Below, piece after piece: positions 1 through 64,000 of a stretch of 64,000 nt of DNA. Below the pieces are notes generated by a model that saw nothing but the letters and a program-made list of their open reading frames with translations, was not told the origin of the DNA and made no database searches. Position numbers and translations under genes: made by a program. The stretch is from a virus. Within the stretch, counting starts at the first letter, position 1. The number at the start of each line of letters is the position of its first letter. The stretch is taken from positions 1 through 64,000 of the IMG/VR virus record IMGVR_UViG_3300044712_002337, one strand, 5' to 3'.

Positions 1-3000
1 CGGCACGGCGGGCGGCCGCCCGCAGTGCCGCCTGTCGCTCTTCCGGGGGGCCGAACCTCGTGGAATTGTCGTTTGCCACGTTCCGGCGGAAGACGTCGGT
101 GAACAGCGTCTCCTGGTCGCTATTCAGGCCGGCGTCCCGGGCCAGCTTCTTGAGCGGGTCTTCTACCCGGCTGAAGCTCCGCTGATACGCGGCGTCGTTC
201 TCCGGGTCACCCCCGAACTGCCGGAGTATCATGTCGCCCAGCTTGTAGTCCGGCGAGTTCACCTCGGCGGCGAGGCCGGCGTAGTCCTTAGCGACGGCCG
301 GGTCGAACGCGAAGCGGGATACGGCTGCTTGCAACTTGTCCGTCGACCCGGCCCGCCGCTCGGCCTCGAACAGGGGGGACAGCTTGTCCTTGTTCTTCCG
401 CAGGGCGTCCAGCCCGGCGTCGTCGGCCACCCCGACCCCGGCCAGCACCCCGGCCGCCCGCCGCTGTTTCTCCAGCTCGCCGCCCTCGGCTTCGAGCCCG
501 ACCTTGCGCTGGACGGCCTGGCGGCGGTCCTCTTCGGCCACCCCCTTCGCCAGCCCGGCGAGGAACCGGTCGAACGTCTGCTGCAGGTTGGCCAGGAAGG
601 CGGTCTGCCCGTCCCGGGCGAGCCGGGCGGCCTCCTTCTGGGCGGCGGCCGCCGCCGCCAGCTCCTGGCCGAGCTGGTCGCGGAGCCCGTCCCGGGTGCC
701 CCGCTCGCCGGCCCCTTGCTGGCCGGTCAGGCGGTCGAGCAGCTGCCGCCGCACTTGCCCGGCGTCCCGCCCGTCGGGCAGGGTGAACCCGTCCCCCATG
801 GCGCCCAGCCCGCGGAGGGCGGCCTGCTGCTGGGAGCGGGGGAGGGCGGCGAACCCGTCCGGGTTGGCGGCCGCCGCCGCCGCCGCCCGCTCGTCCCGGC
901 GGAGCCGGCCCCGCTCGGCCGGGTCGGCCATGACCAGCCGCTCGGCGTAGTCCCGGCGGGCGTCCACCGCCGCCGTGGCCGCCGCCAGCTTCTCCTGCAG
1001 CCCGGCCGTCCGCTCGGCCGCGTTCCCCAGGTTGGCCAGCGCCTGCCGCAGGCGGTCGGACTCGGACACCACCCGCTGGAACTCGGCCTCCACCCGCTTG
1101 AACCGCTCGGGGTCGGCCCGGGCGTCCTCCCGCTCGCCGCTCAGCCGCTCGGCGTCCTGCCCCAGGGCCCGCAGCCGGCCGGCCACCCGTTCGGCCGACA
1201 GCCCGGCCGCCCCGAGCCCGGCCTGGCGGGCGGCGAACGGCCCGTTCAGCGTGCCCAGGGACAGCTCGTCGACCGCCCGGGTGCCCCGCCGCTCGGCCGC
1301 CCGCTCGGCCCGCAGCCGGGCGAGGGTCAGCCCCGCCCCGGCCGCCTCGGCGTCGGCCCGCCGGGCCTGCTCGCCGAACCCCTCCGCCTGCGCGAGCCCG
1401 GACGAGAAGCCCTGCTCGGCCGCCCCCCGCCGCCGCAGGTACGCCTCGCCGTCCCGCTGGAGCGGGGCCAGCCGCCCGCCGACCAGCTGGCGGACCACCC
1501 CGCCCAGGTCGCCGCCCACCGCCTCCTTCAGGCTGCCGGTGTTCTTGCCGAGCAGCTCGCGGAGGGCGGACACGGCCGACTCGGCGGCCGCCCGCTCCTC
1601 GGCCCCGGGCCCCACCCGGGCGAGCAGCAGCCGCTCGACGGCGGCGGCCGACTCCTCGTCCTTCGGCCCGGCCCGCAGGGCCTCGCCCAGGGCGGCCGGC
1701 AGCTCGCGGGCCACCGCGTCCACGGCCTGCAGCTGGGCGGCGAACGCCGCCCCGCCGGGGGCGCCGCGGAACCGGGCGACCAGGGCGGCCGGGTCCCCGC
1801 CGAGCCCGACCTCGGCCAGGGCGGCGGCCGGGTCGCCCAGCCCCGGGGCCTGGCCCAGCCCGGCCACGGCCGCCCCGGCCTCGGCCCGGCGGCCCGGCCG
1901 GTCGGCCCCCTGGGCGGCGGCGACGGCGGCCCCGGCCAGCCGGCCGAGCGCCCCCTCGGCCCGCTCGTCCTGGGCGGCCGCCTTGCGGACCTCGCCGCGG
2001 ACCCGCTCCGCCCGGGCGGCCTTGAGCACCTCCTCGCCCAGCTCGCGGACGGCGTCGGCGGTGCTCTTGTACACCCCCAGGTCGACGAGCAGGGAGACCG
2101 AGTCGCGGGCCACCGGGCTGTCGGCCAGCAGCCGCTCGCCCCGCCGGGCGACGGCCTCCGGCTTCTCCCCGTCGGCGGCCGGGCGGGCGGCGTCGGCCTT
2201 GCCCGCCCGCCCGGCCGCCTCCTGCACGCCCGAAAACAAATTGAACAGCTGCGGGCCGGCGGCGAGGCGGATTTCCCGCTTGTACGCCTCCAGCTGCTCC
2301 TGCGGGGAGCCGGCCGAGAACAGCCCGCCGGCCGCCTTGGCGGCCCCGGCCCGGGCCTCCTGCTGGAGGGTGGCGACGTTGCGGGAGAACTCGCCGGCGT
2401 CGAGGCGGTCGTACGGGGTGCGGCCCTGGGCGACGGCCCGGAAGGCGTCCCCGAGGCGGTCCACGGCGTTGCCGATTTTCGCGTCGCGGAGCTTGTCGGC
2501 GGCGTCCCGGACGGCCGCCACGAACCCGGCCAGGGCGCCCACCCCGGCCCCGACGACCGCCCCCACCCCGCCCCACGCCGCCCCCACCCCGGCCCCCAGG
2601 GCGGCCCCCTGGAGGGCGCCGGCGGCCCCGGACTGGGCGCGGAACGAGGCGTCGACGCCGGCCTGGCCGGTGCCGATGTTGCGGGCGAGCGCGGCGGACG
2701 GGGCGGCGGCCTCGCCGGCGTACCCGGCGGCCGCCCCGAACCCGAGGGCGGCGGCGGTGGCGTTCACCTCCCGCCCGCCGAGGGCGAGCCGGCCGGTCGG
2801 GCCGGACAGGCGGTCGACGAGCCGGGCGAACCGGCCGCGGGCGTCCCCGCCGCGGCCGAACCGCTCGGCCAGGTCGGGCCGGCCGACGGCCGCCAGCCCG
2901 TCGGCGGTCAGCCCGGTCGCCCGCCCGCGGGCGTCGGTCTGCACCCCGGCGTTCACCGCCGCCGCCTGCTCGGCCAGCTCGGCGGCCAGCCGGCGGGCCT

Positions 3001-6000
3001 CCGTCCGGCTGGCCCCGGCCCGCCGCGCCTGCTCGTACAGCCCCCGCTGCACCCGCCGCTGCTGGCGGTCCAGCTCCTTGAACGCCTCCGCCCCGCCGGT
3101 CAGCCGGCCGTCGCCGTCCGCCGCCAGCGGGGTGCGGGTGTCGCCGCTCAGCGGGCCGGCCGGGAGGGAGCCGCGGAACCGGTCGTTGGCCAGGTCGAGC
3201 AGCCCGTACTCCGTCCGCCCGGTGGCCAGGTCGGCGGTCGGCCCCCGCGCCGCCCGCTCCCCGGCCTCCATCCGGGCGGCGGCCTGCCGCCGGGCGGCGA
3301 GCTCGGCCGCCGCCCGGGCGTACCGCTCCCGCTCCTGGTACGCGGCCCGCTCGCCCAGCCGCTCGTCGCGGGTGGGCGGCTGCCACGGGCCGTCGGGCGG
3401 GGGGTCGGCCTGGGGCCCGCGGGGGCGGTTGACGAACCGGACGGGGGAGGTGCCGGGGGCGGCGGCGAACGGGAACGGGAACGCGCCGTCGGACCACCGC
3501 GGGCCGTCCGGCGGGGGCGGGCTGGCGGCCGGCGGGGCCGGGGGCAGCCGGGGCGGGCCGCCGCCGGGCGGGGCGAACGCGGCCACCCCGTTCCCGTCGA
3601 CCACGCTCACCCGGGGGCCGCGGAACGGCAGCCGCGGGTCCTGGAACGGGGGCTCGCCGGCGAACCCGCCGGGCACCAGGGCGAGGGGCCCGGGGGCCGC
3701 CGGGGCCCGCCCCCGGCGGGCGAGCAGGGCGAGCAGGCGGGGGTTGGTCGTCCGGAGCCCGGTCACCCCGGCGGTGTCCCCCACCCCCACCTCCGGGCCG
3801 TCCCGGGTGGCGGCGATGCGGGCGGCGGCCCGGGCGCGGTCCTCCTCGTACCGGCGGTTCGCCGCGGCGGTGCGGCGGGCCGCCTCTTCGGCGTCCAGCC
3901 GCCGGTCCACCGAGCGGACGTCGTCCCGGGCGACGGCCGCCGCGGCCGCGTCCGCCCCGCCGGGGCGGTCGCCGCCGCCCTTGAGCCGCTCGACGGCCAT
4001 GGACACGACCCGGTCGCGGAGCGACTCGACGTCCTCCCCCACCTTGATTTTGATGTCGGCGGCGGCCGCCGCCAGGGCGGAGGTGACGCCGGCGTCCCGG
4101 AGCACGTCCTTGGACGACTTGTCCACGCCCGGGTTGTTGCGGGCGAACGCCACCACCCGCTTCCGCAGCTCGGCCAGCTGGGCCGGGTCGTCCAGCCCGA
4201 TTTCGGCGACGGCCGACCGCCCGTACTGGAACGGCGCCCGGCCCCGCAGCTTCTCCAGCACCATCTCCAGCGGGGCGGCCGCCCCGCCCACCTGGCCGCC
4301 GGCGACGTACTCGGCCAGCCCCTTGGCCAGCCGCTCGCGGGGGCGGGCCAGGTACGCCGCCTGGGCCGGGGCGGCCAGGCCGCGGGCGGCGTAGAACGGG
4401 GCCTGGGCGACGGCGGCGGCGGCGTTCGCCTCCACCGTCCCCGGCACCTCCGACTGGTACCCCTCGAACCCCGGCCTGCCCCGCAGGTGGGCGAACAGCT
4501 TGCTGCCCGTCTTGGCGAAGTCGCCGCCGTGGAACACCTCCTCCAGCAGGGTCCGCCGCAGGTCGGCCTCGCCGCCGATGGCCGCCCGGCTGAGGGTCAC
4601 CCGGCCGGTGGAGCGGTCGAACTTGCCCCGCCCGGTCTCCCCCTTCCGGGTCTTCAGGGCGTCGACGATGTCCGGGTCGCCGGCGATGAGTTGCCGCAGG
4701 TCCACCCCGGTCGAGGCGGAGTACTCGTCCAGCAGCCGCTGGACGTCGGCGTCGCCGAACACGTACCCGCCGTCCCGGCGGTACTGCACCCGCCCGCGGG
4801 CCCGCCGCAGCCGCTCCAGGTTGCCCGCCCCGACGTTCCGCACCGTGTCCCGGTCGAGCACGTACTCGCCCGGGGTGAGCCAGGCGGCCACCGTGTCCGA
4901 CCCCCGCGGCCCGCCGGGCACGGTCGGGTCGTGGTCGGCCGGGGACACCGGGCCGCCGGCCGCCCGGCGGAGCACCCGCCCGCCGCGGGGGGCGGTGAGC
5001 TCGGCGAGGGCGCCGGAGGCGAACGAGGTGAGCCCGCGGGCGGCCGCCCCGCCGGCGATGCCGGCCAGCACCGGGGCGAGCGGGGCGGCCACGCGGAGCA
5101 CGTCGGCGAAGTTGCGGGCGACGCCTTCGAGGGCGGACGCCAGGGTCTGGAACCCGCTCGTCTGGGTGAGCTCGCTGGCGAACTTCTGGTACTCCTCGCG
5201 GATGCGGGTGAGCCGCGTCTCCAGCCGCTTCTGCGCCTGCTCCTGGTTGACGGCCAGGCTGACCTCCCCCACCCGGGCGACGTTCACCGCCTTCTGCGCC
5301 TCGCCGAACTCCTTGAGCAGGGGGATGACCTTGGACAGCTGGCGGTCCCCGCCCAGCTGCTTGAGGGCGGCGGCGAACCGCGGGTCGGTCTCGCGGAGCT
5401 CGCCCAGCCCGGCGGACAGCCGGCGGACGGCCTCGAACGTGCCCACGAACTGGCCGGCCAGGTCGGCCTGCCCCAGGGCGGCCGCCTCCTGGGCGGTCAC
5501 CCGCAGCTCGACCCCCAGGTCCTTCATCGCCTTCACCGTGTCGTCCCGCTCCACCCGGGCGAAGATGGTGCGGAGGCCGGTGGCGATGCTGTCGGCCGAC
5601 TCCCGGGTGGTGGCCCGGACGGCGGTGAACAGGCCGAGGAAGTCGTTGAAGTTCTGCTTGGCCGAGGCCACCGGGGCGTTCAGGGCGGCGAACACGCCCC
5701 CGGCCTTCTGGGTGGCGGTCACCAGGTCGCCGGCCTCGACGGCGAACCCGCCGGCGACGGCGTTCATGGCCCCCAGCTGGGCCTTCAGCTGGTCGGCCTG
5801 GCGGCCGAACTGCTGGAACGCGGCCACCGCCCCCTCGGACGTCTGCTTCATCGAGTCGAAGTTGGGGGCGAGCGAGGTGGCGGCCACCGCCTCCATCGCC
5901 TTCTGCGTGTCCCCCAGGGACAGGCCGGCCTGGCGGAACACCAGGGTGGCGTCGAGCAGCTCGCGGCTGGACACCCCCACCTTGGCGGCCAGGTCGAGGG

Positions 6001-6538
6001 CGGCCGACCCGAGCCGGCGGACGGACGCGGCCGACTCGTCGGACACCTGCTGCAGCTTGTTCAGGGTGGCGTCGAAGGCGACCGCCTCGCCGGCCATGGC
6101 CCGCAGCGCCCGCACCCCGGCGAACAGCCCGGCGGTGGCGGCCGAGAAGGCGAGGAACCGGCGGCCGGCCAGGGCCACCTGCTGGCCGAACTGCTCGGCC
6201 TGGGCGGCCCCGTCCCGCAGCCCGTCGGCCGCCCCCCGCAGGGTGCGGGCGGTGGCGGCGAAGGCGGAGGCGGAGGCGGCGGCGGACGTGCCCGCCCGGG
6301 CGAGGGCGGCGCCCAGCCCGGCGGCCGAGGTGGCGGCGGCGGTGGACGCCCCGGACACGGCCGACAGGTCGGCCGCCACCCGGGAGAGCGACCCGGCCCC
6401 GGACACCCGCACCTGGACGTCGACCGGGCTGGCCGCCACCCGCCGGCGGAGGGCGTCCACCGCCTGCTCCACCTGGCGGAGGGAGCCCGGGTCGGGGGCG
6501 AACCGCAGGGCGACGTTGACGCTGTAGTTGGAGGCCAC
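1..6538 (-). CDS. tail tape measure protein, partial (C-terminus beyond window)
   Basis: The frame is open from a GTG at 6538 to the window edge, at least 2179 codons. The N-terminal 160-340 residues resemble the TP901-type tape-measure core, for example SSRELLDATLVFRQAGLS followed by an amphipathic helical stretch. The rest is Ala/Gln/Arg-rich and helical, as expected for a protein that sets tail length. It follows the tail tube and two tail-assembly genes, the usual siphovirus position. No ATG start exists in this frame; GTG was chosen because coding character begins there (VASNYSVNVALRFAPDPG) just after a HAB-type element. The very long open frames on the opposite strand are GC-driven shadows. 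Confidence 0.88.
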   Translation of the reverse strand, partial: MASNYSVNVALRFAPDPGSLRQVEQAVDALRRRVAASPVDVQVRVSGAGSLSRVAADLSAVSGASTAAATSAAGLGAALARAGTSAAASASAFAATARTLRGAADGLRDGAAQAEQFGQQVALAGRRFLAFSAATAGLFAGVRALRAMAGEAVAFDATLNKLQQVSDESAASVRRLGSAALDLAAKVGVSSRELLDATLVFRQAGLSLGDTQKAMEAVAATSLAPNFDSMKQTSEGAVAAFQQFGRQADQLKAQLGAMNAVAGGFAVEAGDLVTATQKAGGVFAALNAPVASAKQNFNDFLGLFTAVRATTRESADSIATGLRTIFARVERDDTVKAMKDLGVELRVTAQEAAALGQADLAGQFVGTFEAVRRLSAGLGELRETDPRFAAALKQLGGDRQLSKVIPLLKEFGEAQKAVNVARVGEVSLAVNQEQAQKRLETRLTRIREEYQKFASELTQTSGFQTLASALEGVARNFADVLRVAAPLAPVLAGIAGGAAARGLTSFASGALAELTAPRGGRVLRRAAGGPVSPADHDPTVPGGPRGSDTVAAWLTPGEYVLDRDTVRNVGAGNLERLRRARGRVQYRRDGGYVFGDADVQRLLDEYSASTGVDLRQLIAGDPDIVDALKTRKGETGRGKFDRSTGRVTLSRAAIGGEADLRRTLLEEVFHGGDFAKTGSKLFAHLRGRPGFEGYQSEVPGTVEANAAAAVAQAPFYAARGLAAPAQAAYLARPRERLAKGLAEYVAGGQVGGAAAPLEMVLEKLRGRAPFQYGRSAVAEIGLDDPAQLAELRKRVVAFARNNPGVDKSSKDVLRDAGVTSALAAAAADIKIKVGEDVESLRDRVVSMAVERLKGGGDRPGGADAAAAAVARDDVRSVDRRLDAEEAARRTAAANRRYEEDRARAAARIAATRDGPEVGVGDTAGVTGLRTTNPRLLALLARRGRAPAAPGPLALVPGGFAGEPPFQDPRLPFRGPRVSVVDGNGVAAFAPPGGGPPRLPPAPPAASPPPPDGPRWSDGAFPFPFAAAPGTSPVRFVNRPRGPQADPPPDGPWQPPTRDERLGERAAYQERERYARAAAELAARRQAAARMEAGERAARGPTADLATGRTEYGLLDLANDRFRGSLPAGPLSGDTRTPLAADGDGRLTGGAEAFKELDRQQRRVQRGLYEQARRAGASRTEARRLAAELAEQAAAVNAGVQTDARGRATGLTADGLAAVGRPDLAERFGRGGDARGRFARLVDRLSGPTGRLALGGREVNATAAALGFGAAAGYAGEAAAPSAALARNIGTGQAGVDASFRAQSGAAGALQGAALGAGVGAAWGGVGAVVGAGVGALAGFVAAVRDAADKLRDAKIGNAVDRLGDAFRAVAQGRTPYDRLDAGEFSRNVATLQQEARAGAAKAAGGLFSAGSPQEQLEAYKREIRLAAGPQLFNLFSGVQEAAGRAGKADAARPAADGEKPEAVARRGERLLADSPVARDSVSLLVDLGVYKSTADAVRELGEEVLKAARAERVRGEVRKAAAQDERAEGALGRLAGAAVAAAQGADRPGRRAEAGAAVAGLGQAPGLGDPAAALAEVGLGGDPAALVARFRGAPGGAAFAAQLQAVDAVARELPAALGEALRAGPKDEESAAAVERLLLARVGPGAEERAAAESAVSALRELLGKNTGSLKEAVGGDLGGVVRQLVGGRLAPLQRDGEAYLRRRGAAEQGFSSGLAQAEGFGEQARRADAEAAGAGLTLARLRAERAAERRGTRAVDELSLGTLNGPFAARQAGLGAAGLSAERVAGRLRALGQDAERLSGEREDARADPERFKRVEAEFQRVVSESDRLRQALANLGNAAERTAGLQEKLAAATAAVDARRDYAERLVMADPAERGRLRRDERAAAAAAANPDGFAALPRSQQQAALRGLGAMGDGFTLPDGRDAGQVRRQLLDRLTGQQGAGERGTRDGLRDQLGQELAAAAAAQKEAARLARDGQTAFLANLQQTFDRFLAGLAKGVAEEDRRQAVQRKVGLEAEGGELEKQRRAAGVLAGVGVADDAGLDALRKNKDKLSPLFEAERRAGSTDKLQAAVSRFAFDPAVAKDYAGLAAEVNSPDYKLGDMILRQFGGDPENDAAYQRSFSRVEDPLKKLARDAGLNSDQETLFTDVFRRNVANDNSTRFGPPEERQAALRAAARRA

Positions 6539-6615
6539 GGGGGGTCCTGAAACGGGGGCGGGCGGGGGAAATCCCCGCCCGCCTCTACCCCGCCCGGGGC
6601 CGCCGCCCCGGGGGT

Positions 6616-6650
6616 CCGTGCGGCGTCGCCGCACATTTTAAAAGGGTGAA
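6616..6650 (+). repeat. hairpin-TTTTAAAA element 1
   Basis: A 17-nt hairpin (6616-6632) is followed by ATTTTAAAAGGGTGAAAT (6633-6650). It lies between two leftward genes and reads against their transcription. Confidence 0.8.
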
Positions 6651-6653
6651 ATG

Positions 6654-7454
6654 TCAGGCGGCCGGCTCGCCCCCCGCGGCCCCCCCGTCGTCGGCGAACG
6701 GGAACACCTCGTCCTCCTCCGCCCCCAGACGCTTGCCGTCCGGCCCGACGCGGAACCCGTCCTCGTCGACGGGGTGGAGGTCGACGTCCACCAGCCGCTT
6801 GGTGGCCGGGTCGATGAGCCGCAACTGGTCGTCGCAGTACCCGTTCTCCAGCAGGAACTTGTTCTCCGGCCGGTCCCGCACCTCCTGCCTGCGGTCGTAC
6901 CCCTTAAAGACCGTCAGAACCGCATCGAACGCCGGCCCGAACACCGGGTCGTCCTCGCGGGTCAGGAGGTCGTCGACGGACGCGTACACCGGCTTGTTGT
7001 CGGCGGTGCGGACGCACCGGGTCATGACGAAGTGGAACTCGGCGTCGTTCGCCTGGGCCTCGACCGTGTTGGCGTACAGGTCGTTGGTGTCGGCGGCCAG
7101 CTCGAACAGGCGGGCGCGGGCCGCCCGCATGGCGACGGCGGTCGCCCGGGCCTGCAGCCGGGTCGTCCCCCTCACCTTGCCGGCCAGCACCCGCGCCCCG
7201 TCGGCCAGTTGCGTCCGCAGGGCCTCGGCCTCCGCCTCCCGGCCGTCGTCCCACAGCCCGAGCGCCCGGGCCGCCTGGTCCACCTGCCGGTTCAGCAGGG
7301 CCTTCCTCTCCTTGGCCAGCAGGAACAGGCGGACGTACGCCGCGCTCTTCTCGACGTCCGCGTCCCGCAGGTCCTTCCGCGTCGGGGCGACGGCGACGTA
7401 CCTCTTCCCGCCGGCCTCGAACTCCACCTTCTTCGCCGTCTTCGGGTCCGCCAT
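6654..7454 (-). CDS. unknown tail-module protein, candidate tail assembly chaperone
   Basis: 266 residues, acidic and charged, starting MADPKTAKKVEFEAGGKRY and ending in an Ala/Gly/Glu-rich tail. No catalytic motif is seen. It lies directly upstream of the tape measure gene and downstream of the tail tube, where siphoviruses encode tail assembly chaperones; the role is inferred from position only. The ATG at 7454 is preceded by the box ATTTTAAAAGGGAAAATTC of a sense-oriented hairpin-TTTTAAAA element, which supplies the ribosome-binding site. No slippery heptamer joining it to a neighbouring frame was noticed. Confidence 0.8.
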   Translation of the reverse strand: MADPKTAKKVEFEAGGKRYVAVAPTRKDLRDADVEKSAAYVRLFLLAKERKALLNRQVDQAARALGLWDDGREAEAEALRTQLADGARVLAGKVRGTTRLQARATAVAMRAARARLFELAADTNDLYANTVEAQANDAEFHFVMTRCVRTADNKPVYASVDDLLTREDDPVFGPAFDAVLTVFKGYDRRQEVRDRPENKFLLENGYCDDQLRLIDPATKRLVDVDLHPVDEDGFRVGPDGKRLGAEEDEVFPFADDGGAAGGEPAA

Positions 7455-7456
7455 GA

Positions 7457-7493
7457 ATTTTCCCTTTTAAAATGGTTCGGGGCGGGCCGCCCC
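7457..7493 (-). promoter_or_regulatory. hairpin-TTTTAAAA element 2, sense
   Basis: Read leftward: a hairpin of GGGGCGG arms (7479-7493), then ATTTTAAAAGGGAAAAT (7457-7473), ending three bases before an ATG. The box provides the AAAAGGGA Shine-Dalgarno. Confidence 0.8.
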
Positions 7494-7503
7494 TACCCCC
7501 CTT

Positions 7504-8607
7504 TTACCCGACCCGGACCCCGCGCCGGGCCGCCTTCTGGTCGGGGGCGTCCATCTCGTCCAGGGTGCCGGCCCGGTCGACGGCCGCCAGCCGGGCGGCC
7601 ACCGCGTCCCGGGCGAACCCGTCGTTCAGGTCGTACACCCCGTCGACGAACGCCGCCCGCTCGGCCTCGGTGAGCGGCGGGCGGTCGGGCAGCGACCCGT
7701 CCGGCTCGAACACGAACACCTGCTGGGCGGCCTTGATTTTCTCGTTGTCGGTCACCGCCTCCCGCCTCCGCCCCCGGTCCCCGTCGCCCGCCCGGCGGGC
7801 CAGCAGGTACCCGTCGAACGCGTCGTCGTCGGCGGCGGCCGCCTCCCCCGGGCCGTCCGGGTCCTGGGCGGCGGCGTCGTACGCCCGGGTCCAGTTGGCC
7901 AGCGCCCGCTGGTCGTCGGACAGGGCGGCGGCGGGCACCGGGAACACCGCCCCGCCGCACGCCTCCCGGGCGGCGTGGGCCGACCGCCACGGGTCGGTGC
8001 GGGCCAGCTCCCGCACCTGGGCGGCCGACGGGCGGGCGGCCAGGTAGGCGGCCACGGCGGCGTCCAGCAGGCCGGTGCGGTCCCGCCGCCAGTCGGCCCA
8101 CGCCGGGGCGCCGTCCGCCCGGCGGAGGCCGCGGCCGACGGCCGCCCGCACCCGGGCGGCGGCGGCGTGGTGGTCGGCGGTGTGGGCGTACAGGGCGTGC
8201 TTGCGGGCGTGCAGGGCGGCCGCCCGGGCCTTGGCGGCGGCCAGCTCGGCCCGGAACGGGGCCACCCGGTCGGCCCGGTGGAAGTGTTTGTACACCAGCT
8301 GCTTGAGGCGGTCGACGGCCGCCTCGGCGTCGGCCAGGGCGGCGTCGTCCCCCTTGTCCCAGTGGTCGCCGGCGGCGACCGCGGCGTAGGAGGCGGCCTT
8401 CGGCGGGCGGAGCAGGTCGACGGCCGCCTCGGCCGTCGGCAGCCCGCGGCGGACGGCCCGGCGGTAGGCGGCGGCGGCGGCCTCGGCGGCGGCCGCCCGG
8501 CCGGCGGCGTCCGGCTCGGCCACCAGGTACGCCCGGCCCCCGACCCGGATGCGGGTGAGCCCGGCCAGCAGGCGGGCCAGCAGCAGTTCGCGCTCGTCCG
8601 GGCGGAT
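7504..8607 (-). CDS. unknown tail-module protein, start codon undetermined
   Basis: About 367 residues, Ala/Arg-rich and largely helical (for example KQLVYKHFHRADRV), ending DQKAARRGVRVG. It sits between the tail tube and the tape-measure block, so it is probably a tail assembly protein. The frame has no ATG, GTG or TTG near its coding beginning; 8607 is an ATC and CTG codons follow at 8586 and 8583. The frame stays open upstream through the tail-tube gene in the -1 phase, so expression by frameshift or from a non-standard start are both possible. A GTG at 8620 opens a different frame whose product (Pro/Gly/Arg-rich) looks like a shadow. Confidence 0.65.
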   Translation of the reverse strand: MRPDERELLLARLLAGLTRIRVGGRAYLVAEPDAAGRAAAAEAAAAAYRRAVRRGLPTAEAAVDLLRPPKAASYAAVAAGDHWDKGDDAALADAEAAVDRLKQLVYKHFHRADRVAPFRAELAAAKARAAALHARKHALYAHTADHHAAAARVRAAVGRGLRRADGAPAWADWRRDRTGLLDAAVAAYLAARPSAAQVRELARTDPWRSAHAAREACGGAVFPVPAAALSDDQRALANWTRAYDAAAQDPDGPGEAAAADDDAFDGYLLARRAGDGDRGRRREAVTDNEKIKAAQQVFVFEPDGSLPDRPPLTEAERAAFVDGVYDLNDGFARDAVAARLAAVDRAGTLDEMDAPDQKAARRGVRVG

Positions 8608-8626
8608 GGCCGTCCCCCACTGGCGG

Positions 8627-8657
8627 AAAAAGCGGGGGAGGGGTCTCCCCCTCCCCC
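8627..8657 (-). terminator. strong intrinsic terminator after tail tube gene
   Basis: Read leftward: a perfect 10-bp stem (GGGGGAGGGG against CCCCTCCCCC, loop GAGA) followed by GC and five T. It lies 22 bases past the tail-tube stop codon. Confidence 0.85.
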
Positions 8658-8678
8658 TCCTACCGCGGGCCGGGCCCG

Positions 8679-9731
8679 TTACGGCCGCAGGGCGGCGGTC
8701 GGGTCGGCCGGGTGCTGCACGGTCATCTCGTCCTGGTTGGTGTACGTCAGCTGGAGGGTGACGTTCGACCCCCGCCCGCCGGCGTCCCCGCCGGTGCGGT
8801 TGATGGACTGCAGGCGGTTGTTGCTGCCCAGGTCGAGCACCAGCCCCTCGTCCAGCTTGATGAGGATTTGCTCGGCGGTGGTGTTGTCCCCGCCCGGCTG
8901 GCTGCCGGCCTCCAGGATGTTGAGCGGGTTCAGCCCCTTGTCGATGATTTCGAACGTGGTGGTCACGTCCACCGGGAACTCGATGAACCGGAAGAACGGC
9001 CCCTTCCGCCCGAGCTCGTTGGCCGAGTTGCGGTTCAGGCTGACGGCGGCGGTGACGGTCTGGATGGACGCCGAGTACTGGGGGTCGCCGTTGGCCGAGG
9101 TGGTCGGGTCGTTGGTGCCCGAGCTGCTGATGCCCGGCAGGTCCCGCGGGAACCGGCACTGGCTCATCAGGATGTTGTGCCGCCGGCTCACCCCGCCGGA
9201 GTACGCCGGGGTGAGGCTGGACACCCCGTTGGCGGCCGTGTGCCCGGTGAAGGTGAACGACCCGGTGGACCACTGCAGGTTGTTGCCGACGGTGGTCACG
9301 CTCTCCCGGGCGAACCCCTCGGCCGGGATGGTGTAGTTCATCGACTGCAGGTACTGGCCGCTGGCGAACGCCTGCAGCACCTGGTTGCCGGACGCCCGCG
9401 ACTGGTTGTCCCGGTGCACCGACAGGGCGACGTGGCACCGCTGGTTGCTCCGCCCGGCCAGCCCGGCGGTCGGGGCGTCCTGGGTGCACAGGGTGGCCAG
9501 CGGGGCGTACCCGTCCAGCGCCTTCTCCATGGTGATTTCGACGTCCGGCAGCTCCTCGAAGCTGGCGTACGTGGGCTGGTTGCCCATCTCCTTCACGTAC
9601 ACCGGGTTGAGCCGGGCGGACAGGCCGGCCGTCTGCAGCCCGCGGACGGTGGTGAAGGTGTTCGGGGCGCTGAACTTGGCGATGCCGACCGCCTGGCTGG
9701 GCCAGTAGATGCGGTTGTTCTGGACGGGCAT
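8679..9731 (-). CDS. major tail tube protein
   Basis: 350 residues starting MPVQNNRIYWPSQAVGIA, with beta-rich composition and many Ser/Thr/Asn. The phrases FEELPDVEITMEKALDGYAP and a C-terminal block on linear-term peptides (NVTLQLTYTNQDEMTV) fit a tail tube subunit. Support also comes from its place upstream of assembly proteins and the tape measure, and from the strong terminator right after it, as expected for an abundantly expressed structural gene. An ATG start at 9731 is used. Specific family not recognised. Confidence 0.75.
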   Translation of the reverse strand: MPVQNNRIYWPSQAVGIAKFSAPNTFTTVRGLQTAGLSARLNPVYVKEMGNQPTYASFEELPDVEITMEKALDGYAPLATLCTQDAPTAGLAGRSNQRCHVALSVHRDNQSRASGNQVLQAFASGQYLQSMNYTIPAEGFARESVTTVGNNLQWSTGSFTFTGHTAANGVSSLTPAYSGGVSRRHNILMSQCRFPRDLPGISSSGTNDPTTSANGDPQYSASIQTVTAAVSLNRNSANELGRKGPFFRFIEFPVDVTTTFEIIDKGLNPLNILEAGSQPGGDNTTAEQILIKLDEGLVLDLGSNNRLQSINRTGGDAGGRGSNVTLQLTYTNQDEMTVQHPADPTAALRP

Positions 9732-9780
9732 GGGGGCTCCGGGTCGGGACCAGGGGTCTGCCCGCCCCTACCCCGCCGGG

Positions 9781-10665
9781 CTAGGCGTCCTGCCCCTGAA
9801 TCGTCAGAATCACGCTCACCCACCCCACCCCGCCGTGGGCGCCGTGCGCCGGCGAGCGGGCGTCGGCCACCCGCAGCCCCCGCCACGGGTGCTGGGCGCA
9901 CAGCTGCTCGAAGTGGAGGGCGGCGGGGGCGAGGGAGCCGTCGGCGGCGTACGGCGGCGGGGCGGTGCGGTAGTTGAACGCCGGCAGCGGGCGGTCCTTC
10001 TCGCGGACCAGGGCGTCGTGCAGCCAGGCCAGCTCGGCCGGGTCGTCGGCCAGGCACAGGAGCTCGAACCGCTGGGTGACGAGCAGGGCGGTGCCCCCCT
10101 GCTCGTACGGGTCGGCGGCGAACTGGTAGAGCGGGCGGACGGCCACCGCCGGGTACTGCAGGCGGCGGTCGGGGGGGACGCTCAGGTCGCCGCCCGGGCC
10201 GCCCGCCCGCGGGTCGGCGGCCGGGGCGAGCGAGTCGGCGTCCAGGCGGACCGCCCACGGGGCGGCCGAGTCCCCCACCTGCACCCCGCGGAACGTGTGC
10301 CGGGCGCGGACGGCGGCGGCGGCCGGCAGGGGGGCGTCGAAAATCACCCGCCCGTTCTCCCAGTCGACGGCGAACCCGGCGGCGACCGGCACGCCGTCCA
10401 CCGTCACCGCCACCGCGGCCGGCGGGTCGGGCAGGTCGCCCTCCCACACCCACCCCTTCCGCCGCCCCTCGTACACCCGCCCGTCGGCGTACCGCCGGTC
10501 GGCCGCCCGGCGGAGGACGGCCAGGTCGTCGCCCAGTTCGGCGGTGCGGTGCCACCCGGCCCGCAGGCAGGCCCGGCGGACCCGCTCGGCCAGGTTGACC
10601 TCCACCCCGCGGGTGAACCCGGGGGTGCCCACCCGGGGGGCGTTGCGGAAGCTGAACTCGGACAC
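9781..10665 (-). CDS. unknown phage structural protein (tail or neck)
   Basis: 294 residues beginning MSEFSFRNAPRVGTPGFTRG; mixed alpha/beta, no catalytic motif. A segment with WENGRVIFDAPLPAAAAV resembles beta-hairpin phage structural proteins that describe an imposed coordinate, but the family was not identified. It lies between the tail-completion-like gene and the tail tube. The GTG at 10665 follows the box of a sense-oriented hairpin-TTTTAAAA element. Confidence 0.75.
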   Translation of the reverse strand: MSEFSFRNAPRVGTPGFTRGVEVNLAERVRRACLRAGWHRTAELGDDLAVLRRAADRRYADGRVYEGRRKGWVWEGDLPDPPAAVAVTVDGVPVAAGFAVDWENGRVIFDAPLPAAAAVRARHTFRGVQVGDSAAPWAVRLDADSLAPAADPRAGGPGGDLSVPPDRRLQYPAVAVRPLYQFAADPYEQGGTALLVTQRFELLCLADDPAELAWLHDALVREKDRPLPAFNYRTAPPPYAADGSLAPAALHFEQLCAQHPWRGLRVADARSPAHGAHGGVGWVSVILTIQGQDA

Positions 10666-10670
10666 GGGCG

Positions 10671-10710
10671 TTTCCCCTTTTTTAACATGCGGGCGGGGCC
10701 GGTCACCCGC
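10671..10710 (-). promoter_or_regulatory. hairpin-TTTTAAAA element 3, sense
   Basis: Read leftward: hairpin with GCGGG arms (10689-10710), then ATGTTAAAAAAGGGGAAA (10671-10688) just before a GTG start. The stop codon of the upstream gene (10703-10705) lies inside the hairpin. Confidence 0.75.
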
Positions 10711-11359
10711 GGAACCCGGCGGCCACCCGTTCGAGCCGCGCGGCCACCTCCCGGCCCACCCGGGCGGCCGAGCGGGTGAGCCAGTTGTCCTCCGGGGTGC
10801 CGGCCCACGGGGACGGCAGGTCGAACGGGCGGCGGACCTTGCCCCCCAGCGGGACCATGATGGCCGGCCCGGTGCGGCTGCCCGTGAACCCGCCGTCGCG
10901 GGCGAGCAGGGCCGCCCCCCGCCCGCCGAACGCCGCCCGCAGCCCGCCGTACCCGCCCGGCCCGTCCGGGCCGAACAGCAGCCAGGCCAGCCACGGGATG
11001 TCCCCGCCCGCCTTGCCGGTGTTCGGGTAGGCGGACCCGGGGGCGGCCAGGGCGTCGGCGAAGTCGGCCTTGTACGCCAGCACGGTCAGGGCCGCCTCGG
11101 CCGGCGTCGCGGCGACTTCCACCCGGACGCTCGCCGCCAGGGCGGCGACCACCGCCGCCACCGCGGCGTCCGGCTCGGCCAGGCCGAGGGCCGGCCGCAG
11201 CCCGCCCCGCAGGGCGGCCGCCTCCGGCGAGCCTTCCAGGTCTTCCGCCAGCACCCCCCGCACGTCCTGAGCGATTTCGGCCTGGCGGCCCCGCAGGTAG
11301 GCGGCGGCGGCGGCCAGCTGGTCGGCCTCAATCCGGCGGGCGAGTTCGGTGACCGTCAC
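10703..11359 (-). CDS. unknown phage protein, possible tail completion protein
   Basis: 218 residues. The N-terminal half is helical (MTVTELARRIEADQLAAAAA...), the C-terminal half contains basic and Gly-rich loops (GFTGSRTGPAIMVPLGGK). Size, basic C-terminus and position between a head-closure-like protein and tail proteins fit the HK97 gp10-type completion proteins, but no diagnostic motif is present. GTG start at 11359; its stop codon is embedded in the hairpin of the next intergenic element. Confidence 0.7.
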   Translation of the reverse strand: MTVTELARRIEADQLAAAAAYLRGRQAEIAQDVRGVLAEDLEGSPEAAALRGGLRPALGLAEPDAAVAAVVAALAASVRVEVAATPAEAALTVLAYKADFADALAAPGSAYPNTGKAGGDIPWLAWLLFGPDGPGGYGGLRAAFGGRGAALLARDGGFTGSRTGPAIMVPLGGKVRRPFDLPSPWAGTPEDNWLTRSAARVGREVAARLERVAAGFRG

Positions 11360-11378
11360 GGCCGGAGCCCCGGGGCTT

Positions 11379-11414
11379 CGGGGGCGGAGCCCCCGACATG
11401 TTAAAAGGGAAACG
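11379..11414 (+). repeat. hairpin-TTTTAAAA element 4, inverted
   Basis: Hairpin with GGGGGC arms (11379-11395), then ACATGTTAAAAGGGAAACG (11396-11414). It reads against the leftward genes on both sides. Confidence 0.75.
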
Positions 11415-11435
11415 TCCCGCCCGCCCGGGGCGGGC

Positions 11436-11897
11436 TCAGCCGACCCGCTTCCAGTTGAGCACGAAGAACACGTCCGGGACGATGTTGTTCGGGTCCACCG
11501 GGTCGCCGTCCCGGGCGAACTTCAGCCGCAGCCGGTCGGCCAGGGCGGACTGCACCAGCAGGTGGTCGGCGGCGGTGACGGCCGCCAGGTCGGCGAGCAG
11601 CCCCTTGGTCTGGATGGCCCCGGCCGGCAGGGTCACCCCGGGGGCCGGCTTCACCCAGAAGTCCTTCGGCTTCCAGGCGACGAGCAGCCGGACCGGGGCG
11701 GTGGGCGGGGCGGCGGCCGGGGCCTCCGCCCGCCCCCAGGCCGCCGCCCCGGCCGACCCGCCGGCCCACCCGGGCGGGGCCCCGGGGGCGGGCGGGAAGA
11801 CGAGGGTGCACTCCTTGGCCAGGGCGGTGTGCAGGTCCCGGAAGCCGAACTCGGCCACCTGGAGGACGTCCGGGTCGAGGTCGAACAGCAGGCCCAC
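11436..11897 (-). CDS. unknown phage head-tail joining protein
   Basis: 153 residues, starting MGLLFDLDPDVLQVAEFGF, with an Ala/Pro/Gly-rich middle and an ending of VPDVFFVLNWKRVG. It lies between the SGNH tail protein and a completion-like protein. No motif identifies it; a head-tail connector or a stopper-like role is inferred from position and size alone. GTG start at 11897, 14 bases after the stop of the SGNH gene. Confidence 0.7.
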   Translation of the reverse strand: MGLLFDLDPDVLQVAEFGFRDLHTALAKECTLVFPPAPGAPPGWAGGSAGAAAWGRAEAPAAAPPTAPVRLLVAWKPKDFWVKPAPGVTLPAGAIQTKGLLADLAAVTAADHLLVQSALADRLRLKFARDGDPVDPNNIVPDVFFVLNWKRVG

Positions 11898-11910
11898 GGG
11901 CTCCTCCGGG

Positions 11911-14307
11911 TCAGACCGCCCCGCCCAGGGCGGCCCACTGGGCGGACGCCCCGTCCGGGTTGGCCCGCACGTACAGGGTGACGGTCTCCCCCGGGCCGGC
12001 GGTGCCGCCGGCCGGGGACAGGGTGGCGCCGGCGGCGGCGGCCGGGGTGACGGCCCCGGCCCCGAGCTGGGCGACGGTGACGAACGTGTCGGCGGCGGCG
12101 GCGGCGGACAGGGTGACGGTCACCGGGGCGGCCCCGGTGCACTCCACCAGGGTGCCGTGGTCGGCGGTGCCGAGGGTGAAGGCGGTGCCCGCCTGCTCGG
12201 CCCGGACGGCGGTCAGGCGGGTGCTCCGCACGGTCGGGCGGTGGGCGGCCACCACCGCCCAGGCGGTGCCGTCGCTGGCCACGGTGACCGCCCCGCCGGC
12301 CTCCCGCACCGCCACCTGCTCGCCCGTCACCGGGTCGACCACCGCCCCGCCGCCGGCGGTGCTGAGCAGCACCGGGTACGCCCGGGCGGTGCCCGAGTGG
12401 TCGCGGACGGTGAGCGGCCGGCCGGGGCAGGTGGCCGGGTCGGGGATGGTCAGCCCGACGTTCGCCCCGGCGGTGTTGTCCACCGCCACCGTCAGCCGCC
12501 CGGGCAGGCGGTCGCCGGCCCCGCCGGGCAGCTGGTACAGGCTCGGGCTGGCGCCCTCCAGGCTGGTGGGGATGACGTTCACCCGCTCCGCCCGGTCGAC
12601 GGCCGGGGCCCACACCCCGGCCAGGGCGGTGGCGAAGTGGCGGGTGCCGCCCATCAGGTTGGCCAGGGGCACCCCGGCGCCCGCCACCTCCGGCCCGTCG
12701 GCGCACGGGTGGCAGAGCTCCAGCCCGGCCCGCGGCGGGCGGCCGCGGTGCACCCGGCGGACGGCGTCGGCCGCCAGGGGGACCCGGTACAGGAGGACGT
12801 TCTTGACCAGCAGGCCGGGCACGCCCGACCCGCCGTCGTACCGCCCGCCGAGGGTGAACGCGGCGTACGCCGCCCGGTCGCCGGCCGACGCGGCCGCGGC
12901 CTCCACCAGCTCGCCGTCCAGGTACCAGCTCCACGCCGTGCCGGCGCCGCCGGTGCCCTCGGCGGCGTTGCGGACGACGGTGACCGTGTGCCAGTCGGCG
13001 TCGGTGCGGCGGAGGGCGCACCCGGCGGCGAACGCCGCCTGCCCGCCGGCCACGTCGAACCCGGCCGGGTTCCGCAGCCGCCCGTTGTTGCTCGAATCCC
13101 ACCCGGCCACGGCCACCCCGGTGCCGGCGGTGCGGCGGAACTGGAAGCTGAAGGTGAACGAGTTCAGCCCGGCCGGGTCGTACGCGAGCGGCCGCCCGGT
13201 GCCGCCCGGGTTGGTCAGCCGCAGGCACGGCCCCTCCTGGCGGGTGTCCAGGGCGAGGGGGGCGCGGCGGTGGGCGTGCGGGCTCTTGAAGAAGTCGAGC
13301 GGGACGGAGTCGAACATGAGCCCGTGCCCGACGTCGTTCGGGTGGGTGTTGTCGGCGTTCGTGCCCGCCTTCCACTGGCCGTTCGCGCCGTGCAGGGCGG
13401 AGAAGAAGTCGAGCACCAGCCACGGGCGGTCGTCGAAGTGGCGGTAGAAGCGGTCGAACCACGGCAGGTGGCCGGCCGTGCTGGTGGCGTGCGGGTACGG
13501 GCCGCCGACGACGGGGATGCCGCCCTGCTGCTCGATCCGCTGGCAAATCCGCTCGATGCGGGACACGTACCCGTCGAACACCGGCTTGCGGTCGTTGTCC
13601 GTGGTCCAGTTGAAGAAGCCTTCGTTGAAGAACCCCAGGCCGACGACGACGACCGTGCCGGGGGTGACGAGGGGGGCCACGTCGGTGTAGAAGTTGGTCT
13701 CGACGGCGGTCGACGACTGGCCGGCGACGGCCCGGTTGTCCACGGACCAGGAGCCGTACTCGGACGCGCCGATCGCCGCGGCCAGCCGCCCGGCCCAGCT
13801 GAGGGTGCCCAGGCTGGCCCCGTCCCCGGCGGTGACGCTCGACCCGCACAGCACCAGCCGGCGGGTGAAGGCGCGGGGGGTGACGGCCACCTGGTGGTCG
13901 GCCCCCAGCCGGCGGGTCACGGGGACGACGGTGGCGGCGAAGTTGAGGGTGTGCGGGGCGACCGTCTGCGCCCACACGTCGCCGTTGGCCGCCCCGGCCG
14001 GGGCGGCCGCCTGCGGGGTGAGGTCGAGCCCGGCGAGCGGGGCGAACTCGCCGGCCCCGACCGCCCCGAGGGCGGCCCGCTGGGCGGCGGCGTCGGCGGC
14101 GGTGGCCACCGCCTTGCCGGCGGCGGTGACGGCCGCCCCGCCCAGCTGGAGGGTGCCGGTGACGTCGACCACGCCGGTGGACAGGGCGAGCGGGGCGGCG
14201 GTGCCGTCCCCGCCCTGCACCCCGGCCTTGGCGGCGGTCAGCCCGCCGGGCACCTGGAGCAGGTGTGGGAACGTGTCCTTCGGCTTGAACGCGACGAGAT
14301 TTCCCAT
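11911..14307 (-). CDS. tail-associated SGNH/GDSL esterase with LamG-like module
   Basis: 798 residues. The N-terminus (residues 1-120) is a short tail-attachment-like region. An SGNH hydrolase follows: block I around residue 152 (LCGSSVTAGD, catalytic Ser after GS), an oxyanion-hole Asn region (GFFNEGFFNW), and block V near 320 (NADNTHPNDVGH, D-x-x-H dyad). Residues about 370-510 look like a LamG/concanavalin fold, and the C-terminus is a beta-rich repeat-like domain. This fits a virion enzyme that deacetylates or de-esterifies host surface polysaccharide. ATG at 14307. The reaction is known for the family; the substrate is not evident. Confidence 0.85.
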   Translation of the reverse strand: MGNLVAFKPKDTFPHLLQVPGGLTAAKAGVQGGDGTAAPLALSTGVVDVTGTLQLGGAAVTAAGKAVATAADAAAQRAALGAVGAGEFAPLAGLDLTPQAAAPAGAANGDVWAQTVAPHTLNFAATVVPVTRRLGADHQVAVTPRAFTRRLVLCGSSVTAGDGASLGTLSWAGRLAAAIGASEYGSWSVDNRAVAGQSSTAVETNFYTDVAPLVTPGTVVVVGLGFFNEGFFNWTTDNDRKPVFDGYVSRIERICQRIEQQGGIPVVGGPYPHATSTAGHLPWFDRFYRHFDDRPWLVLDFFSALHGANGQWKAGTNADNTHPNDVGHGLMFDSVPLDFFKSPHAHRRAPLALDTRQEGPCLRLTNPGGTGRPLAYDPAGLNSFTFSFQFRRTAGTGVAVAGWDSSNNGRLRNPAGFDVAGGQAAFAAGCALRRTDADWHTVTVVRNAAEGTGGAGTAWSWYLDGELVEAAAASAGDRAAYAAFTLGGRYDGGSGVPGLLVKNVLLYRVPLAADAVRRVHRGRPPRAGLELCHPCADGPEVAGAGVPLANLMGGTRHFATALAGVWAPAVDRAERVNVIPTSLEGASPSLYQLPGGAGDRLPGRLTVAVDNTAGANVGLTIPDPATCPGRPLTVRDHSGTARAYPVLLSTAGGGAVVDPVTGEQVAVREAGGAVTVASDGTAWAVVAAHRPTVRSTRLTAVRAEQAGTAFTLGTADHGTLVECTGAAPVTVTLSAAAAADTFVTVAQLGAGAVTPAAAAGATLSPAGGTAGPGETVTLYVRANPDGASAQWAALGGAV

Positions 14308-14320
14308 GCCGGCCGGTACC

Positions 14321-14357
14321 CCGCCGGGCGGGGCCGGCGGATTTTAAAAGGGTGAGG
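14321..14357 (+). repeat. hairpin-TTTTAAAA element 5a, inverted
   Basis: Perfect 7-bp stem CCGCCGG/CCGGCGG (14321-14340), then ATTTTAAAAGGGTGAGG (14341-14357). It abuts element 5b head to head. Confidence 0.8.
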
Positions 14358-14390
14358 TCAACCTTTTAACATGCGGGCTAGTACACCCGC
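14358..14390 (-). repeat. hairpin-TTTTAAAA element 5b, sense
   Basis: Read leftward: hairpin GCGGG/CCCGC (14373-14390), then ATGTTAAAAGGTTGA (14358-14372). Together with 5a it forms a back-to-back pair, the only one in the window. Confidence 0.75.
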
Positions 14391-14878
14391 ACCGGGGTGA
14401 CCACCGCCCGCCCGCCGCCCCCGCCGGGGTCGCGCGGGCCGCCCGGGCGGCGGTCCCGCAGGTAGGCGGCGAGCATGGCCTTGTACGCGGCGCACGCCCC
14501 CAGCCGGAGCACGCTCTCCCGCGCCTTCCACGTGTCCTTCAGGTCGATGCGGTCGCCGCCGGTGCTGCCGATGGCGATGGCCTGGCCGGCCCCCTTCACC
14601 GCCGCCCCCTGGTTGGCCAGGCAGGCGGCGTGGGCGGTCGCCAGGGTGACGAACTCCGGGTCGGGGGTGGCCGGGGCGGTCGGGTCGGGGGTGACGGTGG
14701 CGTCGGCCACCGACAGGGCGTACGCCCGGGCCAGCCCGACGGCGGCGGTGTCGAACACCACCCGCCGGGCGGCGGCCACCCACAGGGTCTCCAGCTGGGC
14801 GTCGGTGTACTTCGGGCTCGCCCCGTCGTCCCCCAGCAGGGCGCGGAGCTCGGGAATCACCTCGTCGAACAGGGCCAC
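14378..14878 (-). CDS. head-tail connector-like protein
   Basis: 166 residues. The N-terminus MALFDEVIPELRALLGDDGA and the helical body (LETLWVAAARRVVFDTAAVG, ATAHAACLANQGAAVKGAG) match the style of phage gp6-like connectors, which are all-helical and often have this size. The C-terminus is Gly/Arg-rich and ends in the hairpin of the next element. GTG start at 14878. Family assignment is tentative. Confidence 0.65.
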   Translation of the reverse strand: MALFDEVIPELRALLGDDGASPKYTDAQLETLWVAAARRVVFDTAAVGLARAYALSVADATVTPDPTAPATPDPEFVTLATAHAACLANQGAAVKGAGQAIAIGSTGGDRIDLKDTWKARESVLRLGACAAYKAMLAAYLRDRRPGGPRDPGGGGGRAVVTPVRVY

Positions 14879-14891
14879 GGCCCACCTCCGG

Positions 14892-17800
14892 TCATTCGAG
14901 GACCTGGACGGAATCGATGCTGACGCCTTGTGCCGGCCCGACCCCGACCGCCGCCCCGCAGTTCACCCCCACCTGGCCGGCGGCGGCGTACGTGGCGTCG
15001 TCGGCGGTGACGCGGTCCACCCCGCCCACCCGGAGCTTGACGGACGTGCCGGCGAACGCCAGCCGGGCGGTGCGGGTCTCGCCGGCCGGGATGGTCTCGG
15101 CCCAGCTGCCGAGCAGGGCGTAGCTCGGGCCGGGGTCCTGGCGGTAGACCTCCCACTCGGCGGACAGGTTGTTGTACCGCCCCATGTACCCGCCGAGCGT
15201 CGCCTCCGAGGCCGTGCCGACCGCCCGCCCCCACACGCCGAACACCGCCTGCTCGGCGCCGTCCCGCCGCAGCACGAACTCCACGGCGTAGTCGGCCGAC
15301 GGCGGGGCGTAGTCGGCGAAGGCGTCCCGGCCGATGATGGCCCCGCCGGTGGTGTTGGCGAAGTACAGCCGGTTCGAGCCGATGACCGGCGTGCGGTCGG
15401 CCGGGAAGACGCCGACGGCGGTGGGGGCGAAGGCGTGCCCGCTGTCGCTCGTGTAGGCCGCGAGGGCCGTCCCGTCCGCCGCGGAGAACGTGGCCGCCAG
15501 GGGGAGGGCGGCCGAGGCGGTGTACCCGATGGCCGCCGGGTCGGCGAACCCGCCCGAGTCGGTCACGCTGACCGTGTGCGGGCCGTCGGCCGCCGGGGTG
15601 TAGGTGAACGTCCGGGTCGGGTTGGCCGAGTCCAGCACCACGCTCGTCGGGCTGAACGCGCCGGCGCCGGTGCTGGCCGGGGTGACGGTCAGCCCGGGGT
15701 GGACCGGGTTGGTGGGGGTGAGGGCGAGGGTGAAGGTGGCCGGCTCGCCGGTCAGCCCGGCGGTCGGGCCGGAGAGGGTGTACCCGGTGGCCGCCGGGCC
15801 GACGCCGGTGCTCCCCCGCAGGCGGAACCCGGCCTCGGTCGCCCCGCCCACCCCGGCCGTGCGGAACGCCAGCACCCCGAACAGGTAGACGCGGAACCGC
15901 ACCGCCTGGGTGCAGTTTTGCAGGGCCGACACCCCGGACAGGTCGACCGCCAGGGGGTAGGCGAACGCGTTGGTGCCGGCCACCGTGCCCGACCCGGCCG
16001 CCGCGTCCGACCCGCCCCCGACCCGGTAGTCCACCCGCCACCCGCTCGCCCCCGACTCGTTCGGGTTGGAGAAGAAGGCGGTGAAGTCGAACGCGGTCAG
16101 GCTGAACTTCCGCCCGGCCGCCGGGGTGAGGGTGAACTCCCAGCGGTGCCCCTTGGCCACCGCGTCGGCGTAGTCCGCGATGCTGGCGGTGTTGTTCGGC
16201 GTGCCCATCAGGCCCGCCTGCCCGTTGTAGAACGAGTTGCCGTTGTCCCAGCCGGCCCGCGTCAGGCCGGAGGCGGTCAGCCCGCCCACCACCGAGTCGG
16301 CCGCCTGGCTGGTCGTGGTGTGGGCGGCGTCGGCGGTGAGGTAGTAGGCGAGCGTGCCGGCCTGGCCGTCGGCCAGCAGGTACGCCGTCCGCTCGGGTCC
16401 GGGCAGCCCCACCCCGCTCGCGTTCACCGCGCTGACGGCCAGGTACACCACCCGGGCCGTCGGCAGGCCGGTGAGGGCGGCGGCGGTGCCGGCGGCGGCC
16501 ACGGACGCGGTGTAGTCCCCGGCGGCCGTGCCGTACCGCACCCGGTACCCGGTCGCCCCGTCCGCCTCCTCCCACGTCAAATCGGCCGCGTCGCCCAGCG
16601 TGCTCAGGGTGAGGATTTCCGTCCCGGCCACCGTGCCCGCCCTGGCCACCCCGATTTCCTCGACGGCCCGCGTCCCGCTCAGCCCGACCGCCCGCACCCC
16701 GTACAGCCCGGGGGTGAGGGTGCGGGCCTGCCCGGCGGCCAGCACCTCGCCGTCCACCTCCAACTCGTAGGGGCCGGCCCCGGTCGTGGTGCGGGTGAAC
16801 TCGTAACTGCCGGTCTCGGGGACGACCACGTTCCAGCTGCACCACGCGGCCGGCCCGGACAGCACCGCGGCCGGGGCGCCGACGTGCAGCCGCACGTTCC
16901 CGGGCACCAGCCGGCACGGGGCGGTCAGCCCGTTCCGCGGGGTCTCCGGCAGGTCCGTCTGGGCGGCGACGTGGGCGGCCATGATGGGGTACGTCGTCAC
17001 CCCCTCGATCAGGCCCGACTCGGCCGCGTTGTCGTTCCAGAACGCCCACTGCGAGTACGTGCCGGGGGTGGCCCGGCGGAACCCGGCGTGCTGCTCGTAG
17101 TCGGCCACCAGCCCCGCCCCGGCCGCCAGCCGGGGGTCGAAGAACTTGGTGTGGACTTGCAGCGGGTTGCCCCCGTCGTCGCTCGTCGAGTGGCCCCCCT
17201 CGTAGGTGGTGAGCTGCCCGCCCGCCCCGAAGGCGTGCCCCCAGTCGGAGATGGACGCGAGGGTCTGGACGAACCCGCCGGCCGGCTGCCCGGCCGCCAG
17301 CCCGCCGGCCGGGACGGGGGCGGCGAACACGGCGTCCACGGTGGTCACGTCGAACAGCTCGCCGAACACGGTGCCGGCGCCCTGGCCGCGGACGGTCAGG
17401 GTGTGGGCGGTGTTCGGGCTCAGGTCGGCCAGCCGGGTGGAGTACCACGTCGACAGGGTGGAGCCCACCACCCGGGCGGTGTAATACTGCTCCGGCCCGG
17501 AGAACTCGTCGGCCCGCAGCGGGCGGATCGAGTCGGCCCCCTGGGCCGGCCCCTCGTACGTCAAGTCCTGTTCGCCCGCCAGCCCCTCGTCGAGGATGAG
17601 GCGGACGCGGTTGGACGAGCCGGGGGCGTTCATCAGCCGGGCCACCGCCCCCACCTTCGCGCTGGTCATGCTCGCCGGGGTGGTGAACGCGAACCGCACC
17701 CCGCCGGTGCCGGTCAGGTAGAACCCCTGCGTCCGCCCGTCGCGGGGCTGGGGGATGCCGTCGCCGTTCCCGCTCGTCCACTTGAACGCCCCGGCGGTGC

Positions 17801-19736
17801 CGAGGAACGTGACGTTCGGCACGGCCGGGCTGGCGGTCAGGCCGTCCGACAGGGCCAGTGCCCCGAACGCGCCGGTGAACGTGTTGGTGGTGCCGAAGGC
17901 GTTCTCCGGCGCCCAGTAGTCGGCCGCCCCGAGGGCGGTCACCAGCGAGTTCAGCGGCGCGGCGGCGGTCGGCCACGGGCTGGCCGGGTCGCGTTTGGTC
18001 ACCAGCCGGTCGGCGAAGTCGAGCGCGTCGCGGGCGGTGTTGTTGGCGTTGGCGTACTGCCAGAAGTGGGCCACCCCGAACCGCTTCCCCTTGCCGAACT
18101 GGGGGCCGAGGACCGCCTTGGCGGCCACGGCGAACTGGAGGCCGCGGGCGATGGCCGCCCGGGACTGCAGCGTCGTCTCGTTCGCCTCGGAGTCGTACGT
18201 CACCCAGCTCGTGAGCTGGGCGTCCCCGCCGCGGCGGAGGTGGATCAGGTGCTGGAAGTCGCAGAAGAACCCGCCGGCGAAGTTCCACAGCTCGTTGCCC
18301 ACCTCCAGCAGCGCCCGCAGGTTCGGGTTGAGCGGCGGGAACGCCGGGTTCGCCTGCGGGCCGGGGTACGGGTTGGTCCCGTCGCTGCCGTACAGGAGGG
18401 TCTGGCACACCCTGGTCACGTAGTCGGCGTCGGCCAGCACCGGCAGGCCGAGCAGCAGGTGCGACCCGGTCTCGTTGCACCACTGGATTTTCCGCTCCAG
18501 CGACGGGCCGGACTCGAACGCGAACACCAGGTAGTCGTTCGGCGGGCCGGCCGGCAGGGGGCTGGTGTTGGTCACCCCGCGGTGCTGGTTGGCGTAGGCG
18601 CCGCGGGTGCGGGTGGCCCAGGTCGACTCGCACGACCCGGCGCACTGGAACCGGCACCCGCTGGCGTACTCGTAGGCGGCCTTGGCGGCCGGGTCGAAGG
18701 TGACGCCGGCGGCGAACGGGGTGCCGCTGCCCGGGGCGGACGGCTTGCGGATGGACAGGTTGGTGACGCCGGTGAACGTGGCGTCCGCCGGGAGCCGCTT
18801 GCACCCGACCAGGGTGAACGAGCCGGCGGTGAACGCCGGGTTCGAGTCGGCCACCGTCACGTCGAACGTCGTCGTGTTGGCGCCGGCGTCGTAGACGGGG
18901 GTGGTGGCGGACGTCACCTGCTGGGAGACGACGACCGAGTTACAGGTGCCGGTGAAGGTGACCCGGTGGGTGCCGACCAGCCCGGGGTCGACCCGGAGGC
19001 CGATGCCCAGGGCCGATGTGAGGTACACCGTCACGTCCCCCGACCCGTCCCCGGTCGGCCAGCCGGCGGCGTCCACCGGCGTGTCCACCCGCTTCGCCCC
19101 CGCCCACTGGTCGACGAACGCCTCCGGGCCGGTGTCGGTGCCGGACGAGAGCATCGACCCGAACGGGTTGTTCAGCCACACCTCCCAGTTCAGGTCGACC
19201 GGCCGCTCGGGCAGGCTCGGGGCGGACCAGGCGAGCTGGAACGTCTTCGCCCCGGTGCCGGCCCGGTACTCGACCTCCACCTCGTACAGCGAGCCGGCGG
19301 TGAGGGCGTGGTCGCCGGTGGACACGCCCGGGGCCGACTGGTCGACGACCGTGGTCCAGGCGGGGCCGCCGTCCGGGCGGATTCGCAGCCGGGCCCGGCC
19401 GTTGCGGGTGGTCAGCTTGAACGCGTGCGTCTCGGTGACCCCGGCGCGGAGGGTGCCGAGCGAGCGGGCCGACCAGTCGTCCGCCGGGACGGACTGGTAG
19501 GCGGCGTCCGGGCTGCCGCCGGGCTTGCGGCCCGCCTCCCAGGCGAAGTCCAGGAGCGGCTCGCGGCGGGCGAACGCGGCCGGGCCGGTGAGGTCGGCCG
19601 TCGGGAAGTAACTGGTGAGCAGGCCGGCGGCGGCCAGCCCGCCGGGGGCGGGCCGGGCCGGGCTGGCGACGCGGGCGGGCCCGCCGCGGCGGCGGGGGGC
19701 GAACAGGCCGAGTCCGGGGGTGAGCACGCGGGGCAC
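14892..19736 (-). CDS. giant modular virion protein: PA14-like, hydrolase-like, FN3 and lectin-like domains
   Basis: 1614 residues. Residues about 38-150 resemble PA14/GLEYA (TSYFPTADLTG ... YEVEVEYRAGTGAKTFQLAW). A long central region has a glycoside-hydrolase-like signature, EVGNELWNFAGGF near residue 479, followed by further aromatic motifs (AHFWQYANANN). Two fibronectin-III-like segments occur near 1080-1160 (DLTWEEADGATGYRVRYG), then beta-sandwich repeats and a LamG-like C-terminus ending in DSVQVLE. A surface-glycan depolymerase or adhesin role is inferred. Cysteines around residue 330 (GCRFQCAGSC) could form disulphides. GTG start. Whether the central region is catalytically active cannot be read directly. 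Confidence 0.8.
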   Translation of the reverse strand: MPRVLTPGLGLFAPRRRGGPARVASPARPAPGGLAAAGLLTSYFPTADLTGPAAFARREPLLDFAWEAGRKPGGSPDAAYQSVPADDWSARSLGTLRAGVTETHAFKLTTRNGRARLRIRPDGGPAWTTVVDQSAPGVSTGDHALTAGSLYEVEVEYRAGTGAKTFQLAWSAPSLPERPVDLNWEVWLNNPFGSMLSSGTDTGPEAFVDQWAGAKRVDTPVDAAGWPTGDGSGDVTVYLTSALGIGLRVDPGLVGTHRVTFTGTCNSVVVSQQVTSATTPVYDAGANTTTFDVTVADSNPAFTAGSFTLVGCKRLPADATFTGVTNLSIRKPSAPGSGTPFAAGVTFDPAAKAAYEYASGCRFQCAGSCESTWATRTRGAYANQHRGVTNTSPLPAGPPNDYLVFAFESGPSLERKIQWCNETGSHLLLGLPVLADADYVTRVCQTLLYGSDGTNPYPGPQANPAFPPLNPNLRALLEVGNELWNFAGGFFCDFQHLIHLRRGGDAQLTSWVTYDSEANETTLQSRAAIARGLQFAVAAKAVLGPQFGKGKRFGVAHFWQYANANNTARDALDFADRLVTKRDPASPWPTAAAPLNSLVTALGAADYWAPENAFGTTNTFTGAFGALALSDGLTASPAVPNVTFLGTAGAFKWTSGNGDGIPQPRDGRTQGFYLTGTGGVRFAFTTPASMTSAKVGAVARLMNAPGSSNRVRLILDEGLAGEQDLTYEGPAQGADSIRPLRADEFSGPEQYYTARVVGSTLSTWYSTRLADLSPNTAHTLTVRGQGAGTVFGELFDVTTVDAVFAAPVPAGGLAAGQPAGGFVQTLASISDWGHAFGAGGQLTTYEGGHSTSDDGGNPLQVHTKFFDPRLAAGAGLVADYEQHAGFRRATPGTYSQWAFWNDNAAESGLIEGVTTYPIMAAHVAAQTDLPETPRNGLTAPCRLVPGNVRLHVGAPAAVLSGPAAWCSWNVVVPETGSYEFTRTTTGAGPYELEVDGEVLAAGQARTLTPGLYGVRAVGLSGTRAVEEIGVARAGTVAGTEILTLSTLGDAADLTWEEADGATGYRVRYGTAAGDYTASVAAAGTAAALTGLPTARVVYLAVSAVNASGVGLPGPERTAYLLADGQAGTLAYYLTADAAHTTTSQAADSVVGGLTASGLTRAGWDNGNSFYNGQAGLMGTPNNTASIADYADAVAKGHRWEFTLTPAAGRKFSLTAFDFTAFFSNPNESGASGWRVDYRVGGGSDAAAGSGTVAGTNAFAYPLAVDLSGVSALQNCTQAVRFRVYLFGVLAFRTAGVGGATEAGFRLRGSTGVGPAATGYTLSGPTAGLTGEPATFTLALTPTNPVHPGLTVTPASTGAGAFSPTSVVLDSANPTRTFTYTPAADGPHTVSVTDSGGFADPAAIGYTASAALPLAATFSAADGTALAAYTSDSGHAFAPTAVGVFPADRTPVIGSNRLYFANTTGGAIIGRDAFADYAPPSADYAVEFVLRRDGAEQAVFGVWGRAVGTASEATLGGYMGRYNNLSAEWEVYRQDPGPSYALLGSWAETIPAGETRTARLAFAGTSVKLRVGGVDRVTADDATYAAAGQVGVNCGAAVGVGPAQGVSIDSVQVLE

Positions 19737-19768
19737 CGGGCGGGGGGGGTGGGCGGCGGCCTTTACCC

Positions 19769-19805
19769 CGCCCGGCCGGGCCGGGCGATTTTAAAAGGGG
19801 AAATT
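19769..19805 (+). repeat. hairpin-TTTTAAAA element 6, inverted
   Basis: Hairpin CGCCCGG/CCGGGCG (19769-19787), then ATTTTAAAAGGGGAAATT. The hairpin is the same as in the element at 26190. Confidence 0.8.
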
Positions 19806-19810
19806 CACCG

Positions 19811-22702
19811 TCACAGGGCCACCGCCTTCCCGCCGGTCAGCCACGCCCGGGTGGTGGCCCCGGCCGGCATCAGCTCGCCCCCGGTCGCCCGCCCGGACGC
19901 GGCGAACTCCTGGGCGTTCGTGCGGCCGGCCGCGGTCGCCCCGTACTTCGTCACCCCGGGCCCGCCGAACGTGATGTCCGCCTCGTACACGGCGGGGGCG
20001 TCGGCCGCTTGGCCGTCCCAGTACGCCTGAAAATCATCGGTCGACACCGCCTGGTGGTTGTGGACGAACACCTGGGCCAAGGCCATCGGAATGGCCGTGG
20101 CGTTCAGAGCGCCCGGGTCCGACTGGAGCGTCACCACGCCGGCCGTGGACCCGCCCGGCTTGACCAGCACGCAGTCGGTGAGGACGAGCCGCTGGCGGGT
20201 CTGGGCGATGTCGCTTGTCGCTTGCGGGCCGCTGCCGGGGAACGCGACCAGCACCGGGCGGGGGGTGCGGACGGTGGCGGTGGTGACGACCAAATCCTTG
20301 TTGCGGTCCGCGCCGCCGCTCAGCCACAGGCCGATGGGCGTGAACCCGCCGGCCCAGGCGAACGTGTCCGTCTGCACGTCGCCGTTCGTCAGTTCGATGC
20401 GGGCCCCCCACGTGTCGATGCTCATGCCGGCGTACACGAACTTCCGCAGGGTGAACCCCCGCAGGATGTACGGCGCGGCACCGCCGTAACTGCGACAGAA
20501 TTCGTGCGTGTACGCCCACATCGACACCGGGCCTAACTCCATCTGCGGTTGGTCGGCCACGGCCCAGCCCGGCCCGTGGTCGAAGCTCATCCCCTTGAAC
20601 GTCGCGTACCCCTCGAAGCTCAGCCCGGCGAACGGTATGGTGCCGAACGACACCGAGCGGTATTCGACCCCGTCCGCCCCTTCGCCGACGTTCGCCCCGC
20701 GGTACAACGGGACTTTCACCAGGGCGCCCCCGCCCGGCCGCACCCCGCCCCGCTGAAGGTAGTCGGCGTGGATCAGGTGCCCCAAGTATTGCAGCCCGGA
20801 GTCCGGGTTGGTCGTGTACTGGCCCACGTTGGCCAGCACGCACCGGGTGATGCGGTGCCAACCGAGGTTGAGCATCCAGAGCCCGTTCGCGACCGCATCA
20901 TCCGGCCCGCCGTGCACGTCGGTGAACGAGCAGTCGACGAAATCACACCCCACTTCGGTGCCGATTTCCAGGCTGAGCGCGGCAGCCGTGCAGTCGTGGA
21001 CGTTGCACTCGTCGAACCGCACGAAGCTGGTGTCGTGGACCGCCACCCCCCACTTCCGCCCGTCGCGGAGGCCCAGCCCTTTGAACCGGTACTGGTAGTC
21101 GCCGTGGGCGTCCGCGTCCGTGCCGGTCAGCCGGTTGAGCACCGCGACGAACTGCGGAACGGTTCCGGCGCTCGTCAGGGTGAACGGGCCGCTCCCCGTC
21201 ACCGTCACCTGACCGGCCCCGAACAGGGAATCGAGGGCTGCCTGAATGTTGGTCCGGAGGGTGGCCGGAGTCGCGCTCCACGCGATTTCGGCGGTCTGCT
21301 GAGACCGCCCGGCCGGGCTCACGTACATCAGGCGGAACGTGCCGCCGGTGACGGTGCCGCCAAACGTGAGCGTCGATACTAGCGGGTCTGTGGCAACCGG
21401 CCCGGAGCAGTGGTGCAAATGCCACGCGTACCGGCCCTTCTGGTTCGGTCCGTACTTGGTCAGCAGCCCGTTCGCGGCCACAGCCCCGGAATCCGGCTCG
21501 GGTCCGGCGTGATTCGCGGTGCGGCCCAGGCTGTCCAGAAACACGTACTCGGCTTCGACCGCCACCCGGCCGGTGAACAAGACGTGCCCGCGGGTGCCGG
21601 CCGGGTTCGCCGACCGCACGACGACGTTGCGGTGCGGGTTGATGACGTGGCACCGGAACCGGGGGGTGCCGTCCAGGTCGTAGGCCCCGGCGTGGTCGTC
21701 TTCGAGCGGGGCGGCAAAGCTCACCACGCTCCCGCTGATCCCGGTGATGGTCCTCTCTTCCGGGCGGAACGGGAAGCCGAACGACTCGCTGTGCCCGAAG
21801 TGGTAGACGGGCTCGGTGGACAGAATCGCGATGCGGTCACCCACCCGCCACCCGGTCGGCTCAAATTCCAGGGTGACGCTCGTGTGCCCGGCCATCGGGT
21901 CGGTCGTGACCCGCAGCTGGTCGGCCCGCGTTCGGCGGGCCGCCCCGCCGAACCGGACGGTCGATGTGTCCATGGCGATCAGCCCGCGGCCGAGTTGCAG
22001 CGGGTCGACGTACCGGTCCGGGAGGGCGGTGTCGCGGAACGTGAGCGTGGCCGTGTGCGAGGCGTCGACACGGGCCGACGAACTGCCCATCTCATAAACG
22101 CCGTCGTCGAGTACGAACACGTCGTCGGCGACCAGTTCCGTCGTGGCGTCCGTGGCGAACTTCAGGTGCCCGCCGGTGTACACCATGACCGACCGGCAGG
22201 CGGCGTTCGTGTTCCGCAAGGTGACGGTGTGCCCGGCAATCACCACGTCCGTGCCGGCGGTGGGCACCACACCCCCGACCCACGTCGTGGTCTCGTCCCA
22301 GAACCCGGACTGTGCGGACAGGGTGCGGGCCGCCCCCAGCCGCAGCGGGAACCCTTCCCCGTGGTGGGCCATGCCGAACGGCAGCACGTCGGCGGTCAGC
22401 GGGGCGTTGCCGACGCCCGCCGCGGTGGCCGCGTTCGCCGTCAGGGCGAGCGTGACGGCCTCCGTCGGGGACACGCCCCGGGACAGCGTGTACTGCAGCA
22501 CCGCCGACCCGGAGCCGGCCGAATAGGTGGCGGTCACGGCCCCGCCGGTCGCGGTCAGCGTCGGCACGGCCGCGTGGGTGACAGACCGGTCGAACGTCAG
22601 CCGCAGGGTCTGCGGGTCGCCGTGGTGGGCCGGCCACAGGGCCGCCACCCGCAGCCGCGGGCGGGGCGGGCGCTTGGCTGCGCCGGGGCTGAACGGGGGC
22701 AC
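19811..22702 (-). CDS. G8-domain / parallel beta-helix tailspike-like protein
   Basis: 963 residues. A short N-terminal beta domain (residues 15-110, TLRLTFDRSVTHAAVPTLTA) precedes a G8 domain around 130-250: SGFWDETTTWVGGVVPTAG, TDVVIAGHTVTLRNTNAACR and later GGHLKFATD. After it come many short strand repeats typical of a right-handed parallel beta-helix (HVINPHRNVVVRSANPAGTRG, HLHHCSGPV, FDECNVHDCTAAALSLE). G8 domains occur in CEMIP/TMEM2-type hyaluronan-degrading proteins and in many planctomycete proteins, so polysaccharide binding or cleavage is likely. Start GTG at 22702. Confidence 0.85.
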   Translation of the reverse strand: MPPFSPGAAKRPPRPRLRVAALWPAHHGDPQTLRLTFDRSVTHAAVPTLTATGGAVTATYSAGSGSAVLQYTLSRGVSPTEAVTLALTANAATAAGVGNAPLTADVLPFGMAHHGEGFPLRLGAARTLSAQSGFWDETTTWVGGVVPTAGTDVVIAGHTVTLRNTNAACRSVMVYTGGHLKFATDATTELVADDVFVLDDGVYEMGSSSARVDASHTATLTFRDTALPDRYVDPLQLGRGLIAMDTSTVRFGGAARRTRADQLRVTTDPMAGHTSVTLEFEPTGWRVGDRIAILSTEPVYHFGHSESFGFPFRPEERTITGISGSVVSFAAPLEDDHAGAYDLDGTPRFRCHVINPHRNVVVRSANPAGTRGHVLFTGRVAVEAEYVFLDSLGRTANHAGPEPDSGAVAANGLLTKYGPNQKGRYAWHLHHCSGPVATDPLVSTLTFGGTVTGGTFRLMYVSPAGRSQQTAEIAWSATPATLRTNIQAALDSLFGAGQVTVTGSGPFTLTSAGTVPQFVAVLNRLTGTDADAHGDYQYRFKGLGLRDGRKWGVAVHDTSFVRFDECNVHDCTAAALSLEIGTEVGCDFVDCSFTDVHGGPDDAVANGLWMLNLGWHRITRCVLANVGQYTTNPDSGLQYLGHLIHADYLQRGGVRPGGGALVKVPLYRGANVGEGADGVEYRSVSFGTIPFAGLSFEGYATFKGMSFDHGPGWAVADQPQMELGPVSMWAYTHEFCRSYGGAAPYILRGFTLRKFVYAGMSIDTWGARIELTNGDVQTDTFAWAGGFTPIGLWLSGGADRNKDLVVTTATVRTPRPVLVAFPGSGPQATSDIAQTRQRLVLTDCVLVKPGGSTAGVVTLQSDPGALNATAIPMALAQVFVHNHQAVSTDDFQAYWDGQAADAPAVYEADITFGGPGVTKYGATAAGRTNAQEFAASGRATGGELMPAGATTRAWLTGGKAVAL

Positions 22703-22705
22703 GGG

Positions 22706-23023
22706 TCAATCTCGCAGTACGAGTAGGAACCGGGCGATGACCACGAGGCTGTCCGCCATGCTCTGCACGGCCGTCAGGGCTTCCAGCTTTTCCGGCGAGT
22801 CGGGGGTGGCCATCAGCTCGGCCACGAGGTCCGGGCTCGACACCTCGGCCGCGTCGGTTGGTCCCCACGCCGTGGCGTTGGCCGGACAGGGCGTGAAGGA
22901 CGCGGTGTACTGGTTCGTCGTCCGGTTCACGTCGATACAGACGCGGCGGACGCCGAGCCGGTCCGGAACGAATCCGGTGGACGGCGGGACGGTGTACGAC
23001 TCGGGGTTGGGAATCGGAATCAC
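22706..23023 (-). CDS. small unknown phage protein
   Basis: 105 residues: MIPIPNPESYTVPPSTGFVP at the start, then a mixed region, and a hydrophobic end (SMADSLVVIARFLLVLRD). GTG start at 23023. It lies directly upstream of the G8 gene with 3 bases between them, so translation is probably coupled. Likely a tail accessory or chaperone for the fibre genes; no family recognised. Confidence 0.7.
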   Translation of the reverse strand: MIPIPNPESYTVPPSTGFVPDRLGVRRVCIDVNRTTNQYTASFTPCPANATAWGPTDAAEVSSPDLVAELMATPDSPEKLEALTAVQSMADSLVVIARFLLVLRD

Positions 23024-23034
23024 GGGGGCTCCGG

Positions 23035-23331
23035 TCAGCGGATGACGTCGACCATCGCCTTGATGGGCGGGGCGGTGACGCCGGCCAAGTCGGCCGGGGT
23101 GAGGAAGGCGGCATCGAGCACGTCCATTGCCGCCAGCAGGCTCTGTACCTTTTGGGCGGACAGGTGGTTCAGGTCGCCGGCCCCCTGGTAGTCCGGGTCG
23201 GTCAGGGTCGCCACCCCGAGCGACTCCAGCCGGGCGCGGGTGGCCTTCAGGTCGAACACGGTGTCGTACAGGGCGCGGATTTGCTGCACCTCGGTCGACA
23301 GGGCGTTCATCTGCTGGGGGGTGATGGGCAC
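23035..23331 (-). CDS. small unknown helical phage protein
   Basis: 98 residues, predicted all helical: PITPQQMNALSTEVQQIRAL and then LNHLSAQKVQSLLAAMDVLD. The small helical type and position between a tail-fibre protein and a spike gene fit a tail accessory protein. GTG start at 23331. No family recognised. Confidence 0.7.
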   Translation of the reverse strand: MPITPQQMNALSTEVQQIRALYDTVFDLKATRARLESLGVATLTDPDYQGAGDLNHLSAQKVQSLLAAMDVLDAAFLTPADLAGVTAPPIKAMVDVIR

Positions 23332-23351
23332 GATAGCCTCTGTGGTTGGGG

Positions 23352-25739
23352 TTAGGTAAGGGTGACGGTCCCGGTGCGGACGGTGCCGCCCGAGTCCTTC
23401 AGTTTGATGACAAGGTTGCCGCTACCGTCGGTGTAGAACGCGACGGAGCCGTTCGGGAGTAGGGCGTTGTCGGGGGCGGCGGCGTGGGCCGGGAACACCG
23501 GGTACCCCCGGCTGCCGTCGGTGACGCCGCGAAGGTACTCGCGGGCAGCGGTGTCATTCACCTCATGGACGGCCCGGCCTTTTCGGGTGGCGTCGGTCGA
23601 TTCCGCCCACTCAGCCCGCCACGCGGCCTGTCGGCGGTTGGTGGTGGACGAGTCTTCCCACAGACCGACGGTCGAACTGTTGGCCGGAACGCTCACCCGG
23701 TAGCCGGTGCCGCCGGGGGTCATTACGGAGAAGGCGGGGAACGTCTGAGAGTTCGCGGGCCAACATTCCACGGACGTTCCGACTGCCACATTGCTATCAG
23801 AATGTCGGCGACCGAACTGAACCCGGTAGTCACCGCCCCCGCCCGGATTCGGGGTGAGGATTATATTCTGGCCACCGCCACCGGCGTAGAAAACGAGATG
23901 ACCAGTCACGGCACCGATAATCGTCTCGTCGCTATTCGGGGTGACGTCCAACCCGTTCCCGCTGTCACTGCGACTGATGCGGAACCGCCCGCCCCCGTCG
24001 TCGGTCGTGAAGGCATAACTTCGTCCGATTGGGCGAAGGACTAGCGACGGGTTGTCACCCCCGGTTATCTCCAACTTGTCCACCCCGTTCGCGACCGCCC
24101 GGAGCAGGGGAGCCGTCTGCCCGGTCGCGGCCCGCAGTTCCAACGGCACGTCGGTCGACGCCTGCGCCGTCGCGGTCAGGTGGACGCCGCTACCGGCGTA
24201 GACCAGAGCGGCGGCCCCGCCGAACGCGCCGGAGTTGTTGAACTGAACTTGTCCGCCCGCCCCGCCGGCCACCCCCACCGGCAGCACTTCCCACCGGCTC
24301 ATCGCCCCCCGGTACCGAAGCAACACCTTCCCACGGGCGTTCAGGGTCAAGGCGGCCCCGCCCGGAATCAGGAACCGGTTGGCCGCCGTGCTGGACGCCG
24401 AGTCGTCGGCCAGGACGAGGGGGTTGGTGCCGACGTTCCAAATTTCCGCAATCTGCCCGTCCACCTGCCCGATGCTCAGGCCGGTTAGCGTGCGGCTGGC
24501 GTCGGTGGATACGGCGTAAAACATCGCCACCGGCGGCGCCCAATCGTTCTGGTCGCTGGTGATTTGGGCCGGGGTGAGCGGGACGGAGCGGAGGGTGCCG
24601 CCGCCGGTCCCCGCAAAATTCTCGATGCTCAGCACCCGTGGGGCCACCCGCGAGAGAGCGGTGTCTACCCCCGAAATGGTGACCCCGTTCGACCACTCGA
24701 TCCGGCCGTCCGACGACAGGGATAAATCGGAACCATTTAAACAGGTGATGTGGTCCGTCGGCGTGACACTCGGCCCGACGCCTCCCCCCGTCACGCCGAG
24801 TACCCCGCCGTACCCGACGCTCACGCCCTGTGTTCCGGCCGTGCCGTGGATGTAAACCACGTCAAGCGATGACGCATCGGCACGAGTCACCCCAACGGCG
24901 GAACCGGTCGCGTGGATAAGCCGAAGAACCCCGGACCTCGACTCAACCTTTCCGTTCGTCCCATCGTGACTGATTTCTAACGTGTCCGTGCCGGGTGCCC
25001 CGCCCGGCTGGTCCACCGCCAGCACGCCGGTGTTCGCGTTATACCGCACGTCACCAGTCTTCGGCCCCAAGTCGCCGGTGGCGTCCGGGAACAGGCCGAC
25101 GTAGCAGGTGGTGTCGGTGCCGGCGTCGGCCACGGTGATCTGCGTCGGCACGCCCCCGCCGCCGCCGTCAACAGCGGCGTATTGGCTGATATACCAGCGG
25201 GTAGCCCCCACTTTGACCGCCGTCGCCCACTCATACTGATTAAGCGTGATACTCCCGGTCGCCCCGGTGCCCACCGACACCAGCGCGTCACTGGCGATCG
25301 CGACTGTGACCGCCCCGACCGAGTCGTTGGCGAACGCCAACACCGCCCCGACCGGGTACGCCACCGAGGCGTTCGCGGGGACGGTGAACGTGCGGGCGCT
25401 GACGTCGCTGGCCGGGTGGTACAGGCACTTGCCGTTGTCGGCCAGCACCGCCGTGTAGTCGGCCGACTGGCTGTTCAGCGGCACCCCGCGGAACCCGACG
25501 GCGGTCGTGCCGTCGGCCGTGCAGTTGGTCAGGGTGCCCGAGCTGGGGGTGCCCAGGGCCGGCGTCACCAGCGTCTTGTTCGAGAGCGTCTGGGCGGCGG
25601 CGGTGGTGACCACCCCCATCCCGGCGAGGGCGTCGTCCAGCGACACCTCGTTCCGGGACCCGCCCTTGGAGCACGGGAAGACGGTGGCCCCGGTGACGGT
25701 GGACGGGGTGAGCGGCGTCGCGGTGGGGAAGACGGGCAT
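23352..25739 (-). CDS. tail fibre / appendage protein
   Basis: 795 residues, Gly/Thr/Ser-rich and beta-structured. The N-terminus has the common virion-appendage module (TLSNKTLVTPALGTPSSGTL, then NGKCLYHPASDVSARTFTVP and FANDSVGAVTVAI) that recurs in tail-fibre proteins. Later segments are fibre-like repeats ending in a beta-rich tip (NLVIKLKDSGGTVRTGTVTL). ATG at 25739. It lies just upstream of the spike-base-like protein in the same transcription unit. Receptor-binding function is inferred. Confidence 0.8.
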   Translation of the reverse strand: MPVFPTATPLTPSTVTGATVFPCSKGGSRNEVSLDDALAGMGVVTTAAAQTLSNKTLVTPALGTPSSGTLTNCTADGTTAVGFRGVPLNSQSADYTAVLADNGKCLYHPASDVSARTFTVPANASVAYPVGAVLAFANDSVGAVTVAIASDALVSVGTGATGSITLNQYEWATAVKVGATRWYISQYAAVDGGGGGVPTQITVADAGTDTTCYVGLFPDATGDLGPKTGDVRYNANTGVLAVDQPGGAPGTDTLEISHDGTNGKVESRSGVLRLIHATGSAVGVTRADASSLDVVYIHGTAGTQGVSVGYGGVLGVTGGGVGPSVTPTDHITCLNGSDLSLSSDGRIEWSNGVTISGVDTALSRVAPRVLSIENFAGTGGGTLRSVPLTPAQITSDQNDWAPPVAMFYAVSTDASRTLTGLSIGQVDGQIAEIWNVGTNPLVLADDSASSTAANRFLIPGGAALTLNARGKVLLRYRGAMSRWEVLPVGVAGGAGGQVQFNNSGAFGGAAALVYAGSGVHLTATAQASTDVPLELRAATGQTAPLLRAVANGVDKLEITGGDNPSLVLRPIGRSYAFTTDDGGGRFRISRSDSGNGLDVTPNSDETIIGAVTGHLVFYAGGGGQNIILTPNPGGGGDYRVQFGRRHSDSNVAVGTSVECWPANSQTFPAFSVMTPGGTGYRVSVPANSSTVGLWEDSSTTNRRQAAWRAEWAESTDATRKGRAVHEVNDTAAREYLRGVTDGSRGYPVFPAHAAAPDNALLPNGSVAFYTDGSGNLVIKLKDSGGTVRTGTVTLT

Positions 25740-25751
25740 GGGCGACCGGGG

Positions 25752-25886
25752 TTACGAGGGCCAGGACAGGGGGGTGGCGTCCGGCCACGCGGCCGGGGTG
25801 GCGTCCGGCCACCCCAGGGCGGCCGGGGCGGGGGGCGACCCGCCGCGGCGGCGGAGCAGGGTGAGCAGGAGGCCGAGGCCGAGCAT
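25752..25886 (-). CDS. micro-ORF, 44 residues with WPDATP repeats
   Basis: The ATG at 25886 overlaps the stop of the upstream gene in a TGATG arrangement. The product has a hydrophobic start (MLGLGLLLTLLRRRGGSP) and then the motif WPDATP twice. A similar beginning (LTPGLGLFAPRRRGGPA) starts the 1614-residue protein at 19736, which suggests a shared leader. Function unknown; too short for certainty. Confidence 0.5.
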   Translation of the reverse strand: MLGLGLLLTLLRRRGGSPPAPAALGWPDATPAAWPDATPLSWPS

Positions 25887-26155
25887 CAGCGGATTCCGTG
25901 CAGGCCGGTGGCGGTGGTGCCGGTGGCGAGCACCCGCCGCACCCGCACCGGCAGGAGGAAGGCGTCGGGGACGGTCCAGGCGTCGGTCAGCCCGTCCACC
26001 CCCTCGAACGCCACCGCCCCGCCGGCGGTCACGTACACGCTCCGCAGCGGCGGGTCGTAGGTGGTGGCGTCGCTCGGGGTGACGGCCACCGACCCGAACC
26101 CGGGGGACTCGGGGGCGTTGCCGGACACCTGGTAGTCGGACGGGGAGAAGGACAT
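25886..26155 (-). CDS. spike-base-like small virion protein
   Basis: 89 residues beginning MSFSPSDYQVSGNAPES, with VAVTPSDATTYDPPLRSVYV and a conserved-looking ending of LLPVRVRRVLATGTTATGLH. The pattern of an AVTPSD block followed by LPVRVRRVxATGTTAT is typical of the small spike-base proteins of the RCAP_rcc01079 type in gene transfer agents and phages. ATG at 26155. Position after the capsid gene is consistent. Moderately confident. Confidence 0.65.
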   Translation of the reverse strand: MSFSPSDYQVSGNAPESPGFGSVAVTPSDATTYDPPLRSVYVTAGGAVAFEGVDGLTDAWTVPDAFLLPVRVRRVLATGTTATGLHGIR

Positions 26156-26189
26156 GGGGGCCTCGGGGTGGGGTCGCCCGCCCCTACCC

Positions 26190-26225
26190 CGCCCGGCCGG
26201 GCCGGGCGACGTGAAAAGGGGAACG
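26190..26225 (+). repeat. hairpin-TTTTAAAA element 7, inverted and degenerate
   Basis: Same hairpin as element 6 (CGCCCGG/CCGGGCG, 26190-26208) with a degenerate box ACGTGAAAAGGGGAACG. Lies between the capsid and spike-base genes. Confidence 0.65.
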
Positions 26226-26292
26226 CCCCCCACGAAAAAGGGGAGGGCCCCTGCCCTCCCCCGTCTCAACCCCGTGCGGGCCCCGCGGGCGG

Positions 26293-27282
26293 TTACGCCT
26301 GGCCGAGGAGCAGGTGCCGCTCGTCCAGCGCCCCCACCCCCCACTTGGCCCGCCCGTACCACCCCTTCTTGTCCTCCTTGTGGAGGGTGGGGTCCTCGTG
26401 GATTTCGATGTTCATGCCCACCGGCATGACCACCTTGTCCTTGTGCCGGGTGTCCACCCCGACCACCAGGTTGGTCTTCGAGTTGGTGAACGTCCCGCCC
26501 AGGGTGTCGTCCCAGTACTTCTGGTACACCCCGTCCGGCCCGAGCTCGTCGATGTCCACGTACTCCACCTTGGCGAACCCGAGAATCTTGCCGTCCTCGG
26601 CGTCCAGGATGTCGGTGCGGTACATGTCCCCGATGTCGGTGGCGGCCAGGTACAGGATGGTCTCCCGCAGCTCCGGGCTCATGTACAGCCGGTTCATCCG
26701 GTACCCCCGCTTGGAGGTGTACTTCTGCCCGGCCCGCCGCATCTTCGTCTGCATCTGCCCCTGCAGCTTGAGGGAGAAGGTGCCGGCGGTGGCGGCGGTG
26801 TCGACCACCAGGAACCCGCGGTCGTGGGCGGTCTTGAGCACCAGGTGGAACACGTCGTCGTTCATCGACATCTGCCACCCGGCGGCCATCCCGTCCAGGG
26901 CCCGGGCGATGACGTCGAAGTCCCCCCGGCGGACGCTCTCCAGCGGCACCCCGATGGTGTTCCCCCGCATGCTCATGGGGATGCGGAGGTTGTCGCTCTC
27001 CACCATCCGCTGCGGGATGTCCCCGATGCGGGGGATGTAGAACGCCTTGAACTCCCCCATGTCCTTGTTCCAGAACAGGTCCTTGGGGTAGTACACGTCG
27101 GCGAACTCGTCCGTCGGGCGGACGGTGGCCAGCTCGCCGAACAGGGCGTCCTGGAAAATCTGCTCCTTCACGTACCCGCCGACGGCCTCGGCCACGGCCG
27201 GCTCGGCCGCCGCCGCCACGGCCAGGTCGGCCGACGCGCTGTCCTTGAGCAGGGCGATGAACTCTTCGGGTTTCTCGAACAC
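26293..27282 (-). CDS. major capsid protein
   Basis: 329 residues. HK97-fold hallmarks can be read: an N-terminal helical arm, then strands and an E-loop (MRGNTIGVPLESVRRGDFD), a P-domain helix with DDVFHLVLKTAHDRGFLVVD, and a C-terminal region with VVMPVGMNIEIHEDPTLH. It lies downstream of the protease/scaffold gene and the decoration-like gene, the canonical position. GTG start at 27282, 70 bases after a sense-oriented hairpin-TTTTAAAA element. No obvious protease-cleaved delta domain is visible. Confidence 0.85.
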   Translation of the reverse strand: MFEKPEEFIALLKDSASADLAVAAAAEPAVAEAVGGYVKEQIFQDALFGELATVRPTDEFADVYYPKDLFWNKDMGEFKAFYIPRIGDIPQRMVESDNLRIPMSMRGNTIGVPLESVRRGDFDVIARALDGMAAGWQMSMNDDVFHLVLKTAHDRGFLVVDTAATAGTFSLKLQGQMQTKMRRAGQKYTSKRGYRMNRLYMSPELRETILYLAATDIGDMYRTDILDAEDGKILGFAKVEYVDIDELGPDGVYQKYWDDTLGGTFTNSKTNLVVGVDTRHKDKVVMPVGMNIEIHEDPTLHKEDKKGWYGRAKWGVGALDERHLLLGQA

Positions 27283-27350
27283 GGGGGCTCCGGGGGCGTG
27301 AAGCCCCTTCTGTGTGGGTGGGGCGGGCGGGGCCCGCCGGGAGGGTGTGT

Positions 27351-27387
27351 GACTTCGCTCTTTTAACGCGGGCGGGTTCGCCGCCCG
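27351..27387 (-). promoter_or_regulatory. hairpin-TTTTAAAA element 8, sense
   Basis: Read leftward: hairpin with GGGCGG arms (27370-27387), then GCGTTAAAAGAGCGAAG. It lies between the decoration-like and capsid genes, about 70 bases before the capsid start. Confidence 0.65.
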
Positions 27388-27411
27388 GGGGGTGCGGGGG
27401 CCGGCCCCCGC

Positions 27412-27891
27412 TTAGAAGGCCTTCACCTGCAGCAGGGCGTACCCGTCGCTGTCCTTGGTCGACTTCCACTTGCCGACCACCCCGTTGCCGTTCACGCTGG
27501 CCGTGCCGAACGTCGAGTCGGCCGCCAGGTAGGCGTCCCCTTCGAGGGCCGGGGTGCCGGTGATTTTGTTCGTCCACACCTCGCACCACTCGCCGATGGC
27601 GACCGGCTCGCCGACGTTCGTGTCGGTCGGCTTGAAGCTGGACCGCGGGTAGGTGGACAGGTCGACGTTCTTCACCTGGTTCAGGGCGACGCCCAGGAAC
27701 TTGGTGCCGCTCGGCGGGGCGCCGGCGTACGCGGCGGCCACCAGCCGCTGGCCGTCCAGCGCCTGGCCGACCCCGCCGCCGGACGGCTGGGAGGCCTTCA
27801 GAATCATCGCGCAGCCGTCGTCGGCCACGGCGTCGGTGACGTACCGCGTGTTCTCCGGGGCGAACGGGCGGTAGTGGGCTTTGCGGGCCAT
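27412..27891 (-). CDS. capsid decoration-like protein
   Basis: 159 residues, Gly/Ser/Thr-rich and beta-structured: GTKFLGVALNQVKNVDLSTY and EGDAYLAADSTFGTASVNG. Its position between the protease-scaffold gene and the major capsid gene is that of decoration proteins (gpD-like). The phrase on ALDGQRLVAAAYAGA and the EWCEVWT segment resemble DUF2190-type capsid stabilising proteins, but this is a weak resemblance. ATG at 27891. Confidence 0.65.
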   Translation of the reverse strand: MARKAHYRPFAPENTRYVTDAVADDGCAMILKASQPSGGGVGQALDGQRLVAAAYAGAPPSGTKFLGVALNQVKNVDLSTYPRSSFKPTDTNVGEPVAIGEWCEVWTNKITGTPALEGDAYLAADSTFGTASVNGNGVVGKWKSTKDSDGYALLQVKAF

Positions 27892-27904
27892 GGGGTGCGG
27901 GTCC

Positions 27905-29374
27905 TTACTTCTTGGTGCGGGTGGAGGGTTGGGCGGCGGCGGCCTTCTGCTTGCGGGCGTAGGCCAGGATGCTGTCGCGGGCGGCCTGGCCGCGGGTCGG
28001 CTTGGGGGCCTCGGCGGCGGCCGGCGGGGGCGGCGGGGCGGGCGGGTCGACCGGTTCGAGGGCGGCCAGGGCCGGGGGGTCGGCCGGCTTCGCCGGCGGC
28101 TCGGCGGGCGGGGCCGGCTTGGCCCCGGCGACGGCCGCCAGGTTCTTCTCCACCAGGTCGTCGGTCAGGGCGGCCAGGGTGAGGGCGATGGCCCCGGCCT
28201 TGTCCGCGTCCACCCCGTAGGCGGCGGCCACCTTGGCGGTGAGGGCGGCCAGCCGCCGCTCCTGGGCGACGGCGTCCAGGTCGGCCTGGGCCCGGGCCAG
28301 GTCGGCCCGGGCCTTGTCCAGCTCCGCCTGGAGCTCGTCCCGCTTGCCGGCCAGGGCGGCGGTGGCCGCCTGCTCGGCCGCCAGCCGGGCGGTCGCCTCG
28401 GCCAGCTGTCGGGCGGTCGCCTCGCCGTCGGCCTTGGCCTGGGCCAGGTCGGCCTCGGCCGCGCCGGCCGTCTTGTGGGCGGCGGCCAGCTCGGCCTTCA
28501 GCTTGTCCAGTTGTTCGTCCATTGCGGTTCCCGTGGGGGGTTCTGGGGGCGTGTACCCCGCCGCCGGCGGCGGGGCGTCGAGGGCGGCGGAAATTTTTCC
28601 GGAAAGTTGCTTCCCGTCGAACGAGTAGACGGCCGACTTCGGGTTGGCCGGGACGGGCACGAACCCCTTGCCGGCGAAGGTGATTTGCCGGAGCACCTGC
28701 CCCAGCCGCTTGCCCTTGTACGTGTTCGTCGCCCGCGGGTTGTACCGGCTCAGGTGGGCGGACAGGAACGCCGTGTCCTTCGTCCGCCGGACGAACTCCA
28801 CCTGTGCCAGGTCGACGTCCGTCCACTCCGCCCCGGCCGGGGCGAGGGCGTAGTCGAAGTCGTCGTGCAGGGCCTCCATGCTCGCCCACCAGGCGCCCTG
28901 CTCCAGCTCCTCGATGAACGTCGCCATTTCTTCCGTCGCCGCCTTGTCCTTGCCGACGCGGTACAGGACGGTGGTGTCGAACAGGTGGAACGAGTCGGGC
29001 AGGTCGGCCGCGGCGGTGTCGAGGGGCAGGTCCGACCCGTCGGCGGCGGCCGCCCGCACGGCGGTGGCGTGGCCGACGATGTCCGCCCGGTCGTGCCGGC
29101 GGTTGGCCGGCTTGTCCACCGGGGTGAACCGGGCGGCCCACGTGTCGGCCGCCGGGAAGAAGTGGCCGTTGCGGTTGAACCCGGTGCTCACCAGCAGGGT
29201 CTGGCAGTAGTACAGGTCCTTCTGGTTCAGGTTGGTGGCGAGGGCGAGGCCGCCCTCGCCCGGAAGACCCGGGGCGGGCAGCGGCCGCACCTCGCACACG
29301 GCGTCCACCCGGGCCGCCGCCAGGGCCGGGCCGAGGCCGGCTTCCAACTCCGCCGGGAACGGCGTGATGCCCAT
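27905..29374 (-). CDS. prohead protease fused to scaffold-like coiled coil
   Basis: 489 residues. The N-terminal 200 residues look like a phage prohead protease: LVSTGFNRNGHFFPAAD, then a histidine in DIVGHATAVRAA and a conserved-type segment around VEFVRRTKDTAFLSAHL. From residue about 284 (MDEQLDKLKAELAAAH) a long Ala/Lys/Glu-rich coiled coil runs to a Pro-rich linker and a basic tail, as in scaffolds. The in-frame ATG at 28522 could start a separate scaffold, as in lambda C/Nu3, although no strong ribosome site precedes it. ATG at 29374. Confidence 0.8.
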   Translation of the reverse strand: MGITPFPAELEAGLGPALAAARVDAVCEVRPLPAPGLPGEGGLALATNLNQKDLYYCQTLLVSTGFNRNGHFFPAADTWAARFTPVDKPANRRHDRADIVGHATAVRAAAADGSDLPLDTAAADLPDSFHLFDTTVLYRVGKDKAATEEMATFIEELEQGAWWASMEALHDDFDYALAPAGAEWTDVDLAQVEFVRRTKDTAFLSAHLSRYNPRATNTYKGKRLGQVLRQITFAGKGFVPVPANPKSAVYSFDGKQLSGKISAALDAPPPAAGYTPPEPPTGTAMDEQLDKLKAELAAAHKTAGAAEADLAQAKADGEATARQLAEATARLAAEQAATAALAGKRDELQAELDKARADLARAQADLDAVAQERRLAALTAKVAAAYGVDADKAGAIALTLAALTDDLVEKNLAAVAGAKPAPPAEPPAKPADPPALAALEPVDPPAPPPPPAAAEAPKPTRGQAARDSILAYARKQKAAAAQPSTRTKK

Positions 29375-29377
29375 GGG

Positions 29378-29620
29378 TTATTTCACCTTTTTAAAATCGC
29401 CGCCGGCGGCGGCGGACGTGTGCTCGGACGTGTGCGTCTTGTTCGCCCGGTCGGCCACCCGCCGGCACAGGCTCATCGAGTACACGGGCGGCTCGCCGGC
29501 CGGCCCGCAGCAGCCGTAGGTCGAGAAGCAGACGCTCTCCAGGTCGGTCACCGGCACCCCGTCCCGGGTCAGCGTGAACGCCTTGGTGACGGTGTCGAAG
29601 GTGGCGGTTATCTGGGCCAT
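29378..29620 (-). CDS. small Cys-containing phage protein
   Basis: 80 residues: MAQITATFDTVTKAFTLTRD, then SVCFSTYGCCGPAGEP. The last six residues (DFKKVK) are encoded by the A/T box of a hairpin-TTTTAAAA element, so the element is partly within the coding region. Function not recognised; sits between portal and protease. Confidence 0.65.
   Translation of the reverse strand: MAQITATFDTVTKAFTLTRDGVPVTDLESVCFSTYGCCGPAGEPPVYSMSLCRRVADRANKTHTSEHTSAAAGGDFKKVK
29381..29414 (-). promoter_or_regulatory. hairpin-TTTTAAAA element 9, sense
   Basis: Read leftward: GC hairpin (29398-29414), then ATTTTAAAAAGGTGAAA (29381-29397), seven bases before the protease ATG. It overlaps the end of the preceding gene. 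Confidence 0.75.
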
Positions 29621-29646
29621 GCTCGCGGGCTCGCGTTCTCGGGGTC

Positions 29647-29684
29647 CGCGGGGCGGAGCCCCGCGATTTTAAAAGGGTGAAAAT
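29647..29684 (+). repeat. hairpin-TTTTAAAA element 10, inverted
   Basis: Hairpin CGCGGGGC/GCCCCGCG (29647-29665), then ATTTTAAAAGGGTGAAAAT. It reads against the leftward genes. Confidence 0.8.
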
Positions 29685-29691
29685 ACGGTCG

Positions 29692-31806
29692 TCAGTCCTC
29701 TACCCCGCCGGCCCGGGCGGCGGCCAGCAGGGCGAGGCGGCCGGCCCGGTCCTGGGCGAGGGGCAGGCCGGCCAGGGCGGCGCGGGCGGCCCGCAGGTCG
29801 TCGGGCAGGGCCAGGTCCCCCTCCAGGGCGGCGAGCACGTCCGCCTCCCCCGCCCCGGCCGGCAGGCGGGCGAGCACGGCGAAGTGCAGGTCCTCGTACT
29901 CCGCCACCTGGGCGGTCGACAGCTGGCGGAAGGTGGCCTTGCCCAGGGCCCCCAGGTACAGCGGCTTGAGCACCTCGTCGGCCACCTCGGACGCGGCGGC
30001 CAGGGCGGCGGCCGCCCGGCCGAACGGGACCACCTTGCGGGGCCTCCGCTTCACCTTGTCGGTCGAGCCCGGCGGGCGGCCGGTCCGCTCCGGCGGCTTG
30101 TACGCCGCGGGGTCTTTCGTCCCCCGCTTCTTCCGGTTCCGCCGCTTCGGGTCGGCCGGGTCGGCCGGGTCCGGCTGCAGGGCGGCGGCGTGCTCGGCCG
30201 GGGTCTTCTCGCCCGCCTTCGGCGGCGGGTAGTCCAGGCCCACCTGGGACGGGGTGAGGTGCCCCTGGCCGACGAACGCCCGCTCGTTCATCACGTCCCG
30301 CTGGTACTCCAGGGCGAACGGCCCGGCCTTGGGCGGGGCGGCCCCCCGCTCCCGCGCCGCCCGCTCGCGGCGGAGGCGGACCTGCTCGATTTCCGGCACC
30401 GCCCCGAACCGCTCCTGCAGGAACTCCAGGCTCAGCCCCTCCCGGTCCATGAGCTCGATGAGCAGCCGCTTGAGCTGGGCGTCCTCGCCCAGCGGGGAGC
30501 CGTCGAACACGACGGTGAACGGGTGGCGGAACCCGAGCGGCTGGCGGACGCCGAGGTCGAGTTCGGCCTCCCAGAACCCCTTCAGGACGTCCCGCACGTA
30601 CTGCAGCCGCTCGACCAGGCTCTGCATGGACACGGCGTTGTTGGTGAACCCGGCCTGCCCGCTCGACGTCCCGCCGGTGAGCGTCGGCGGCACCCCGTAC
30701 CCCTGGAAGATGGCCTCCAGGGTGGGCACGTACTTCTCCTTGCCGAGGAAGTGGTGCACGTCGGTGGTGATTTCCTTGCAGTCGATGAACGGGTCCCAGA
30801 TGATGTCCAGGGTGCCGCCGTTGACCGACTGGGTGACCAGGTCGTTCAGCCGGGCCATCATCTCGCGGGTCGGGTAGATGATGTTCTCCGGGTCGTCGGC
30901 GTCCTTGCCGAGCGTCCAGATGCGGGTGCGGGTGACCGCCCCGTCGGCCGCCATCTCGTCGGCCAGCTTGAGCTTGCCCAGGGTGCGGAGGTCGCGGAGC
31001 ACCGAGTAGGTGATGGGCACGGGCACCGCCTGGTGGTCGGCCCGCTTGTAGAACAACAGGACGTTGTCCTTGGCCGTCAGGCGGACGGCGTCCCCGGCCG
31101 GGTCGACGGCCGCCCGCTGGGGGGCCGGGCGGAGCCACGCGAACAGGCGGCGGCCGGCGGCCGGCGGGCCGACGGCGTACCCGCTCAGGTCGGGCGTCTG
31201 GCCGGGGGCGAACTCGGCCGGCAGCCGCAGGGTGCGGGGGTCGAGCACGTCGTACCCGACCGGAATCTGCCCGGGCGGGAGCGGGCTCTTGACGACCGGG
31301 CGGACGGCCGCCGGCTTGAAGCCGTCCGGCAGTCTGGCCAGCCGCCGCTTGAGGGGCGCGGTGCCGGCCAGGTACAGCATGTGGGCGATCCGCTCGGACC
31401 GGTCGCGGGCGTTCACCCGCTTGAGCCACTCCCGCCCCACCTTCTGGGCCCGCACCCCGCGGTTGAGCACGTCCATCCCCTTGGCGGTGAAGTCGGCCAT
31501 CAGGTCGATGATGTTCCGCACCAGGGAGAACTTGTGGTACGCCTGGAAGCAGGCGTCGATGACGTGCACCGGGTCGGTGGGCAGGGCGGACTCGGGGCGG
31601 AACCAGTCGCGGTCGCCCTCGTCCAGCCCGTTGGTGACGGTGGTGTTCGGGTTGGCCGCCGGGAACAGGGGGGCGGCGGTGGCCGGGCGGGGGTCCGGGC
31701 GGCGGCGGCAGACGGCGTGCCCGTAGTCGGCGGCGCGGGCCAGGTCGGGCGGGGTGCGGGTGTACAGGGGGGTGGTCACGCTGGAGTCCGACTGGAGTGG
31801 GGTCAC
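29692..31806 (-). CDS. portal protein
   Basis: 704 residues. It starts with a GTG that overlaps the terminase stop (GTGA). Central motifs include FTAKGMDVLNRGV, RIWTLGKDADDPENIIYPTR, GGTSSGQAGFTNNAVSMQSL and the helix with RLQYVRDVLKGFWEAEL, typical of large dodecameric portals. The C-terminal 200 residues are basic and Ala-rich, with a possible unfolded segment around residue 535. It sits directly after the large terminase, as expected for the packaging-motor partner. Confidence 0.8.
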   Translation of the reverse strand: MTPLQSDSSVTTPLYTRTPPDLARAADYGHAVCRRRPDPRPATAAPLFPAANPNTTVTNGLDEGDRDWFRPESALPTDPVHVIDACFQAYHKFSLVRNIIDLMADFTAKGMDVLNRGVRAQKVGREWLKRVNARDRSERIAHMLYLAGTAPLKRRLARLPDGFKPAAVRPVVKSPLPPGQIPVGYDVLDPRTLRLPAEFAPGQTPDLSGYAVGPPAAGRRLFAWLRPAPQRAAVDPAGDAVRLTAKDNVLLFYKRADHQAVPVPITYSVLRDLRTLGKLKLADEMAADGAVTRTRIWTLGKDADDPENIIYPTREMMARLNDLVTQSVNGGTLDIIWDPFIDCKEITTDVHHFLGKEKYVPTLEAIFQGYGVPPTLTGGTSSGQAGFTNNAVSMQSLVERLQYVRDVLKGFWEAELDLGVRQPLGFRHPFTVVFDGSPLGEDAQLKRLLIELMDREGLSLEFLQERFGAVPEIEQVRLRRERAARERGAAPPKAGPFALEYQRDVMNERAFVGQGHLTPSQVGLDYPPPKAGEKTPAEHAAALQPDPADPADPKRRNRKKRGTKDPAAYKPPERTGRPPGSTDKVKRRPRKVVPFGRAAAALAAASEVADEVLKPLYLGALGKATFRQLSTAQVAEYEDLHFAVLARLPAGAGEADVLAALEGDLALPDDLRAARAALAGLPLAQDRAGRLALLAAARAGGVED

Positions 31807-34055
31807 CCCCCACTACCCCGCCGCGGCCCGCCGCCGGGCGGGCGGGCGGCGAACCCGCCCACCCCGCCGCCCAGCTTGGCGGCCATCCGCCCGGAGCACA
31901 CGTACAGCACCCCGGTCGGCTCCCCGGTCAGCCGGAGGGCCCCGGCCCGCCCGCCCAGGGCGACCGGGGCGGGCAGGGAGGCGGGGGCGGAGTTCACCAG
32001 CCGGGCCCCCCAGTTGGCCATGAGCAGGGCGGAGTACCGGTCCTTCTTGAGGGGGCCCTTCCGCTGGCCGGGCACCTTGGCCTCGGGGACGTCCCACCGC
32101 TCGGTGTTGTTCGACGTTTGGGTGTGTACAATAGTACACATCTCATCCTTCAATTCCTCAATCTCGTGCAACACACTCTCGAACGCGTCCTCCAGGGCGT
32201 CCCCGTCGGCCCCGACCCGGCCGGCCGCGACGTCCTGCTCGTGGGCCAGGGCGAACCCGATTTCGTCCACCCGCGGGAACAGCAGGACGCGGTCCTCCAG
32301 GTCCTTCCGCATGGCCCAGTTGGCGTCCTTCAGCCACTGCTGCTTGCCGAAGTTGACCGGCCGCAGGAAGTGGTCGCCGGCCATCCAGTCGGTGTCCCGC
32401 GGGTTCTCCTTGTCCGGGATGGGGTAGACGGGCCGCTCCCCCTCCTCCAGCTTGGCCGGCTCGCTGAACGCCTCGAACAGGGCGTTGCCCGCGCCCCCCG
32501 ACCCCTCGTCGATGACCACCTCGGTCGGCGGGAAGCGGCGGAACATGTCCCGCAGCTTCCGCACGGCGTACGCGTAGAAGTCCATGGGGATTTTCCCGCT
32601 CTTCCGCTTCTTGCGGTGGTCGGACTTGTTCGTCGTCCAGCAGAACACGACCCGCCGGTGGTCCGGCCACACCTCGGTGACGACGACGGCGAAGTTGTCC
32701 CGGTTGAACGCCGGGTCGACGCCGTACGCGTACTTACACCCCTCCCGCCCCTGCATGGCCGGGCCGAACTCGACCACCCCGCAGGACGGGAACTCGGGCG
32801 GCGGCACCGGCTCCTCGGTCTGCCCGCCGATGGTCGCCCGCTCGATGAGGCTGCGGCGGTAGAAGCCGTCGGAATCGGTCACGAAAATCGTCAGGTACTC
32901 CGACTGGTACGCCGCCAGGGAGCTCATCTGCCGGGCCCGCTCGATGGTCTTCTCGTCCATGAACCGGCGGGGGATGCGGTCCCACGGCAGGCGGATGACG
33001 GAGTAGTCCCGCCAGTCGAAGCTGTCCGGCGGCGGCCCGCCGAGCACCTCCCGGACCCGGTCCGGGTCGCCGCGGGTGGCGACGATGTCGTGGTAGTTCT
33101 GCCAGTACTTGAAGAAGTGGTTGAACTTGTACGAGGCCGTACCCGACAGGACGGACTGGTTCCCCCGGCGGCCGGCCGCCCCGAGGGCGTCCAGCTCCGG
33201 CGTCCACAGGTTGAGGCGGCGGAGCAGGAGTTCGCGGTTGTACTCGGCCGCCTTGGCGACCGGGTTGGCGGACACGGCCCCGAACCCCTGGACGACGACG
33301 CTGTACACCTCTTCCGTCACCGACGCAAACTCGTCGCAGATAACAGTTTGCGCCCGGATGCCCCGGATGGTCTCGCCGGTCGGCCCGAGCGGCAGGAACA
33401 GGGCGACCGAGTCGCCCACCCGGAACTCGCACCGGTCGTTCCCGCCCCGCCGCGGGCCGTTGTCGTACGACCCGTGGCCCTTCCCCACCAGGTCGCGGAA
33501 CACGGGCGAGTTCGACCAAATCCGCTGGCAATATTCCCATATCACCATCGACTGGCGGAGCGACTTGGCCACCACCGCCACCTGGGAGCCGGGGCAGAAG
33601 GTGAGCTTGAGCAGGATGAACAGGGCGAGCAAGCTGGACTTGGACCCACCCCGGCTGAAAATCAGCATGGGGAACTGCCGCCACCACAGTTCGAGCAGGG
33701 TGACCGTCTGGAACGGGGCCACCCGCAGCGGGTCCACCCCGTCCATGCTGAACAGGTGGTAGCAGGCGAACGGGAAGTACTCCGGGTTGGACAGCACCCG
33801 CAGCAGGCTGATGTCCGGCCGCTCCAGGGCGAGGGCGTCCAGCCGGTTCGGGCTGAACGGGTGGTCGGTCACGTCCGGCGTGTACAGCAGCCGCTCGATG
33901 GACCGGGCGGCCTCGTCCGGCGGGCACGGGGCCCCGTCCGCCCGCGGCTGGATGGACAGGATGTCCTCCTCCGTCAGGTAGAACATGGCCTCGTCAATCA
34001 GGTGCTTGAGGCGGTCGTGGGCGTCGGTGAACGCGGGCAGGTGTTTCTTGGCCAC
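31803..34055 (-). CDS. terL: terminase large subunit (ATPase and nuclease)
   Basis: 750 residues. The ATPase domain carries a Walker-A-like SRGGSKS near residue 133 and a Walker B of VICDEF near 241. The nuclease domain shows an acidic motif in GVDPAFNRDN near 447 and VVIDEGSGG near 513. Packages DNA into procapsids through the portal. GTG start at 34055; the ERCC4 gene stops immediately upstream. The extreme C-terminus (AALR... GGG-rich) is probably disordered. A TGTGTAC...GTACACA palindrome lies inside the coding sequence at 32123. Confidence 0.9.
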   Translation of the reverse strand: MAKKHLPAFTDAHDRLKHLIDEAMFYLTEEDILSIQPRADGAPCPPDEAARSIERLLYTPDVTDHPFSPNRLDALALERPDISLLRVLSNPEYFPFACYHLFSMDGVDPLRVAPFQTVTLLELWWRQFPMLIFSRGGSKSSLLALFILLKLTFCPGSQVAVVAKSLRQSMVIWEYCQRIWSNSPVFRDLVGKGHGSYDNGPRRGGNDRCEFRVGDSVALFLPLGPTGETIRGIRAQTVICDEFASVTEEVYSVVVQGFGAVSANPVAKAAEYNRELLLRRLNLWTPELDALGAAGRRGNQSVLSGTASYKFNHFFKYWQNYHDIVATRGDPDRVREVLGGPPPDSFDWRDYSVIRLPWDRIPRRFMDEKTIERARQMSSLAAYQSEYLTIFVTDSDGFYRRSLIERATIGGQTEEPVPPPEFPSCGVVEFGPAMQGREGCKYAYGVDPAFNRDNFAVVVTEVWPDHRRVVFCWTTNKSDHRKKRKSGKIPMDFYAYAVRKLRDMFRRFPPTEVVIDEGSGGAGNALFEAFSEPAKLEEGERPVYPIPDKENPRDTDWMAGDHFLRPVNFGKQQWLKDANWAMRKDLEDRVLLFPRVDEIGFALAHEQDVAAGRVGADGDALEDAFESVLHEIEELKDEMCTIVHTQTSNNTERWDVPEAKVPGQRKGPLKKDRYSALLMANWGARLVNSAPASLPAPVALGGRAGALRLTGEPTGVLYVCSGRMAAKLGGGVGGFAARPPGGGPRRGSGG
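32123..32140. repeat. inverted repeat TGTGTAC-AATA-GTACACA
   Basis: Perfect 7-bp arms around AATA, in the large-terminase coding region; unusually AT-rich for this genome. A related palindrome is at 63889. Operator function is speculative. Confidence 0.5.
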
Positions 34056-34541
34056 TTAAATGTGCCCGTACCTTTCGAGCACCCGCTTGAACAGGCCGCG
34101 GGCGAACGCCTGGGCCTTCTCGGGGGTCTCGCAGAACACCCACTGGACGGTCGGGTGGGCGAGGGTGAGTTCGGCGAACCGCTTGTGCAGGAGGGCCGGG
34201 GTGACGCGGAGGCGGCGGCGTTTGGACTGCGGGATGCCCGAGTTTTCGGGGAATTCGTCGAGCCGCCGCCAGGGCGATTCGACCACGACGTACGGGTGGG
34301 CGATGGCCCGCATCCGCCCCAACTCCCGCTCGAACCGGTCTTCGAAGAAATTCCCCGCCAGCTCCGCGGTGTTCCGTTTGCGCTCGATCGCGACCAGGTG
34401 CCCGAGCCCGTCCAGGGCGTAGTCGCCCGTGGCCACGGTGCCCGGCCGGCTGCCGGCGCACCACGAGTGCGGGGTAAAAACCCACGGGGTTTGTTCCCTC
34501 GTGTCCTGAATCACCCAGAACGTCGGCTTGGCCTCGGCCAT
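34056..34541 (-). CDS. ERCC4-type nuclease
   Basis: 161 residues. The ERCC4 (XPF/Mus81) motif set is present: VIQDTREQTPW at the N-terminus, then GDYALDG and VAIERKR, i.e. D-x-R-E-Q ... GDY ... ERK catalytic residues. Such nucleases cut branched or flap DNA. It stands between small-terminase-like and large-terminase genes, unusual for this family, and could process DNA branches before packaging. ATG at 34541 chosen; an upstream frame extension through an element is less likely. Confidence 0.85.
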   Translation of the reverse strand: MAEAKPTFWVIQDTREQTPWVFTPHSWCAGSRPGTVATGDYALDGLGHLVAIERKRNTAELAGNFFEDRFERELGRMRAIAHPYVVVESPWRRLDEFPENSGIPQSKRRRLRVTPALLHKRFAELTLAHPTVQWVFCETPEKAQAFARGLFKRVLERYGHI

Positions 34542-34548
34542 GGTCTCC

Positions 34549-34584
34549 CGCGGGCTGACGCCCGCGATTTTAAAAGGGTGAAAT
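34549..34584 (+). repeat. hairpin-TTTTAAAA element 11, inverted
   Basis: Perfect CGCGGGC/GCCCGCG stem (34549-34566), then ATTTTAAAAGGGTGAAAT. The nuclease gene starts 8 bases from its hairpin end but in the opposite direction. Confidence 0.85.
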
Positions 34585-34588
34585 ACCA

Positions 34589-35527
34589 TTAGGGCACCGG
34601 GGCCGGGGCCGCTTCGGGTAGCGGCTCGGCCGGCGGCAGGGCTTTGAGGACGGTGTCCGGGGTGAACAGCGGGCTGTCGACGGTGCCGTCGGCCAGTTTG
34701 ATGGGGCGGGCGAGCCGCTCGGCCTCCCGCCTGCCCACCTGCTTCATCAGGGCCGCCCGCTTGCCCTCGGTCTCCCGCTTGTCCTCGGACAGGACGACCT
34801 TCATCAGGTCCTGGAAGGACATCGTCTTGGTCAGCCGCTCAATCCGCTGCTCGCGGGTCGACTTCAGGGACTCGAATATCTTCCGGTGCTTCTCGTCCAG
34901 GTCGGAGTGCTCGCGGACGAGGGAGTTCAGTTGACTCCCGAGTTGGCGGGCCCGCTCCTGTAAGCCTTCCATCGTGCGGACGGTGGCCTCGTCCCGCGCG
35001 ATGGGCTGGCCGGGGGCGGCCAGCGGCCACAGCTTGTTGATACGCTCCCACTCGGCCTCGGCGTCCCGCCGCCGCTCGATGGCTTCTTTCTGGGCGGCCA
35101 GGTTGCGGTGCTTGAGCACGCTCAGGGTGACCGCGTCGTGCACCTGCACCCGCTCGGTGGCCAGCACGTCCCCGCCGAACTGTTCGAGCATGTCCGCGTA
35201 CTGGTCCTCGTAGAACCGCTGCTCGTGCGGGAAGAAGGACGACTTCACCTGCCGCCACAGCTCGCTGTTGTGCAGGTCGGCCAGCAGCCGCTCGCGGGGG
35301 GCGGCGGCCGGGCCGCCGAGGGCGGACTGGGCGGCGGCGGCGGCCAGCTCGTCGGCCGTCGCCTTCGGGAACAGGCGGGCGACCGCCTTGGCGATGGTCT
35401 CCGCCGGCCGGCCGAGGGCGGCGGCGATGTCGGCCACCGGCTGGCCGAGCTCCACCCGCCCGCGGATTTCCCGCAGCTCCTGGGAGGTCATCCCCCGCTT
35501 CGGCTTGTCCCGCCTCGGCTTACTCAC
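34589..35527 (-). CDS. terminase small subunit-like DNA-binding protein
   Basis: 312 residues. The basic N-terminus (MSKPRRDKPKRGMTSQELRE) leads into a helix-turn-helix-like segment (GQPVADIAAALGRPAETIAKAV). A central region with SELWRQVKSSFFPHEQRFYE and a coiled coil (EAIERRRDAEAEWERINKLW) follows. Location just before the terminase suggests the DNA-recognition subunit, which is inferred. GTG at 35527 overlaps the preceding stop by 8 bases. Confidence 0.6.
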   Translation of the reverse strand: MSKPRRDKPKRGMTSQELREIRGRVELGQPVADIAAALGRPAETIAKAVARLFPKATADELAAAAAQSALGGPAAAPRERLLADLHNSELWRQVKSSFFPHEQRFYEDQYADMLEQFGGDVLATERVQVHDAVTLSVLKHRNLAAQKEAIERRRDAEAEWERINKLWPLAAPGQPIARDEATVRTMEGLQERARQLGSQLNSLVREHSDLDEKHRKIFESLKSTREQRIERLTKTMSFQDLMKVVLSEDKRETEGKRAALMKQVGRREAERLARPIKLADGTVDSPLFTPDTVLKALPPAEPLPEAAPAPVP

Positions 35528-36188
35528 CGCCCGGTCCCCCCTCCCCCGGTTTTTCCGGAAACCCGAACGACTCCAGTAGACTCGGCGCGTGGTCCCGGAT
35601 AATTATAAGTATGGTTTCTCGTATCTTCTCCCGGCGGTGGCGGGCGACGGGCCGCCCGGCCCGCATGCGGAGGTAGTCGGTGCGGAGGGCGGCGGGCAGG
35701 CGGGCGTCGAGCAGGGCGGCCAGCTCGGCGGCGGCGGCCGCGTCCTCCTGCTCGGGCGGGCGGGTGCCGGCGTCCGGGCAGGCGAGCACCGCCTCGTCGT
35801 ACCCGGCCGGGGAGAGGAGGCCCTTCTTGGCGTCGTTCAGGGCCCGCCAGGCGGCGTACGGCCGGCACGCCGCGGCCACCCCGGCGGCCGGGCACGGGGT
35901 GCCGGCGTGGCACGCCCGGCACGGCGGGTCGTTCCGCTGGCACTTGGCCCGGTACAGGTGGCCGAGCTTGTTGTGGAAGTGGGCGCGGAGGAACGGGGTG
36001 GGCGGGCGGGAGCGGTCGTACGCCCCGTCCCGCCACGCCTGCAGGGCGAGGATGCGGGCCTCCTGGGCGATGTCCTCGCCCTCGAAGTACCCGAACGCCA
36101 TCTGCCGGCGGATTTTGGTGATGAGCCCCTCGGCCGCCGCCCAGTACTCGGGGGACGGCGGGTCAGCGGGCGATTTTGCACTGTTCAA
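35520..36188 (-). CDS. phage sigma-factor-like protein
   Basis: 222 residues from a TTG at 36188. A region-2-like helix set is visible: GEDIAQEARILALQAWRDGA, then PPTPFLRAHFHNKLGHLYRA. A zinc-binding-type CRACH follows (PPCRACHAGTPCP). This pattern (D-I-x-Q-E, then F-x-x-x-x-x-N-x-L) is typical of phage and ECF sigma factors with an inserted CxxCH. A promoter-recognising region 4 is less clear near the C-terminus (RRREKIRETILIIIRD-like segment). It starts the leftward structural operon, a logical position for a late-gene sigma factor. Start codon uncertain. Confidence 0.6.
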   Translation of the reverse strand: MNSAKSPADPPSPEYWAAAEGLITKIRRQMAFGYFEGEDIAQEARILALQAWRDGAYDRSRPPTPFLRAHFHNKLGHLYRAKCQRNDPPCRACHAGTPCPAAGVAAACRPYAAWRALNDAKKGLLSPAGYDEAVLACPDAGTRPPEQEDAAAAAELAALLDARLPAALRTDYLRMRAGRPVARHRREKIRETILIIIRDHAPSLLESFGFPEKPGEGGPGGE

Positions 36189-36309
36189 GGGCGGCCTCGG
36201 CGAGGACGGGGTCCTCGGGTTCTGCGGGCGGGTCGACGGCCGGGCCGACCAGCAGCGGGTCGGCGGCGGCGACGAGGACGAGCGGCTCGTCCGGCGTGTC
36301 GGGGGACAT
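36163..36309 (-). CDS. 48-residue acidic micro-ORF
   Basis: First ORF of the leftward unit: MSPDTPDEPLVLVAAADP then acidic Pro-rich sequence ending EAALEQCKIAR. The ATG at 36309 follows the sense element's GTTTTAAAAGGGAAACC box, a proper ribosome site. It overlaps the sigma-like gene's proposed TTG by 26 bases. Could be a leader peptide. Function unknown. Confidence 0.5.
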   Translation of the reverse strand: MSPDTPDEPLVLVAAADPLLVGPAVDPPAEPEDPVLAEAALEQCKIAR

Positions 36310-36310
36310 A

Positions 36311-36350
36311 CGGTTTCCCTTTTAAAACGGAGAACGGTCCTCCGTTCTCC
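36311..36350 (-). promoter_or_regulatory. hairpin-TTTTAAAA element 12 in the divergent control region
   Basis: Read leftward: 9-bp perfect stem GGAGAACGG/CCGTTCTCC with 4-base loop (36329-36350), then GTTTTAAAAGGGAAACCG. It lies between the leftward and rightward transcription units (36310-36385). Confidence 0.75.
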
Positions 36351-36385
36351 CATACCCCGGGCGGGCCCCGTGCCCCGGAGGCGGC

Positions 36386-36643
36386 GTGCTGGACACCTTC
36401 TGGGAGGGGCTGCTGGGCGGGCCGGGGGACGTGCCCGGGGTGGCCGACCTGATGCGGCTGCACGGGCTGAAGGAGGAGGCGCGGGCGCTGCCCGTGCTGG
36501 CCGACGGGCTGCGCGTGCTCCCCGGCCCGGCGTACGGGCGGATGCTCGTGCGGGCGGTGCGGAGCCTGATGGCGTACACCCCGGCCGAGCGGGCGGCGTG
36601 GTTCGCCGCGTTCGACGCCCGGGGGCTGGACCTGACCTGGTAG
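36386..36643 (+). CDS. unknown protein with FWE-motif, first of a paralogous pair
   Basis: 85 residues from GTG at 36386 with a good upstream GGAGG. The N-terminus DTFWEGLLGGPGDVPGVADL is closely like the next gene's AFWEAVFAGVEGPADVPAVA, so the two are tandem paralogues. Mostly helical, first gene of the rightward unit. Function unknown. Confidence 0.75.
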   Translation: MLDTFWEGLLGGPGDVPGVADLMRLHGLKEEARALPVLADGLRVLPGPAYGRMLVRAVRSLMAYTPAERAAWFAAFDARGLDLTW

Positions 36644-36696
36644 GGGCGGTAGGGGGAATCCGCTGGACACGTCCGGCGACCAACCCCTACCGCCCC
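36643..36696. repeat. 13-bp inverted repeat GGGGCGGTAGGGG / CCCCTACCGCCCC
   Basis: Perfect arms at 36643-36655 and 36684-36696 with a 28-base loop. Its right arm overlaps a 22-base sequence that recurs in inverted orientation at 37199. Possible terminator or protein-binding site. Confidence 0.6.
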
Positions 36697-36704
36697 CACG
36701 GGCG

Positions 36705-36738
36705 GGGGAGACCCCCACATTATTTTAAAAGGTGAAAA
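36705..36738 (+). promoter_or_regulatory. hairpin-TTTTAAAA element 13, sense
   Basis: Hairpin GGGGG-AGA-CCCCC (36705-36717), then ATTATTTTAAAAGGTGAAAA up to the ATG at 36739. The AAAAGGTGA part is the ribosome site. Confidence 0.8.
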
Positions 36739-37128
36739 ATGTCCGCGAACCCCCAGGCGGGTCCCGCGAGCCTGCCGGCCTTTTGGGAGGCGGTGTTCGC
36801 CGGGGTGGAGGGCCCGGCCGACGTGCCGGCGGTGGCCCGCCTGTTGGCCGCCGCCGGGTTCCGGCGGGAGTCCCTGGTGCTGTCGCTGCTGGGGAAGCGG
36901 CGGTTCGGGTGGGAGCCGCAGGCGGCCGGCCCGGACGGGGGCTGGCTGCTCCACCACCTGACCGCCCTGCGGGCGGACGGGAGGGGGTACGGGGAGACGC
37001 TGCTGGCCGGGCTGCGGCTGGCGCGGGGGTGGGGGGACGGGCTGGCCCGCGAGCTGGGCGTGCGGACGCGGACCCTGGACCGGCGGGGCGAGCCGCACAC
37101 CTGGCTGAGCCTGGTGGTCCCGTTCTAG
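36739..37128 (+). CDS. unknown protein, paralogue of the 36386 gene
   Basis: 129 residues. N-terminal FWE motif and helical repeat (DVPAVARLLAAAGFRRESLV) mirror the gene before it; the C-terminal half (RTRTLDRRGEPHTWLSLVVP) is unique. ATG right after the element box. Flanked by an inverted 22-base repeat. Function unknown. Confidence 0.8.
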   Translation: MSANPQAGPASLPAFWEAVFAGVEGPADVPAVARLLAAAGFRRESLVLSLLGKRRFGWEPQAAGPDGGWLLHHLTALRADGRGYGETLLAGLRLARGWGDGLARELGVRTRTLDRRGEPHTWLSLVVPF

Positions 37129-37456
37129 CGGGCCCCGCCCGCGGGGGTACGGGCGGTTCGGGCGGGGCGAACGAAGCGAAGCGACCATCTTACGGGGACG
37201 GTAGGGGTTGGTCGCTGGACAAACGGGGCGGAGGCCGCGGGGTGTGAGGTCGCCCCCCGCCCCCCGCCCGCCCCCCTGGGGGGGGTGCCGTTCGGGATTG
37301 GAAAACCCCCGCGCCCTCTGGTGGTGCGGGGCGACCCGCGACGAACGAACCGCCCGCCGCGAGCGAATCGCGGCCGACCGAACCGACCGCCCGCCGGGAA
37401 AGGCGAGGGGCACGGGCCGGGCCGACAACCTCAACCACCCACACGGGGGAGACGCC
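37129..37456. other. 328-base non-coding leader with duplicated sequence blocks
   Basis: No convincing gene. Contains the inverted 22-base copy (37199-37220), a C/G run near 37271-37286, and two blocks (37307-37320 and 37392-37427) that recur in front of the next gene at 37657-37670 and 37701-37734, indicating a shared leader. Confidence 0.6.
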
Positions 37457-37648
37457 ATGTTCACGAACGGCTTAACGGAAGACATGTTGGTTGCGACTCG
37501 GGCGAACGTGGCCTACGCAGTGCGAATGGTCGCCAAACGGCTCGCGGAAGGAAATGAGCGGTCGGCGACGGATTGGTCGGAAATGGTCATCCGCTATCAG
37601 ACGGTAGCGGCCTATCTGTCCGACCGGATTGCCCGGAACGACGACTAA
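37457..37648 (+). CDS. small unknown protein
   Basis: 63 residues beginning MFTNGLTEDMLVATRANVAY with helical character. GGGGGAGA upstream. The preceding leader shares blocks with the next gene's leader, so the two may be co-regulated. No family recognised. Confidence 0.75.
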   Translation: MFTNGLTEDMLVATRANVAYAVRMVAKRLAEGNERSATDWSEMVIRYQTVAAYLSDRIARNDD

Positions 37649-37828
37649 GGCATTCGCCCCGCGCCCTCTGTCGGCGTGGGAAACGGGCGGAACGACCCTT
37701 CGCCGGGATAGGCGGGGGGCATGGTCCGGCCGACATTCGAGACTAACGCACCGTCCGATCCGGACGGGACGGGAAACCGGTCTCGGCTCACAGTGCGGGC
37801 ACCGCCCGCGTTCTTGAGGGGTTACGCC

Positions 37829-38182
37829 ATGAGTCTGTTCAACCGGATGACGAACAAGGGGTTCAAGCGGGTTCACGGGATGCGAACGAAGGAGCGCATC
37901 GTCGGCACGGTGGACGGGGTGGAAGTGAAGTACCAGCTCGATGCCGGCATCAACGCGACGGACATCGCGGAGATTGCCGAAACGGTGGCGTCGGAAGGGG
38001 TGAAGGTGACGGCGACGGAAACGGTCGAACTGACGGGCGCGGCCGCCGACCGCTCGCGGAGCATGGCGTTCAAGGGCCGCGCGGCCGCCGTCGCCCTGTT
38101 GCAGCTGACGGGCGAGACGGAAGGGGATGAGGCGACGGCGGACGACGCGGAGTTGGCGGAACTGGCGTCGCGAACGAAGTGA
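37829..38182 (+). CDS. unknown protein, possible repeat-domain protein
   Basis: 117 residues: MSLFNRMTNKGFKRVHGMRT then beta/alpha segment VKYQLDAGINATDIAEIAET and acidic C-terminus. ATG at 37829 has a GAGGGG site. The duplicated leader lies in 37649-37828. Function unknown. Confidence 0.75.
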   Translation: MSLFNRMTNKGFKRVHGMRTKERIVGTVDGVEVKYQLDAGINATDIAEIAETVASEGVKVTATETVELTGAAADRSRSMAFKGRAAAVALLQLTGETEGDEATADDAELAELASRTK

Positions 38183-38290
38183 CTCCGATGGGTGGGGCGG
38201 TCGTTCCGCCTCATTAAGGAAGGGGTCGCATCGTGCGGCCCGCGGTCCAAACTCCGCGTTCGCTCCGCTCGCACTCAAGAGGGGTCTGTC

Positions 38291-39016
38291 ATGCCCACTA
38301 AGCAAGTGGTCCGCGCCGTCAAGAGCGGGCGGATTCGGGTGGCGACGAAAGAGACGGACGGGTTCGACCGCGTGGTGATTCGGAACCACGGCATCATCGT
38401 CTACGTCAAGGCGACGAGTAAGGCGGCGCGGGAGTTCGACCGCTACCTCGCCCGGTTTGAACTGCACGCCGAACAGGTGTCGGAAGGGCTGGACTACTGG
38501 TGTCGGGCGGACGGCGGGTTCATCGCCTACGTCGGGCAGGATGAGGTGTGCCCTCCCCTCTACTATGAGGCGGGGAAGGAGCGGCGGGCGGAACGGCGGA
38601 GCGAACCGACGGCGTGGCACGTCATCGGGGACGACGCGGAGATACTCGCCCGTCTGACGAACGAGTGGTACGTCGACGGTCGCGCTCATGACGTGTGCCC
38701 GGTTCGGGTGACGGGTCAGGCGGCCGGCGGCGGGGAACTGTCCGAAGGGGCGAAACGGCGGATGCGGGTGCAACGGGAGTTGCGGCTGAAGGACGCGGAA
38801 GCGAAACCGAGCGAACGGCAGGCGGACGAAGCGTTCCTCCGCTCCCTGCCGTTGGTCGAACGGGCGGCCGTACTCGCCCGGCGGGAACGGGAGTTGTCTT
38901 ACCAAGCGGAAACCTACGTGCCGACCGGCGACGACGAGACGGACGGGCGGGCGCTAGCCGCCATCGAGCGGAAGCAAAAGCAGCTCGAAAAACTCGCCGA
39001 GCGGATGCTGGGCTGA
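38291..39016 (+). CDS. unknown 241-residue protein
   Basis: Starts MPTKQVVRAVKSGRIRVATK; two parts, an N-terminal alpha/beta domain (VVIRNHGIIVYVKATSKAAR, DYWCRADGGFIAYVG) and a charged helical C-terminus with ERKQKQLEKLAERM. The phrase AREFDRY also occurs in the small protein at 57023. Ends just before a strong terminator. Function unknown. Confidence 0.8.
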   Translation: MPTKQVVRAVKSGRIRVATKETDGFDRVVIRNHGIIVYVKATSKAAREFDRYLARFELHAEQVSEGLDYWCRADGGFIAYVGQDEVCPPLYYEAGKERRAERRSEPTAWHVIGDDAEILARLTNEWYVDGRAHDVCPVRVTGQAAGGGELSEGAKRRMRVQRELRLKDAEAKPSERQADEAFLRSLPLVERAAVLARRERELSYQAETYVPTGDDETDGRALAAIERKQKQLEKLAERMLG

Positions 39017-39031
39017 CGGGTGAGCGCGGCG

Positions 39032-39058
39032 AACCCCCTGGATTTCCAGGGGTTTTTT
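39032..39058 (+). terminator. intrinsic terminator
   Basis: CCCCTGG-ATTT-CCAGGGG stem followed by TTTTTT, directly after the stop of the 241-residue gene. Confidence 0.85.
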
Positions 39059-39352
39059 CGTGCGCGGGCGGGCGGGCGCGTGGGCGGGCGGGGTCCGGGG
39101 CGAACCCCCTTCGGACCGCGAGCCGCCCGGTTCTTTTAGTCGGGCCGTCCGGCACGCCACAGGTAGCCGCCGCCGCCGCCGCCCGGGGGCGGACCGGCAG
39201 GACGGGCCGAAACCCGTCCCTTTGGGGGCGCCCACCCCGACCGGCCCGCCGAACGCGGATTCAGTGTACAAAATAACACAACCGTGTCTAAAAAAGCGCA
39301 CAACGATTGAGTTTCCCTTTTAAAATGACGGGGCGGCGCCCGGGTATGTGGG
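39059..39352. other. non-coding region with AT-rich segment
   Basis: GC-rich first part with no gene seen. At 39264-39310 it becomes AT-rich (GTGTACAAAATAACACAA) and ends in an inverted hairpin-TTTTAAAA element. A promoter for the HNH gene could lie here, but no clear -10/-35 pair was recognised. Confidence 0.4.
39311..39341 (-). repeat. hairpin-TTTTAAAA element 14, inverted
   Basis: GTTTCCCTTTTAAAATG followed by a GGGC/GCCC hairpin. It reads against the HNH gene beginning at 39353. Confidence 0.65.
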
Positions 39353-39886
39353 GTGGACCCTCCCTCCGGACCCGCCCCCGTGCACGAGCCGCAAGCCTTC
39401 TGGGATAAAGTCGCCATCACCGACGAGGACGACGACCGCTGCTGGGAGTGGCAAGCCAGTAAAAACGAGAAAGGCTACGGTCAGTTCCGCGGCCACGTCG
39501 CCAGTCGCCTCGCCTACCGTCTCACCCACGGCCCCATCCCGGATGGTCACTACGTCTGTCACCACTGCGACAACCCCGGCTGTTGTCGTCCGTCCCACTT
39601 GTTCGCCGGGACACCGAAAGACAACTGGGACGACTGCGTCAATAAAGGGCGGGCCCACACGCTTCCCCCACGCCAGCCGAAAGAGATTCCGCAACTTCTT
39701 GTGGAACAAATAGTTAATCTCGCTAACGCGAATCTGACAAACCGTCAAATCGTGACAGAAACCGGACTAACTTACTCAGCCGTCGCCTCTCGCGTGAGAA
39801 AACTCCGCGAGGCCGGCGTTATAACCACAAAACCAAGGACGCGCTGGGACGGAATCGTTGTAAACCGGCACCTCGCAAGCGATTAA
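39353..39886 (+). CDS. HNH endonuclease with C-terminal helix-turn-helix
   Basis: 177 residues from GTG at 39353. HNH motif is clear: WQASKNEKGYGQFRGHVASR, then HYVCHHCDNPGCCRPSHLF (two-cysteine zinc-type HNH_3) and NWDDCVNKG. The C-terminus resembles a HTH (NLTNRQIVTETGLTYSAVAS). It is lower in GC and has a different codon flavour from its neighbours, which suggests a homing-type mobile gene. A GTG at 39380 is an alternative start. Confidence 0.85.
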   Translation: MDPPSGPAPVHEPQAFWDKVAITDEDDDRCWEWQASKNEKGYGQFRGHVASRLAYRLTHGPIPDGHYVCHHCDNPGCCRPSHLFAGTPKDNWDDCVNKGRAHTLPPRQPKEIPQLLVEQIVNLANANLTNRQIVTETGLTYSAVASRVRKLREAGVITTKPRTRWDGIVVNRHLASD

Positions 39887-40167
39887 TTCAATGATATCAC
39901 TACGCTATCAGGGGTGAGAGGAGGGCGGGGCAAACTCGCCCTTTCGAGCGGCAGCCCGCGACCGCGAAATCGCCCCTCCCGACCCCGCACCCGCCCCCGA
40001 AACCCGCCCCGGTGCGTCCGCCTACTCCCTTGACTACCTCTAGGTCTAGGACCACACCCGGGCAAAAGAGTGTTTGTACTAAAACCAAACCCAGCAACCA
40101 CTTAGGGTGAGCTTACCGGCCTGCATTCCCGGGCCGTCGGCCCCCTCACTTACCCAAGGAGTCCGCC
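39887..40167. other. non-coding region before small basic gene
   Basis: 281 bases without a convincing gene. A TTGACT at about 40030 is the only promoter-like element, without a clear -10 at standard spacing. Confidence 0.4.
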
Positions 40168-40362
40168 ATGAAAAAGGTCGCCGCCGCCACCGCCCGTGAG
40201 CAACGCACTACGCGTCGCCGCAAGATTCTGGCCCGCCGCCGGGCCGAGTGGGACCGCCTGAACGAATGGCGGGCCGACTTCCTGGCCTACCAGGCCGCGC
40301 ATAACGGGGAGATGGATAAGCGGATGACCCGGGCGTACGAGGAAGAACTGCTCTCCCTGTAA
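40168..40362 (+). CDS. small basic protein
   Basis: 64 residues, strongly basic: MKKVAAATAREQRTTRRRKI. AAGGAGT ribosome site 6 bases upstream. Helical, could bind nucleic acid. Function unknown. Confidence 0.75.
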   Translation: MKKVAAATAREQRTTRRRKILARRRAEWDRLNEWRADFLAYQAAHNGEMDKRMTRAYEEELLSL

Positions 40363-40369
40363 GTTCACT

Positions 40370-40386
40370 ATGTTAAAAGGGTTAAG
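40370..40386 (+). promoter_or_regulatory. TTTTAAAA-type box 15 without hairpin
   Basis: ATGTTAAAAGGGTTAAG lies just after a stop codon, sense to the rightward genes. No flanking hairpin, and the next gene starts 68 bases further. Confidence 0.5.
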
Positions 40387-40453
40387 TCACCCCATACCAT
40401 CGCACCCCCATCCCGCCCCCGTGGGCACGGTAGGGGTTGCTCGGAGGACAGAA

Positions 40454-40690
40454 ATGACCGACCGGAAGACCGGGCGGCGGGTCCGCGTCTACGCCCTGCC
40501 CGACGTCATCCCGACGGAACTCTGCCAGTACAGTTCCACCGGCCCGTACGCCGAGGGGGAGGAGCTCGCCGGGAACGAGCACGCCACCGTCCTGCGGGCG
40601 GCCGGGGTCGACGGGGCCCGCGTCCTCGTCCTCAACAACCGGTTCGTCAAGTGCGTGGCGTTCGAGCCGGACGACGGGGGGAAAGAATGA
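40454..40690 (+). CDS. small unknown protein
   Basis: 78 residues: MTDRKTGRRVRVYALPDVIP; beta-rich with VLVLNNRFVKCVAFEPDDGG. GGAGGAC ribosome site. The stop overlaps the next start in ATGA. Function unknown. Confidence 0.75.
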   Translation: MTDRKTGRRVRVYALPDVIPTELCQYSSTGPYAEGEELAGNEHATVLRAAGVDGARVLVLNNRFVKCVAFEPDDGGKE

Positions 40691-40887
40691 CCCCCGAAAC
40701 CCCAGACCCCCGCCTCCGCGACCTGATAGCCGACCTCGGCCACGTCCTCCGCCCGGCCGTGGTCAGCCTGTGCCACGACAAGCCGCCGGACGCCGCCCCC
40801 CTGGCCCACGCCCTGCTCGCCTGGGTCCGCCGGTACGGGGTCGGGCCGGCCGACCTGGACGCCATGACCGCCCTCCGGGCACGGTAG
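40687..40887 (+). CDS. small helical protein
   Basis: 66 residues, ATGA overlap with the previous gene. MTPETPDPRLRDLIADLGHV then helices, ends in ALRAR. Function unknown. Confidence 0.7.
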   Translation: MTPETPDPRLRDLIADLGHVLRPAVVSLCHDKPPDAAPLAHALLAWVRRYGVGPADLDAMTALRAR

Positions 40888-40908
40888 GGTTTCCTCCCAG
40901 GACAAAAA

Positions 40909-41292
40909 ATGACCACCTACGAAGCCGAGGAAGAAATCCGCGAGGGGCCCGCCCCGGGCGAAGAGGAGGCCTTCTGGGCGGCCATCGAGGCCCGCCCGGA
41001 GGACCACCTCCCCCGCCTGGTGTTCGCCGACTGGCTGGACGAGCGCGGCCGCCAGGGCGAGGCCACGGCCTGGCGGGAAACGGTCGGATTCGCCCCGCGT
41101 CGGTTTTACACGCTCAACGTCGTGGCCTGGCACGACGCCTCCGTCTTCACGAACGGCGCACCCGACGACCTGCCTCGGCGGGTGTTCCGGCGCATCGTCA
41201 AAGACCCGAAAAACAAGCAGACCGCCGTGTACTTCGACTCCTTCCGCGAGGCGATGGAGGCTCTGTTCGACGTCTGGCGGGAAGAAGGCTGA
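40909..41292 (+). CDS. protein with planctomycete repeat-companion-like domain
   Basis: 127 residues. Residues about 25-50 hold the repeat-companion-like signature AFWAAIEARPEDHLPRLVFA then DWLDERGRQGEA, the pattern of the TIGR02996 family described mainly from Gemmata-type planctomycetes. The C-terminus is different (VYFDSFREAMEALFDVWREE). ATG at 40909 with an AGGAC site. It points to host origin of this gene. Role unknown. Confidence 0.8.
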   Translation: MTTYEAEEEIREGPAPGEEEAFWAAIEARPEDHLPRLVFADWLDERGRQGEATAWRETVGFAPRRFYTLNVVAWHDASVFTNGAPDDLPRRVFRRIVKDPKNKQTAVYFDSFREAMEALFDVWREEG

Positions 41293-41307
41293 CGGACGAA
41301 CCCCGAA

Positions 41308-41387
41308 GCCGCGTCAGGGGAACCCGGTGGGTTAACCTCCCGTCGCCGGGCACGGCCCCTCCCCCGGTTCGAGCCCGGGCCGCGGCA
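41308..41387 (+). other. tRNA-like acceptor stem and T-arm, not a full tRNA
   Basis: A proper T-arm (CCCGG-TTCGAGC-CCGGG, 41363-41379) and a 3' acceptor strand CCGCGGC that pairs 6 of 7 with GCCGCGT at 41308. No canonical anticodon arm or D-arm can be folded between them. Confidence 0.35.
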
Positions 41388-41394
41388 CTGGTGT

Positions 41395-41430
41395 GATTTC
41401 CCCCTTTTAACATCGCGGGCGCAGCCCGCG
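41395..41430 (-). repeat. hairpin-TTTTAAAA element 16, inverted
   Basis: GATTTCCCCCTTTTAACAT then hairpin CGCGGGC-GCA-GCCCGCG (41414-41430). It reads against the rightward gene at 41439, which has its own GGAGG. Confidence 0.8.
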
Positions 41431-41438
41431 GAGGCCCC

Positions 41439-41633
41439 GTGACCCCGCCCCCCAAACCCCCGCTCGCCCACTGGCTGCTCGCCGCCGCCGCCGTCCTGTC
41501 CGCCCTGGGCGGGGTGGCCGCCGCCGCCCTGGCGTACGACCCGGCCGCCCCCGTCCGGGGCGCCGAGTACGGGGTGCTCGGCATGCCCCTGTCCGCCTTC
41601 CTGTTCGTCCTGCTGTTCTGCCTGGAAGAGTAA
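41439..41633 (+). CDS. small two-segment membrane protein, possible holin
   Basis: 64 residues from GTG. A hydrophobic stretch (WLLAAAAVLSALGGVAAAAL) and a second (LGMPLSAFLFVLLFCLEE) suggest two membrane helices. Size and topology are compatible with a class II holin, but there is no lysin beside it, so this is a guess. Confidence 0.65.
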   Translation: MTPPPKPPLAHWLLAAAAVLSALGGVAAAALAYDPAAPVRGAEYGVLGMPLSAFLFVLLFCLEE

Positions 41634-41640
41634 AAATCAC

Positions 41641-41659
41641 TATTTTAAAAGGAGAAATA
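41641..41659 (+). promoter_or_regulatory. TTTTAAAA-type box 17, sense
   Basis: TATTTTAAAAGGAGAAATA directly before the micro-ORF start at 41663; contains a perfect AAGGAG ribosome site. No hairpin upstream. Confidence 0.7.
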
Positions 41660-41662
41660 CTC

Positions 41663-41773
41663 ATGTTGGGCAAAATCGTCGTCTACCGGAACAAGCCCGC
41701 CCTGGTGGTCGCCACCTTCGCCTCGGGCGCCCTGCTCGTCGAGGTCGAGGGGCGGCCCGTCCTCATCCCGTGA
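41663..41773 (+). CDS. 36-residue micro-ORF
   Basis: MLGKIVVYRNKPALVVATFA plus a short acidic end; beta-strand-like. Start follows a strong ribosome site. Could be a small SH3-like domain. Function unknown. Confidence 0.55.
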   Translation: MLGKIVVYRNKPALVVATFASGALLVEVEGRPVLIP

Positions 41774-41780
41774 GCGACCC

Positions 41781-42012
41781 ATGAACGGACTCCAGATGGC
41801 GGCCGTCACCCAGGCCGTCCTCTCCGCCCTGAACTACGGCGTCCGGTCCGAGCGGGCCCGGGGGCCGGACCGGTACGAGCTCGAAAACGACGTCCGGGCG
41901 GTGGCCGCCGCCGCCCTGCTCGGCGACCCGTTCCCGTTCGACTGGGACAAGTCCCGGGACCTGGAAGACCTGTACGACCACCTCCGGGGGGGCCGTCCAA
42001 ATGGGGGACTGA
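41781..42012 (+). CDS. unknown protein, frame broken at a run of seven G
   Basis: MNGLQMAAVTQAVLSALNYG then a helical body to DLYDHLRG. After a G7 run (41986-41992) the original frame turns Arg/Gly-rich and runs on into the next genes. Shifting one base at the run gives LRGAVQMGD and a TGA at 42010-42012 that abuts the next ATG. So the true gene is probably about 76 residues, with an indel or a programmed shift. Confidence 0.55.
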
Positions 42013-42405
42013 ATGAGATACTACCAACAGGCGTTCGAACTCGCGTGCGAGGGGGCCAAAGCCCCCGAGTGCTGGTACGTCGCCCTGCTCGAACACGTCC
42101 CGTATTACGGCGGCCCCGAGGAAGGGGGCTGGTGGGGCACGGACGTGGCCGTCTCGGCCTACCGCGAGTACCTGACCGAGCGGGACGCCCGGGCCGCCGC
42201 GGCGAACGTGGAGCGTCTGGCCGGAGAACTCTCCCTGCGGGCGAAGCGGGACTTCGGGGAACAGTGCCTCCGGGAGACCGACTGGCTCGACGCCCGCGGG
42301 CTGGACGCCGACTTCCTGCCCGAGCCGGACGGGGAGGCCCGCTACAGCGTGTACGTCGGGCGGGAACTCCCCCAGCCGAGCTACGGGACGAGGGGGTACT
42401 CGTGA
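42013..42405 (+). CDS. unknown 130-residue protein
   Basis: MRYYQQAFELACEGAKAPEC; helical, acidic-basic mix, ends GRELPQPSYGTRGYS. A GGGGGA site lies in the previous gene end. Its stop overlaps the next GTG. Function unknown. Confidence 0.8.
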   Translation: MRYYQQAFELACEGAKAPECWYVALLEHVPYYGGPEEGGWWGTDVAVSAYREYLTERDARAAAANVERLAGELSLRAKRDFGEQCLRETDWLDARGLDADFLPEPDGEARYSVYVGRELPQPSYGTRGYS

Positions 42406-42584
42406 CCGCCTGGCTTTACGAGCGGGACTTCCCGCACGTGAATGCCCTGTACGAAACCGCCGAACGCCTCTTTCGGGAGGGGTTCAGAGTGTTCATCCAG
42501 GGCTACTCGGCCATGGACTGCAAGGAGATTGTCCGGAGTGCGGCACCCAAAAAGTTGCCGCCGCCGAGGGGAGCCAACGAATGA
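42402..42584 (+). CDS. small unknown protein
   Basis: 60 residues from GTG in a GTGA overlap: MTAWLYERDFPHVNALYETA then EGFRVFIQGYSAMDCKE. Predicted alpha/beta. Function unknown. Confidence 0.75.
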   Translation: MTAWLYERDFPHVNALYETAERLFREGFRVFIQGYSAMDCKEIVRSAAPKKLPPPRGANE

Positions 42585-42832
42585 CCGCTAAGTACTGCGT
42601 GTGTGGCCGTCGCGTTGACGGCCTCCTGCTCTGGGTCATCTGGGACAACACCACCATCAAAAATCCGTACTGGAATTACGAAACCAAGACGTGGGGTAAG
42701 GCCCCGCACTGGACGCCCAACCTGGAAGTTCTGCTCGTCGACTTCGCCCGGCACAACCCCGACGACATCCCCGTCGACCCCGAGTTCTCCCTCGTCTTCA
42801 CGGGGAGTTCTTTGAAACCCTGGATTTTATAA
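42581..42832 (+). CDS. small Trp-rich unknown protein
   Basis: 83 residues, ATGA overlap. CVCGRRVDG begins like a zinc-ribbon half; LLLWVIWDNTTIKNPYWNYE follows. Function unknown. Confidence 0.75.
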   Translation: MTAKYCVCGRRVDGLLLWVIWDNTTIKNPYWNYETKTWGKAPHWTPNLEVLLVDFARHNPDDIPVDPEFSLVFTGSSLKPWIL

Positions 42833-42849
42833 GGGGAGCGAAGCGAACC

Positions 42850-43173
42850 ATGAAATTGCTCAAACAAAAACCCGTCAAAACCCTCACCGTAACCGAGGCT
42901 CTAGGTCGGTTCGGGCCGAACAGCAACGCCGGCGGGAAATTATTCGTCCAAGTGTACAAGGACAATGAAGTGAGCATCCTCACCCGCTCGCCCGTGTTGG
43001 ACGACTGGGGGTTCACCAAGGGCGGCGGCATCTGGAGCACCGTCACCAGCAGCCTGGACCTGCTCGCCGACCGGCTGGTCGACATCGGCCCCAACTGCGA
43101 GTACTACCTGTTCGACTCCCTGGTGGAGTTCGCCCGGGCGGTCATCGAGAACAACTGGACATTTGAAGACTAG
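42850..43173 (+). CDS. unknown protein, paralogue of 56232 gene
   Basis: 107 residues. Its C-terminus EYYLFDSLVEFARAVIENNW matches EFFAFKSLEEFCQTAIERKW of the 56232 gene, and both have a Trp-rich strand before a helix, so they share a fold. Preceded by a GGAGCGAAGCGAACC start cassette. Function unknown. Confidence 0.8.
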   Translation: MKLLKQKPVKTLTVTEALGRFGPNSNAGGKLFVQVYKDNEVSILTRSPVLDDWGFTKGGGIWSTVTSSLDLLADRLVDIGPNCEYYLFDSLVEFARAVIENNWTFED

Positions 43174-43184
43174 GGAGAAATCAC

Positions 43185-43574
43185 TTGACCGAAACCCAAG
43201 CGCAAGAGGCCGCCCGGTTCGAGGCGACCGTCCGCAAGGGGTACGCCGACGGCTTCCGCCCCAAGCACTTCCGCCTGTACGACCTGGAAGACGACGGCCC
43301 GTGCGGGTGTGTGCTCGGCGCCGCCCTGCACGGCAGCGGCGTCGGGGCCGCCTTCACCACGACGGGCGGGGGCGTGGACTGTCTCGCCCGGCAGTTTCCC
43401 CAGTTGGGCAACGACTTCATGTGGGGCGCGGTCTACGGCTACGACCGCCACGTGGTGGTCGGTCGCCATACGGAGAATCCCGTCTTCCTGGCCGGGTACG
43501 CCCTCGGCCGGAAGTTCGACACGGAGGAGAAGGCATGCGGCACGGACTCGTCGCCCTCGTCGGGGTCTGTCTGA
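43185..43574 (+). CDS. unknown protein of the C-x-(V/I)-G family
   Basis: 129 residues from TTG at 43185 (GGGAGAAA upstream). Contains CGCVLGAALHGSG, and a later ARQFPQLGNDFMWG; relatives lie at 47349 and 48831. The family motif is a CG or CxxG turn followed by a helical half with N/D before hydrophobics. Function unknown. Confidence 0.75.
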   Translation: MTETQAQEAARFEATVRKGYADGFRPKHFRLYDLEDDGPCGCVLGAALHGSGVGAAFTTTGGGVDCLARQFPQLGNDFMWGAVYGYDRHVVVGRHTENPVFLAGYALGRKFDTEEKACGTDSSPSSGSV

Positions 43575-43666
43575 TGGGGTGCTCTCATGTTAACACAAAA
43601 ATTGTAGTACAACCCACCGACGACCACAAACGACTGACCTACAGGGTCGAAGTCTCCATCCCCTAG
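43535..43666 (+). CDS. small lipoprotein, possible outer spanin
   Basis: 43 residues, overlapping the end of the previous gene in another frame; GGAGGAGAAGG ribosome site. Signal peptide MRHGLVALVGVCLMGC with lipobox LMGC, mature part only 29 residues (SHVNTKIVVQPTDDHK). Size and lipobox fit an Rz1-type spanin, but no partner is visible. Confidence 0.65.
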   Translation: MRHGLVALVGVCLMGCSHVNTKIVVQPTDDHKRLTYRVEVSIP

Positions 43667-43698
43667 GGGCCTTCGGCCCAATTTTAAAAAGGTGAAAA
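43667..43698 (+). promoter_or_regulatory. hairpin-TTTTAAAA element 18, sense
   Basis: Hairpin GGGCC-TTC-GGCCC (43667-43679), then ATTTTAAAAAGGTGAAAA five bases before an ATG. Clear ribosome site. Confidence 0.8.
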
Positions 43699-43702
43699 CG
43701 TC

Positions 43703-44113
43703 ATGGAACTGAGAAGCCTGGGATTCGCCGAAGGAATGGCCCGCGGGCTGATGGGCGGGTTTCCGCCCAGTGACACGCCCAAGATGTTCGACTGGGACAA
43801 GGCCGCCCAAATCCTGGCCGAGCGGAGACCCGAGAGCGCGGCCGCCGGGTTAGCCGAGGACTGGGGTTGTACCGGCGGCGTCATCTGGGACGACGGAAAG
43901 CCGCAGAAGGACAGCTCGGCCTATCTGTCGTCCGTATGGGCCACCCCCGTCCTCGTGATTGGTGACGAGGTCATCCCGTGCTGGAAGAGGTTCGACAACC
44001 ACGGACACGCCGGCGAACACTGGCCGCCGTCCGCCCTGGCCTTGGTCGAAGGGGGCGACCCCACTCCTCTCGTCGTCGAGAACCCGTCTTACCCGCGAGG
44101 GAACCGGGCATGA
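43703..44113 (+). CDS. unknown 136-residue protein
   Basis: MELRSLGFAEGMARGLMGGF; middle with EDWGCTGGVIWDDGKPQKDS. ATG after element 18. Its stop overlaps the next start. Function unknown. Confidence 0.8.
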   Translation: MELRSLGFAEGMARGLMGGFPPSDTPKMFDWDKAAQILAERRPESAAAGLAEDWGCTGGVIWDDGKPQKDSSAYLSSVWATPVLVIGDEVIPCWKRFDNHGHAGEHWPPSALALVEGGDPTPLVVENPSYPRGNRA

Positions 44114-44466
44114 CCGTCGAAGAACTCCTCCAACACTGGCTGGCAGACCGCGAAGCCGTCGTACTCGGTTGGTTCGTCGGCACGGGCCGCGTCCTGATGG
44201 AGGACGCGGTCGACCTGGCCGTCGCCTTGGCAGAGGACGACCCGGAGCAGCACATCGCACGGGGGTTTGCTCGGAAACTGAGGGCGGCGATAGCCGCCAA
44301 GCACGCCGACTGCCACCCCGCCCACGTCGCCGTCGGCGAGGGGCGGTTCGCCGACGCCGAGCGGGAAATCGCCCGGCTGACCGCGGAATACGGCAGCCAG
44401 GACTGCGACGTCCTCGACCTGAACCGCCTCCTCCGCTTCAAGAAGTTCGTGGGGGAAAAGAAGTGA
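44110..44466 (+). CDS. unknown 118-residue helical protein
   Basis: ATGA overlap. MTVEELLQHWLADREAVVLG then REIARLTAEYGSQDCDVLDL; helical, mixed charge. Function unknown. Confidence 0.8.
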   Translation: MTVEELLQHWLADREAVVLGWFVGTGRVLMEDAVDLAVALAEDDPEQHIARGFARKLRAAIAAKHADCHPAHVAVGEGRFADAEREIARLTAEYGSQDCDVLDLNRLLRFKKFVGEKK

Positions 44467-45041
44467 GGCACGCGAAAGGTAGTTCGGCCCAACCGCACGT
44501 GTGGAGCCGCTGGTACTGCAACCTCACCCACCTCACGACCGAGACCACCGCCGGAAAGCGGTTCGTCACCGTCCAGCGGGGGTTCGCCGGCGGTAAGGCT
44601 CTGCTCACCACTCGCCCCAATGGTCCGGACGGGGGGTTCGTGGACAAAATGTACGACACCGTCGAACAGGCCGTCAGAGCCGGCCGCCGCGCCCTGGGCG
44701 TGACCGGTCCGGTCGTCCCACCCCTGGAAAAAGGAGACCCGTCCCCCGTGTTCCCCAACAACCGCCCCGTCCGCACCACCCAGGAACGCCGGGCCAACCA
44801 GGACGAGCCGCTCGCCCGCAAGGCTCGCAAGGGGAAGAACCTGCCGAACGCCTGGGACGACCTCGTCAACCGGACCGGGCTGAAAATCTGGAAGCTGGCC
44901 ATCCGCTGGCTGAAGGACGCCGCCAACAAGGGCCGCAAGAAGGACGACGTCTTCTCGGATTTCAGAAAAAAGCCGGAGTTCAAGACTTTTACCAAAGAAG
45001 AGTTCACCCTCCTGTGGAAGTGGCGGATAGACGGGTTCTAA
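44463..45041 (+). CDS. unknown 192-residue basic protein
   Basis: GTG start overlapping the previous stop: MRHAKGSSAQPHVWSRWYCN. Basic middle with RKARKGKNLPNAWDDLVNRT and C-terminus KKPEFKTFTKEEFTLLWKWR. Possibly nucleic-acid binding. The start motif GTGAGGCACGCGAAAGG resembles that of the 57023 gene. Confidence 0.8.
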   Translation: MRHAKGSSAQPHVWSRWYCNLTHLTTETTAGKRFVTVQRGFAGGKALLTTRPNGPDGGFVDKMYDTVEQAVRAGRRALGVTGPVVPPLEKGDPSPVFPNNRPVRTTQERRANQDEPLARKARKGKNLPNAWDDLVNRTGLKIWKLAIRWLKDAANKGRKKDDVFSDFRKKPEFKTFTKEEFTLLWKWRIDGF

Positions 45042-45058
45042 CCCCCCTTCGGGGGCTT

Positions 45059-45094
45059 CGGGGGCAGAGCCCCCGGATGTTAAAAGGAGGAAAT
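45059..45094 (+). promoter_or_regulatory. hairpin-TTTTAAAA element 19, sense
   Basis: Hairpin with CGGGGGC arms (45059-45075), then GATGTTAAAAGGAGGAAAT with a perfect AGGAGG. GTG start follows at 45101. Confidence 0.8.
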
Positions 45095-45100
45095 CTCCCC

Positions 45101-45367
45101 GTGCACACGACTGTCGTCTCCCCCACCCGCCCCGAGGCCCGCGCCGCCCCCCGGGTCGCCCTGGGCGACGTCCTCCGGGCCGACCTGCGGGCGCGGTGGG
45201 CGGCCGCCGTCGGGCGGGGCGAGCGGGAGGCCGTCCGCCGCTGGCTGCGGGTGGCCGACGCCTGGGCGGCGGTCGGCGCCCCGGGGTTCCCGCTGGTGCG
45301 GCTGGCCGCCCGCCTGGCCGACCTCGCTCTGATTCCGGTCCGGGCGTATCGCCAGGTCGGCGGGTAG
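45101..45367 (+). CDS. unknown 88-residue helical protein
   Basis: GTG start, MHTTVVSPTRPEARAAPRVA then DLRARWAAAVGRGEREAVRR. Arg/Ala-rich helices. Immediately upstream of TnpB element 1. Function unknown. Confidence 0.75.
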   Translation: MHTTVVSPTRPEARAAPRVALGDVLRADLRARWAAAVGRGEREAVRRWLRVADAWAAVGAPGFPLVRLAARLADLALIPVRAYRQVGG

Positions 45368-46752
45368 AACGTCGATGTTATCAGTAGAAATGAGAGTAGC
45401 AACCCTAGCCGGGGCGGCGACTTATGAAAAACAGTATGTTTTAGGGAATTTTTCGCCCGCGAAAAGCGTCTGATGGGCCTTTTTGGGGTACGAGCTATGG
45501 ATGATTCGCTCTCAGCGCATTCTCCTGAAGCCGACGCCCCAACAAGCGAAGCAGTTCGAAAGGTCTGCCGGCCTAGCCCGCTTCGCATGGAACTGGGCAC
45601 TCGCAATCCGCGAACGACACTGGCGGTGGTTCGGAAAGCGTGAAGGATACCGTCGGCCAACCGCTATCTCCTTGAATAATCTATGGAGAAGGATTCGAAG
45701 GTTTAAATTCCCCTGGACGTACGAACTTAGCAACCGGATTCCTGGGGACTGCTTTCGAAAGCTGGATTTCGCGTACCACGCCGCCTTTCGGCGGATGAAG
45801 GCCGGGTCCGAAGCCGGGTTTCCGAAATTCCACAAGAAGAGGGACGAGTCCAGCTTCATGGTGGTCCCCGGAAAATCGACGCCGATGAGGCTGAGTGGAA
45901 CCCGATTCCAAATCCCAAAAATTGGTTTCGTTAAAACTCAATCGAAATTGAGGTGGCCCGGAGCCACCCAAACCTACGGCCGTGTGAAGCGTGTGGCGGG
46001 TCGGTGGTGGCTCACCTTGTCGTACGAACTGCCCGACCCGCCGAAACTGCCGGACGGGAGACCGGCTTGTGGTATCGACCTCGGGATTTCGAGACTGGCG
46101 ACGATTGCAAGCGGTGGCCGAGTGGTCGAGGAGGTGAAGTCCCCTTCCCCGTACATGAAGGCTCAAGAGCAACTGCGGCAGGCGAAGCGGCGGGCGAACC
46201 GTAAATCGCGAGGCTCTGCGAATCAGCGGAAGGCACTATTAAAGCTTGCCAAGCTTCACGAGCGAGTCGCCAGCGTCCGCGGCAACTTCCTGCATCAGTT
46301 AACGAACCGGCTCGTCAATCGGTTCGGGGTCATCTGTCTTGAGGACTTGCGAGTCGGCGAGCTAGCCGGGAAGGGTCTTGGCAAACTAATCCACGATATG
46401 GGATGGGGTATAATCCGCCGGCAAATCGAATACAAGGCAGAGACGGCCGGCACGAAAGTCGTCTTCGCCGACCGGTTCTACCCGAGTTCGAAAACCTGTT
46501 CGACCTGCGGTCAAGTGAAAACCAAGCTTGCCCTGGCCGAACGGAACTGGACGTGTGAGGGTTGCGGCACCTCGCACAACCGCGACGTCAACGCCGCGAT
46601 TAATCTCGAAAAACTAGGGCGGGGCACGCCCGAAGAAACGCCTGCGGAGACCAGGTCTACGCCGAAGCGAAAGCTGAGTTGTAGTCGGTCGAGGAAACAG
46701 GAAACCCCTTGCTCGCAGGAGCGGCAAGCTGGGGAAATGCCCACGTCAGGAC
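45368..46752 (+). mobile_element. TnpB element 1 (IS200/IS605-like, no TnpA), left end undetermined
   Basis: Contains the TnpB gene. By analogy with element 2 the right end is GTCAGGAC (46752) before TACC. The left flank 45368-45500 is AT-rich (GAAAAACAGTATGTTTTAGG), but no terminal palindrome was proved. No TnpA is present, so mobility in cis is unlikely. The 3' end should hold an omega-RNA. Confidence 0.6.
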
Positions 46753-46778
46753 TACCGCCTATGACGCCGACGCCGTAG
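45501..46778 (+). CDS. tnpB: TnpB RNA-guided nuclease (IS605 OrfB)
   Basis: 425 residues from ATG at 45501. The N-terminal OrfB helical part (QQAKQFERSAGLARFAWNWA) is followed by RuvC catalytic motifs: D in GIDLGISRLAT, E in VICLEDLRVG and D in HNRDVNAAINLEKL, with the zinc ribbon CSTCGQVKTKL ... CEGCG between them. The last dozen residues (PTSGLPPMTPTP-like) seem to be read from flanking DNA past the element's inferred right end. RNA-guided DNA endonuclease or transposition modulator by family. Confidence 0.9.
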   Translation: MIRSQRILLKPTPQQAKQFERSAGLARFAWNWALAIRERHWRWFGKREGYRRPTAISLNNLWRRIRRFKFPWTYELSNRIPGDCFRKLDFAYHAAFRRMKAGSEAGFPKFHKKRDESSFMVVPGKSTPMRLSGTRFQIPKIGFVKTQSKLRWPGATQTYGRVKRVAGRWWLTLSYELPDPPKLPDGRPACGIDLGISRLATIASGGRVVEEVKSPSPYMKAQEQLRQAKRRANRKSRGSANQRKALLKLAKLHERVASVRGNFLHQLTNRLVNRFGVICLEDLRVGELAGKGLGKLIHDMGWGIIRRQIEYKAETAGTKVVFADRFYPSSKTCSTCGQVKTKLALAERNWTCEGCGTSHNRDVNAAINLEKLGRGTPEETPAETRSTPKRKLSCSRSRKQETPCSQERQAGEMPTSGLPPMTPTP

Positions 46779-46804
46779 CGTCACAATCAAGAATAACGTG
46801 TACG

Positions 46805-46832
46805 ACGGGCGGGGTTAACTCGCCCGTTTTTT
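46805..46832 (+). terminator. intrinsic terminator after TnpB 1
   Basis: ACGGGCG/CGCCCGT stem followed by six T. Confidence 0.85.
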
Positions 46833-47196
46833 CTTGTCCTAACATTAACAGTATTAATAACTTAATAAAAGCCGACGGAATTGTGGGAATAAAATGACCT
46901 TTCGGCGCATCTAGGACGTACCGACCTTTTGTCCGTCCGCCGGCCCTCCGTCGTCCGCTCTCCCGTCCGGGAAGACGTCAGTCAACGTGAGGACAGGATG
47001 TCCGAGCGAAGGCCTCGCCGCCTGAGATTGTCCGGCGGACCGGATGTCCGCCCTCCCACCGTCCGGTCCTACCCCCGTCCGTCCTAGTGTCCGTGGAAGA
47101 ACTCTGCGCCGAACGGGGTTCGGAGCGGAGGGCGAGGACTTCCGTCCGGGAAGCCCACCCCCCGGCGACCGTCTTCGTCCCGTCCGAAGGACTGGT

Positions 47197-47232
47197 GATT
47201 TTCCCCTTTTAACATGCCGGCCGGAGGCCGGC
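47197..47232 (-). repeat. hairpin-TTTTAAAA element 20, inverted
   Basis: GATTTTCCCCTTTTAACAT, then hairpin GCCGGCC/GGCCGGC (47216-47232). Reads against the rightward genes. Confidence 0.75.
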
Positions 47233-47348
47233 TGAGAACCAGTCGCATCGCGCGATTCCGGGGAATCGGCGGGACTGGCCTTGCATCGGGAATGTGACTA
47301 CCTTACAAAATGCGGGGCTTACCCGGGTCCCGAGAGAGGAGCGGACGC

Positions 47349-47729
47349 GTGACCGAAGACCAACGCCAGGAGTTTCTCGCGCTGGCGAGAAAAGGGTTCG
47401 AGACGGTGCCGCCCAAGCCGGGCCAGTGGGTGTCCCGGCGGCCGGGGCACAAGGACATCATCGGGTGCTGCGGGGTGGGCGCCGCCGCCGTCGCCAAGTT
47501 CGGCGGCGAGCCGGGCGACCCGGCGGTGGCGGTCAAGTCCCTCGGCCTGCCGGAGGACTACACCTGGGGCGTGCAACTCGGGTTCGACATGCCGAACAAC
47601 AAACCGCCCGACGACCTGAACTTCGACGAGGACGCGTACGCCCTGGCCCGGCTGGGGCACGCCGACGGGGTGATGCTCCGCCGGGAGGCGGAGGAGAAAT
47701 GGAGTGGGAAGAAACCCCCGCAGTTTTAA
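47349..47729 (+). CDS. unknown protein of the C-x-(V/I)-G family
   Basis: 126 residues from GTG, strong GAGAGGAG site. TEDQRQEFLALARKGFETVP then DIIGCCGVGAAAVAKFGG and FDMPNNKPPDDLNFDEDAYA. Related to 43185 and 48831 by the CGxGAA motif and the following hydrophobic/acidic helix. The end overlaps a degenerate A/T box. Function unknown. Confidence 0.75.
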   Translation: MTEDQRQEFLALARKGFETVPPKPGQWVSRRPGHKDIIGCCGVGAAAVAKFGGEPGDPAVAVKSLGLPEDYTWGVQLGFDMPNNKPPDDLNFDEDAYALARLGHADGVMLRREAEEKWSGKKPPQF

Positions 47730-47740
47730 CAGGTCGAAAT
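47723..47740 (+). promoter_or_regulatory. degenerate TTTTAAAA-type box 21
   Basis: GTTTTAACAGGTCGAAAT overlaps the stop codon of the preceding gene. No hairpin. Weak. Confidence 0.4.
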
Positions 47741-47770
47741 CCATGCCACTCGTGCGAGGATACCGAGCAC

Positions 47771-48169
47771 ATGCTGATTGCAGTACCCCTCAACCCGGTC
47801 ACCGTGGCCAAACGCGCCTTCTGGCTGGCCTTCCAGGCGAGTCGGGCCCAGGGAATGGGCCACCTCCACGCTGAGGCGGCCAAGGCGGCCACCGAAGACG
47901 ACGTCTGGCGGGTCGTCATGACGGACGAGTGGACGGGGAAGAGCCGGGACTTCCCGTACGGGGATTACGTGTTCGGCCGCATGATGAAGACCCGACTCCA
48001 GTGGACGAGCGACGAAATCCAGACGCCGGAGTCGGAGCCGCGGTTCGACTACCAGAGCTGGTGCGGACGGTACGGCGGGTACGGGGAGCTCGTCGACGCC
48101 GCCGTCTCCTCCCTGAAGGAAGAGCAGAACCGCTCCCCGAACCCCGAGAAGGAGGCGGCTCGTGCGTAG
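47771..48169 (+). CDS. unknown 132-residue protein
   Basis: Frame opened from ATG at 47771: MLIAVPLNPVTVAKRAFWLA then EAAKAATEDDVWRVVMTDEW and FDYQSWCGRYGGYGELV. A short in-frame extension upstream is possible. Function unknown. Confidence 0.7.
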   Translation: MLIAVPLNPVTVAKRAFWLAFQASRAQGMGHLHAEAAKAATEDDVWRVVMTDEWTGKSRDFPYGDYVFGRMMKTRLQWTSDEIQTPESEPRFDYQSWCGRYGGYGELVDAAVSSLKEEQNRSPNPEKEAARA

Positions 48170-48302
48170 CGTCCCCGTCGTCTGCACCGCCCTGGCCGGG
48201 GCCGCCCTCGGCTTCGGCTGGGTGCCCCTGGCCCTGCTGTTCGCCTGCCTGGTGCCGCCCACCGCGGCATTCGTCCGCTGGGGATCGGCTTCACCGACAT
48301 AA
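48162..48302 (+). CDS. 46-residue membrane protein
   Basis: GTG at 48162 inside the end of the previous gene with a GGAGG site. MRSVPVVCTALAGAALGFGW, then LALLFACLVPPTAAFVRWG: two hydrophobic stretches, probably one or two membrane helices. Function unknown. Confidence 0.65.
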   Translation: MRSVPVVCTALAGAALGFGWVPLALLFACLVPPTAAFVRWGSASPT

Positions 48303-48312
48303 GGAGTAAGGC

Positions 48313-48819
48313 GTGAAAAAGGTAGTCGCGTTAGTCTCGCTGCCGGGCGGGGGCAAGACGACGCTCGCCCGCAAGCTCGTCCGCGAAGCGATGCCCGAGG
48401 CGTCCGACGCCGCCGTCGACCTCGTCCTGAAGGGGTTCGAGCCTTGCGGGTCGCCGGTGGTGGTGTGCTCGGCCGACCACTACTTCATCGACGGCGAGGA
48501 CGGGGACAAGTACAAGTTCCGGAGCGAAGACCTGCCGCTGGCCCACCACGAGTGCCAGCGACTCTGCCTGTTGGCCATGACGGACGAAGTCCCCCTGGTC
48601 ATCGTCGACAACTGCAACCTGACCGAGCGGGACCGGGCGTTCTACGCGGCCGCCGCCCGCAAGCACGGTTATGAGCTGGAGTACCGCCTGCCCGGCACCC
48701 CGTGGCAGTTCGACCCCGAGGAGTGCGCCCGCCGCACCACCCACGGCGTCCCCCTCGAAATCATTCGGCGGATGGCGGAACACGCCACCTACCCGCCGGT
48801 TAACAACTCTAAACCGTGA
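48313..48819 (+). CDS. P-loop kinase-like protein (NEDD4BP2-like)
   Basis: 168 residues from GTG. Walker A is SLPGGGKTTLARKL. CSADHYFIDGEDGDKYKF and LAHHECQRLC, then PLVIVDNCNLTERD correspond to the DxxF/D-N-T kinase pattern of polynucleotide-kinase-like and NEDD4-binding-protein-2-like domains. Probably phosphorylates a nucleic acid end or small substrate. GTG has AAGGAGTAAGG upstream. Confidence 0.8.
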   Translation: MKKVVALVSLPGGGKTTLARKLVREAMPEASDAAVDLVLKGFEPCGSPVVVCSADHYFIDGEDGDKYKFRSEDLPLAHHECQRLCLLAMTDEVPLVIVDNCNLTERDRAFYAAAARKHGYELEYRLPGTPWQFDPEECARRTTHGVPLEIIRRMAEHATYPPVNNSKP

Positions 48820-48830
48820 GCGGAGCGAAC

Positions 48831-49223
48831 ATGGGAAAAGTAGAGTGCGTGTTCGACGGCCCGCAGGCGTACTACGACGAGCTGGTGCGGGCCAGCCGGG
48901 CGGGCGAGTTCCCGGCCACCGACGGGTTCTCCTGCGCGTACCTGACCCCCGACGGCCGCCGGTGCGGCATCGGCAAGCTGTGGCCGCGTCGCACGTGCGA
49001 GACGGCCGAGGCGCAGGGGTGGGGGGCCGTGTCTTACTGGAAAGACGAGGCCGCGTCCGACCGGCTGCCCGCGTGGCTCCCGGTCGCGGACGCGGTCCGC
49101 ATCCAGAACGCACACGACGACCAGTTCGACGGCGACCTCCCCACCTGGGACCACGAACAGTTCGTTCGGAGTTTGAACGACATCCCCGTGTTCGCGGGCT
49201 GCGCCCGCATGTTAAAAGGGTAA
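48831..49223 (+). CDS. unknown protein of the C-x-(V/I)-G family
   Basis: 130 residues from ATG after GAGCGGAGCGAAC. GRRCGIGKLWPRRTCETAEA and WLPVADAVRIQNAHDDQFDG. The last five residues RMLKG are encoded by the box of the next hairpin-TTTTAAAA element. Related to 43185 and 47349. An upstream in-frame GTG at 48816 is an alternative start. Confidence 0.75.
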   Translation: MGKVECVFDGPQAYYDELVRASRAGEFPATDGFSCAYLTPDGRRCGIGKLWPRRTCETAEAQGWGAVSYWKDEAASDRLPAWLPVADAVRIQNAHDDQFDGDLPTWDHEQFVRSLNDIPVFAGCARMLKG

Positions 49224-49227
49224 AACC
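49194..49227 (+). promoter_or_regulatory. hairpin-TTTTAAAA element 22, sense
   Basis: Hairpin GCGGGC-TGC-GCCCGC (49194-49208), then ATGTTAAAAGGGTAAAACC to the ATG at 49228. Confidence 0.8.
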
Positions 49228-49641
49228 ATGTCCGCGACGAAGACCCAGGCGGACCGGTTCGCCCGCAAGGCCCGCGCCGTCGCCACCCTGGCCGACGTGG
49301 TGGCCGGGGACTACTTCCCGGCCCAGAAGAATGAGTGGCTCGCCGCCGGCCGGTCCTTCCTGGCCGACGTCCGCGCCCGCCTCGGGGGCGACGGCGAGGT
49401 GCGGGTGTGCCGGGGCGGCCCGGCCGTGCCCGGGGAGATTGTCTTACACACGGACAAGTTATACATCATACTCTGCGCCGGCCCGCTCGGCCCGGCGTCC
49501 GGGCTGATGTACCGGACCTGTCAGGGGCGGAAAGACTATACGGGCGGCCCCAACCGGTATTACTCGTACCGCGCCCTGGCCGACGACCCGGACGGGTTCG
49601 TGGGGGTGCTGCGGGCTCTGCAAGAAAAGGGGGCGATGTGA
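49228..49641 (+). CDS. unknown 137-residue protein
   Basis: MSATKTQADRFARKARAVAT; IVLHTDKLYIILCAG is a strand segment; ends LRALQEKGAM. Start after element 22. Function unknown. Confidence 0.8.
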   Translation: MSATKTQADRFARKARAVATLADVVAGDYFPAQKNEWLAAGRSFLADVRARLGGDGEVRVCRGGPAVPGEIVLHTDKLYIILCAGPLGPASGLMYRTCQGRKDYTGGPNRYYSYRALADDPDGFVGVLRALQEKGAM

Positions 49642-49856
49642 ACAGCTCGGTCGACAGAAAAATCCACAAACTCCTGATGAACGAACGGGATGGTCCGCAC
49701 GGGGAGAGCGAGCGGAGGTACGCCGCCGAGTGGGCTCTGGATCACCTGGACAACACGGAATGTGAAGACGACCCGATGCCGGTCGAGGACGCCCTGGACT
49801 ACCTGGCGGAAGCGGTGACGGACTTGGCGGGGCGTATCCGAGCCCTTCGCGACTGA
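49638..49856 (+). CDS. small acidic helical protein
   Basis: 72 residues, GTG in GTGA overlap. NSSVDRKIHKLLMNERDGP and DDPMPVEDALDYLAEAVTDL. Function unknown. Confidence 0.75.
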   Translation: MNSSVDRKIHKLLMNERDGPHGESERRYAAEWALDHLDNTECEDDPMPVEDALDYLAEAVTDLAGRIRALRD

Positions 49857-49857
49857 T

Positions 49858-49893
49858 GATTTCACCCTTTTAAAATCACGGGCATAGCCCGTG
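49858..49893 (-). repeat. hairpin-TTTTAAAA element 23, inverted
   Basis: GATTTCACCCTTTTAAAAT, then hairpin CACGGGC-ATA-GCCCGTG (49877-49893). Antisense to the rightward genes; the next gene has its own GGAGGTGGGAC. Confidence 0.85.
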
Positions 49894-49910
49894 GACCCCG
49901 GAGGTGGGAC

Positions 49911-50297
49911 ATGCGGGCTGACCTGACCGTGGGGCACTACGCGTTCCGTGTGGCTGATGAAGATTTTGTGAATCCGGAGGAGTTCGCGAGCTACGCCTAC
50001 GACCGCAAGAAGCCCTCCGTCTTCCTCTTCCACGACCACGGCGCCGTCCTGGCCGTGGTCGTGGCGGACGACCTCCAGGACGCCCTCGACATCGCGGCGG
50101 ACGAGGACAAGCTGGACCGGTTTCAGGTCCAGGGGGAGGAGTTAAAAGATTACGAGGACGAAGAGGGCCTGTCCTTCCTGGGCAACGCCGGGGAGCCGTT
50201 CGACATCGAGTCTTTAGGGGTGGAACAACTCCCCTTCCCTCCCTTCTCCCCCGTCGCCCTGTACGTGGCGGCCGGCAAAGCCGCCCTGAAAGCCTGA
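49911..50297 (+). CDS. unknown 128-residue acidic protein
   Basis: MRADLTVGHYAFRVADEDFV; VFLFHDHGAVLAVVVADDLQ; acidic end KDYEDEEGLSFLGNAGE. Strong ribosome site GGAGGTGGGAC. Function unknown. Confidence 0.8.
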   Translation: MRADLTVGHYAFRVADEDFVNPEEFASYAYDRKKPSVFLFHDHGAVLAVVVADDLQDALDIAADEDKLDRFQVQGEELKDYEDEEGLSFLGNAGEPFDIESLGVEQLPFPPFSPVALYVAAGKAALKA

Positions 50298-50305
50298 GCC
50301 GAAGC

Positions 50306-50599
50306 ATGCGAACGATTGAGGTGACCGTCGGCCTCGTCGTGGCCGTGCCCGACGACGCCATCCTGCCCCTGGTGGACGTCGAGCTGCCGCTCGACCTGCT
50401 CCACGTCGATGTCCCCTGTCTGGGTGGGCGCCACCGCGGCGTCCCGCTCTCTTACTACGCGGTCGACACCGTCGACCTGGACGAGGAGGCAAGATATGTT
50501 GACCGCAGTACCCCCGAAACCCCGGACGAAGAAGGCGAAATCGTCCTCGACTCCGCCGAAGGCCCCGGAGCCGGTGGCCTGGGCGGAGATTGCGACTGA
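50306..50599 (+). CDS. unknown 97-residue protein with 104-base overlap
   Basis: MRTIEVTVGLVVAVPDDAIL then an acidic end. The last 104 bases overlap the start of the next gene in another frame. The overlapped tail (EEGEIVLDSAEGPGAGGLGG) may be the less conserved half. Function unknown. Confidence 0.65.
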   Translation: MRTIEVTVGLVVAVPDDAILPLVDVELPLDLLHVDVPCLGGRHRGVPLSYYAVDTVDLDEEARYVDRSTPETPDEEGEIVLDSAEGPGAGGLGGDCD

Positions 50600-50855
50600 C
50601 GGCTACACCCGCGGCCTCACCCTCCGCGAGGGCGTAGCCCTCCAGTTCCTGGTCAACCCCCACGCCGAGCAAATTCACGACCCGGACGCGAGCAACGCTC
50701 TGTTCGAGTGCCTGTTCCCCGACCGGGAGCCGGCCGAGGACTTCGCGGCGACGTTATGGATACACGGACAGAAATATTCTCTCCTGTTTTTGATGAACGA
50801 GGACGGGAGTAACACCGCCGTCACCCGCCGGGCCGGCCTCCAATCCCGACTGTAA
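50496..50855 (+). CDS. unknown 119-residue protein
   Basis: ATG with GAGGAGGCAAGAT upstream. Basic Pro-rich N-terminus (VPPKPRTKKAKSSSTPPKA) then RGLTLREGVALQFLVNPHAE and LWIHGQKYSLLFLMNED. Function unknown. Confidence 0.75.
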   Translation: MLTAVPPKPRTKKAKSSSTPPKAPEPVAWAEIATDGYTRGLTLREGVALQFLVNPHAEQIHDPDASNALFECLFPDREPAEDFAATLWIHGQKYSLLFLMNEDGSNTAVTRRAGLQSRL

Positions 50856-50866
50856 GCAAGGCGAAC

Positions 50867-51325
50867 GTGAGTGACACGACCCACTACCTGGCCACCCTGC
50901 CCGACGGCCGCGAGTTCGCCTACGAGTTCGCCGGCGACCGCTGGAAGACCGGGGGCGAGAAGGCGGCCGCGCGGGCCGTCCGGGACGCCGGCCTCACCTG
51001 CCGGCGGGGGGACGACGTCCGGACGGTGGCCGTCACCGTCCGGCCCGTCACCCTCAAGCTGGGCAAGGCGGTGCACGGGCACCCGACCAAGTACCGCGTC
51101 GACCTGCCCCTCGCCCCGATGACGGAGGAGGAGTTCGAGGCCGACCTGGCCGAGGCGCTGGCGGCCCTGCCCGAGGAGTTCCGCGGGGCCGTGTCGGCCG
51201 AGGCCTGGGACCGGGGGCACTGGGCCGGGTACGAGGAGGTCCTTCTTCACGCCCGCGGCATCACCGACTGGCTCAGCCCGGCCGTCGCCAAGTACACCGA
51301 CGCGGTACTCAGGGACCACTCTTAG
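50867..51325 (+). CDS. unknown 152-residue protein, paralogue of 51360 gene
   Basis: GTG start. C-terminus EEEFEADLAEALAALPEEFR then GYEEVLLHARGITDWL is repeated by the next gene, indicating duplication. The N-terminal half has REFAYEFAGDRWKTGGEKAA. Function unknown. Confidence 0.8.
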   Translation: MSDTTHYLATLPDGREFAYEFAGDRWKTGGEKAAARAVRDAGLTCRRGDDVRTVAVTVRPVTLKLGKAVHGHPTKYRVDLPLAPMTEEEFEADLAEALAALPEEFRGAVSAEAWDRGHWAGYEEVLLHARGITDWLSPAVAKYTDAVLRDHS

Positions 51326-51355
51326 GGCTTCGCCGCCCGTTTCAAAAGGGGACAG
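51325..51355 (+). promoter_or_regulatory. hairpin-TTTTAAAA element 24, sense and degenerate
   Basis: Weak GGGC/GCCC hairpin, then GTTTCAAAAGGGGACA before a GTG start. Confidence 0.5.
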
Positions 51356-51359
51356 CGCC

Positions 51360-51578
51360 GTGACTCTTTCCCGCGACGAGTTCGAACGGGCCCGGGTGGA
51401 CGCCCTGGCCGCCCTGCCCAGTCAGTTCCGGCAGTTCGTGGCCAACCTGGGCACCGAGCCGTGGGACCACGACGCCGGCGTCAGTTACGAGGCGGTTTTA
51501 GCCAGGACCGAGACCATCGCCACCGACCTGCTCATCGCCCTCCGGGCGTACAACCTGTGGCGCCTGCGGCCGGAATAA
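51360..51578 (+). CDS. small paralogue of 50867 gene
   Basis: 72 residues from GTG. RDEFERARVDALAALPSQFR and VSYEAVLARTETIATDL align with the preceding gene's C-terminal half. Function unknown. Confidence 0.75.
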   Translation: MTLSRDEFERARVDALAALPSQFRQFVANLGTEPWDHDAGVSYEAVLARTETIATDLLIALRAYNLWRLRPE

Positions 51579-51614
51579 GGGCGAGCCGAAGGCCCGCATT
51601 TTAAAAGGAGAAAG
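51579..51614 (+). promoter_or_regulatory. hairpin-TTTTAAAA element 25, sense
   Basis: Weak hairpin, then ATTTTAAAAGGAGAAAG (51598-51614) seven bases before an ATG. Strong AAGGAG. Confidence 0.7.
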
Positions 51615-51620
51615 TCATCT

Positions 51621-51896
51621 ATGGACGACGTGAGCGTGACGGAGTGCGAGGCGGCCGTCGAGGGCCCGGGCAAGTTCGAGGGGGAGCGGCCCTGGGTGTA
51701 TTACTACTGGGCGCTCGCGATGGAGGGCGGGGCGGACGAGGAGTACGAGGACCGGCTGATTTTCGACGTGAAGCCGGAAGACGTGGCCCTGTTCGAGGAG
51801 CTGTCCGTGTACTCCCGGGTGGTCATCCGGGAGACGGGCGACGGGTTCGTGCGGGGGTACGGGTGGATTCCGGCCGAGCGGATAACGGAGGAGTGA
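51621..51896 (+). CDS. unknown 91-residue acidic protein
   Basis: MDDVSVTECEAAVEGPGKFE; WVYYYWALAMEGGADEEYED; then VVIRETGDGFVRGYGWIPAE. Function unknown. Confidence 0.8.
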   Translation: MDDVSVTECEAAVEGPGKFEGERPWVYYYWALAMEGGADEEYEDRLIFDVKPEDVALFEELSVYSRVVIRETGDGFVRGYGWIPAERITEE

Positions 51897-51971
51897 GCCG
51901 CGCAAAAGGTGTCGCCCCTTCTCACCGCGGCGAAGCCGCCCCACAAACTCTTTTGCGAGCAGAGCGAGCGA

Positions 51972-52799
51972 ATGGGATATACACACTACCTCCGCCGCCG
52001 CCGGGCGCTGCCCGAGCGGGCGTTCGCCGCGGCCGCGGCCGACTGCAAGCGGGTCTGTGAGGCGAGCGGCGTGCCGCTCCAGTTCGAGGCCGACGACCCG
52101 ATACCGGCCGTGTTCACCTCCGAACTCATCCGCTTCAACGGGGTGGGCGAGGACGGGCACGAGACGTTCTACGTCGGGCGGGATTTCGACCCGGAGCCTC
52201 ACCAAACCGCGGAGCGAGGGAAATATTTTGATTTCTGTAAGACTGCCCGCAAGCCCTACGACCTGGCCGTCTGTTCTTCGCTGATTGTTCTCTCTCACCA
52301 TCTCAAGAAAAATGTGGCCATCAGCTCGGACGGGGACGACGAGGAAGAGAACTGGCCGAAGGCTAAGCTCCTCTGTCAGGAGGTGCTCGGGTACGGAGCC
52401 GACTTCACCCTGTTCCGACCCGACCCGATGACGATGGACGGGCTGCGGGTTGGGAGCCGCTGGTGGAACGGCCCCCGCTGCGAGCACATCCTGGCCGACG
52501 GCTGGGCCCTCCACACCCGCGAGCGGCGGCGGTTAGTCGCCGTGACGAAGTACCACGAGTTCCAGGGTGAGTACCGGAGCAAGAAGGAGGCCTTGTGGGC
52601 GGCCACGGTCGGGTGGTGGCGGGACCGACTCGAACCGTACCCGACCGAGGACCGGGAGGCTTTTCTGAAAAACATGTCGCAGGCCCGCGAGTGGCTGCCC
52701 CTGCTGGTGCTACTGGACCAGGTGGAGGAGAAGTACGGCTGTCAAGTCCGCCTCCGCGGACATTTACCAAAGAAAGTAATCCAAGGGGTGAGTACGTGA
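51972..52799 (+). CDS. phage protein of the MGYTHY type
   Basis: 275 residues: MGYTHYLRRRRALPERAFAA. The MGYTHY start and the later VFTSELIRFNGVGEDGHET and EYRSKKEALWAATVGWWRDR occur in many phage hypothetical proteins. A GAGCAGAGCGAGCGA cassette precedes the ATG. Function unknown. Confidence 0.85.
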   Translation: MGYTHYLRRRRALPERAFAAAAADCKRVCEASGVPLQFEADDPIPAVFTSELIRFNGVGEDGHETFYVGRDFDPEPHQTAERGKYFDFCKTARKPYDLAVCSSLIVLSHHLKKNVAISSDGDDEEENWPKAKLLCQEVLGYGADFTLFRPDPMTMDGLRVGSRWWNGPRCEHILADGWALHTRERRRLVAVTKYHEFQGEYRSKKEALWAATVGWWRDRLEPYPTEDREAFLKNMSQAREWLPLLVLLDQVEEKYGCQVRLRGHLPKKVIQGVST

Positions 52800-53188
52800 G
52801 CGCAGCGAACAAGAAGTCTTACACCGAGGAACGCGTGAGCGAGGTCGTCGCCGAGCTGGAGCGGATGCACCGGGTGATGGAGGACTGGACGTGCCTGGCC
52901 CGGGAGACGGGACCCGTCACCAACGACCTGGCCCTGGCCGTCATGAGCGGGCGGGCCGAGCTCGTCCTGATTCCCGAGAAGGAAGTGACCCTGCAGCAAA
53001 CGCAGTCGGCCTACCGCCTGGTGAAGGCACTGCTGGAGACGAATGCTGCGCTCCAGCGGCACGCCGCCCTGCTGGCCCAGCTCGCCGAGCAGCAGAAAGA
53101 CGCCCTGTGGGCCGCCTTCCGCAAGAGCGCCGACGTGGAGGCCCTGGCCAACTTCCGGTCGCCCGAGGGCGACGAGGGGGATAACTAA
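52796..53188 (+). CDS. unknown 130-residue helical protein
   Basis: GTG in the GTGA overlap: MSAANKKSYTEERVSEVVAE. Coiled-coil-like (RLVKALLETNAALQRHAALL). The start codon lies inside the GTGAGCGCAGCGAAC cassette, so the real start is uncertain. Function unknown. Confidence 0.75.
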   Translation: MSAANKKSYTEERVSEVVAELERMHRVMEDWTCLARETGPVTNDLALAVMSGRAELVLIPEKEVTLQQTQSAYRLVKALLETNAALQRHAALLAQLAEQQKDALWAAFRKSADVEALANFRSPEGDEGDN

Positions 53189-53448
53189 TGGTCTCGAACG
53201 TCTACGTCGCGTACCGCTACGCCGACGCCGAGGGGCGGCGGGTGGACGACGTCGCCGCGTTCCTCTGCCGGGAGGACGCCGAGAAGGCGGCCGCCCTGGT
53301 GAACGACGGGCACGGGAACCCGCCGTCGGTCGGCGTGCTGGCCTGCTACCACACGTTCGCCGCGTTCGAGCGGGCGTACCGGGACGAACTGAGGCAGAAG
53401 GCCCTGGGCAAGCTGACCCCGGCCGAACGGAAGGCGCTAGGTCTGTGA
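53188..53448 (+). CDS. unknown 86-residue protein
   Basis: TAATG overlap. MVSNVYVAYRYADAEGRRVD; EDAEKAAALVNDGHGN; ends KLTPAERKALGL. Function unknown. Confidence 0.75.
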   Translation: MVSNVYVAYRYADAEGRRVDDVAAFLCREDAEKAAALVNDGHGNPPSVGVLACYHTFAAFERAYRDELRQKALGKLTPAERKALGL

Positions 53449-53804
53449 CCAAATCTTGCCCCGCCCACCACGCCCCGCTGGTCACGACCGCTACCCGCTT
53501 CGGGGCGAGGCTGGCCTGTCCGGTCGTCGGCTGCACGGTCGCCTGCTGGGACGGCCCGACCAGTTCGCCGGCGGACGCCGAGACGCGGGCGCTGCGGTCG
53601 GCCTGTCACGCCGCCTTCGACCCGCTCTGGCAGACGGGCGTGTTCCCCTCCCGGAACGCCGCCTACGACTGGCTGGCCCGGGTGATGTTCTTGGACCGTG
53701 ACGAGACCCACGTCGGCCTGTTCGACGCCGACCAGTGCCGGGAGATGTTGGAGCAGGTGGCCGCGTACGCCGCCCTGAAAAACGTGAGCGACCGGAGGGA
53801 GTGA
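53445..53804 (+). CDS. zinc-ribbon protein (DUF3268-like)
   Basis: 119 residues from GTG. CPAHHAPL and CPVVGC form a ribbon, then FDPLWQTGVFPSRNAAYDWL and THVGLFDADQCREMLEQVAA; this order is that of DUF3268-like phage proteins. Function unknown. Confidence 0.75.
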   Translation: MTKSCPAHHAPLVTTATRFGARLACPVVGCTVACWDGPTSSPADAETRALRSACHAAFDPLWQTGVFPSRNAAYDWLARVMFLDRDETHVGLFDADQCREMLEQVAAYAALKNVSDRRE

Positions 53805-53808
53805 ACAC

Positions 53809-54330
53809 ATGAGCGAAAACACCGTCTCGCCGCTCGGGGTGAGACTGGCCGAACTCGGCCTGGGCGTCACGTCCGAGTTCGTCCCCACCACCGCGGAGCG
53901 GACGAAGGACCTGAAGGTGCGGTGGCGGGTGACGCTGACGCGGAACGGTAAAGATGTGTATAGCACAGAGTACACCCAAGGAATCGGCCACCTGGAGGGG
54001 GCCAACAAATCCCTCACATCCTTGTCCCGCCTGAGTATGGACGGGGAGCAGTTACTCCGCCTGGCCTGCCGGGAGGAGAAACACCCCTTCCGCCACCAGC
54101 TCCGGGCCGTCCCGCCGAAGGCCTCGGACGTCTGGGCGTGTATCCTCTCGGACGCGGACGCCCTCGACCACCCGTCGTTCGAGTCCTGGGCGAGCGACTA
54201 CGGGTTCGACGAGGACAGCCGGAAGGCGGAGCGGATTTACCAGACCTGTCTGGCGGCCGGGCTGGCCTTGAGGTCCGCCCTGGGCGAGCCCCTGTTCTCC
54301 GAACTGAAGGAGCTGGCCCGCCGGGAATAG
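53809..54330 (+). CDS. unknown 173-residue phage protein
   Basis: MSENTVSPLGVRLAELGLGV; strand WRVTLTRNGKDVYSTEYTQG; helix SFESWASDYGFDEDSRKAER. Shape common in phage accessory genes. Function unknown. Confidence 0.8.
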   Translation: MSENTVSPLGVRLAELGLGVTSEFVPTTAERTKDLKVRWRVTLTRNGKDVYSTEYTQGIGHLEGANKSLTSLSRLSMDGEQLLRLACREEKHPFRHQLRAVPPKASDVWACILSDADALDHPSFESWASDYGFDEDSRKAERIYQTCLAAGLALRSALGEPLFSELKELARRE

Positions 54331-54389
54331 CACGCCCGCCCTTGGCGCCGCCTGCTAATTGACTATCTTATAGATTATCGGCGGGGGCC

Positions 54390-54427
54390 GTGGGGGCACC
54401 ACCCCCACATGTCCAAAGGGCGAAACC
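54390..54427 (+). promoter_or_regulatory. hairpin-TTTTAAAA element 26, degenerate
   Basis: GTGGGGG/CCCCCAC hairpin (54390-54408), then ATGTCCAAAGGGCGAAACC, where the core is lost. Confidence 0.5.
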
Positions 54428-54456
54428 ACACACACTCCTTGCGAGCGGAGCGAGCG

Positions 54457-54693
54457 ATGCGGTACCTGACCATCTGGGCCGACGCCAAGGGCGGGGCGGC
54501 CGTGCCGGCGTGCGAGGCCGACCTGGACCGGCTGATGCGGCGGTTCGCCGGGGACGAGTCGCCCGACGGGCGGCTGTTCTGGGGCCGCGGGGCGACCAAG
54601 TTGAACCCGGCGGCCACGTCGTCGCTGGACAAGTACCTGCTGTTCCTGCGGGCGGAGCCCGCCACCCCCGAGGGCGAGCGATGTCACGCGTAA
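54457..54693 (+). CDS. unknown 78-residue protein
   Basis: ATG after GCGAGCGGAGCGAGCG. MRYLTIWADAKGGAAVPACE then KLNPAATSSLDKYLLFLRAE. Overlaps the next gene by 13 bases. Function unknown. Confidence 0.7.
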   Translation: MRYLTIWADAKGGAAVPACEADLDRLMRRFAGDESPDGRLFWGRGATKLNPAATSSLDKYLLFLRAEPATPEGERCHA

Positions 54694-55022
54694 AAACCGT
54701 GGTCGTCCCCACCGGCGACCGCCACGGGAACGCCGTCCTGCTCCGCTGGACGGGGTCGGTCGGCCTGTCGAAAATCCGCGACGTGCTGAAGGACGCCGTG
54801 GCGGCCTGGGCGCTGTACCCGGACGCGCGGGAGTCCTTGTCGGGCTACGACCACCCCGTCACCCTGGAGCAGGTGCTCGCCCACCGGGACGACCACCTGG
54901 ACGCCATCCTGCGGAGTAAGGGCGTGTACGACTTCGCCGACGAGAACGTGGCGTTGGCGGGGGAAGACCTGGGGTACCACGAGGTCCTCTGGCGGTCCGG
55001 CGACCGCGTCACGAAAGGATGA
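54681..55022 (+). CDS. unknown 113-residue protein
   Basis: MSRVKTVVVPTGDRHGNAVL and VTLEQVLAHRDDHLDAILRS. Alpha/beta. Ends in ATGA overlap with the next gene. Function unknown. Confidence 0.8.
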   Translation: MSRVKTVVVPTGDRHGNAVLLRWTGSVGLSKIRDVLKDAVAAWALYPDARESLSGYDHPVTLEQVLAHRDDHLDAILRSKGVYDFADENVALAGEDLGYHEVLWRSGDRVTKG

Positions 55023-55429
55023 ACATGTCCGACGAAACCAAGACGGTTTACGCCTGCACGTGGGTGGAGAAGCTGGCCGAAGAGGACGACTTCGTGCACG
55101 GGGTGAGCGGCCGGCCCACCCTCATCCTGTCCGAGCGGTGCGACCTGGCGGCCCCGACCTTCGGGACCCTGTTGGAGAAAATCAAAACGCGGTTCTTCCT
55201 CGAAGAGGTGTCCGACCTCTTCCTCCCCGGGGACGACGACGGGGTCTCCCACATCGGGGTGAGCCAACTAGAGACGGCCGACGGCAACCTGCCGTCGGAC
55301 CGGGAGCGGGACCTGTGGCGGGAGGGGAAGTTCAAGCTCTTCCTGTGCGACTACACGTTCGGCGTCGAGTCGCGGCAGGTGCGGCCGCTCACCCCGGACG
55401 AGGTGGCCGCCGTCGCCGCGACCCACTAG
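55019..55429 (+). CDS. unknown 136-residue protein
   Basis: MNMSDETKTVYACTWVEKLA; RFFLEEVSDLFLPGDDDGV; FLCDYTFGVESRQVRPLTPD. Function unknown. Confidence 0.8.
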   Translation: MNMSDETKTVYACTWVEKLAEEDDFVHGVSGRPTLILSERCDLAAPTFGTLLEKIKTRFFLEEVSDLFLPGDDDGVSHIGVSQLETADGNLPSDRERDLWREGKFKLFLCDYTFGVESRQVRPLTPDEVAAVAATH

Positions 55430-55450
55430 TGGGGCTCCGCCCCGCAGTGA

Positions 55451-55483
55451 GCAGGCTACGCCCGCATGTTAAAAGAATGAAAT
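55451..55483 (+). promoter_or_regulatory. hairpin-TTTTAAAA element 27, sense
   Basis: GGC-TAC-GCC hairpin, then ATGTTAAAAGAATGAAAT (55466-55483). A second GGGGC/GCCCC hairpin lies just upstream. Confidence 0.65.
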
Positions 55484-55506
55484 CCACCCCCTTGCGAGGA
55501 ACGACC

Positions 55507-55665
55507 ATGCCCCTGTGGTGCGCCCTGTCCGACGCCGAGCTGTTCGCCGAGTACGAGTTCTGGCTGGCCAGCGACAACCCCCACGCCGGCCGCGTCCTGG
55601 CCAACCTGGACCTGGAGCGGCAGCGGCGGGTGGACGAGTGGTTCGGCTCCGCCCCCCACGAGTAA
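55507..55665 (+). CDS. small unknown protein
   Basis: 52 residues: MPLWCALSDAELFAEYEFWL then VLANLDLERQRRVDEWFGSA; helical. Function unknown. Confidence 0.65.
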   Translation: MPLWCALSDAELFAEYEFWLASDNPHAGRVLANLDLERQRRVDEWFGSAPHE

Positions 55666-55670
55666 CCAGG

Positions 55671-56216
55671 ATGGACGTCCGGGAAGCCGAGGGCGCGGAC
55701 CTGGAGGCGGCCCACGCCCTGGTCGCCTCCGCCTACTCGGCGGCCGGGCTGGGCGAGCCCTCCCCCGTCCCGGGGGCCGTCACCTTCGTGTTACTCGACG
55801 GCGGAGCGGTCGCCGCCACCCTCAGTCTGGTCCGGGATTCGGAGGACGGACTACCCTGTCAGACTTTGTTTTCGGAAGAGATAGACGACCTCCGAAACCG
55901 GACCAGACGCCTCGCCGAGTTCACCCGGTTTGCCTCGGTACAACCCCTTTCCCGCTCGGCCTTTATGTCCTTGTCCGGGGCCGCCTTCCGCCACCACTTC
56001 CAGGCCGGCGGGGACGCCCTGGTGGCCTGCGTCCACCCGGACCACGCGCGGGTGTATCGCGCGGTGTTCGGGTTCGAGCGGCTGGGGGAGACGAAGGCCC
56101 ACGCCGGCATGGGCGGGGCGCCGGCCTCGCTCAACGCGGTGACCGCCGACGCCCTGTGGGAGGGGCGGCGGGCGGTGTGGTGGCGGCTGTTTCCCCCTTT
56201 CAACATGCGGGCGTAG
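55671..56216 (+). CDS. FeeM-like N-acyltransferase
   Basis: 181 residues. GNAT-fold pattern: MDVREAEGADLEAAHALVAS, strand VTFVLLDGGAVAATLSLVRD, RLAEFTRFASVQPLSRSAFM, and LVACVHPDHARVYRAVFGFE with the acetyl-CoA-site-like H-x-x-x-Y. The order fits N-acyl-amino-acid synthase FeeM-like enzymes, which transfer acyl groups from acyl carrier protein. The C-terminal residues FPPFNMRA run into the next element. Confidence 0.7.
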   Translation: MDVREAEGADLEAAHALVASAYSAAGLGEPSPVPGAVTFVLLDGGAVAATLSLVRDSEDGLPCQTLFSEEIDDLRNRTRRLAEFTRFASVQPLSRSAFMSLSGAAFRHHFQAGGDALVACVHPDHARVYRAVFGFERLGETKAHAGMGGAPASLNAVTADALWEGRRAVWWRLFPPFNMRA

Positions 56217-56221
56217 CCCGC
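56190..56221 (-). repeat. hairpin-TTTTAAAA element 28, inverted
   Basis: GTTTCCCCCTTTCAACAT then hairpin GCGGGC-GTA-GCCCGC (56207-56221). Contains the stop codon of the preceding gene. Confidence 0.7.
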
Positions 56222-56231
56222 CAGGTGACCC

Positions 56232-56549
56232 GTGCTCAAAGTGGTGGCCAGTCGGGCCGACGGGGTTTCCGTCGGCGAACTGTTCGGCCAGGGGGCCGGC
56301 GACCGCGGCCTCGTCGTCCGCGTGAGCCAGGGCAAGGTGTGGTTCCTCACCCTGACGGACCCGGCCGGGAAGTGGATATTCAGCGGCCTGGACTCGTGGA
56401 CCGCCATGCACTCCCTCTCCCTCGACGAGATGGAGGGCCGCGTCCGCGCCAAGCTCCAGGCCGGGGACGAGTTCTTCGCCTTCAAGAGCCTGGAGGAGTT
56501 CTGCCAGACCGCCATCGAGCGGAAGTGGAAGGCTTGTTTCCAAGGTTAA
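56232..56549 (+). CDS. unknown 105-residue protein, paralogue of 42850 gene
   Basis: GTG start, MLKVVASRADGVSVGELFGQ, VWFLTLTDPAGKWIFSGLDS; ends EFCQTAIERKWKACFQG, similar to the 42850 gene. Function unknown. Confidence 0.8.
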   Translation: MLKVVASRADGVSVGELFGQGAGDRGLVVRVSQGKVWFLTLTDPAGKWIFSGLDSWTAMHSLSLDEMEGRVRAKLQAGDEFFAFKSLEEFCQTAIERKWKACFQG

Positions 56550-56562
56550 CCCCGGAGATGAC

Positions 56563-56844
56563 ATGACCGAGCAAGAACTGGCCGCCCTCCCCCGCCACCC
56601 CGACTGGCACCTCGGGCGGTGGCTGTACTGCTGGGCGGTGTTCGACGGGCTCCGCGCCGAGGTGGCCTGGTCCGAGTTGCCCTCCCTCGCCCCGCCCTGG
56701 CTGGTCGTCGGCCTGGACGGGGGCGCGCCCCGCCACGTCGAGGTGACCCACGCCGAGGCCCGCCGCATCCTCGCGGCCGACCCGCGGGACCTGCCGGCCG
56801 CGTACCCGGGCGAGTGGGCCGCGGCGGGGGAGGGCCAGGGATGA
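56563..56844 (+). CDS. unknown 93-residue protein
   Basis: MTEQELAALPRHPDWHLGRW; LYCWAVFDGLRAEVAWSEL; ends RRILAADPRDLPAAYPGEW. Function unknown. Confidence 0.75.
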   Translation: MTEQELAALPRHPDWHLGRWLYCWAVFDGLRAEVAWSELPSLAPPWLVVGLDGGAPRHVEVTHAEARRILAADPRDLPAAYPGEWAAAGEGQG

Positions 56845-57026
56845 CACTGACGATTCTGCGGGGCCTGTGCCTGTTCGGGGCGATCGCCCTCACCCCCGCC
56901 TGGGGGAGTGCTGACCCGCAAGCGGTCGCCTGGGGCGCCCTGATTGGCGGGTTCCTCGCGTTCAACGTGTGCGACCTGATTCTGCTCTTCGAGAAGAAGA
57001 AGTTCGCCCGGGAGGCCGGGAAGTGA
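56841..57026 (+). CDS. small membrane protein
   Basis: 61 residues, ATGA overlap. MTLTILRGLCLFGAIALTPA and AVAWGALIGGFLAFNVCDLI give two hydrophobic helices, then a basic tail (FEKKKFAREAGK). Function unknown. Confidence 0.75.
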   Translation: MTLTILRGLCLFGAIALTPAWGSADPQAVAWGALIGGFLAFNVCDLILLFEKKKFAREAGK

Positions 57027-57271
57027 GCCACGCCAAAAGTTCGCCCCCGGTCTCGTACGAGGTGGTCCTCTCGTGCGTCGCCGGCTTCGACGCGTACTTC
57101 CACCCCGTCGTGTTCGTCGACGAGGGGAACGCCCGGGAGTTCGACCGGTACGTGAACTCCTGTCTGGTCGACGTGAAAGCCGCCCTCGTCGAACTCCCCA
57201 ACGGGTTCGACCGCCACACCGTCACCCGGGTGGAGGGGATTTACCGGGTGGAAAGGAGCTTACTCGGATGA
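57023..57271 (+). CDS. unknown 82-residue protein
   Basis: GTG in GTGA overlap. MSHAKSSPPVSYEVVLSCVA and AREFDRYVNSCLVDVKAALV. Shares AREFDRY with 38291. Function unknown. Confidence 0.75.
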   Translation: MSHAKSSPPVSYEVVLSCVAGFDAYFHPVVFVDEGNAREFDRYVNSCLVDVKAALVELPNGFDRHTVTRVEGIYRVERSLLG

Positions 57272-57612
57272 GTTATGAGAACGCTTTCGACCGCACGATT
57301 GACGAGGTGTCCATCACCCACGACCTGAACTGGAACGACGACAGCAAAATCCGCCTATTCGCCCGGTTCCTCGGGGATAACACGCTGAATCACGACCTCG
57401 CCGGGTGGGAGAAATTTCTCGAAGTTCAAGCGAACGACGAGATTGTGGCCGCGTCGCCCAAGGGTGAAGACGAACGCGACCCGTGGGGCGAAGACCCGGA
57501 CTACCCGCGGGCGGACTGGCGGTACCAGGTGGCCAACGGGGACACCAACCAGGGCTACTGGGAGTGGGTCGAACACGAGAAGGAAATTCACGAGGACGCC
57601 GGCGATGATTAA
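57268..57612 (+). CDS. unknown acidic 114-residue protein
   Basis: ATGA overlap. MSYENAFDRTIDEVSITHDL; DERDPWGEDPDYPRADWRYQ; strongly acidic. Function unknown. Confidence 0.75.
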   Translation: MSYENAFDRTIDEVSITHDLNWNDDSKIRLFARFLGDNTLNHDLAGWEKFLEVQANDEIVAASPKGEDERDPWGEDPDYPRADWRYQVANGDTNQGYWEWVEHEKEIHEDAGDD

Positions 57613-58078
57613 TCTTCCGGACGACTGGTCCGAGTGCGAGCGGGGCAACACCCTGCTCGTCAACACGGACGGCGACACGCCCAAGTGGGTGGCCTACGTC
57701 GACCTGCCCGGCGGCAGGGTGATGGAAATCGCCCTATCGCCCGAGAATTATCCTTCTTTGGAAGTGATGATTCTTTCCCAAGAAAACCAAGACAACCTGT
57801 CCGACCACCTGGACGCCCTCCAGGACCAGGGGTGGTACGTCCGCAAGCGGAACCACGGGGAGTACACCCCGGCCAACGTGCGGCTGACCGCCCTGGCGAA
57901 GAAACGCGGCTGGGACGTGCCCGCTCTCACCACCGCGTTCGAGATGGAGTTCGTTTACGCCGAAGGGTTGACGGTGGAACAGACCATCGACTTCGTCCTG
58001 AACGAGCACTGGGACGTGGAGTCGGTGCGGGAGAAGCTGATGGCGGGACCGGCAACGTCGGCCGCCTCGGACGACTAA
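57605..58078 (+). CDS. unknown 157-residue protein
   Basis: Short overlap with previous gene. MINLPDDWSECERGNTLLVN; EVMILSQENQDNLSDHLDAL; LTVEQTIDFVLNEHWDVESV. Ends before element 29. Function unknown. Confidence 0.8.
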   Translation: MINLPDDWSECERGNTLLVNTDGDTPKWVAYVDLPGGRVMEIALSPENYPSLEVMILSQENQDNLSDHLDALQDQGWYVRKRNHGEYTPANVRLTALAKKRGWDVPALTTAFEMEFVYAEGLTVEQTIDFVLNEHWDVESVREKLMAGPATSAASDD

Positions 58079-58082
58079 CCCC

Positions 58083-58108
58083 GCGGAGAAGCCGCATAAA
58101 AGGAGAAA
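58083..58108 (+). promoter_or_regulatory. hairpin-TTTTAAAA element 29, degenerate
   Basis: GCGG/CCGC hairpin, then ATAAAAGGAGAAAG. Ribosome site of the split gene. Confidence 0.5.
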
Positions 58109-58111
58109 GCA

Positions 58112-58156
58112 ATCACCATTCAAGAACGCGACGCCCGCCTGGAGCGGATGACGGAC
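58112..58156 (+). pseudogene. 5' fragment of gene split by TnpB element 2
   Basis: Codons ATC-ACC-ATT-CAA-GAA ... ATG-ACG-GAC. The expected start is an ATC (likely a mutated ATG) six bases after AAAAGGAG. The frame resumes at 59441. The reconstructed product is about 74 residues: MTIQERDARLERMTDY then QRFVVLQRIHNALFL. Function unknown. Confidence 0.7.
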
Positions 58157-59440
58157 TAGAGTATAATCCATCCTATAATTGTAATTATGCACCGCTCCCA
58201 GCGATTCCTGCTTAAACCCTCACAAGCTCAAGCTCGGCTATTAGCCGGGGCCGCCGGCCTATCGCGTTTCGCTTGGAACTGGGCGGTCGCCCTGTGCCAG
58301 CGACACTACGAGTGGTACGGGAAGTTGCCCGGGTACAAGCGGTTGACCGCGTACTCGCTCGGGAAGCGATGGAACACGGTCAAGGACCGGCACTTCCCCT
58401 GGGTGCGCGAGTACAGCAAATACATCCCTGAGGAGAGCTTCAGGAAAGTGGACTTGGCCTACCGGGCCGCCTTCGCACGCCTGAGGAGAGGGCAGCCGGC
58501 GGGCTTTCCTAAGTTTCACAAGAAAGGGGTGAATGAGTCTTTTCAGGTGGTACCCTCCAGCCATTTCCCCCTCACCCTCAACAGGAACAAGTTCCGCATT
58601 CCGCGGGTCGGATTCGTCCGGACGGAGACGACCGTGCGGTGGCCAGAGGGAAAACAAGTGTACGGCCGGGTGAAGAAGCGAGCAGGCAGGTGGTGGCTCA
58701 TCCTGAGCCACCACCTGCCGGACCCGCCGAAGCTCCCGGAGGGGCGGCCGGCGTGCGGGGTGGACGTGGGGTGCACCACCTTCGCGACCGTCGCGAGCGA
58801 GGGGGTGGTCGAGGAGGTGGCCCCGCCCAAACCGTACGCGAAAGCCCGGCGGCGGCTGCGGCGGGCCCACCGGCGGGTGAGCCGGAAGGTGAAGGGGTCG
58901 GCCAACCGGAAGAAGGCGGTCCTCCGCCTGGCCAAGGCGCACGAGCGGGTGGCCAACATACGGGATAACTTCCTGCACCAGTTGACCAGCCGACTGGTCA
59001 AGAGGTTCGGGGTCATCGTATTAGAAGACCTGTCCGTGAAGGGGCTGGCCGGCGGAATGTTGGCCAAGACCGTTCACGACATGGGCTGGGGCGAGTTCCG
59101 CCGCCAGGTGGAGTACAAGGCGGAAACGGTCGGCACGAAGGTTGTCTTCGCCGACCGTTTTTACCCATCTTCGAAAACCTGTTCGGCCTGCGGTCAAGTG
59201 AAAGCCAAGCTTGGACTGAGCGAACGGGAGTGGACGTGTATGGGCTGCGGCACCTCGCACGACCGCGACCACAATGCCGCCAAAAACCTTGAAAAACTAG
59301 GGCGGGACACGCCCGAAGTTACGCCTGCGGAGAGTGGAGGTTCAGGCTCGTGCCGAAAGGTAAGGGTCGGTGCCACTCAGGGAAGCAGGAATATTCAGGA
59401 CGCGATTGATTCGTCAATCCCGCTTGAGTAAAGTCCGGAC
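58157..59440 (+). mobile_element. TnpB element 2 inserted in a small gene
   Basis: 1284 bases. Left flank ends GACGGAC, right flank starts TACCAGCGG; the halves join into one open frame without leftover bases. Left end holds TAGAGTATAATCC, a promoter-like TATAAT; right end ends AAAGTCCGGAC. The shared GGAC-TA at both ends leaves the exact cut ambiguous by a few bases. No TnpA, no target duplication seen, in line with the IS200/IS605 type. Confidence 0.75.
58187..59431 (+). CDS. tnpB: TnpB RNA-guided nuclease (IS605 OrfB)
   Basis: 414 residues from ATG. OrfB N-terminus: LLAGAAGLSRFAWNWAVALC. RuvC motifs: D in GVDVGCTTFAT, E in VIVLEDLSVKG and D in DRDHNAAKNLEKL; zinc ribbon CSACGQVKAKLGL ... 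CMGCG. Similar to TnpB 1 throughout but clearly diverged. Active-site residues appear intact. Confidence 0.9.
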   Translation: MHRSQRFLLKPSQAQARLLAGAAGLSRFAWNWAVALCQRHYEWYGKLPGYKRLTAYSLGKRWNTVKDRHFPWVREYSKYIPEESFRKVDLAYRAAFARLRRGQPAGFPKFHKKGVNESFQVVPSSHFPLTLNRNKFRIPRVGFVRTETTVRWPEGKQVYGRVKKRAGRWWLILSHHLPDPPKLPEGRPACGVDVGCTTFATVASEGVVEEVAPPKPYAKARRRLRRAHRRVSRKVKGSANRKKAVLRLAKAHERVANIRDNFLHQLTSRLVKRFGVIVLEDLSVKGLAGGMLAKTVHDMGWGEFRRQVEYKAETVGTKVVFADRFYPSSKTCSACGQVKAKLGLSEREWTCMGCGTSHDRDHNAAKNLEKLGRDTPEVTPAESGGSGSCRKVRVGATQGSRNIQDAIDSSIPLE

Positions 59441-59620
59441 TACCAGCGGTTTGTTGTTCTTCAGAGAATCCACAACGCCCTCTTCCTTGTCTCCGACAGG
59501 GGCGAGAGCAGGCTCGACCCTGATAAAGAGTGGACCCCGGACACCCCGAACGAGGTTGCGGTCGCCTTCGGGGCGACCGACATTGGCTACCTCGAACTGG
59601 GCGGTATACTCGGGCATTAA
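59441..59620 (+). pseudogene. 3' fragment of the gene split by TnpB element 2
   Basis: In-frame continuation of the 58112 fragment: TAC-CAG-CGG ... to TAA at 59618. Reads VVLQRIHNALFLVSDRGESR, LDPDKEWTPDTPNEVAV, FGATDIGYLELGGILGH. Confidence 0.7.
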
Positions 59621-59658
59621 GAAGCAGGTCCGGGCGGCCTCACCCGCGGAGACTCGAC

Positions 59659-60198
59659 ATGCCCGTCTACCAGGTCGGCAAGCCGTACAACCCGGCCGCG
59701 ACGAAGTGGCCCCAGGGCGCTCAGTACAACTTCCGCTCCGGCCAGCACGAGTTGTTCCTCTCGTGGGAACGCCCGTCCAAGAAGGAGGTCCGCTCCGTCC
59801 AGTCGGCGCGGGCCGACTTCGGCTTTCTGGAGTGGGAGCACACCGTCTTCCTGTTGTACAGATTCGCACTGGGGCCGTGGTCCGACCAGCCCTTCTCGTA
59901 CCACCTGGTCCCGAAGGGGGAGCGGGAGTTGCCGCCCGAACTGGACGGGGAGAAGGGCGAGCGGACGCTCCTGACCGTCCTGCTGGTCAGCTCGGAGGAC
60001 GGAATTCTGAGGGCTATCCGTGCCTTAACTCTGAGCCCCGAAGTTTCTTCGGGGCTCAACAAGGCGATTGTCCGCAACGCCCTGGCCGACTGGCCCGGGC
60101 CGGAGGCGTACGAGTTCGCGGTCAAGCGGGCGTACGCCAAGTACCCGTCGGCCGACCAGATGGCCGCCGCCGCCCTCACCTGCGTGGGAGGCTCCTGA
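59659..60198 (+). CDS. unknown 179-residue phage protein
   Basis: MPVYQVGKPYNPAATKWPQG; QHELFLSWERPSKKEVRSVQ; alpha/beta. Includes a perfect 11-bp hairpin in the coding region (60033-60057). Function unknown. Confidence 0.8.
   Translation: MPVYQVGKPYNPAATKWPQGAQYNFRSGQHELFLSWERPSKKEVRSVQSARADFGFLEWEHTVFLLYRFALGPWSDQPFSYHLVPKGERELPPELDGEKGERTLLTVLLVSSEDGILRAIRALTLSPEVSSGLNKAIVRNALADWPGPEAYEFAVKRAYAKYPSADQMAAAALTCVGGS
60033..60057 (+). repeat. perfect hairpin in coding sequence
   Basis: GAGCCCCGAAG-TTT-CTTCGGGGCTC, 11-bp arms. It encodes SPEVSSGL in frame. Resembles an IS200/IS605 terminal hairpin or an intrinsic terminator without T tract. Confidence 0.5.
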
Positions 60199-60663
60199 GT
60201 GTCCGGCAAACACCCCAACCGCGTGGCGGCCGGCCGGAAGGCGGCGTCGAAGGTGTGGCCGCGGGCCTGCCCGCGGTGCGGCCACCCCTTCACCGGCACG
60301 GCTAAGCAGGTGTACTGCTCGCGGGTGTGCAAGGATGCGGCCGCCGCCGCGGCCCGCGAGGTGAAACGGTGCGGCTGGTGCGAGACGCTCATGCCGGCGG
60401 CCCTCGCCCGCCAGCGGTGGTGCTCGGACGCCTGCCGGAAAAAGGGGCGGTACGCGGCCGAGACGAAGGAGTGCAGCGAGTGCTCGCGGCCGTTCACTCC
60501 GGCCCGCGGTCGGGCTAAGCGGCTCACCTGCTCGCCGGCCTGTGCCACCGTGCGGGACAGCCGGCTGAAGTACCTGGAGCGGAACCCGCACGTGGGCGCG
60601 GCCGACCTGGCCGCCAAACTGGGAGCGAAACGGTATGACAACCCTGGCGACCCCGGCCCCTGA
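60199..60663 (+). CDS. triple zinc-finger protein
   Basis: 154 residues from GTG. Three CxxC...CxxxC units: CPRCGHPFTGTA with YCSRVC; CGWCETLM with WCSDAC; CSECSRPFTPA with TCSPAC. Basic linkers. Likely nucleic-acid or protein binding; overlaps the next gene by 29 bases. Confidence 0.75.
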   Translation: MSGKHPNRVAAGRKAASKVWPRACPRCGHPFTGTAKQVYCSRVCKDAAAAAAREVKRCGWCETLMPAALARQRWCSDACRKKGRYAAETKECSECSRPFTPARGRAKRLTCSPACATVRDSRLKYLERNPHVGAADLAAKLGAKRYDNPGDPGP

Positions 60664-61390
60664 CCTGACCGGCCTGTCGGTGCCGGACCTGAAGCGGGAG
60701 CTGGCCCGCGGCCTGCAACTGTCGGCCGACGCACTGCTGTACGTGGCGGCCGTGTGGCGGGAGCTGGAAGCCCGCGGGGAGGACCTGACCGAGTTCAAGA
60801 CCGGCATCGGCCGGGCCATCCCGCTCATCGCCGCCGGCCGGCTGGCGGCCGAGGCGGTGGTGGCGTTCGCCGGCCGCCCGGGGGTGCTGGACGCCCTGGC
60901 CGGGCTGCCCCTGGCCCGCCAGCGGGAGCTGGCCGCCGGCGGGACGGTGAGCGTGCTCACCCCGGAGGCGGCGACGGCGACGGCCGTGCCGCTGGCCGCC
61001 CTGCCCGCCCAGGCGGTCCGGCTGGTGTTCGCCGACGGGGTGGAGCGGACCCCGGAGCAGCAGCGGGCGGCCCTGGTCGCCCGCCGGCCGCGGCGGGAGC
61101 GGGGGCCGGCCCGCCAGTACCGGGTGAACGTCGACCGCGACCGGCGGGTGGTGCGGGTCGGCCGCATGGAAATCCCGGTGGAGACGGTGCTGGCCGCGTT
61201 CGCCGAGGCGGCCGCCGGGCTGGACGGGGCCGACCCGGCGGTCGCCCGCGACCGGGGCGAAGGGCTGCCCATGGCCTCCTGCTACCTGACCGCCGACGAG
61301 GACGAGCGGCTGAAGGCGCTGTGCAAGGCGAAGAAGCTGGACCGCGGCGACGCGGTGCGGCGGGCGGTGGTGGCGATGCTCCTACTCTGA
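60635..61390 (+). CDS. unknown 251-residue protein with ribbon-helix-helix-like C-terminus
   Basis: Ala/Leu/Arg-rich helical N-terminus (KRELARGLQLSADALLYVAA). The end CYLTADEDERLKALCKAKKL then DRGDAVRRAVVAMLLL looks like a ribbon-helix-helix, so it may bind DNA. Regulator role inferred. Confidence 0.6.
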   Translation: MTTLATPAPDLTGLSVPDLKRELARGLQLSADALLYVAAVWRELEARGEDLTEFKTGIGRAIPLIAAGRLAAEAVVAFAGRPGVLDALAGLPLARQRELAAGGTVSVLTPEAATATAVPLAALPAQAVRLVFADGVERTPEQQRAALVARRPRRERGPARQYRVNVDRDRRVVRVGRMEIPVETVLAAFAEAAAGLDGADPAVARDRGEGLPMASCYLTADEDERLKALCKAKKLDRGDAVRRAVVAMLLL

Positions 61391-61405
61391 CCTTCCCGCA
61401 ATCCC

Positions 61406-61439
61406 GGCGGGCCGCGCCCGCCATTTTAAAAGGGAAAAT
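61406..61439 (+). promoter_or_regulatory. hairpin-TTTTAAAA element 30, sense
   Basis: GGCGGGC-CGC-GCCCGCC (61406-61422), then ATTTTAAAAGGGAAAAT; ATG follows at 61443. Confidence 0.85.
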
Positions 61440-61442
61440 CAC

Positions 61443-61916
61443 ATGCCGACCATCACGATTGACATCGACGACGTCCGGAAGGCCGGGGGTGTACGGGAAG
61501 CCCTGGCGAAGAAGTGCGAGGGGTCCGACGCGGTGGCCTGCGGGGTCATCGGGATGGCGTTCGCCACCAGCGGGCCGGGCCACGGCTGGTCGCAGACGTT
61601 CGGGGCGGAGGACTTCGCCGCCCGCGCCCTGGACGAGGGTTGCGGGGCGCTCGCCTACCTGGACCTGGACGACGGGCGGGTGGCCGCCCTGGAGGACGGC
61701 GAAGTCGTCTGGACGGACGAGAGCGACGTGCGAATCGAGTGCCCGGGCGTCGAGGACGCTCTGGCCCACCCGGAGGTCGCGGCCGAGATGGCCCGGGCCG
61801 TGCGGGACTATCACCACCCGGAGAGCGACGTGGCGGAGTGGAAGAAGTTGGTGGTCGCCATCAAAGCGGCCGGCGAGGCGTTCGACCGGCTGGACCCCGA
61901 GCGGTTCGACGGCTAA
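61443..61916 (+). CDS. unknown 157-residue protein
   Basis: MPTITIDIDDVRKAGGVREA; helical C-terminus AIKAAGEAFDRLDPERFDG. Function unknown. Confidence 0.8.
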   Translation: MPTITIDIDDVRKAGGVREALAKKCEGSDAVACGVIGMAFATSGPGHGWSQTFGAEDFAARALDEGCGALAYLDLDDGRVAALEDGEVVWTDESDVRIECPGVEDALAHPEVAAEMARAVRDYHHPESDVAEWKKLVVAIKAAGEAFDRLDPERFDG

Positions 61917-61949
61917 CCCCTTTTCTCTCTTACCGCGAGCGGAGCGAGC

Positions 61950-62534
61950 ATGACGACCGAAATCGGCGAGGTGTGGGAGGAGGTGCCGCTCTACCTGGTG
62001 AGCTTCCGCCCGACCCGGCACTTCACCGACGAGCAGGTGGCGGAGCTGACCGACGAGGAGGTTTACGGGGCCGAGTGGGCGGGCGACGGGCACGGGAATC
62101 ACTGGTCGCGGGGGCACGACGCCGGCAGCCTGCGGGACGTCCGCCCCACCCCGGTCCTCACCTGGCGGCTGAAGCCGGGCGACCGGCTGATTCGCCAGTT
62201 CCGGATTCGTTTCAAGCGGGCGGTGGTGCGGGACGACCGGGGCGGGGAGGCGCCGCCCGTCACCTACCTGGGCCGCGTGACGGAAGCCCGCTGGGAGGAC
62301 GAGACGTTCTTCGACCCGCGGGCCGCCGGGGACGACGCCAAGCGGCTGGTGGCGGTGACCACCTGCGACCCGCACCCGCGGTTGCTCGGCGACGACTCCG
62401 ACCCGCACGCGCCGACCGACGCCGTCCGCCTGATGGTCGAGACGTACCCGGACGACATGAGATTCATGGCCGTGAGGCTCGAACTGCGGCCGCCGGACCC
62501 GGGCGGCCGTGAAGAGCACTCGTTCACCTTCTGA
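61950..62534 (+). CDS. unknown 194-residue protein
   Basis: ATG after GCGAGCGGAGCGAGC. MTTEIGEVWEEVPLYLVSFR; beta-rich middle; KRLVAVTTCDPHPRLLGDD. Function unknown. Confidence 0.8.
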   Translation: MTTEIGEVWEEVPLYLVSFRPTRHFTDEQVAELTDEEVYGAEWAGDGHGNHWSRGHDAGSLRDVRPTPVLTWRLKPGDRLIRQFRIRFKRAVVRDDRGGEAPPVTYLGRVTEARWEDETFFDPRAAGDDAKRLVAVTTCDPHPRLLGDDSDPHAPTDAVRLMVETYPDDMRFMAVRLELRPPDPGGREEHSFTF

Positions 62535-62587
62535 GGCCGCCCGGTTCACCCGGGTGAACGGTTACCCCTCTCCACCACACGGGAGAC

Positions 62588-62866
62588 ATGATGGCCGCGA
62601 ACACCCAGACCCGCCGCGAAGCCGTCGAGATGGTGCTCTCCGTCCTCCGCGACGGCGCCCGCAACGACCGGTATTTGCGGCAGGCCGACGACGGGCACTA
62701 CTACACCACCCCGGACCACACGTTCCTCGGCGACGACGGTCCGTACAGCCCGCCGGGCGTCACCATCCCGGTCGCCTACGACACCCCCGAAGAGCAGGAA
62801 GAGGGGTGGGCCGAAGCTCTGCTCGACGAGTTGGACGAGAAGGTTGCCGGCGGGGGCGACGAGTGA
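62588..62866 (+). CDS. unknown 92-residue protein
   Basis: MMAANTQTRREAVEMVLSVL; YYTTPDHTFLGDDGPYSPPG; acidic end. GGGAGAC site. Function unknown. Confidence 0.75.
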   Translation: MMAANTQTRREAVEMVLSVLRDGARNDRYLRQADDGHYYTTPDHTFLGDDGPYSPPGVTIPVAYDTPEEQEEGWAEALLDELDEKVAGGGDE

Positions 62867-62897
62867 GACGCCGTCACCCCGGGGGTGATATCACCGA

Positions 62898-62924
62898 GAG
62901 GCCGCCCGGGTGGGCGGCCTCTTT
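62898..62924 (+). terminator. intrinsic terminator
   Basis: GAGGCCGCCC-GGGT-GGGCGGCCTC stem followed by TTTC. Confidence 0.75.
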
Positions 62925-62978
62925 CGTTTGGCGGGCCGAGCCCGCCGGACCAACTAACTTCCGAGCGGAGCGAACAAG

Positions 62979-63626
62979 ATGACGAAGTCCAAGCCTAAAA
63001 CCAGCCGGGACACGACCATCACCCTGGCCCTGGCGAACCCGTCCGAGCGGGCGACTCACCTGGAAGTCTCGGTGTCGTACGACAAGGGCGGCCCGAACTA
63101 CTTCTCGGGCTCGACCGTGGCCCGCGGCTACTATCTCAGCGTCGGCCCGGTGAAACTCGCCCGCGGGATGCGGAGATTCGAGATTATGTCCCACCGCGCG
63201 GTCCTGCTCGAAACCACCGGGCGGAGGTCGGACAAGCGGCTGGGCTGGCACTTCGAGCAGGCCAAAGCCTCCGTCACCGCCCAGTCCGGCCAGGCGTTCG
63301 AACTGCTGCAACGCTTCCGGGCGGCGGAGGCCGCCAAGGAGGGGGACCGGCGGCGGGTTTATCACGTCTGCTGGGACGCCCCTTTTATCAAAATCGACCA
63401 CTGTTGGTGCTCCGAGAGTGCTGTCGCACTCGCCAAAGTGGTGACCGCCGGCGGGGCCGACAAAGCGCCGCTTCTGGCCGACGCCCTGGAGGAGGCCGGG
63501 TGCGACTGCCCGCTGACGCTCGCAGAACTTCGGCGACCGGACGACGAGGTGGCACGTCGCGCCGGCGAGCCGGGCGTGGCCCTCGTGGTTGCCCGGCACG
63601 TGCTCAGTCATCAGGCGTCTTACTGA
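62979..63626 (+). CDS. unknown 215-residue phage protein
   Basis: ATG after GAGCGGAGCGAACAAG. TTITLALANPSERATHLEVS and YYLSVGPVKLARGMRRFEIM; a type common among phage proteins with no assigned function. Ends EPGVALVVARHVLSHQASY. Confidence 0.8.
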   Translation: MTKSKPKTSRDTTITLALANPSERATHLEVSVSYDKGGPNYFSGSTVARGYYLSVGPVKLARGMRRFEIMSHRAVLLETTGRRSDKRLGWHFEQAKASVTAQSGQAFELLQRFRAAEAAKEGDRRRVYHVCWDAPFIKIDHCWCSESAVALAKVVTAGGADKAPLLADALEEAGCDCPLTLAELRRPDDEVARRAGEPGVALVVARHVLSHQASY

Positions 63627-63633
63627 CGAAGTC

Positions 63634-63671
63634 TATTTCACCCTTTTAAAATCGCTGGGTTTCACCCCGCG
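63634..63671 (-). repeat. hairpin-TTTTAAAA element 31, inverted
   Basis: TATTTCACCCTTTTAAAAT then an imperfect CGC-GGG/CCC-GCG hairpin. Antisense to the next gene. Confidence 0.65.
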
Positions 63672-63697
63672 GACCCCGAAAGTACAGTGAGGTTAGA

Positions 63698-64000
63698 ATG
63701 TCCGCGACCCTGGAACGCGGCCGGGTTCCCCTGCGCGTGTTGGAAGAGCGGGTGGGCGGGTTGAGCACCCCGGGGAAGATGCCGTTTTACGGGTTCTCCC
63801 TGCCGGCCCAAGCCTGCAAGACCGGCTCGAAGCTGCGGGAGGTGAAGGGGTCGGTGTGCGAAAACTGTTACGCTCTACGTGGCAACTATTTGTACACTAA
63901 TGTACAAAAAGCCCTATGGAGGCGGTTGGAAATCCTGGAGGCCGACCCGGACGCGTGGGTGGATAACCTGGTCGCCGTCCTCAAGCGGCGGTGCCGCCAG
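63698..64000 (+). CDS. GP88-like phage protein, partial
   Basis: 101 codons before the window edge from ATG (GTGAGG upstream). Signature pieces: GGLSTPGKMPFYGFSLPAQA, CKTGSKLREVKGSVCENCYA and ALWRRLEILEAD, the pattern of mycobacteriophage L5 gene-88-type proteins with two Cys motifs. Function in phages not established. Contains a TTTGTACA-CTAA-TGTACAAA palindrome. Confidence 0.8.
   Translation, partial: MSATLERGRVPLRVLEERVGGLSTPGKMPFYGFSLPAQACKTGSKLREVKGSVCENCYALRGNYLYTNVQKALWRRLEILEADPDAWVDNLVAVLKRRCRQ
63889..63908. repeat. inverted repeat TTTGTACA-CTAA-TGTACAAA
   Basis: Perfect 8-bp arms with a four-base spacer, inside the GP88-like gene. Similar in style to the terminase palindrome at 32123. 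Confidence 0.55.

Follow-up and report, generated by a model that had tools for sequence, protein, structure and literature searches.

Introduction

What are the short GC hairpins that recur at gene boundaries in this phage? The window analyzed here is the first 64 kb of the 176,391-base virus record IMGVR_UViG_3300044712_002337, and the full record was also analyzed; the host of this 176-kb phage is probably a Gemmata-like bacterium. The first-pass annotation offered two answers, a combined terminator, promoter and ribosome-binding module or, as the alternative, a mobile repetitive palindrome. With about as much doubt as confidence, we favor a phage-borne REP-like repeat, that is, a single short palindrome (a GC hairpin with no fixed sequence, joined to a conserved tag) dispersed in many copies, some of which have been co-opted as translation leaders. 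REP-type repeats have been described from bacterial chromosomes, and their mode of spread is still debated.

Gene boundaries throughout are the output of our own codon-usage gene caller. An element is designated A if its core faces a gene start, A-far if it is A-oriented with the start more distant, and B if its core faces a stop codon. Counts use the strict core pattern T[TG]TTAA[AC]A[AG]G.

Number and placement of the elements

The full record holds 70 such cores against 0.14 expected (68 against 0.3 in a full-record comparison with ten Markov genomes), and a covariance model (CM) identifies about 82 elements there, so that the hairpin-core family at gene boundaries is real and larger than first described. 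Within the window, TTTTAAAA occurs 16 times and TTTTAAAAGGGTGAAAT, at three or fewer mismatches, 17 times, each against 0.01 expected. Of 24 strict cores in the window, 18 have a hairpin, and adding CM matches brings the total to 27–28 elements; the earlier figure of about 32 was thus of the right order though slightly high, and the coordinates given for its elements were right. Some copies, contrary to the first description, lack the hairpin. The elements in the window are as follows.

6618..6652, + strand: B element, CM 49.8 bits, exact 17-mer; core faces the stop of gene 6654-7454(-)
7456..7493, - strand: A element, leader of gene 6654-7454(-), CM 25.3 bits; weak hairpin
10670..10710, - strand: A element, leader of gene 9781-10665(-), CM 21.1 bits; divergent core TGTTAAAAAAG
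11379..11415, + strand: B element, CM 31.8 bits
14324..14358, + strand: B element, CM 27.3 bits; forms a head-to-head pair with 14355-14411, the two cores having no gene between them
14355..14411, - strand: A-oriented partner of 14324-14358, CM 24.2 bits
19770..19805, + strand: B element, CM 39 bits
29380..29414, - strand: A element, leader of gene 27905-29374(-), CM 44.2 bits
29648..29683, + strand: B element after the portal gene, CM 41.1 bits
34550..34584, + strand: B element, CM 31.4 bits
36320..36350, - strand: A element, leader of gene 36163-36309(-); 9-bp hairpin GGAGAACGG/CCGTTCTCC
36702..36739, + strand: A element, leader of gene 36739-37128(+), CM 24 bits; no abutting hairpin
39309..39341, - strand: B-oriented element, long gap, CM 19.9 bits
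40366..40387, + strand: A-oriented core without hairpin (CACTATGTTAAAAGGG)
41396..41430, - strand: B element, CM 52.1 bits
41638..41659, + strand: hairpinless A element, leader of gene 41663-41773(+)
43665..43698, + strand: A element, leader of gene 43703-44113(+), CM 26 bits
45059..45094, + strand: A element, leader of gene 45101-45367(+), CM 36.7 bits
47198..47232, - strand: B-oriented element, CM 51.4 bits
47724..47740, + strand: A-far core, overlaps the end of gene 47349-47729
49194..49226, + strand: A element, leader of gene 49228-49641(+), CM 38.9 bits
49859..49893, - strand: B element after gene 49638-49856(+), CM 49.6 bits, exact 17-mer
51581..51615, + strand: A element, leader of gene 51621-51896(+), CM 46.1 bits
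54390..54426, + strand: degenerate A-far element, CM 19.7 bits; lies after promoter-like motif 54361 and before SD leader GAGCGGAGCGA
55450..55483, + strand: A-far element upstream of gene 55507-55665(+), CM 24.5 bits
61406..61440, + strand: A element, leader of gene 61443-61916(+), CM 50 bits
63635..63669, - strand: B element after gene 62979-63626(+), CM 30.6 bits, exact 17-mer

Orientation is balanced in the record at 29 A and 34 B, a ratio of about 1:1 in place of the roughly 19 sense and 13 inverted elements first counted. A cores lie 7–15 nt from start codons, and B cores mostly 7–17 nt from stops.

Hairpin and tag

In about three quarters of cores, a GC hairpin with a 7–8 bp stem and a 3-nt loop adjoins the 5' side. 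A hairpin score of at least 14 is reached on this side at 73% of cores versus 7–9% of control positions, and one of at least 16 at 64% of cores versus 4% of controls (3% on the 3' side). In an unbiased re-pairing test, 35 of the 70 cores form all seven of seven pairs; with 5' halves swapped between elements, the mean is 3.3 such cores and the maximum 8 in 500. Despite variable stem sequence, 98.8% of stem cells are paired, as opposed to 59.8% upon shuffling, double substitutions are present at all seven stem pairs, and a G.U pair occurs in one stem cell only. The covariation sought with the covariance model is therefore present, and the initial description of a structure kept while its sequence differs holds, with compensatory changes at every stem pair. 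Hairpin pairing is maintained by selection. The strict Watson-Crick pairing and the lack of strand preference weakly suggest that a DNA hairpin is no worse a fit than an RNA one.

The conserved unpaired tag reads A-T[TG]TTAAAAGG-NN-R-AAA-[AT][TC]. Since the core is T[TG]TTAAAA, with the G variant in 36% of A and 31% of B copies, it is not strictly palindromic, as it had been taken to be. Tag conservation is equal across A, A-far and B copies, and the tag is thus not kept only as a Shine-Dalgarno (SD) sequence. For the hairpinless copies, a perfect dyad operator (TTCAC-N2-TTTTAAAA-N2-GTGAA) was considered and dropped, as only a few fit.

Copying of the unit

Several pairs of copies are nearly identical between unrelated flanks: 73938/81032 over 57 nt (95%), 29667/74380 over 49 nt (96%), 147770(B)/95870(A) over 46 nt (91%) and 125159(B)/45078(A) over 43 nt (93%). 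The genes flanking 73938/81032, the one pair checked against the paralogue list, are non-paralogous. Sharing of 43–57 nt at 91–96% between unrelated flanks, by A and B alike, means that the unit is copied, and the mobile repetitive palindrome thereby becomes the better-supported half of the original proposal. Best-hit partners fall within their own A/B class in 32 of 53 cases versus 26 by chance (P 0.1); because they do not separate A from B, the two classes represent one lineage. The stem divergence between most copies indicates that most copying is old.

Judging from the copies with unrelated flanks, a unit of ~43–57 bp spreads inside the phage genome, in either orientation, into narrow intergenic gaps, probably copied by recombination or transposition machinery supplied in trans. 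Where an A copy lands at the right distance from a start, its tag AAAAGG(G/A) would serve as Shine-Dalgarno within a well-exposed AU-rich leader; 19 copies in the record are so placed, which fits the first-pass view that elements supply this sequence. A B copy, facing a stop codon, puts a hairpin downstream of the gene. A distinct SD leader, GAGCGGAGCGA, comes after several of the A-far copies.

Some findings stand against the repeat reading. The tight placement of B cores at stop codons and the A/B alternation described below are unpredicted by random insertion, and the record has no match to PF01797, the hairpin-handling Y1/RAYT transposase, in a search in which control genomes gave matches. 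TnpB ends were considered as the repeat source and rejected, with no element found at TnpB 3' ends.

Most copies are solo, not dimeric. Inverted dimers occur with hairpins inside (102091-102168 and 170012-170087) and with cores inside (14342/14364 and 117183/117219). A second hairpin is seen in 15 of 53 cases (28%) versus about 15% in controls; given this weak excess and two complete copies only, a symmetric two-hairpin unit was not adopted as the ancestral form.

Comparison with known systems

REP, BIME and REPIN elements are short palindromes in bacterial chromosomes with stems of 5–13 bp (PMC3733652, PMC3116915). The phage repeat shares with them the short palindrome, mostly short loops, compensatory stem variation, a conserved unpaired tag at one end, an extragenic location in tens of copies and both orientations, occurrence solo or as inverted dimers (REP dimers: PMC3733652), and spread within one genome. 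On the other hand, its tag is about 17 nt (ATKTTAAAAGGNNRAAA..) whereas that of REP is GTAG or CGTC, which in the record stand beside 0 of 51 and 1 of 51 hairpins, respectively; unlike GTAG-family REP, it comes without a RAYT match; and it is phage-borne, with copies that appear to double as ribosome-binding sites.

The SAS/ESAS of cluster K mycobacteriophages are likewise dispersed conserved sequences placed directly 5' of start codons, and an inverted repeat lies upstream of about half of the SAS (PMC3203893). SAS, however, is GGGATAGGAGCCC, nearly always in one orientation, whereas half of the phage-repeat copies face stop codons; its consensus has 2 matches in the window versus 2.6 expected. 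The ESAS inverted repeat is sequence-conserved, with its authors seeing little support for an mRNA hairpin (PMC3203893), while here the stem sequence is free and the pairing is kept. The TerL relatives L041, L050 and L069 carry at their early promoters a hairpin array, GGCCGACNNNGTCGGYCTCG, also of hairpins with 7 bp and a 3-nt loop, of which each early gene boundary has one. Unlike the phage repeat, that array has a fixed stem in one orientation and is unrelated in sequence, each hairpin lying just upstream of a TTGACA-17-TATAAT promoter, after a T-run terminator.

The covariance model found nothing better than E 0.01 in 17 TerL relatives; no relative examined carries the sequence, contrary to the enrichment anticipated in related phages. 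Among viral contigs, the exact 17-mer gave five chance matches (no hairpin, four AT-rich) and the hairpin-plus-core pattern none; in 84,980 bacterial and archaeal genomes this pattern gave four single matches, equal to chance expectation. Rfam has 0 matches in the window.

Alternative readings

A dedicated mRNA-boundary module is possible, if doubtful. A would then act as a 5' leader made up of hairpin, AU-rich enhancer and SD, and B as a trailer hairpin at the 3' end. Each would govern how the mRNA of one to several genes is processed or how stable it is, with genes shuffling around the elements by homologous recombination as around the T4 PeSL. The latter, as summarized in PMC4503421 from Arbiol 2010 and Comeau 2014, are promoter/stem-loop cassettes carrying an early promoter; they too sit at gene boundaries and are linked to gene shuffling, but the phage repeat has no early promoter inside it, its promoter-like motifs being separate. 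Consistent with such a module are the tight spacing to starts and stops and, in the 36–103 kb region, an A/B alternation above chance (no BB, P about 3e-4; switches, P about 5e-5) that is absent in both minus-strand regions. Moreover, the promoter-like motifs at 54361 and 93416 each lie just upstream of an element, which places that element in leader RNA, and computed RBS accessibility is higher in A leaders (0.60) than in other genes (0.42). Yet the RNA of B is the reverse complement of that of A although A and B conserve one and the same tag, G.U is not tolerated on the transcribed strand, and in silico RBS exposure gains little from the hairpin (0.60 natural, 0.57 shuffled, 0.55 deleted), an effect small enough that a role as RBS insulator was rejected. 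The idea that the A and B cores of one cassette match each other, as for mRNA end-to-end pairing, was dropped, no co-variation being evident by eye.

It is unlikely, though conceivable, that the elements are joints for gene cassettes. Early-region genes are flanked by converging copies (hairpin-core > gene(s) < core-hairpin), and 14342/14364 and 117183/117219 would be empty cassettes; a hairpin-recognizing enzyme, for which the XerA/XerC-like tyrosine recombinase at 103104-104321 is a candidate, might move cassettes or joints by structure and not sequence, by analogy with integron integrases and attC.

It seems more unlikely still that the elements are intrinsic terminators (hairpin plus TTTT), whether for ending the upstream transcript or for blocking transcription in the antisense direction. 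The GC hairpin is strong, with T-rich sequence within 1 nt, but there are only four T, with no T-run of at least 5 after any element hairpin (T[TG]TTAAAA only), and the second T is G in about a third of copies. Nor does termination give a reason for an invariant AAAAGG, and B copies would face antisense. About seven canonical terminators (hairpin plus T5-6) stand at gene ends elsewhere (8631, 26239, 39053, 46827, 71786, 93400 and 107844).

Promoters are a slightly poorer prospect again, whether as a hairpin promoter of the N4 virion RNA polymerase type or as a -10 box recognized by a sigma factor of the phage. The element hairpins do resemble those of N4 promoters, which have 7 bp and a 3-nt loop (PMC4496689), and two weak sigma-like proteins are encoded at 98386-99195 and 35520-36188. 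However, a separate promoter-like motif, GACTAYYTTAYAAAA (16 sites, 0 expected), and TTGAC-17-TATAAT sites apart from the elements look like the promoters, in two cases upstream of the element; the tag sits 7–15 nt from the start codon, no obvious -35 is seen by eye beside cores in either reading direction, and half of the copies would fire antisense. A -10 box TAA[AC]AT on the opposite strand was rejected, with no -35 enrichment by eye. No RNA polymerase was found among the proteins scanned, and PF00940 (single-subunit RNA polymerase) had no match in the record, in a search whose control also matched nowhere. Because canonical terminators and TATAAT-like promoters exist separately, the terminator and promoter roles proposed at first are unsupported.

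Antitermination (nut-like) sites are highly improbable: B read in sense gives CCCTTTTAA[AC]A then a hairpin, which might pass for boxA-boxB (we take CTTTTAACA to be boxA-like, and the order is presumably boxA then hairpin), but half of the elements are inverse and the resemblance is a consequence of the SD-like tag's reverse complement.

Significance

On the REP-like reading that we favor, this one phage would hold about 80 REP-like units, some near-identical and some far diverged yet perfectly paired. Such a compact system would allow spread, orientation and RBS co-option to be read directly and tested genetically, and may represent one way for a phage to keep exchangeable gene boundaries.

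The element as a copied unit

The element, a GC hairpin with a conserved core or tag adjoining it on the 3' side, does form the dispersed family described in the first-pass annotation: the core T[TG]TTAA[AC]A[AG]G occurs 70 times in the record versus 0.14 expected, and about 82 elements are counted once matches to R1, a covariance model built on them, are added. In the window, TTTTAAAA is found 16 times (0.01 expected). The hairpin directly adjoins the core on its 5' side, is GC-rich, and usually has 7–8 bp and a 3-nt loop; a hairpin scoring at least 16 is found there at 64% of cores, whereas control positions give 4% and the 3' side of the cores 3%. About 12 copies are hairpinless, often with CTA or TTA just before them. 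By per-column counts, the tag consensus A-T[TG]TTAAAA-GG-N-N-R-AAA-[AT][TC] is identical among copies facing a gene start (A), copies the same way round but farther upstream (A-far), and copies facing a stop codon (B).

When element pairs are aligned with 100–120 nt of flank, the best share 43–57 nt at 91–96% identity and no likeness outside, which favors the mobile repetitive palindrome originally listed as the alternative.

Best copy pairs (record positions)
73938/81032
29667/74380
147770/95870
125159/45078

The junction genes of 73938/81032 are not in the paralogue list. Because B-with-A pairs are among the best matches, and nearest neighbors share a class in 32 of 53 cases versus 26 by chance (the classes being hardly separated), A and B belong to a single family whose unit has been copied either way round. 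Inverted dimers are present in both arrangements.

Exchange of 5' halves between elements, a test independent of hairpin selection, leaves a mean of 3.3 perfect 7-bp stems, versus 35 in nature. In an alignment of 23 hairpins, with one pair cut from a few of the 8-bp stems, 98.8% of stem cells are paired versus 59.8% when shuffled, double changes occur at all seven pairs, and G.U occupies 1 of 161 cells; structure is kept while sequence varies, as had been proposed. Counted over every stem, G.U and A.C turn up at similarly low frequency whichever strand is read, and so, in these small numbers, there is no sign of either RNA strand as the selected form.

Placement at gene boundaries

The window makes up the first 64,000 bases of a 176,391-base record, over which our own codon-usage gene caller gave 254 genes. 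Set against these, 34 of the strict cores are B, 29 are A, and 7 fall inside genes, the automatic A/B assignments being uncertain at distances of hundreds of bases. B cores mostly end 7–17 nt from the stop codon. Seventeen A cores end 7–15 nt ahead of a start codon and two others (29389 and 49210), in-gene by the caller, behave like them, which makes 19; these would serve as ribosome-binding leaders, the Shine-Dalgarno role first suggested. In silico, the unpaired fraction is higher in the leaders of A genes (0.60) than in those of other genes (0.42), and the hairpin adds little to this openness. Between 36 and 103 kb there is no BB succession (P ~3e-4) and there are 28 A/B switches (P ~5e-5, both by shuffling); the two minus-strand regions show no such alternation.

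Origin of the family

What fits best is a REP-like repeat, akin to the short palindromic repeats of bacterial chromosomes, that is kept paired at its hairpin, would spread from one gene boundary to another by a mode that we infer, and in about 19 copies would have been taken up as a ribosome-binding leader. The chief competing reading, a genuine mRNA-boundary module, better explains why the elements are locked to start and stop codons and why A and B alternate locally, but leaves the same tag on both strands unexplained. For the REP-like repeat, no Y1 transposase, the type tied to some REP families, was found in the record, and a tyrosine recombinase (103104–104321) is only a candidate agent of spread. 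Four TnpB-type RNA-guided nuclease genes are present (window 58325–59431; record 88555–89649, 100035–101153, and 108992–110074), with no accompanying Y1 TnpA in the record.

The combined terminator and promoter once envisaged is not supported, as about 7 canonical hairpin-T5/6 terminators follow genes elsewhere and a separate promoter-like motif, GACTAYYTTAYAAAA, exists. That motif has 16 sites in the record at ≤2 mismatches (0 expected), mostly intergenic and 15–100 nt upstream of gene starts; its copies at 54361 and 93416 each precede an element, which places that element within the leader.

Among the sites of GACTAYYTTAYAAAA (minus strand where marked)
47296, window
54361, window
75666, record
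87086, record
93416, record
98014, record
150548, record
117164, record, minus
121780, record, minus
125895, record, minus

An ATG lies within 15–17 nt after the motif at 87086 and 125895, possibly marking leaderless genes. Several A-far copies are followed by a second leader, GAGCGGAGCGA, of which the record holds 17 exact copies (0.2 expected).

SD leader GAGCGGAGCGA, 13–16 nt before starts (also at other record places)
54443, window
61937, window
62963, window

Weak sigma-factor-like proteins are encoded at window 35520–36188 (minus) and record 98386–99195, and in the latter, sigma regions 2 and 4 seem to be joined to a C-terminal part with a match to a phage family associated with HNH endonucleases.

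The phage and its relatives

Late genes occupy the minus strand from 1 to 36 kb, and small plus-strand genes take up the greater part of 36–103 kb.

Late genes
1–6538, minus, tape measure
26293–27282, minus, capsid (weak match)
29692–31779, minus, portal
31803–34055, minus, TerL

The tape-measure gene seems to leave the record at both ends in the same direction (window 1–6538; record 174658–176391), so a circular or permuted genome, nearly whole in this record, is the probable reading. DNA polymerase III alpha is split between two genes (record 117255–119753 and 122158–124179) with an intein/HNH insert. Five TIGR02996 (Gemmata obscuriglobus repeat-companion) domains (window 40960–41076; record 91122, 102203, 105521, and 106319), each N-terminal in a protein whose remainder differs, point to a Gemmata-like planctomycete as the likely host.

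By terminase (TerL), a single-protein scan yielded one relative in IMG/VR, and an alignment scan yielded 49 loci (TerL identity 27–43%, GC 34–47%). The covariance-model search of related phages that had been proposed found the element in 0 of the 17 larger records among them. Three related records, L041, L050, and L069, carry 17–19 copies of another hairpin, GGCCGACNNNGTCGGYCTCG, with 7 bp and 3 nt, nearly all one way round and about one per early gene (277–5620 in L041); as read in L041, each stands between the end of the previous gene and the sigma-70-type promoter of an early gene. Gene-boundary hairpin modules thus occur twice in this TerL group, as different hairpins.
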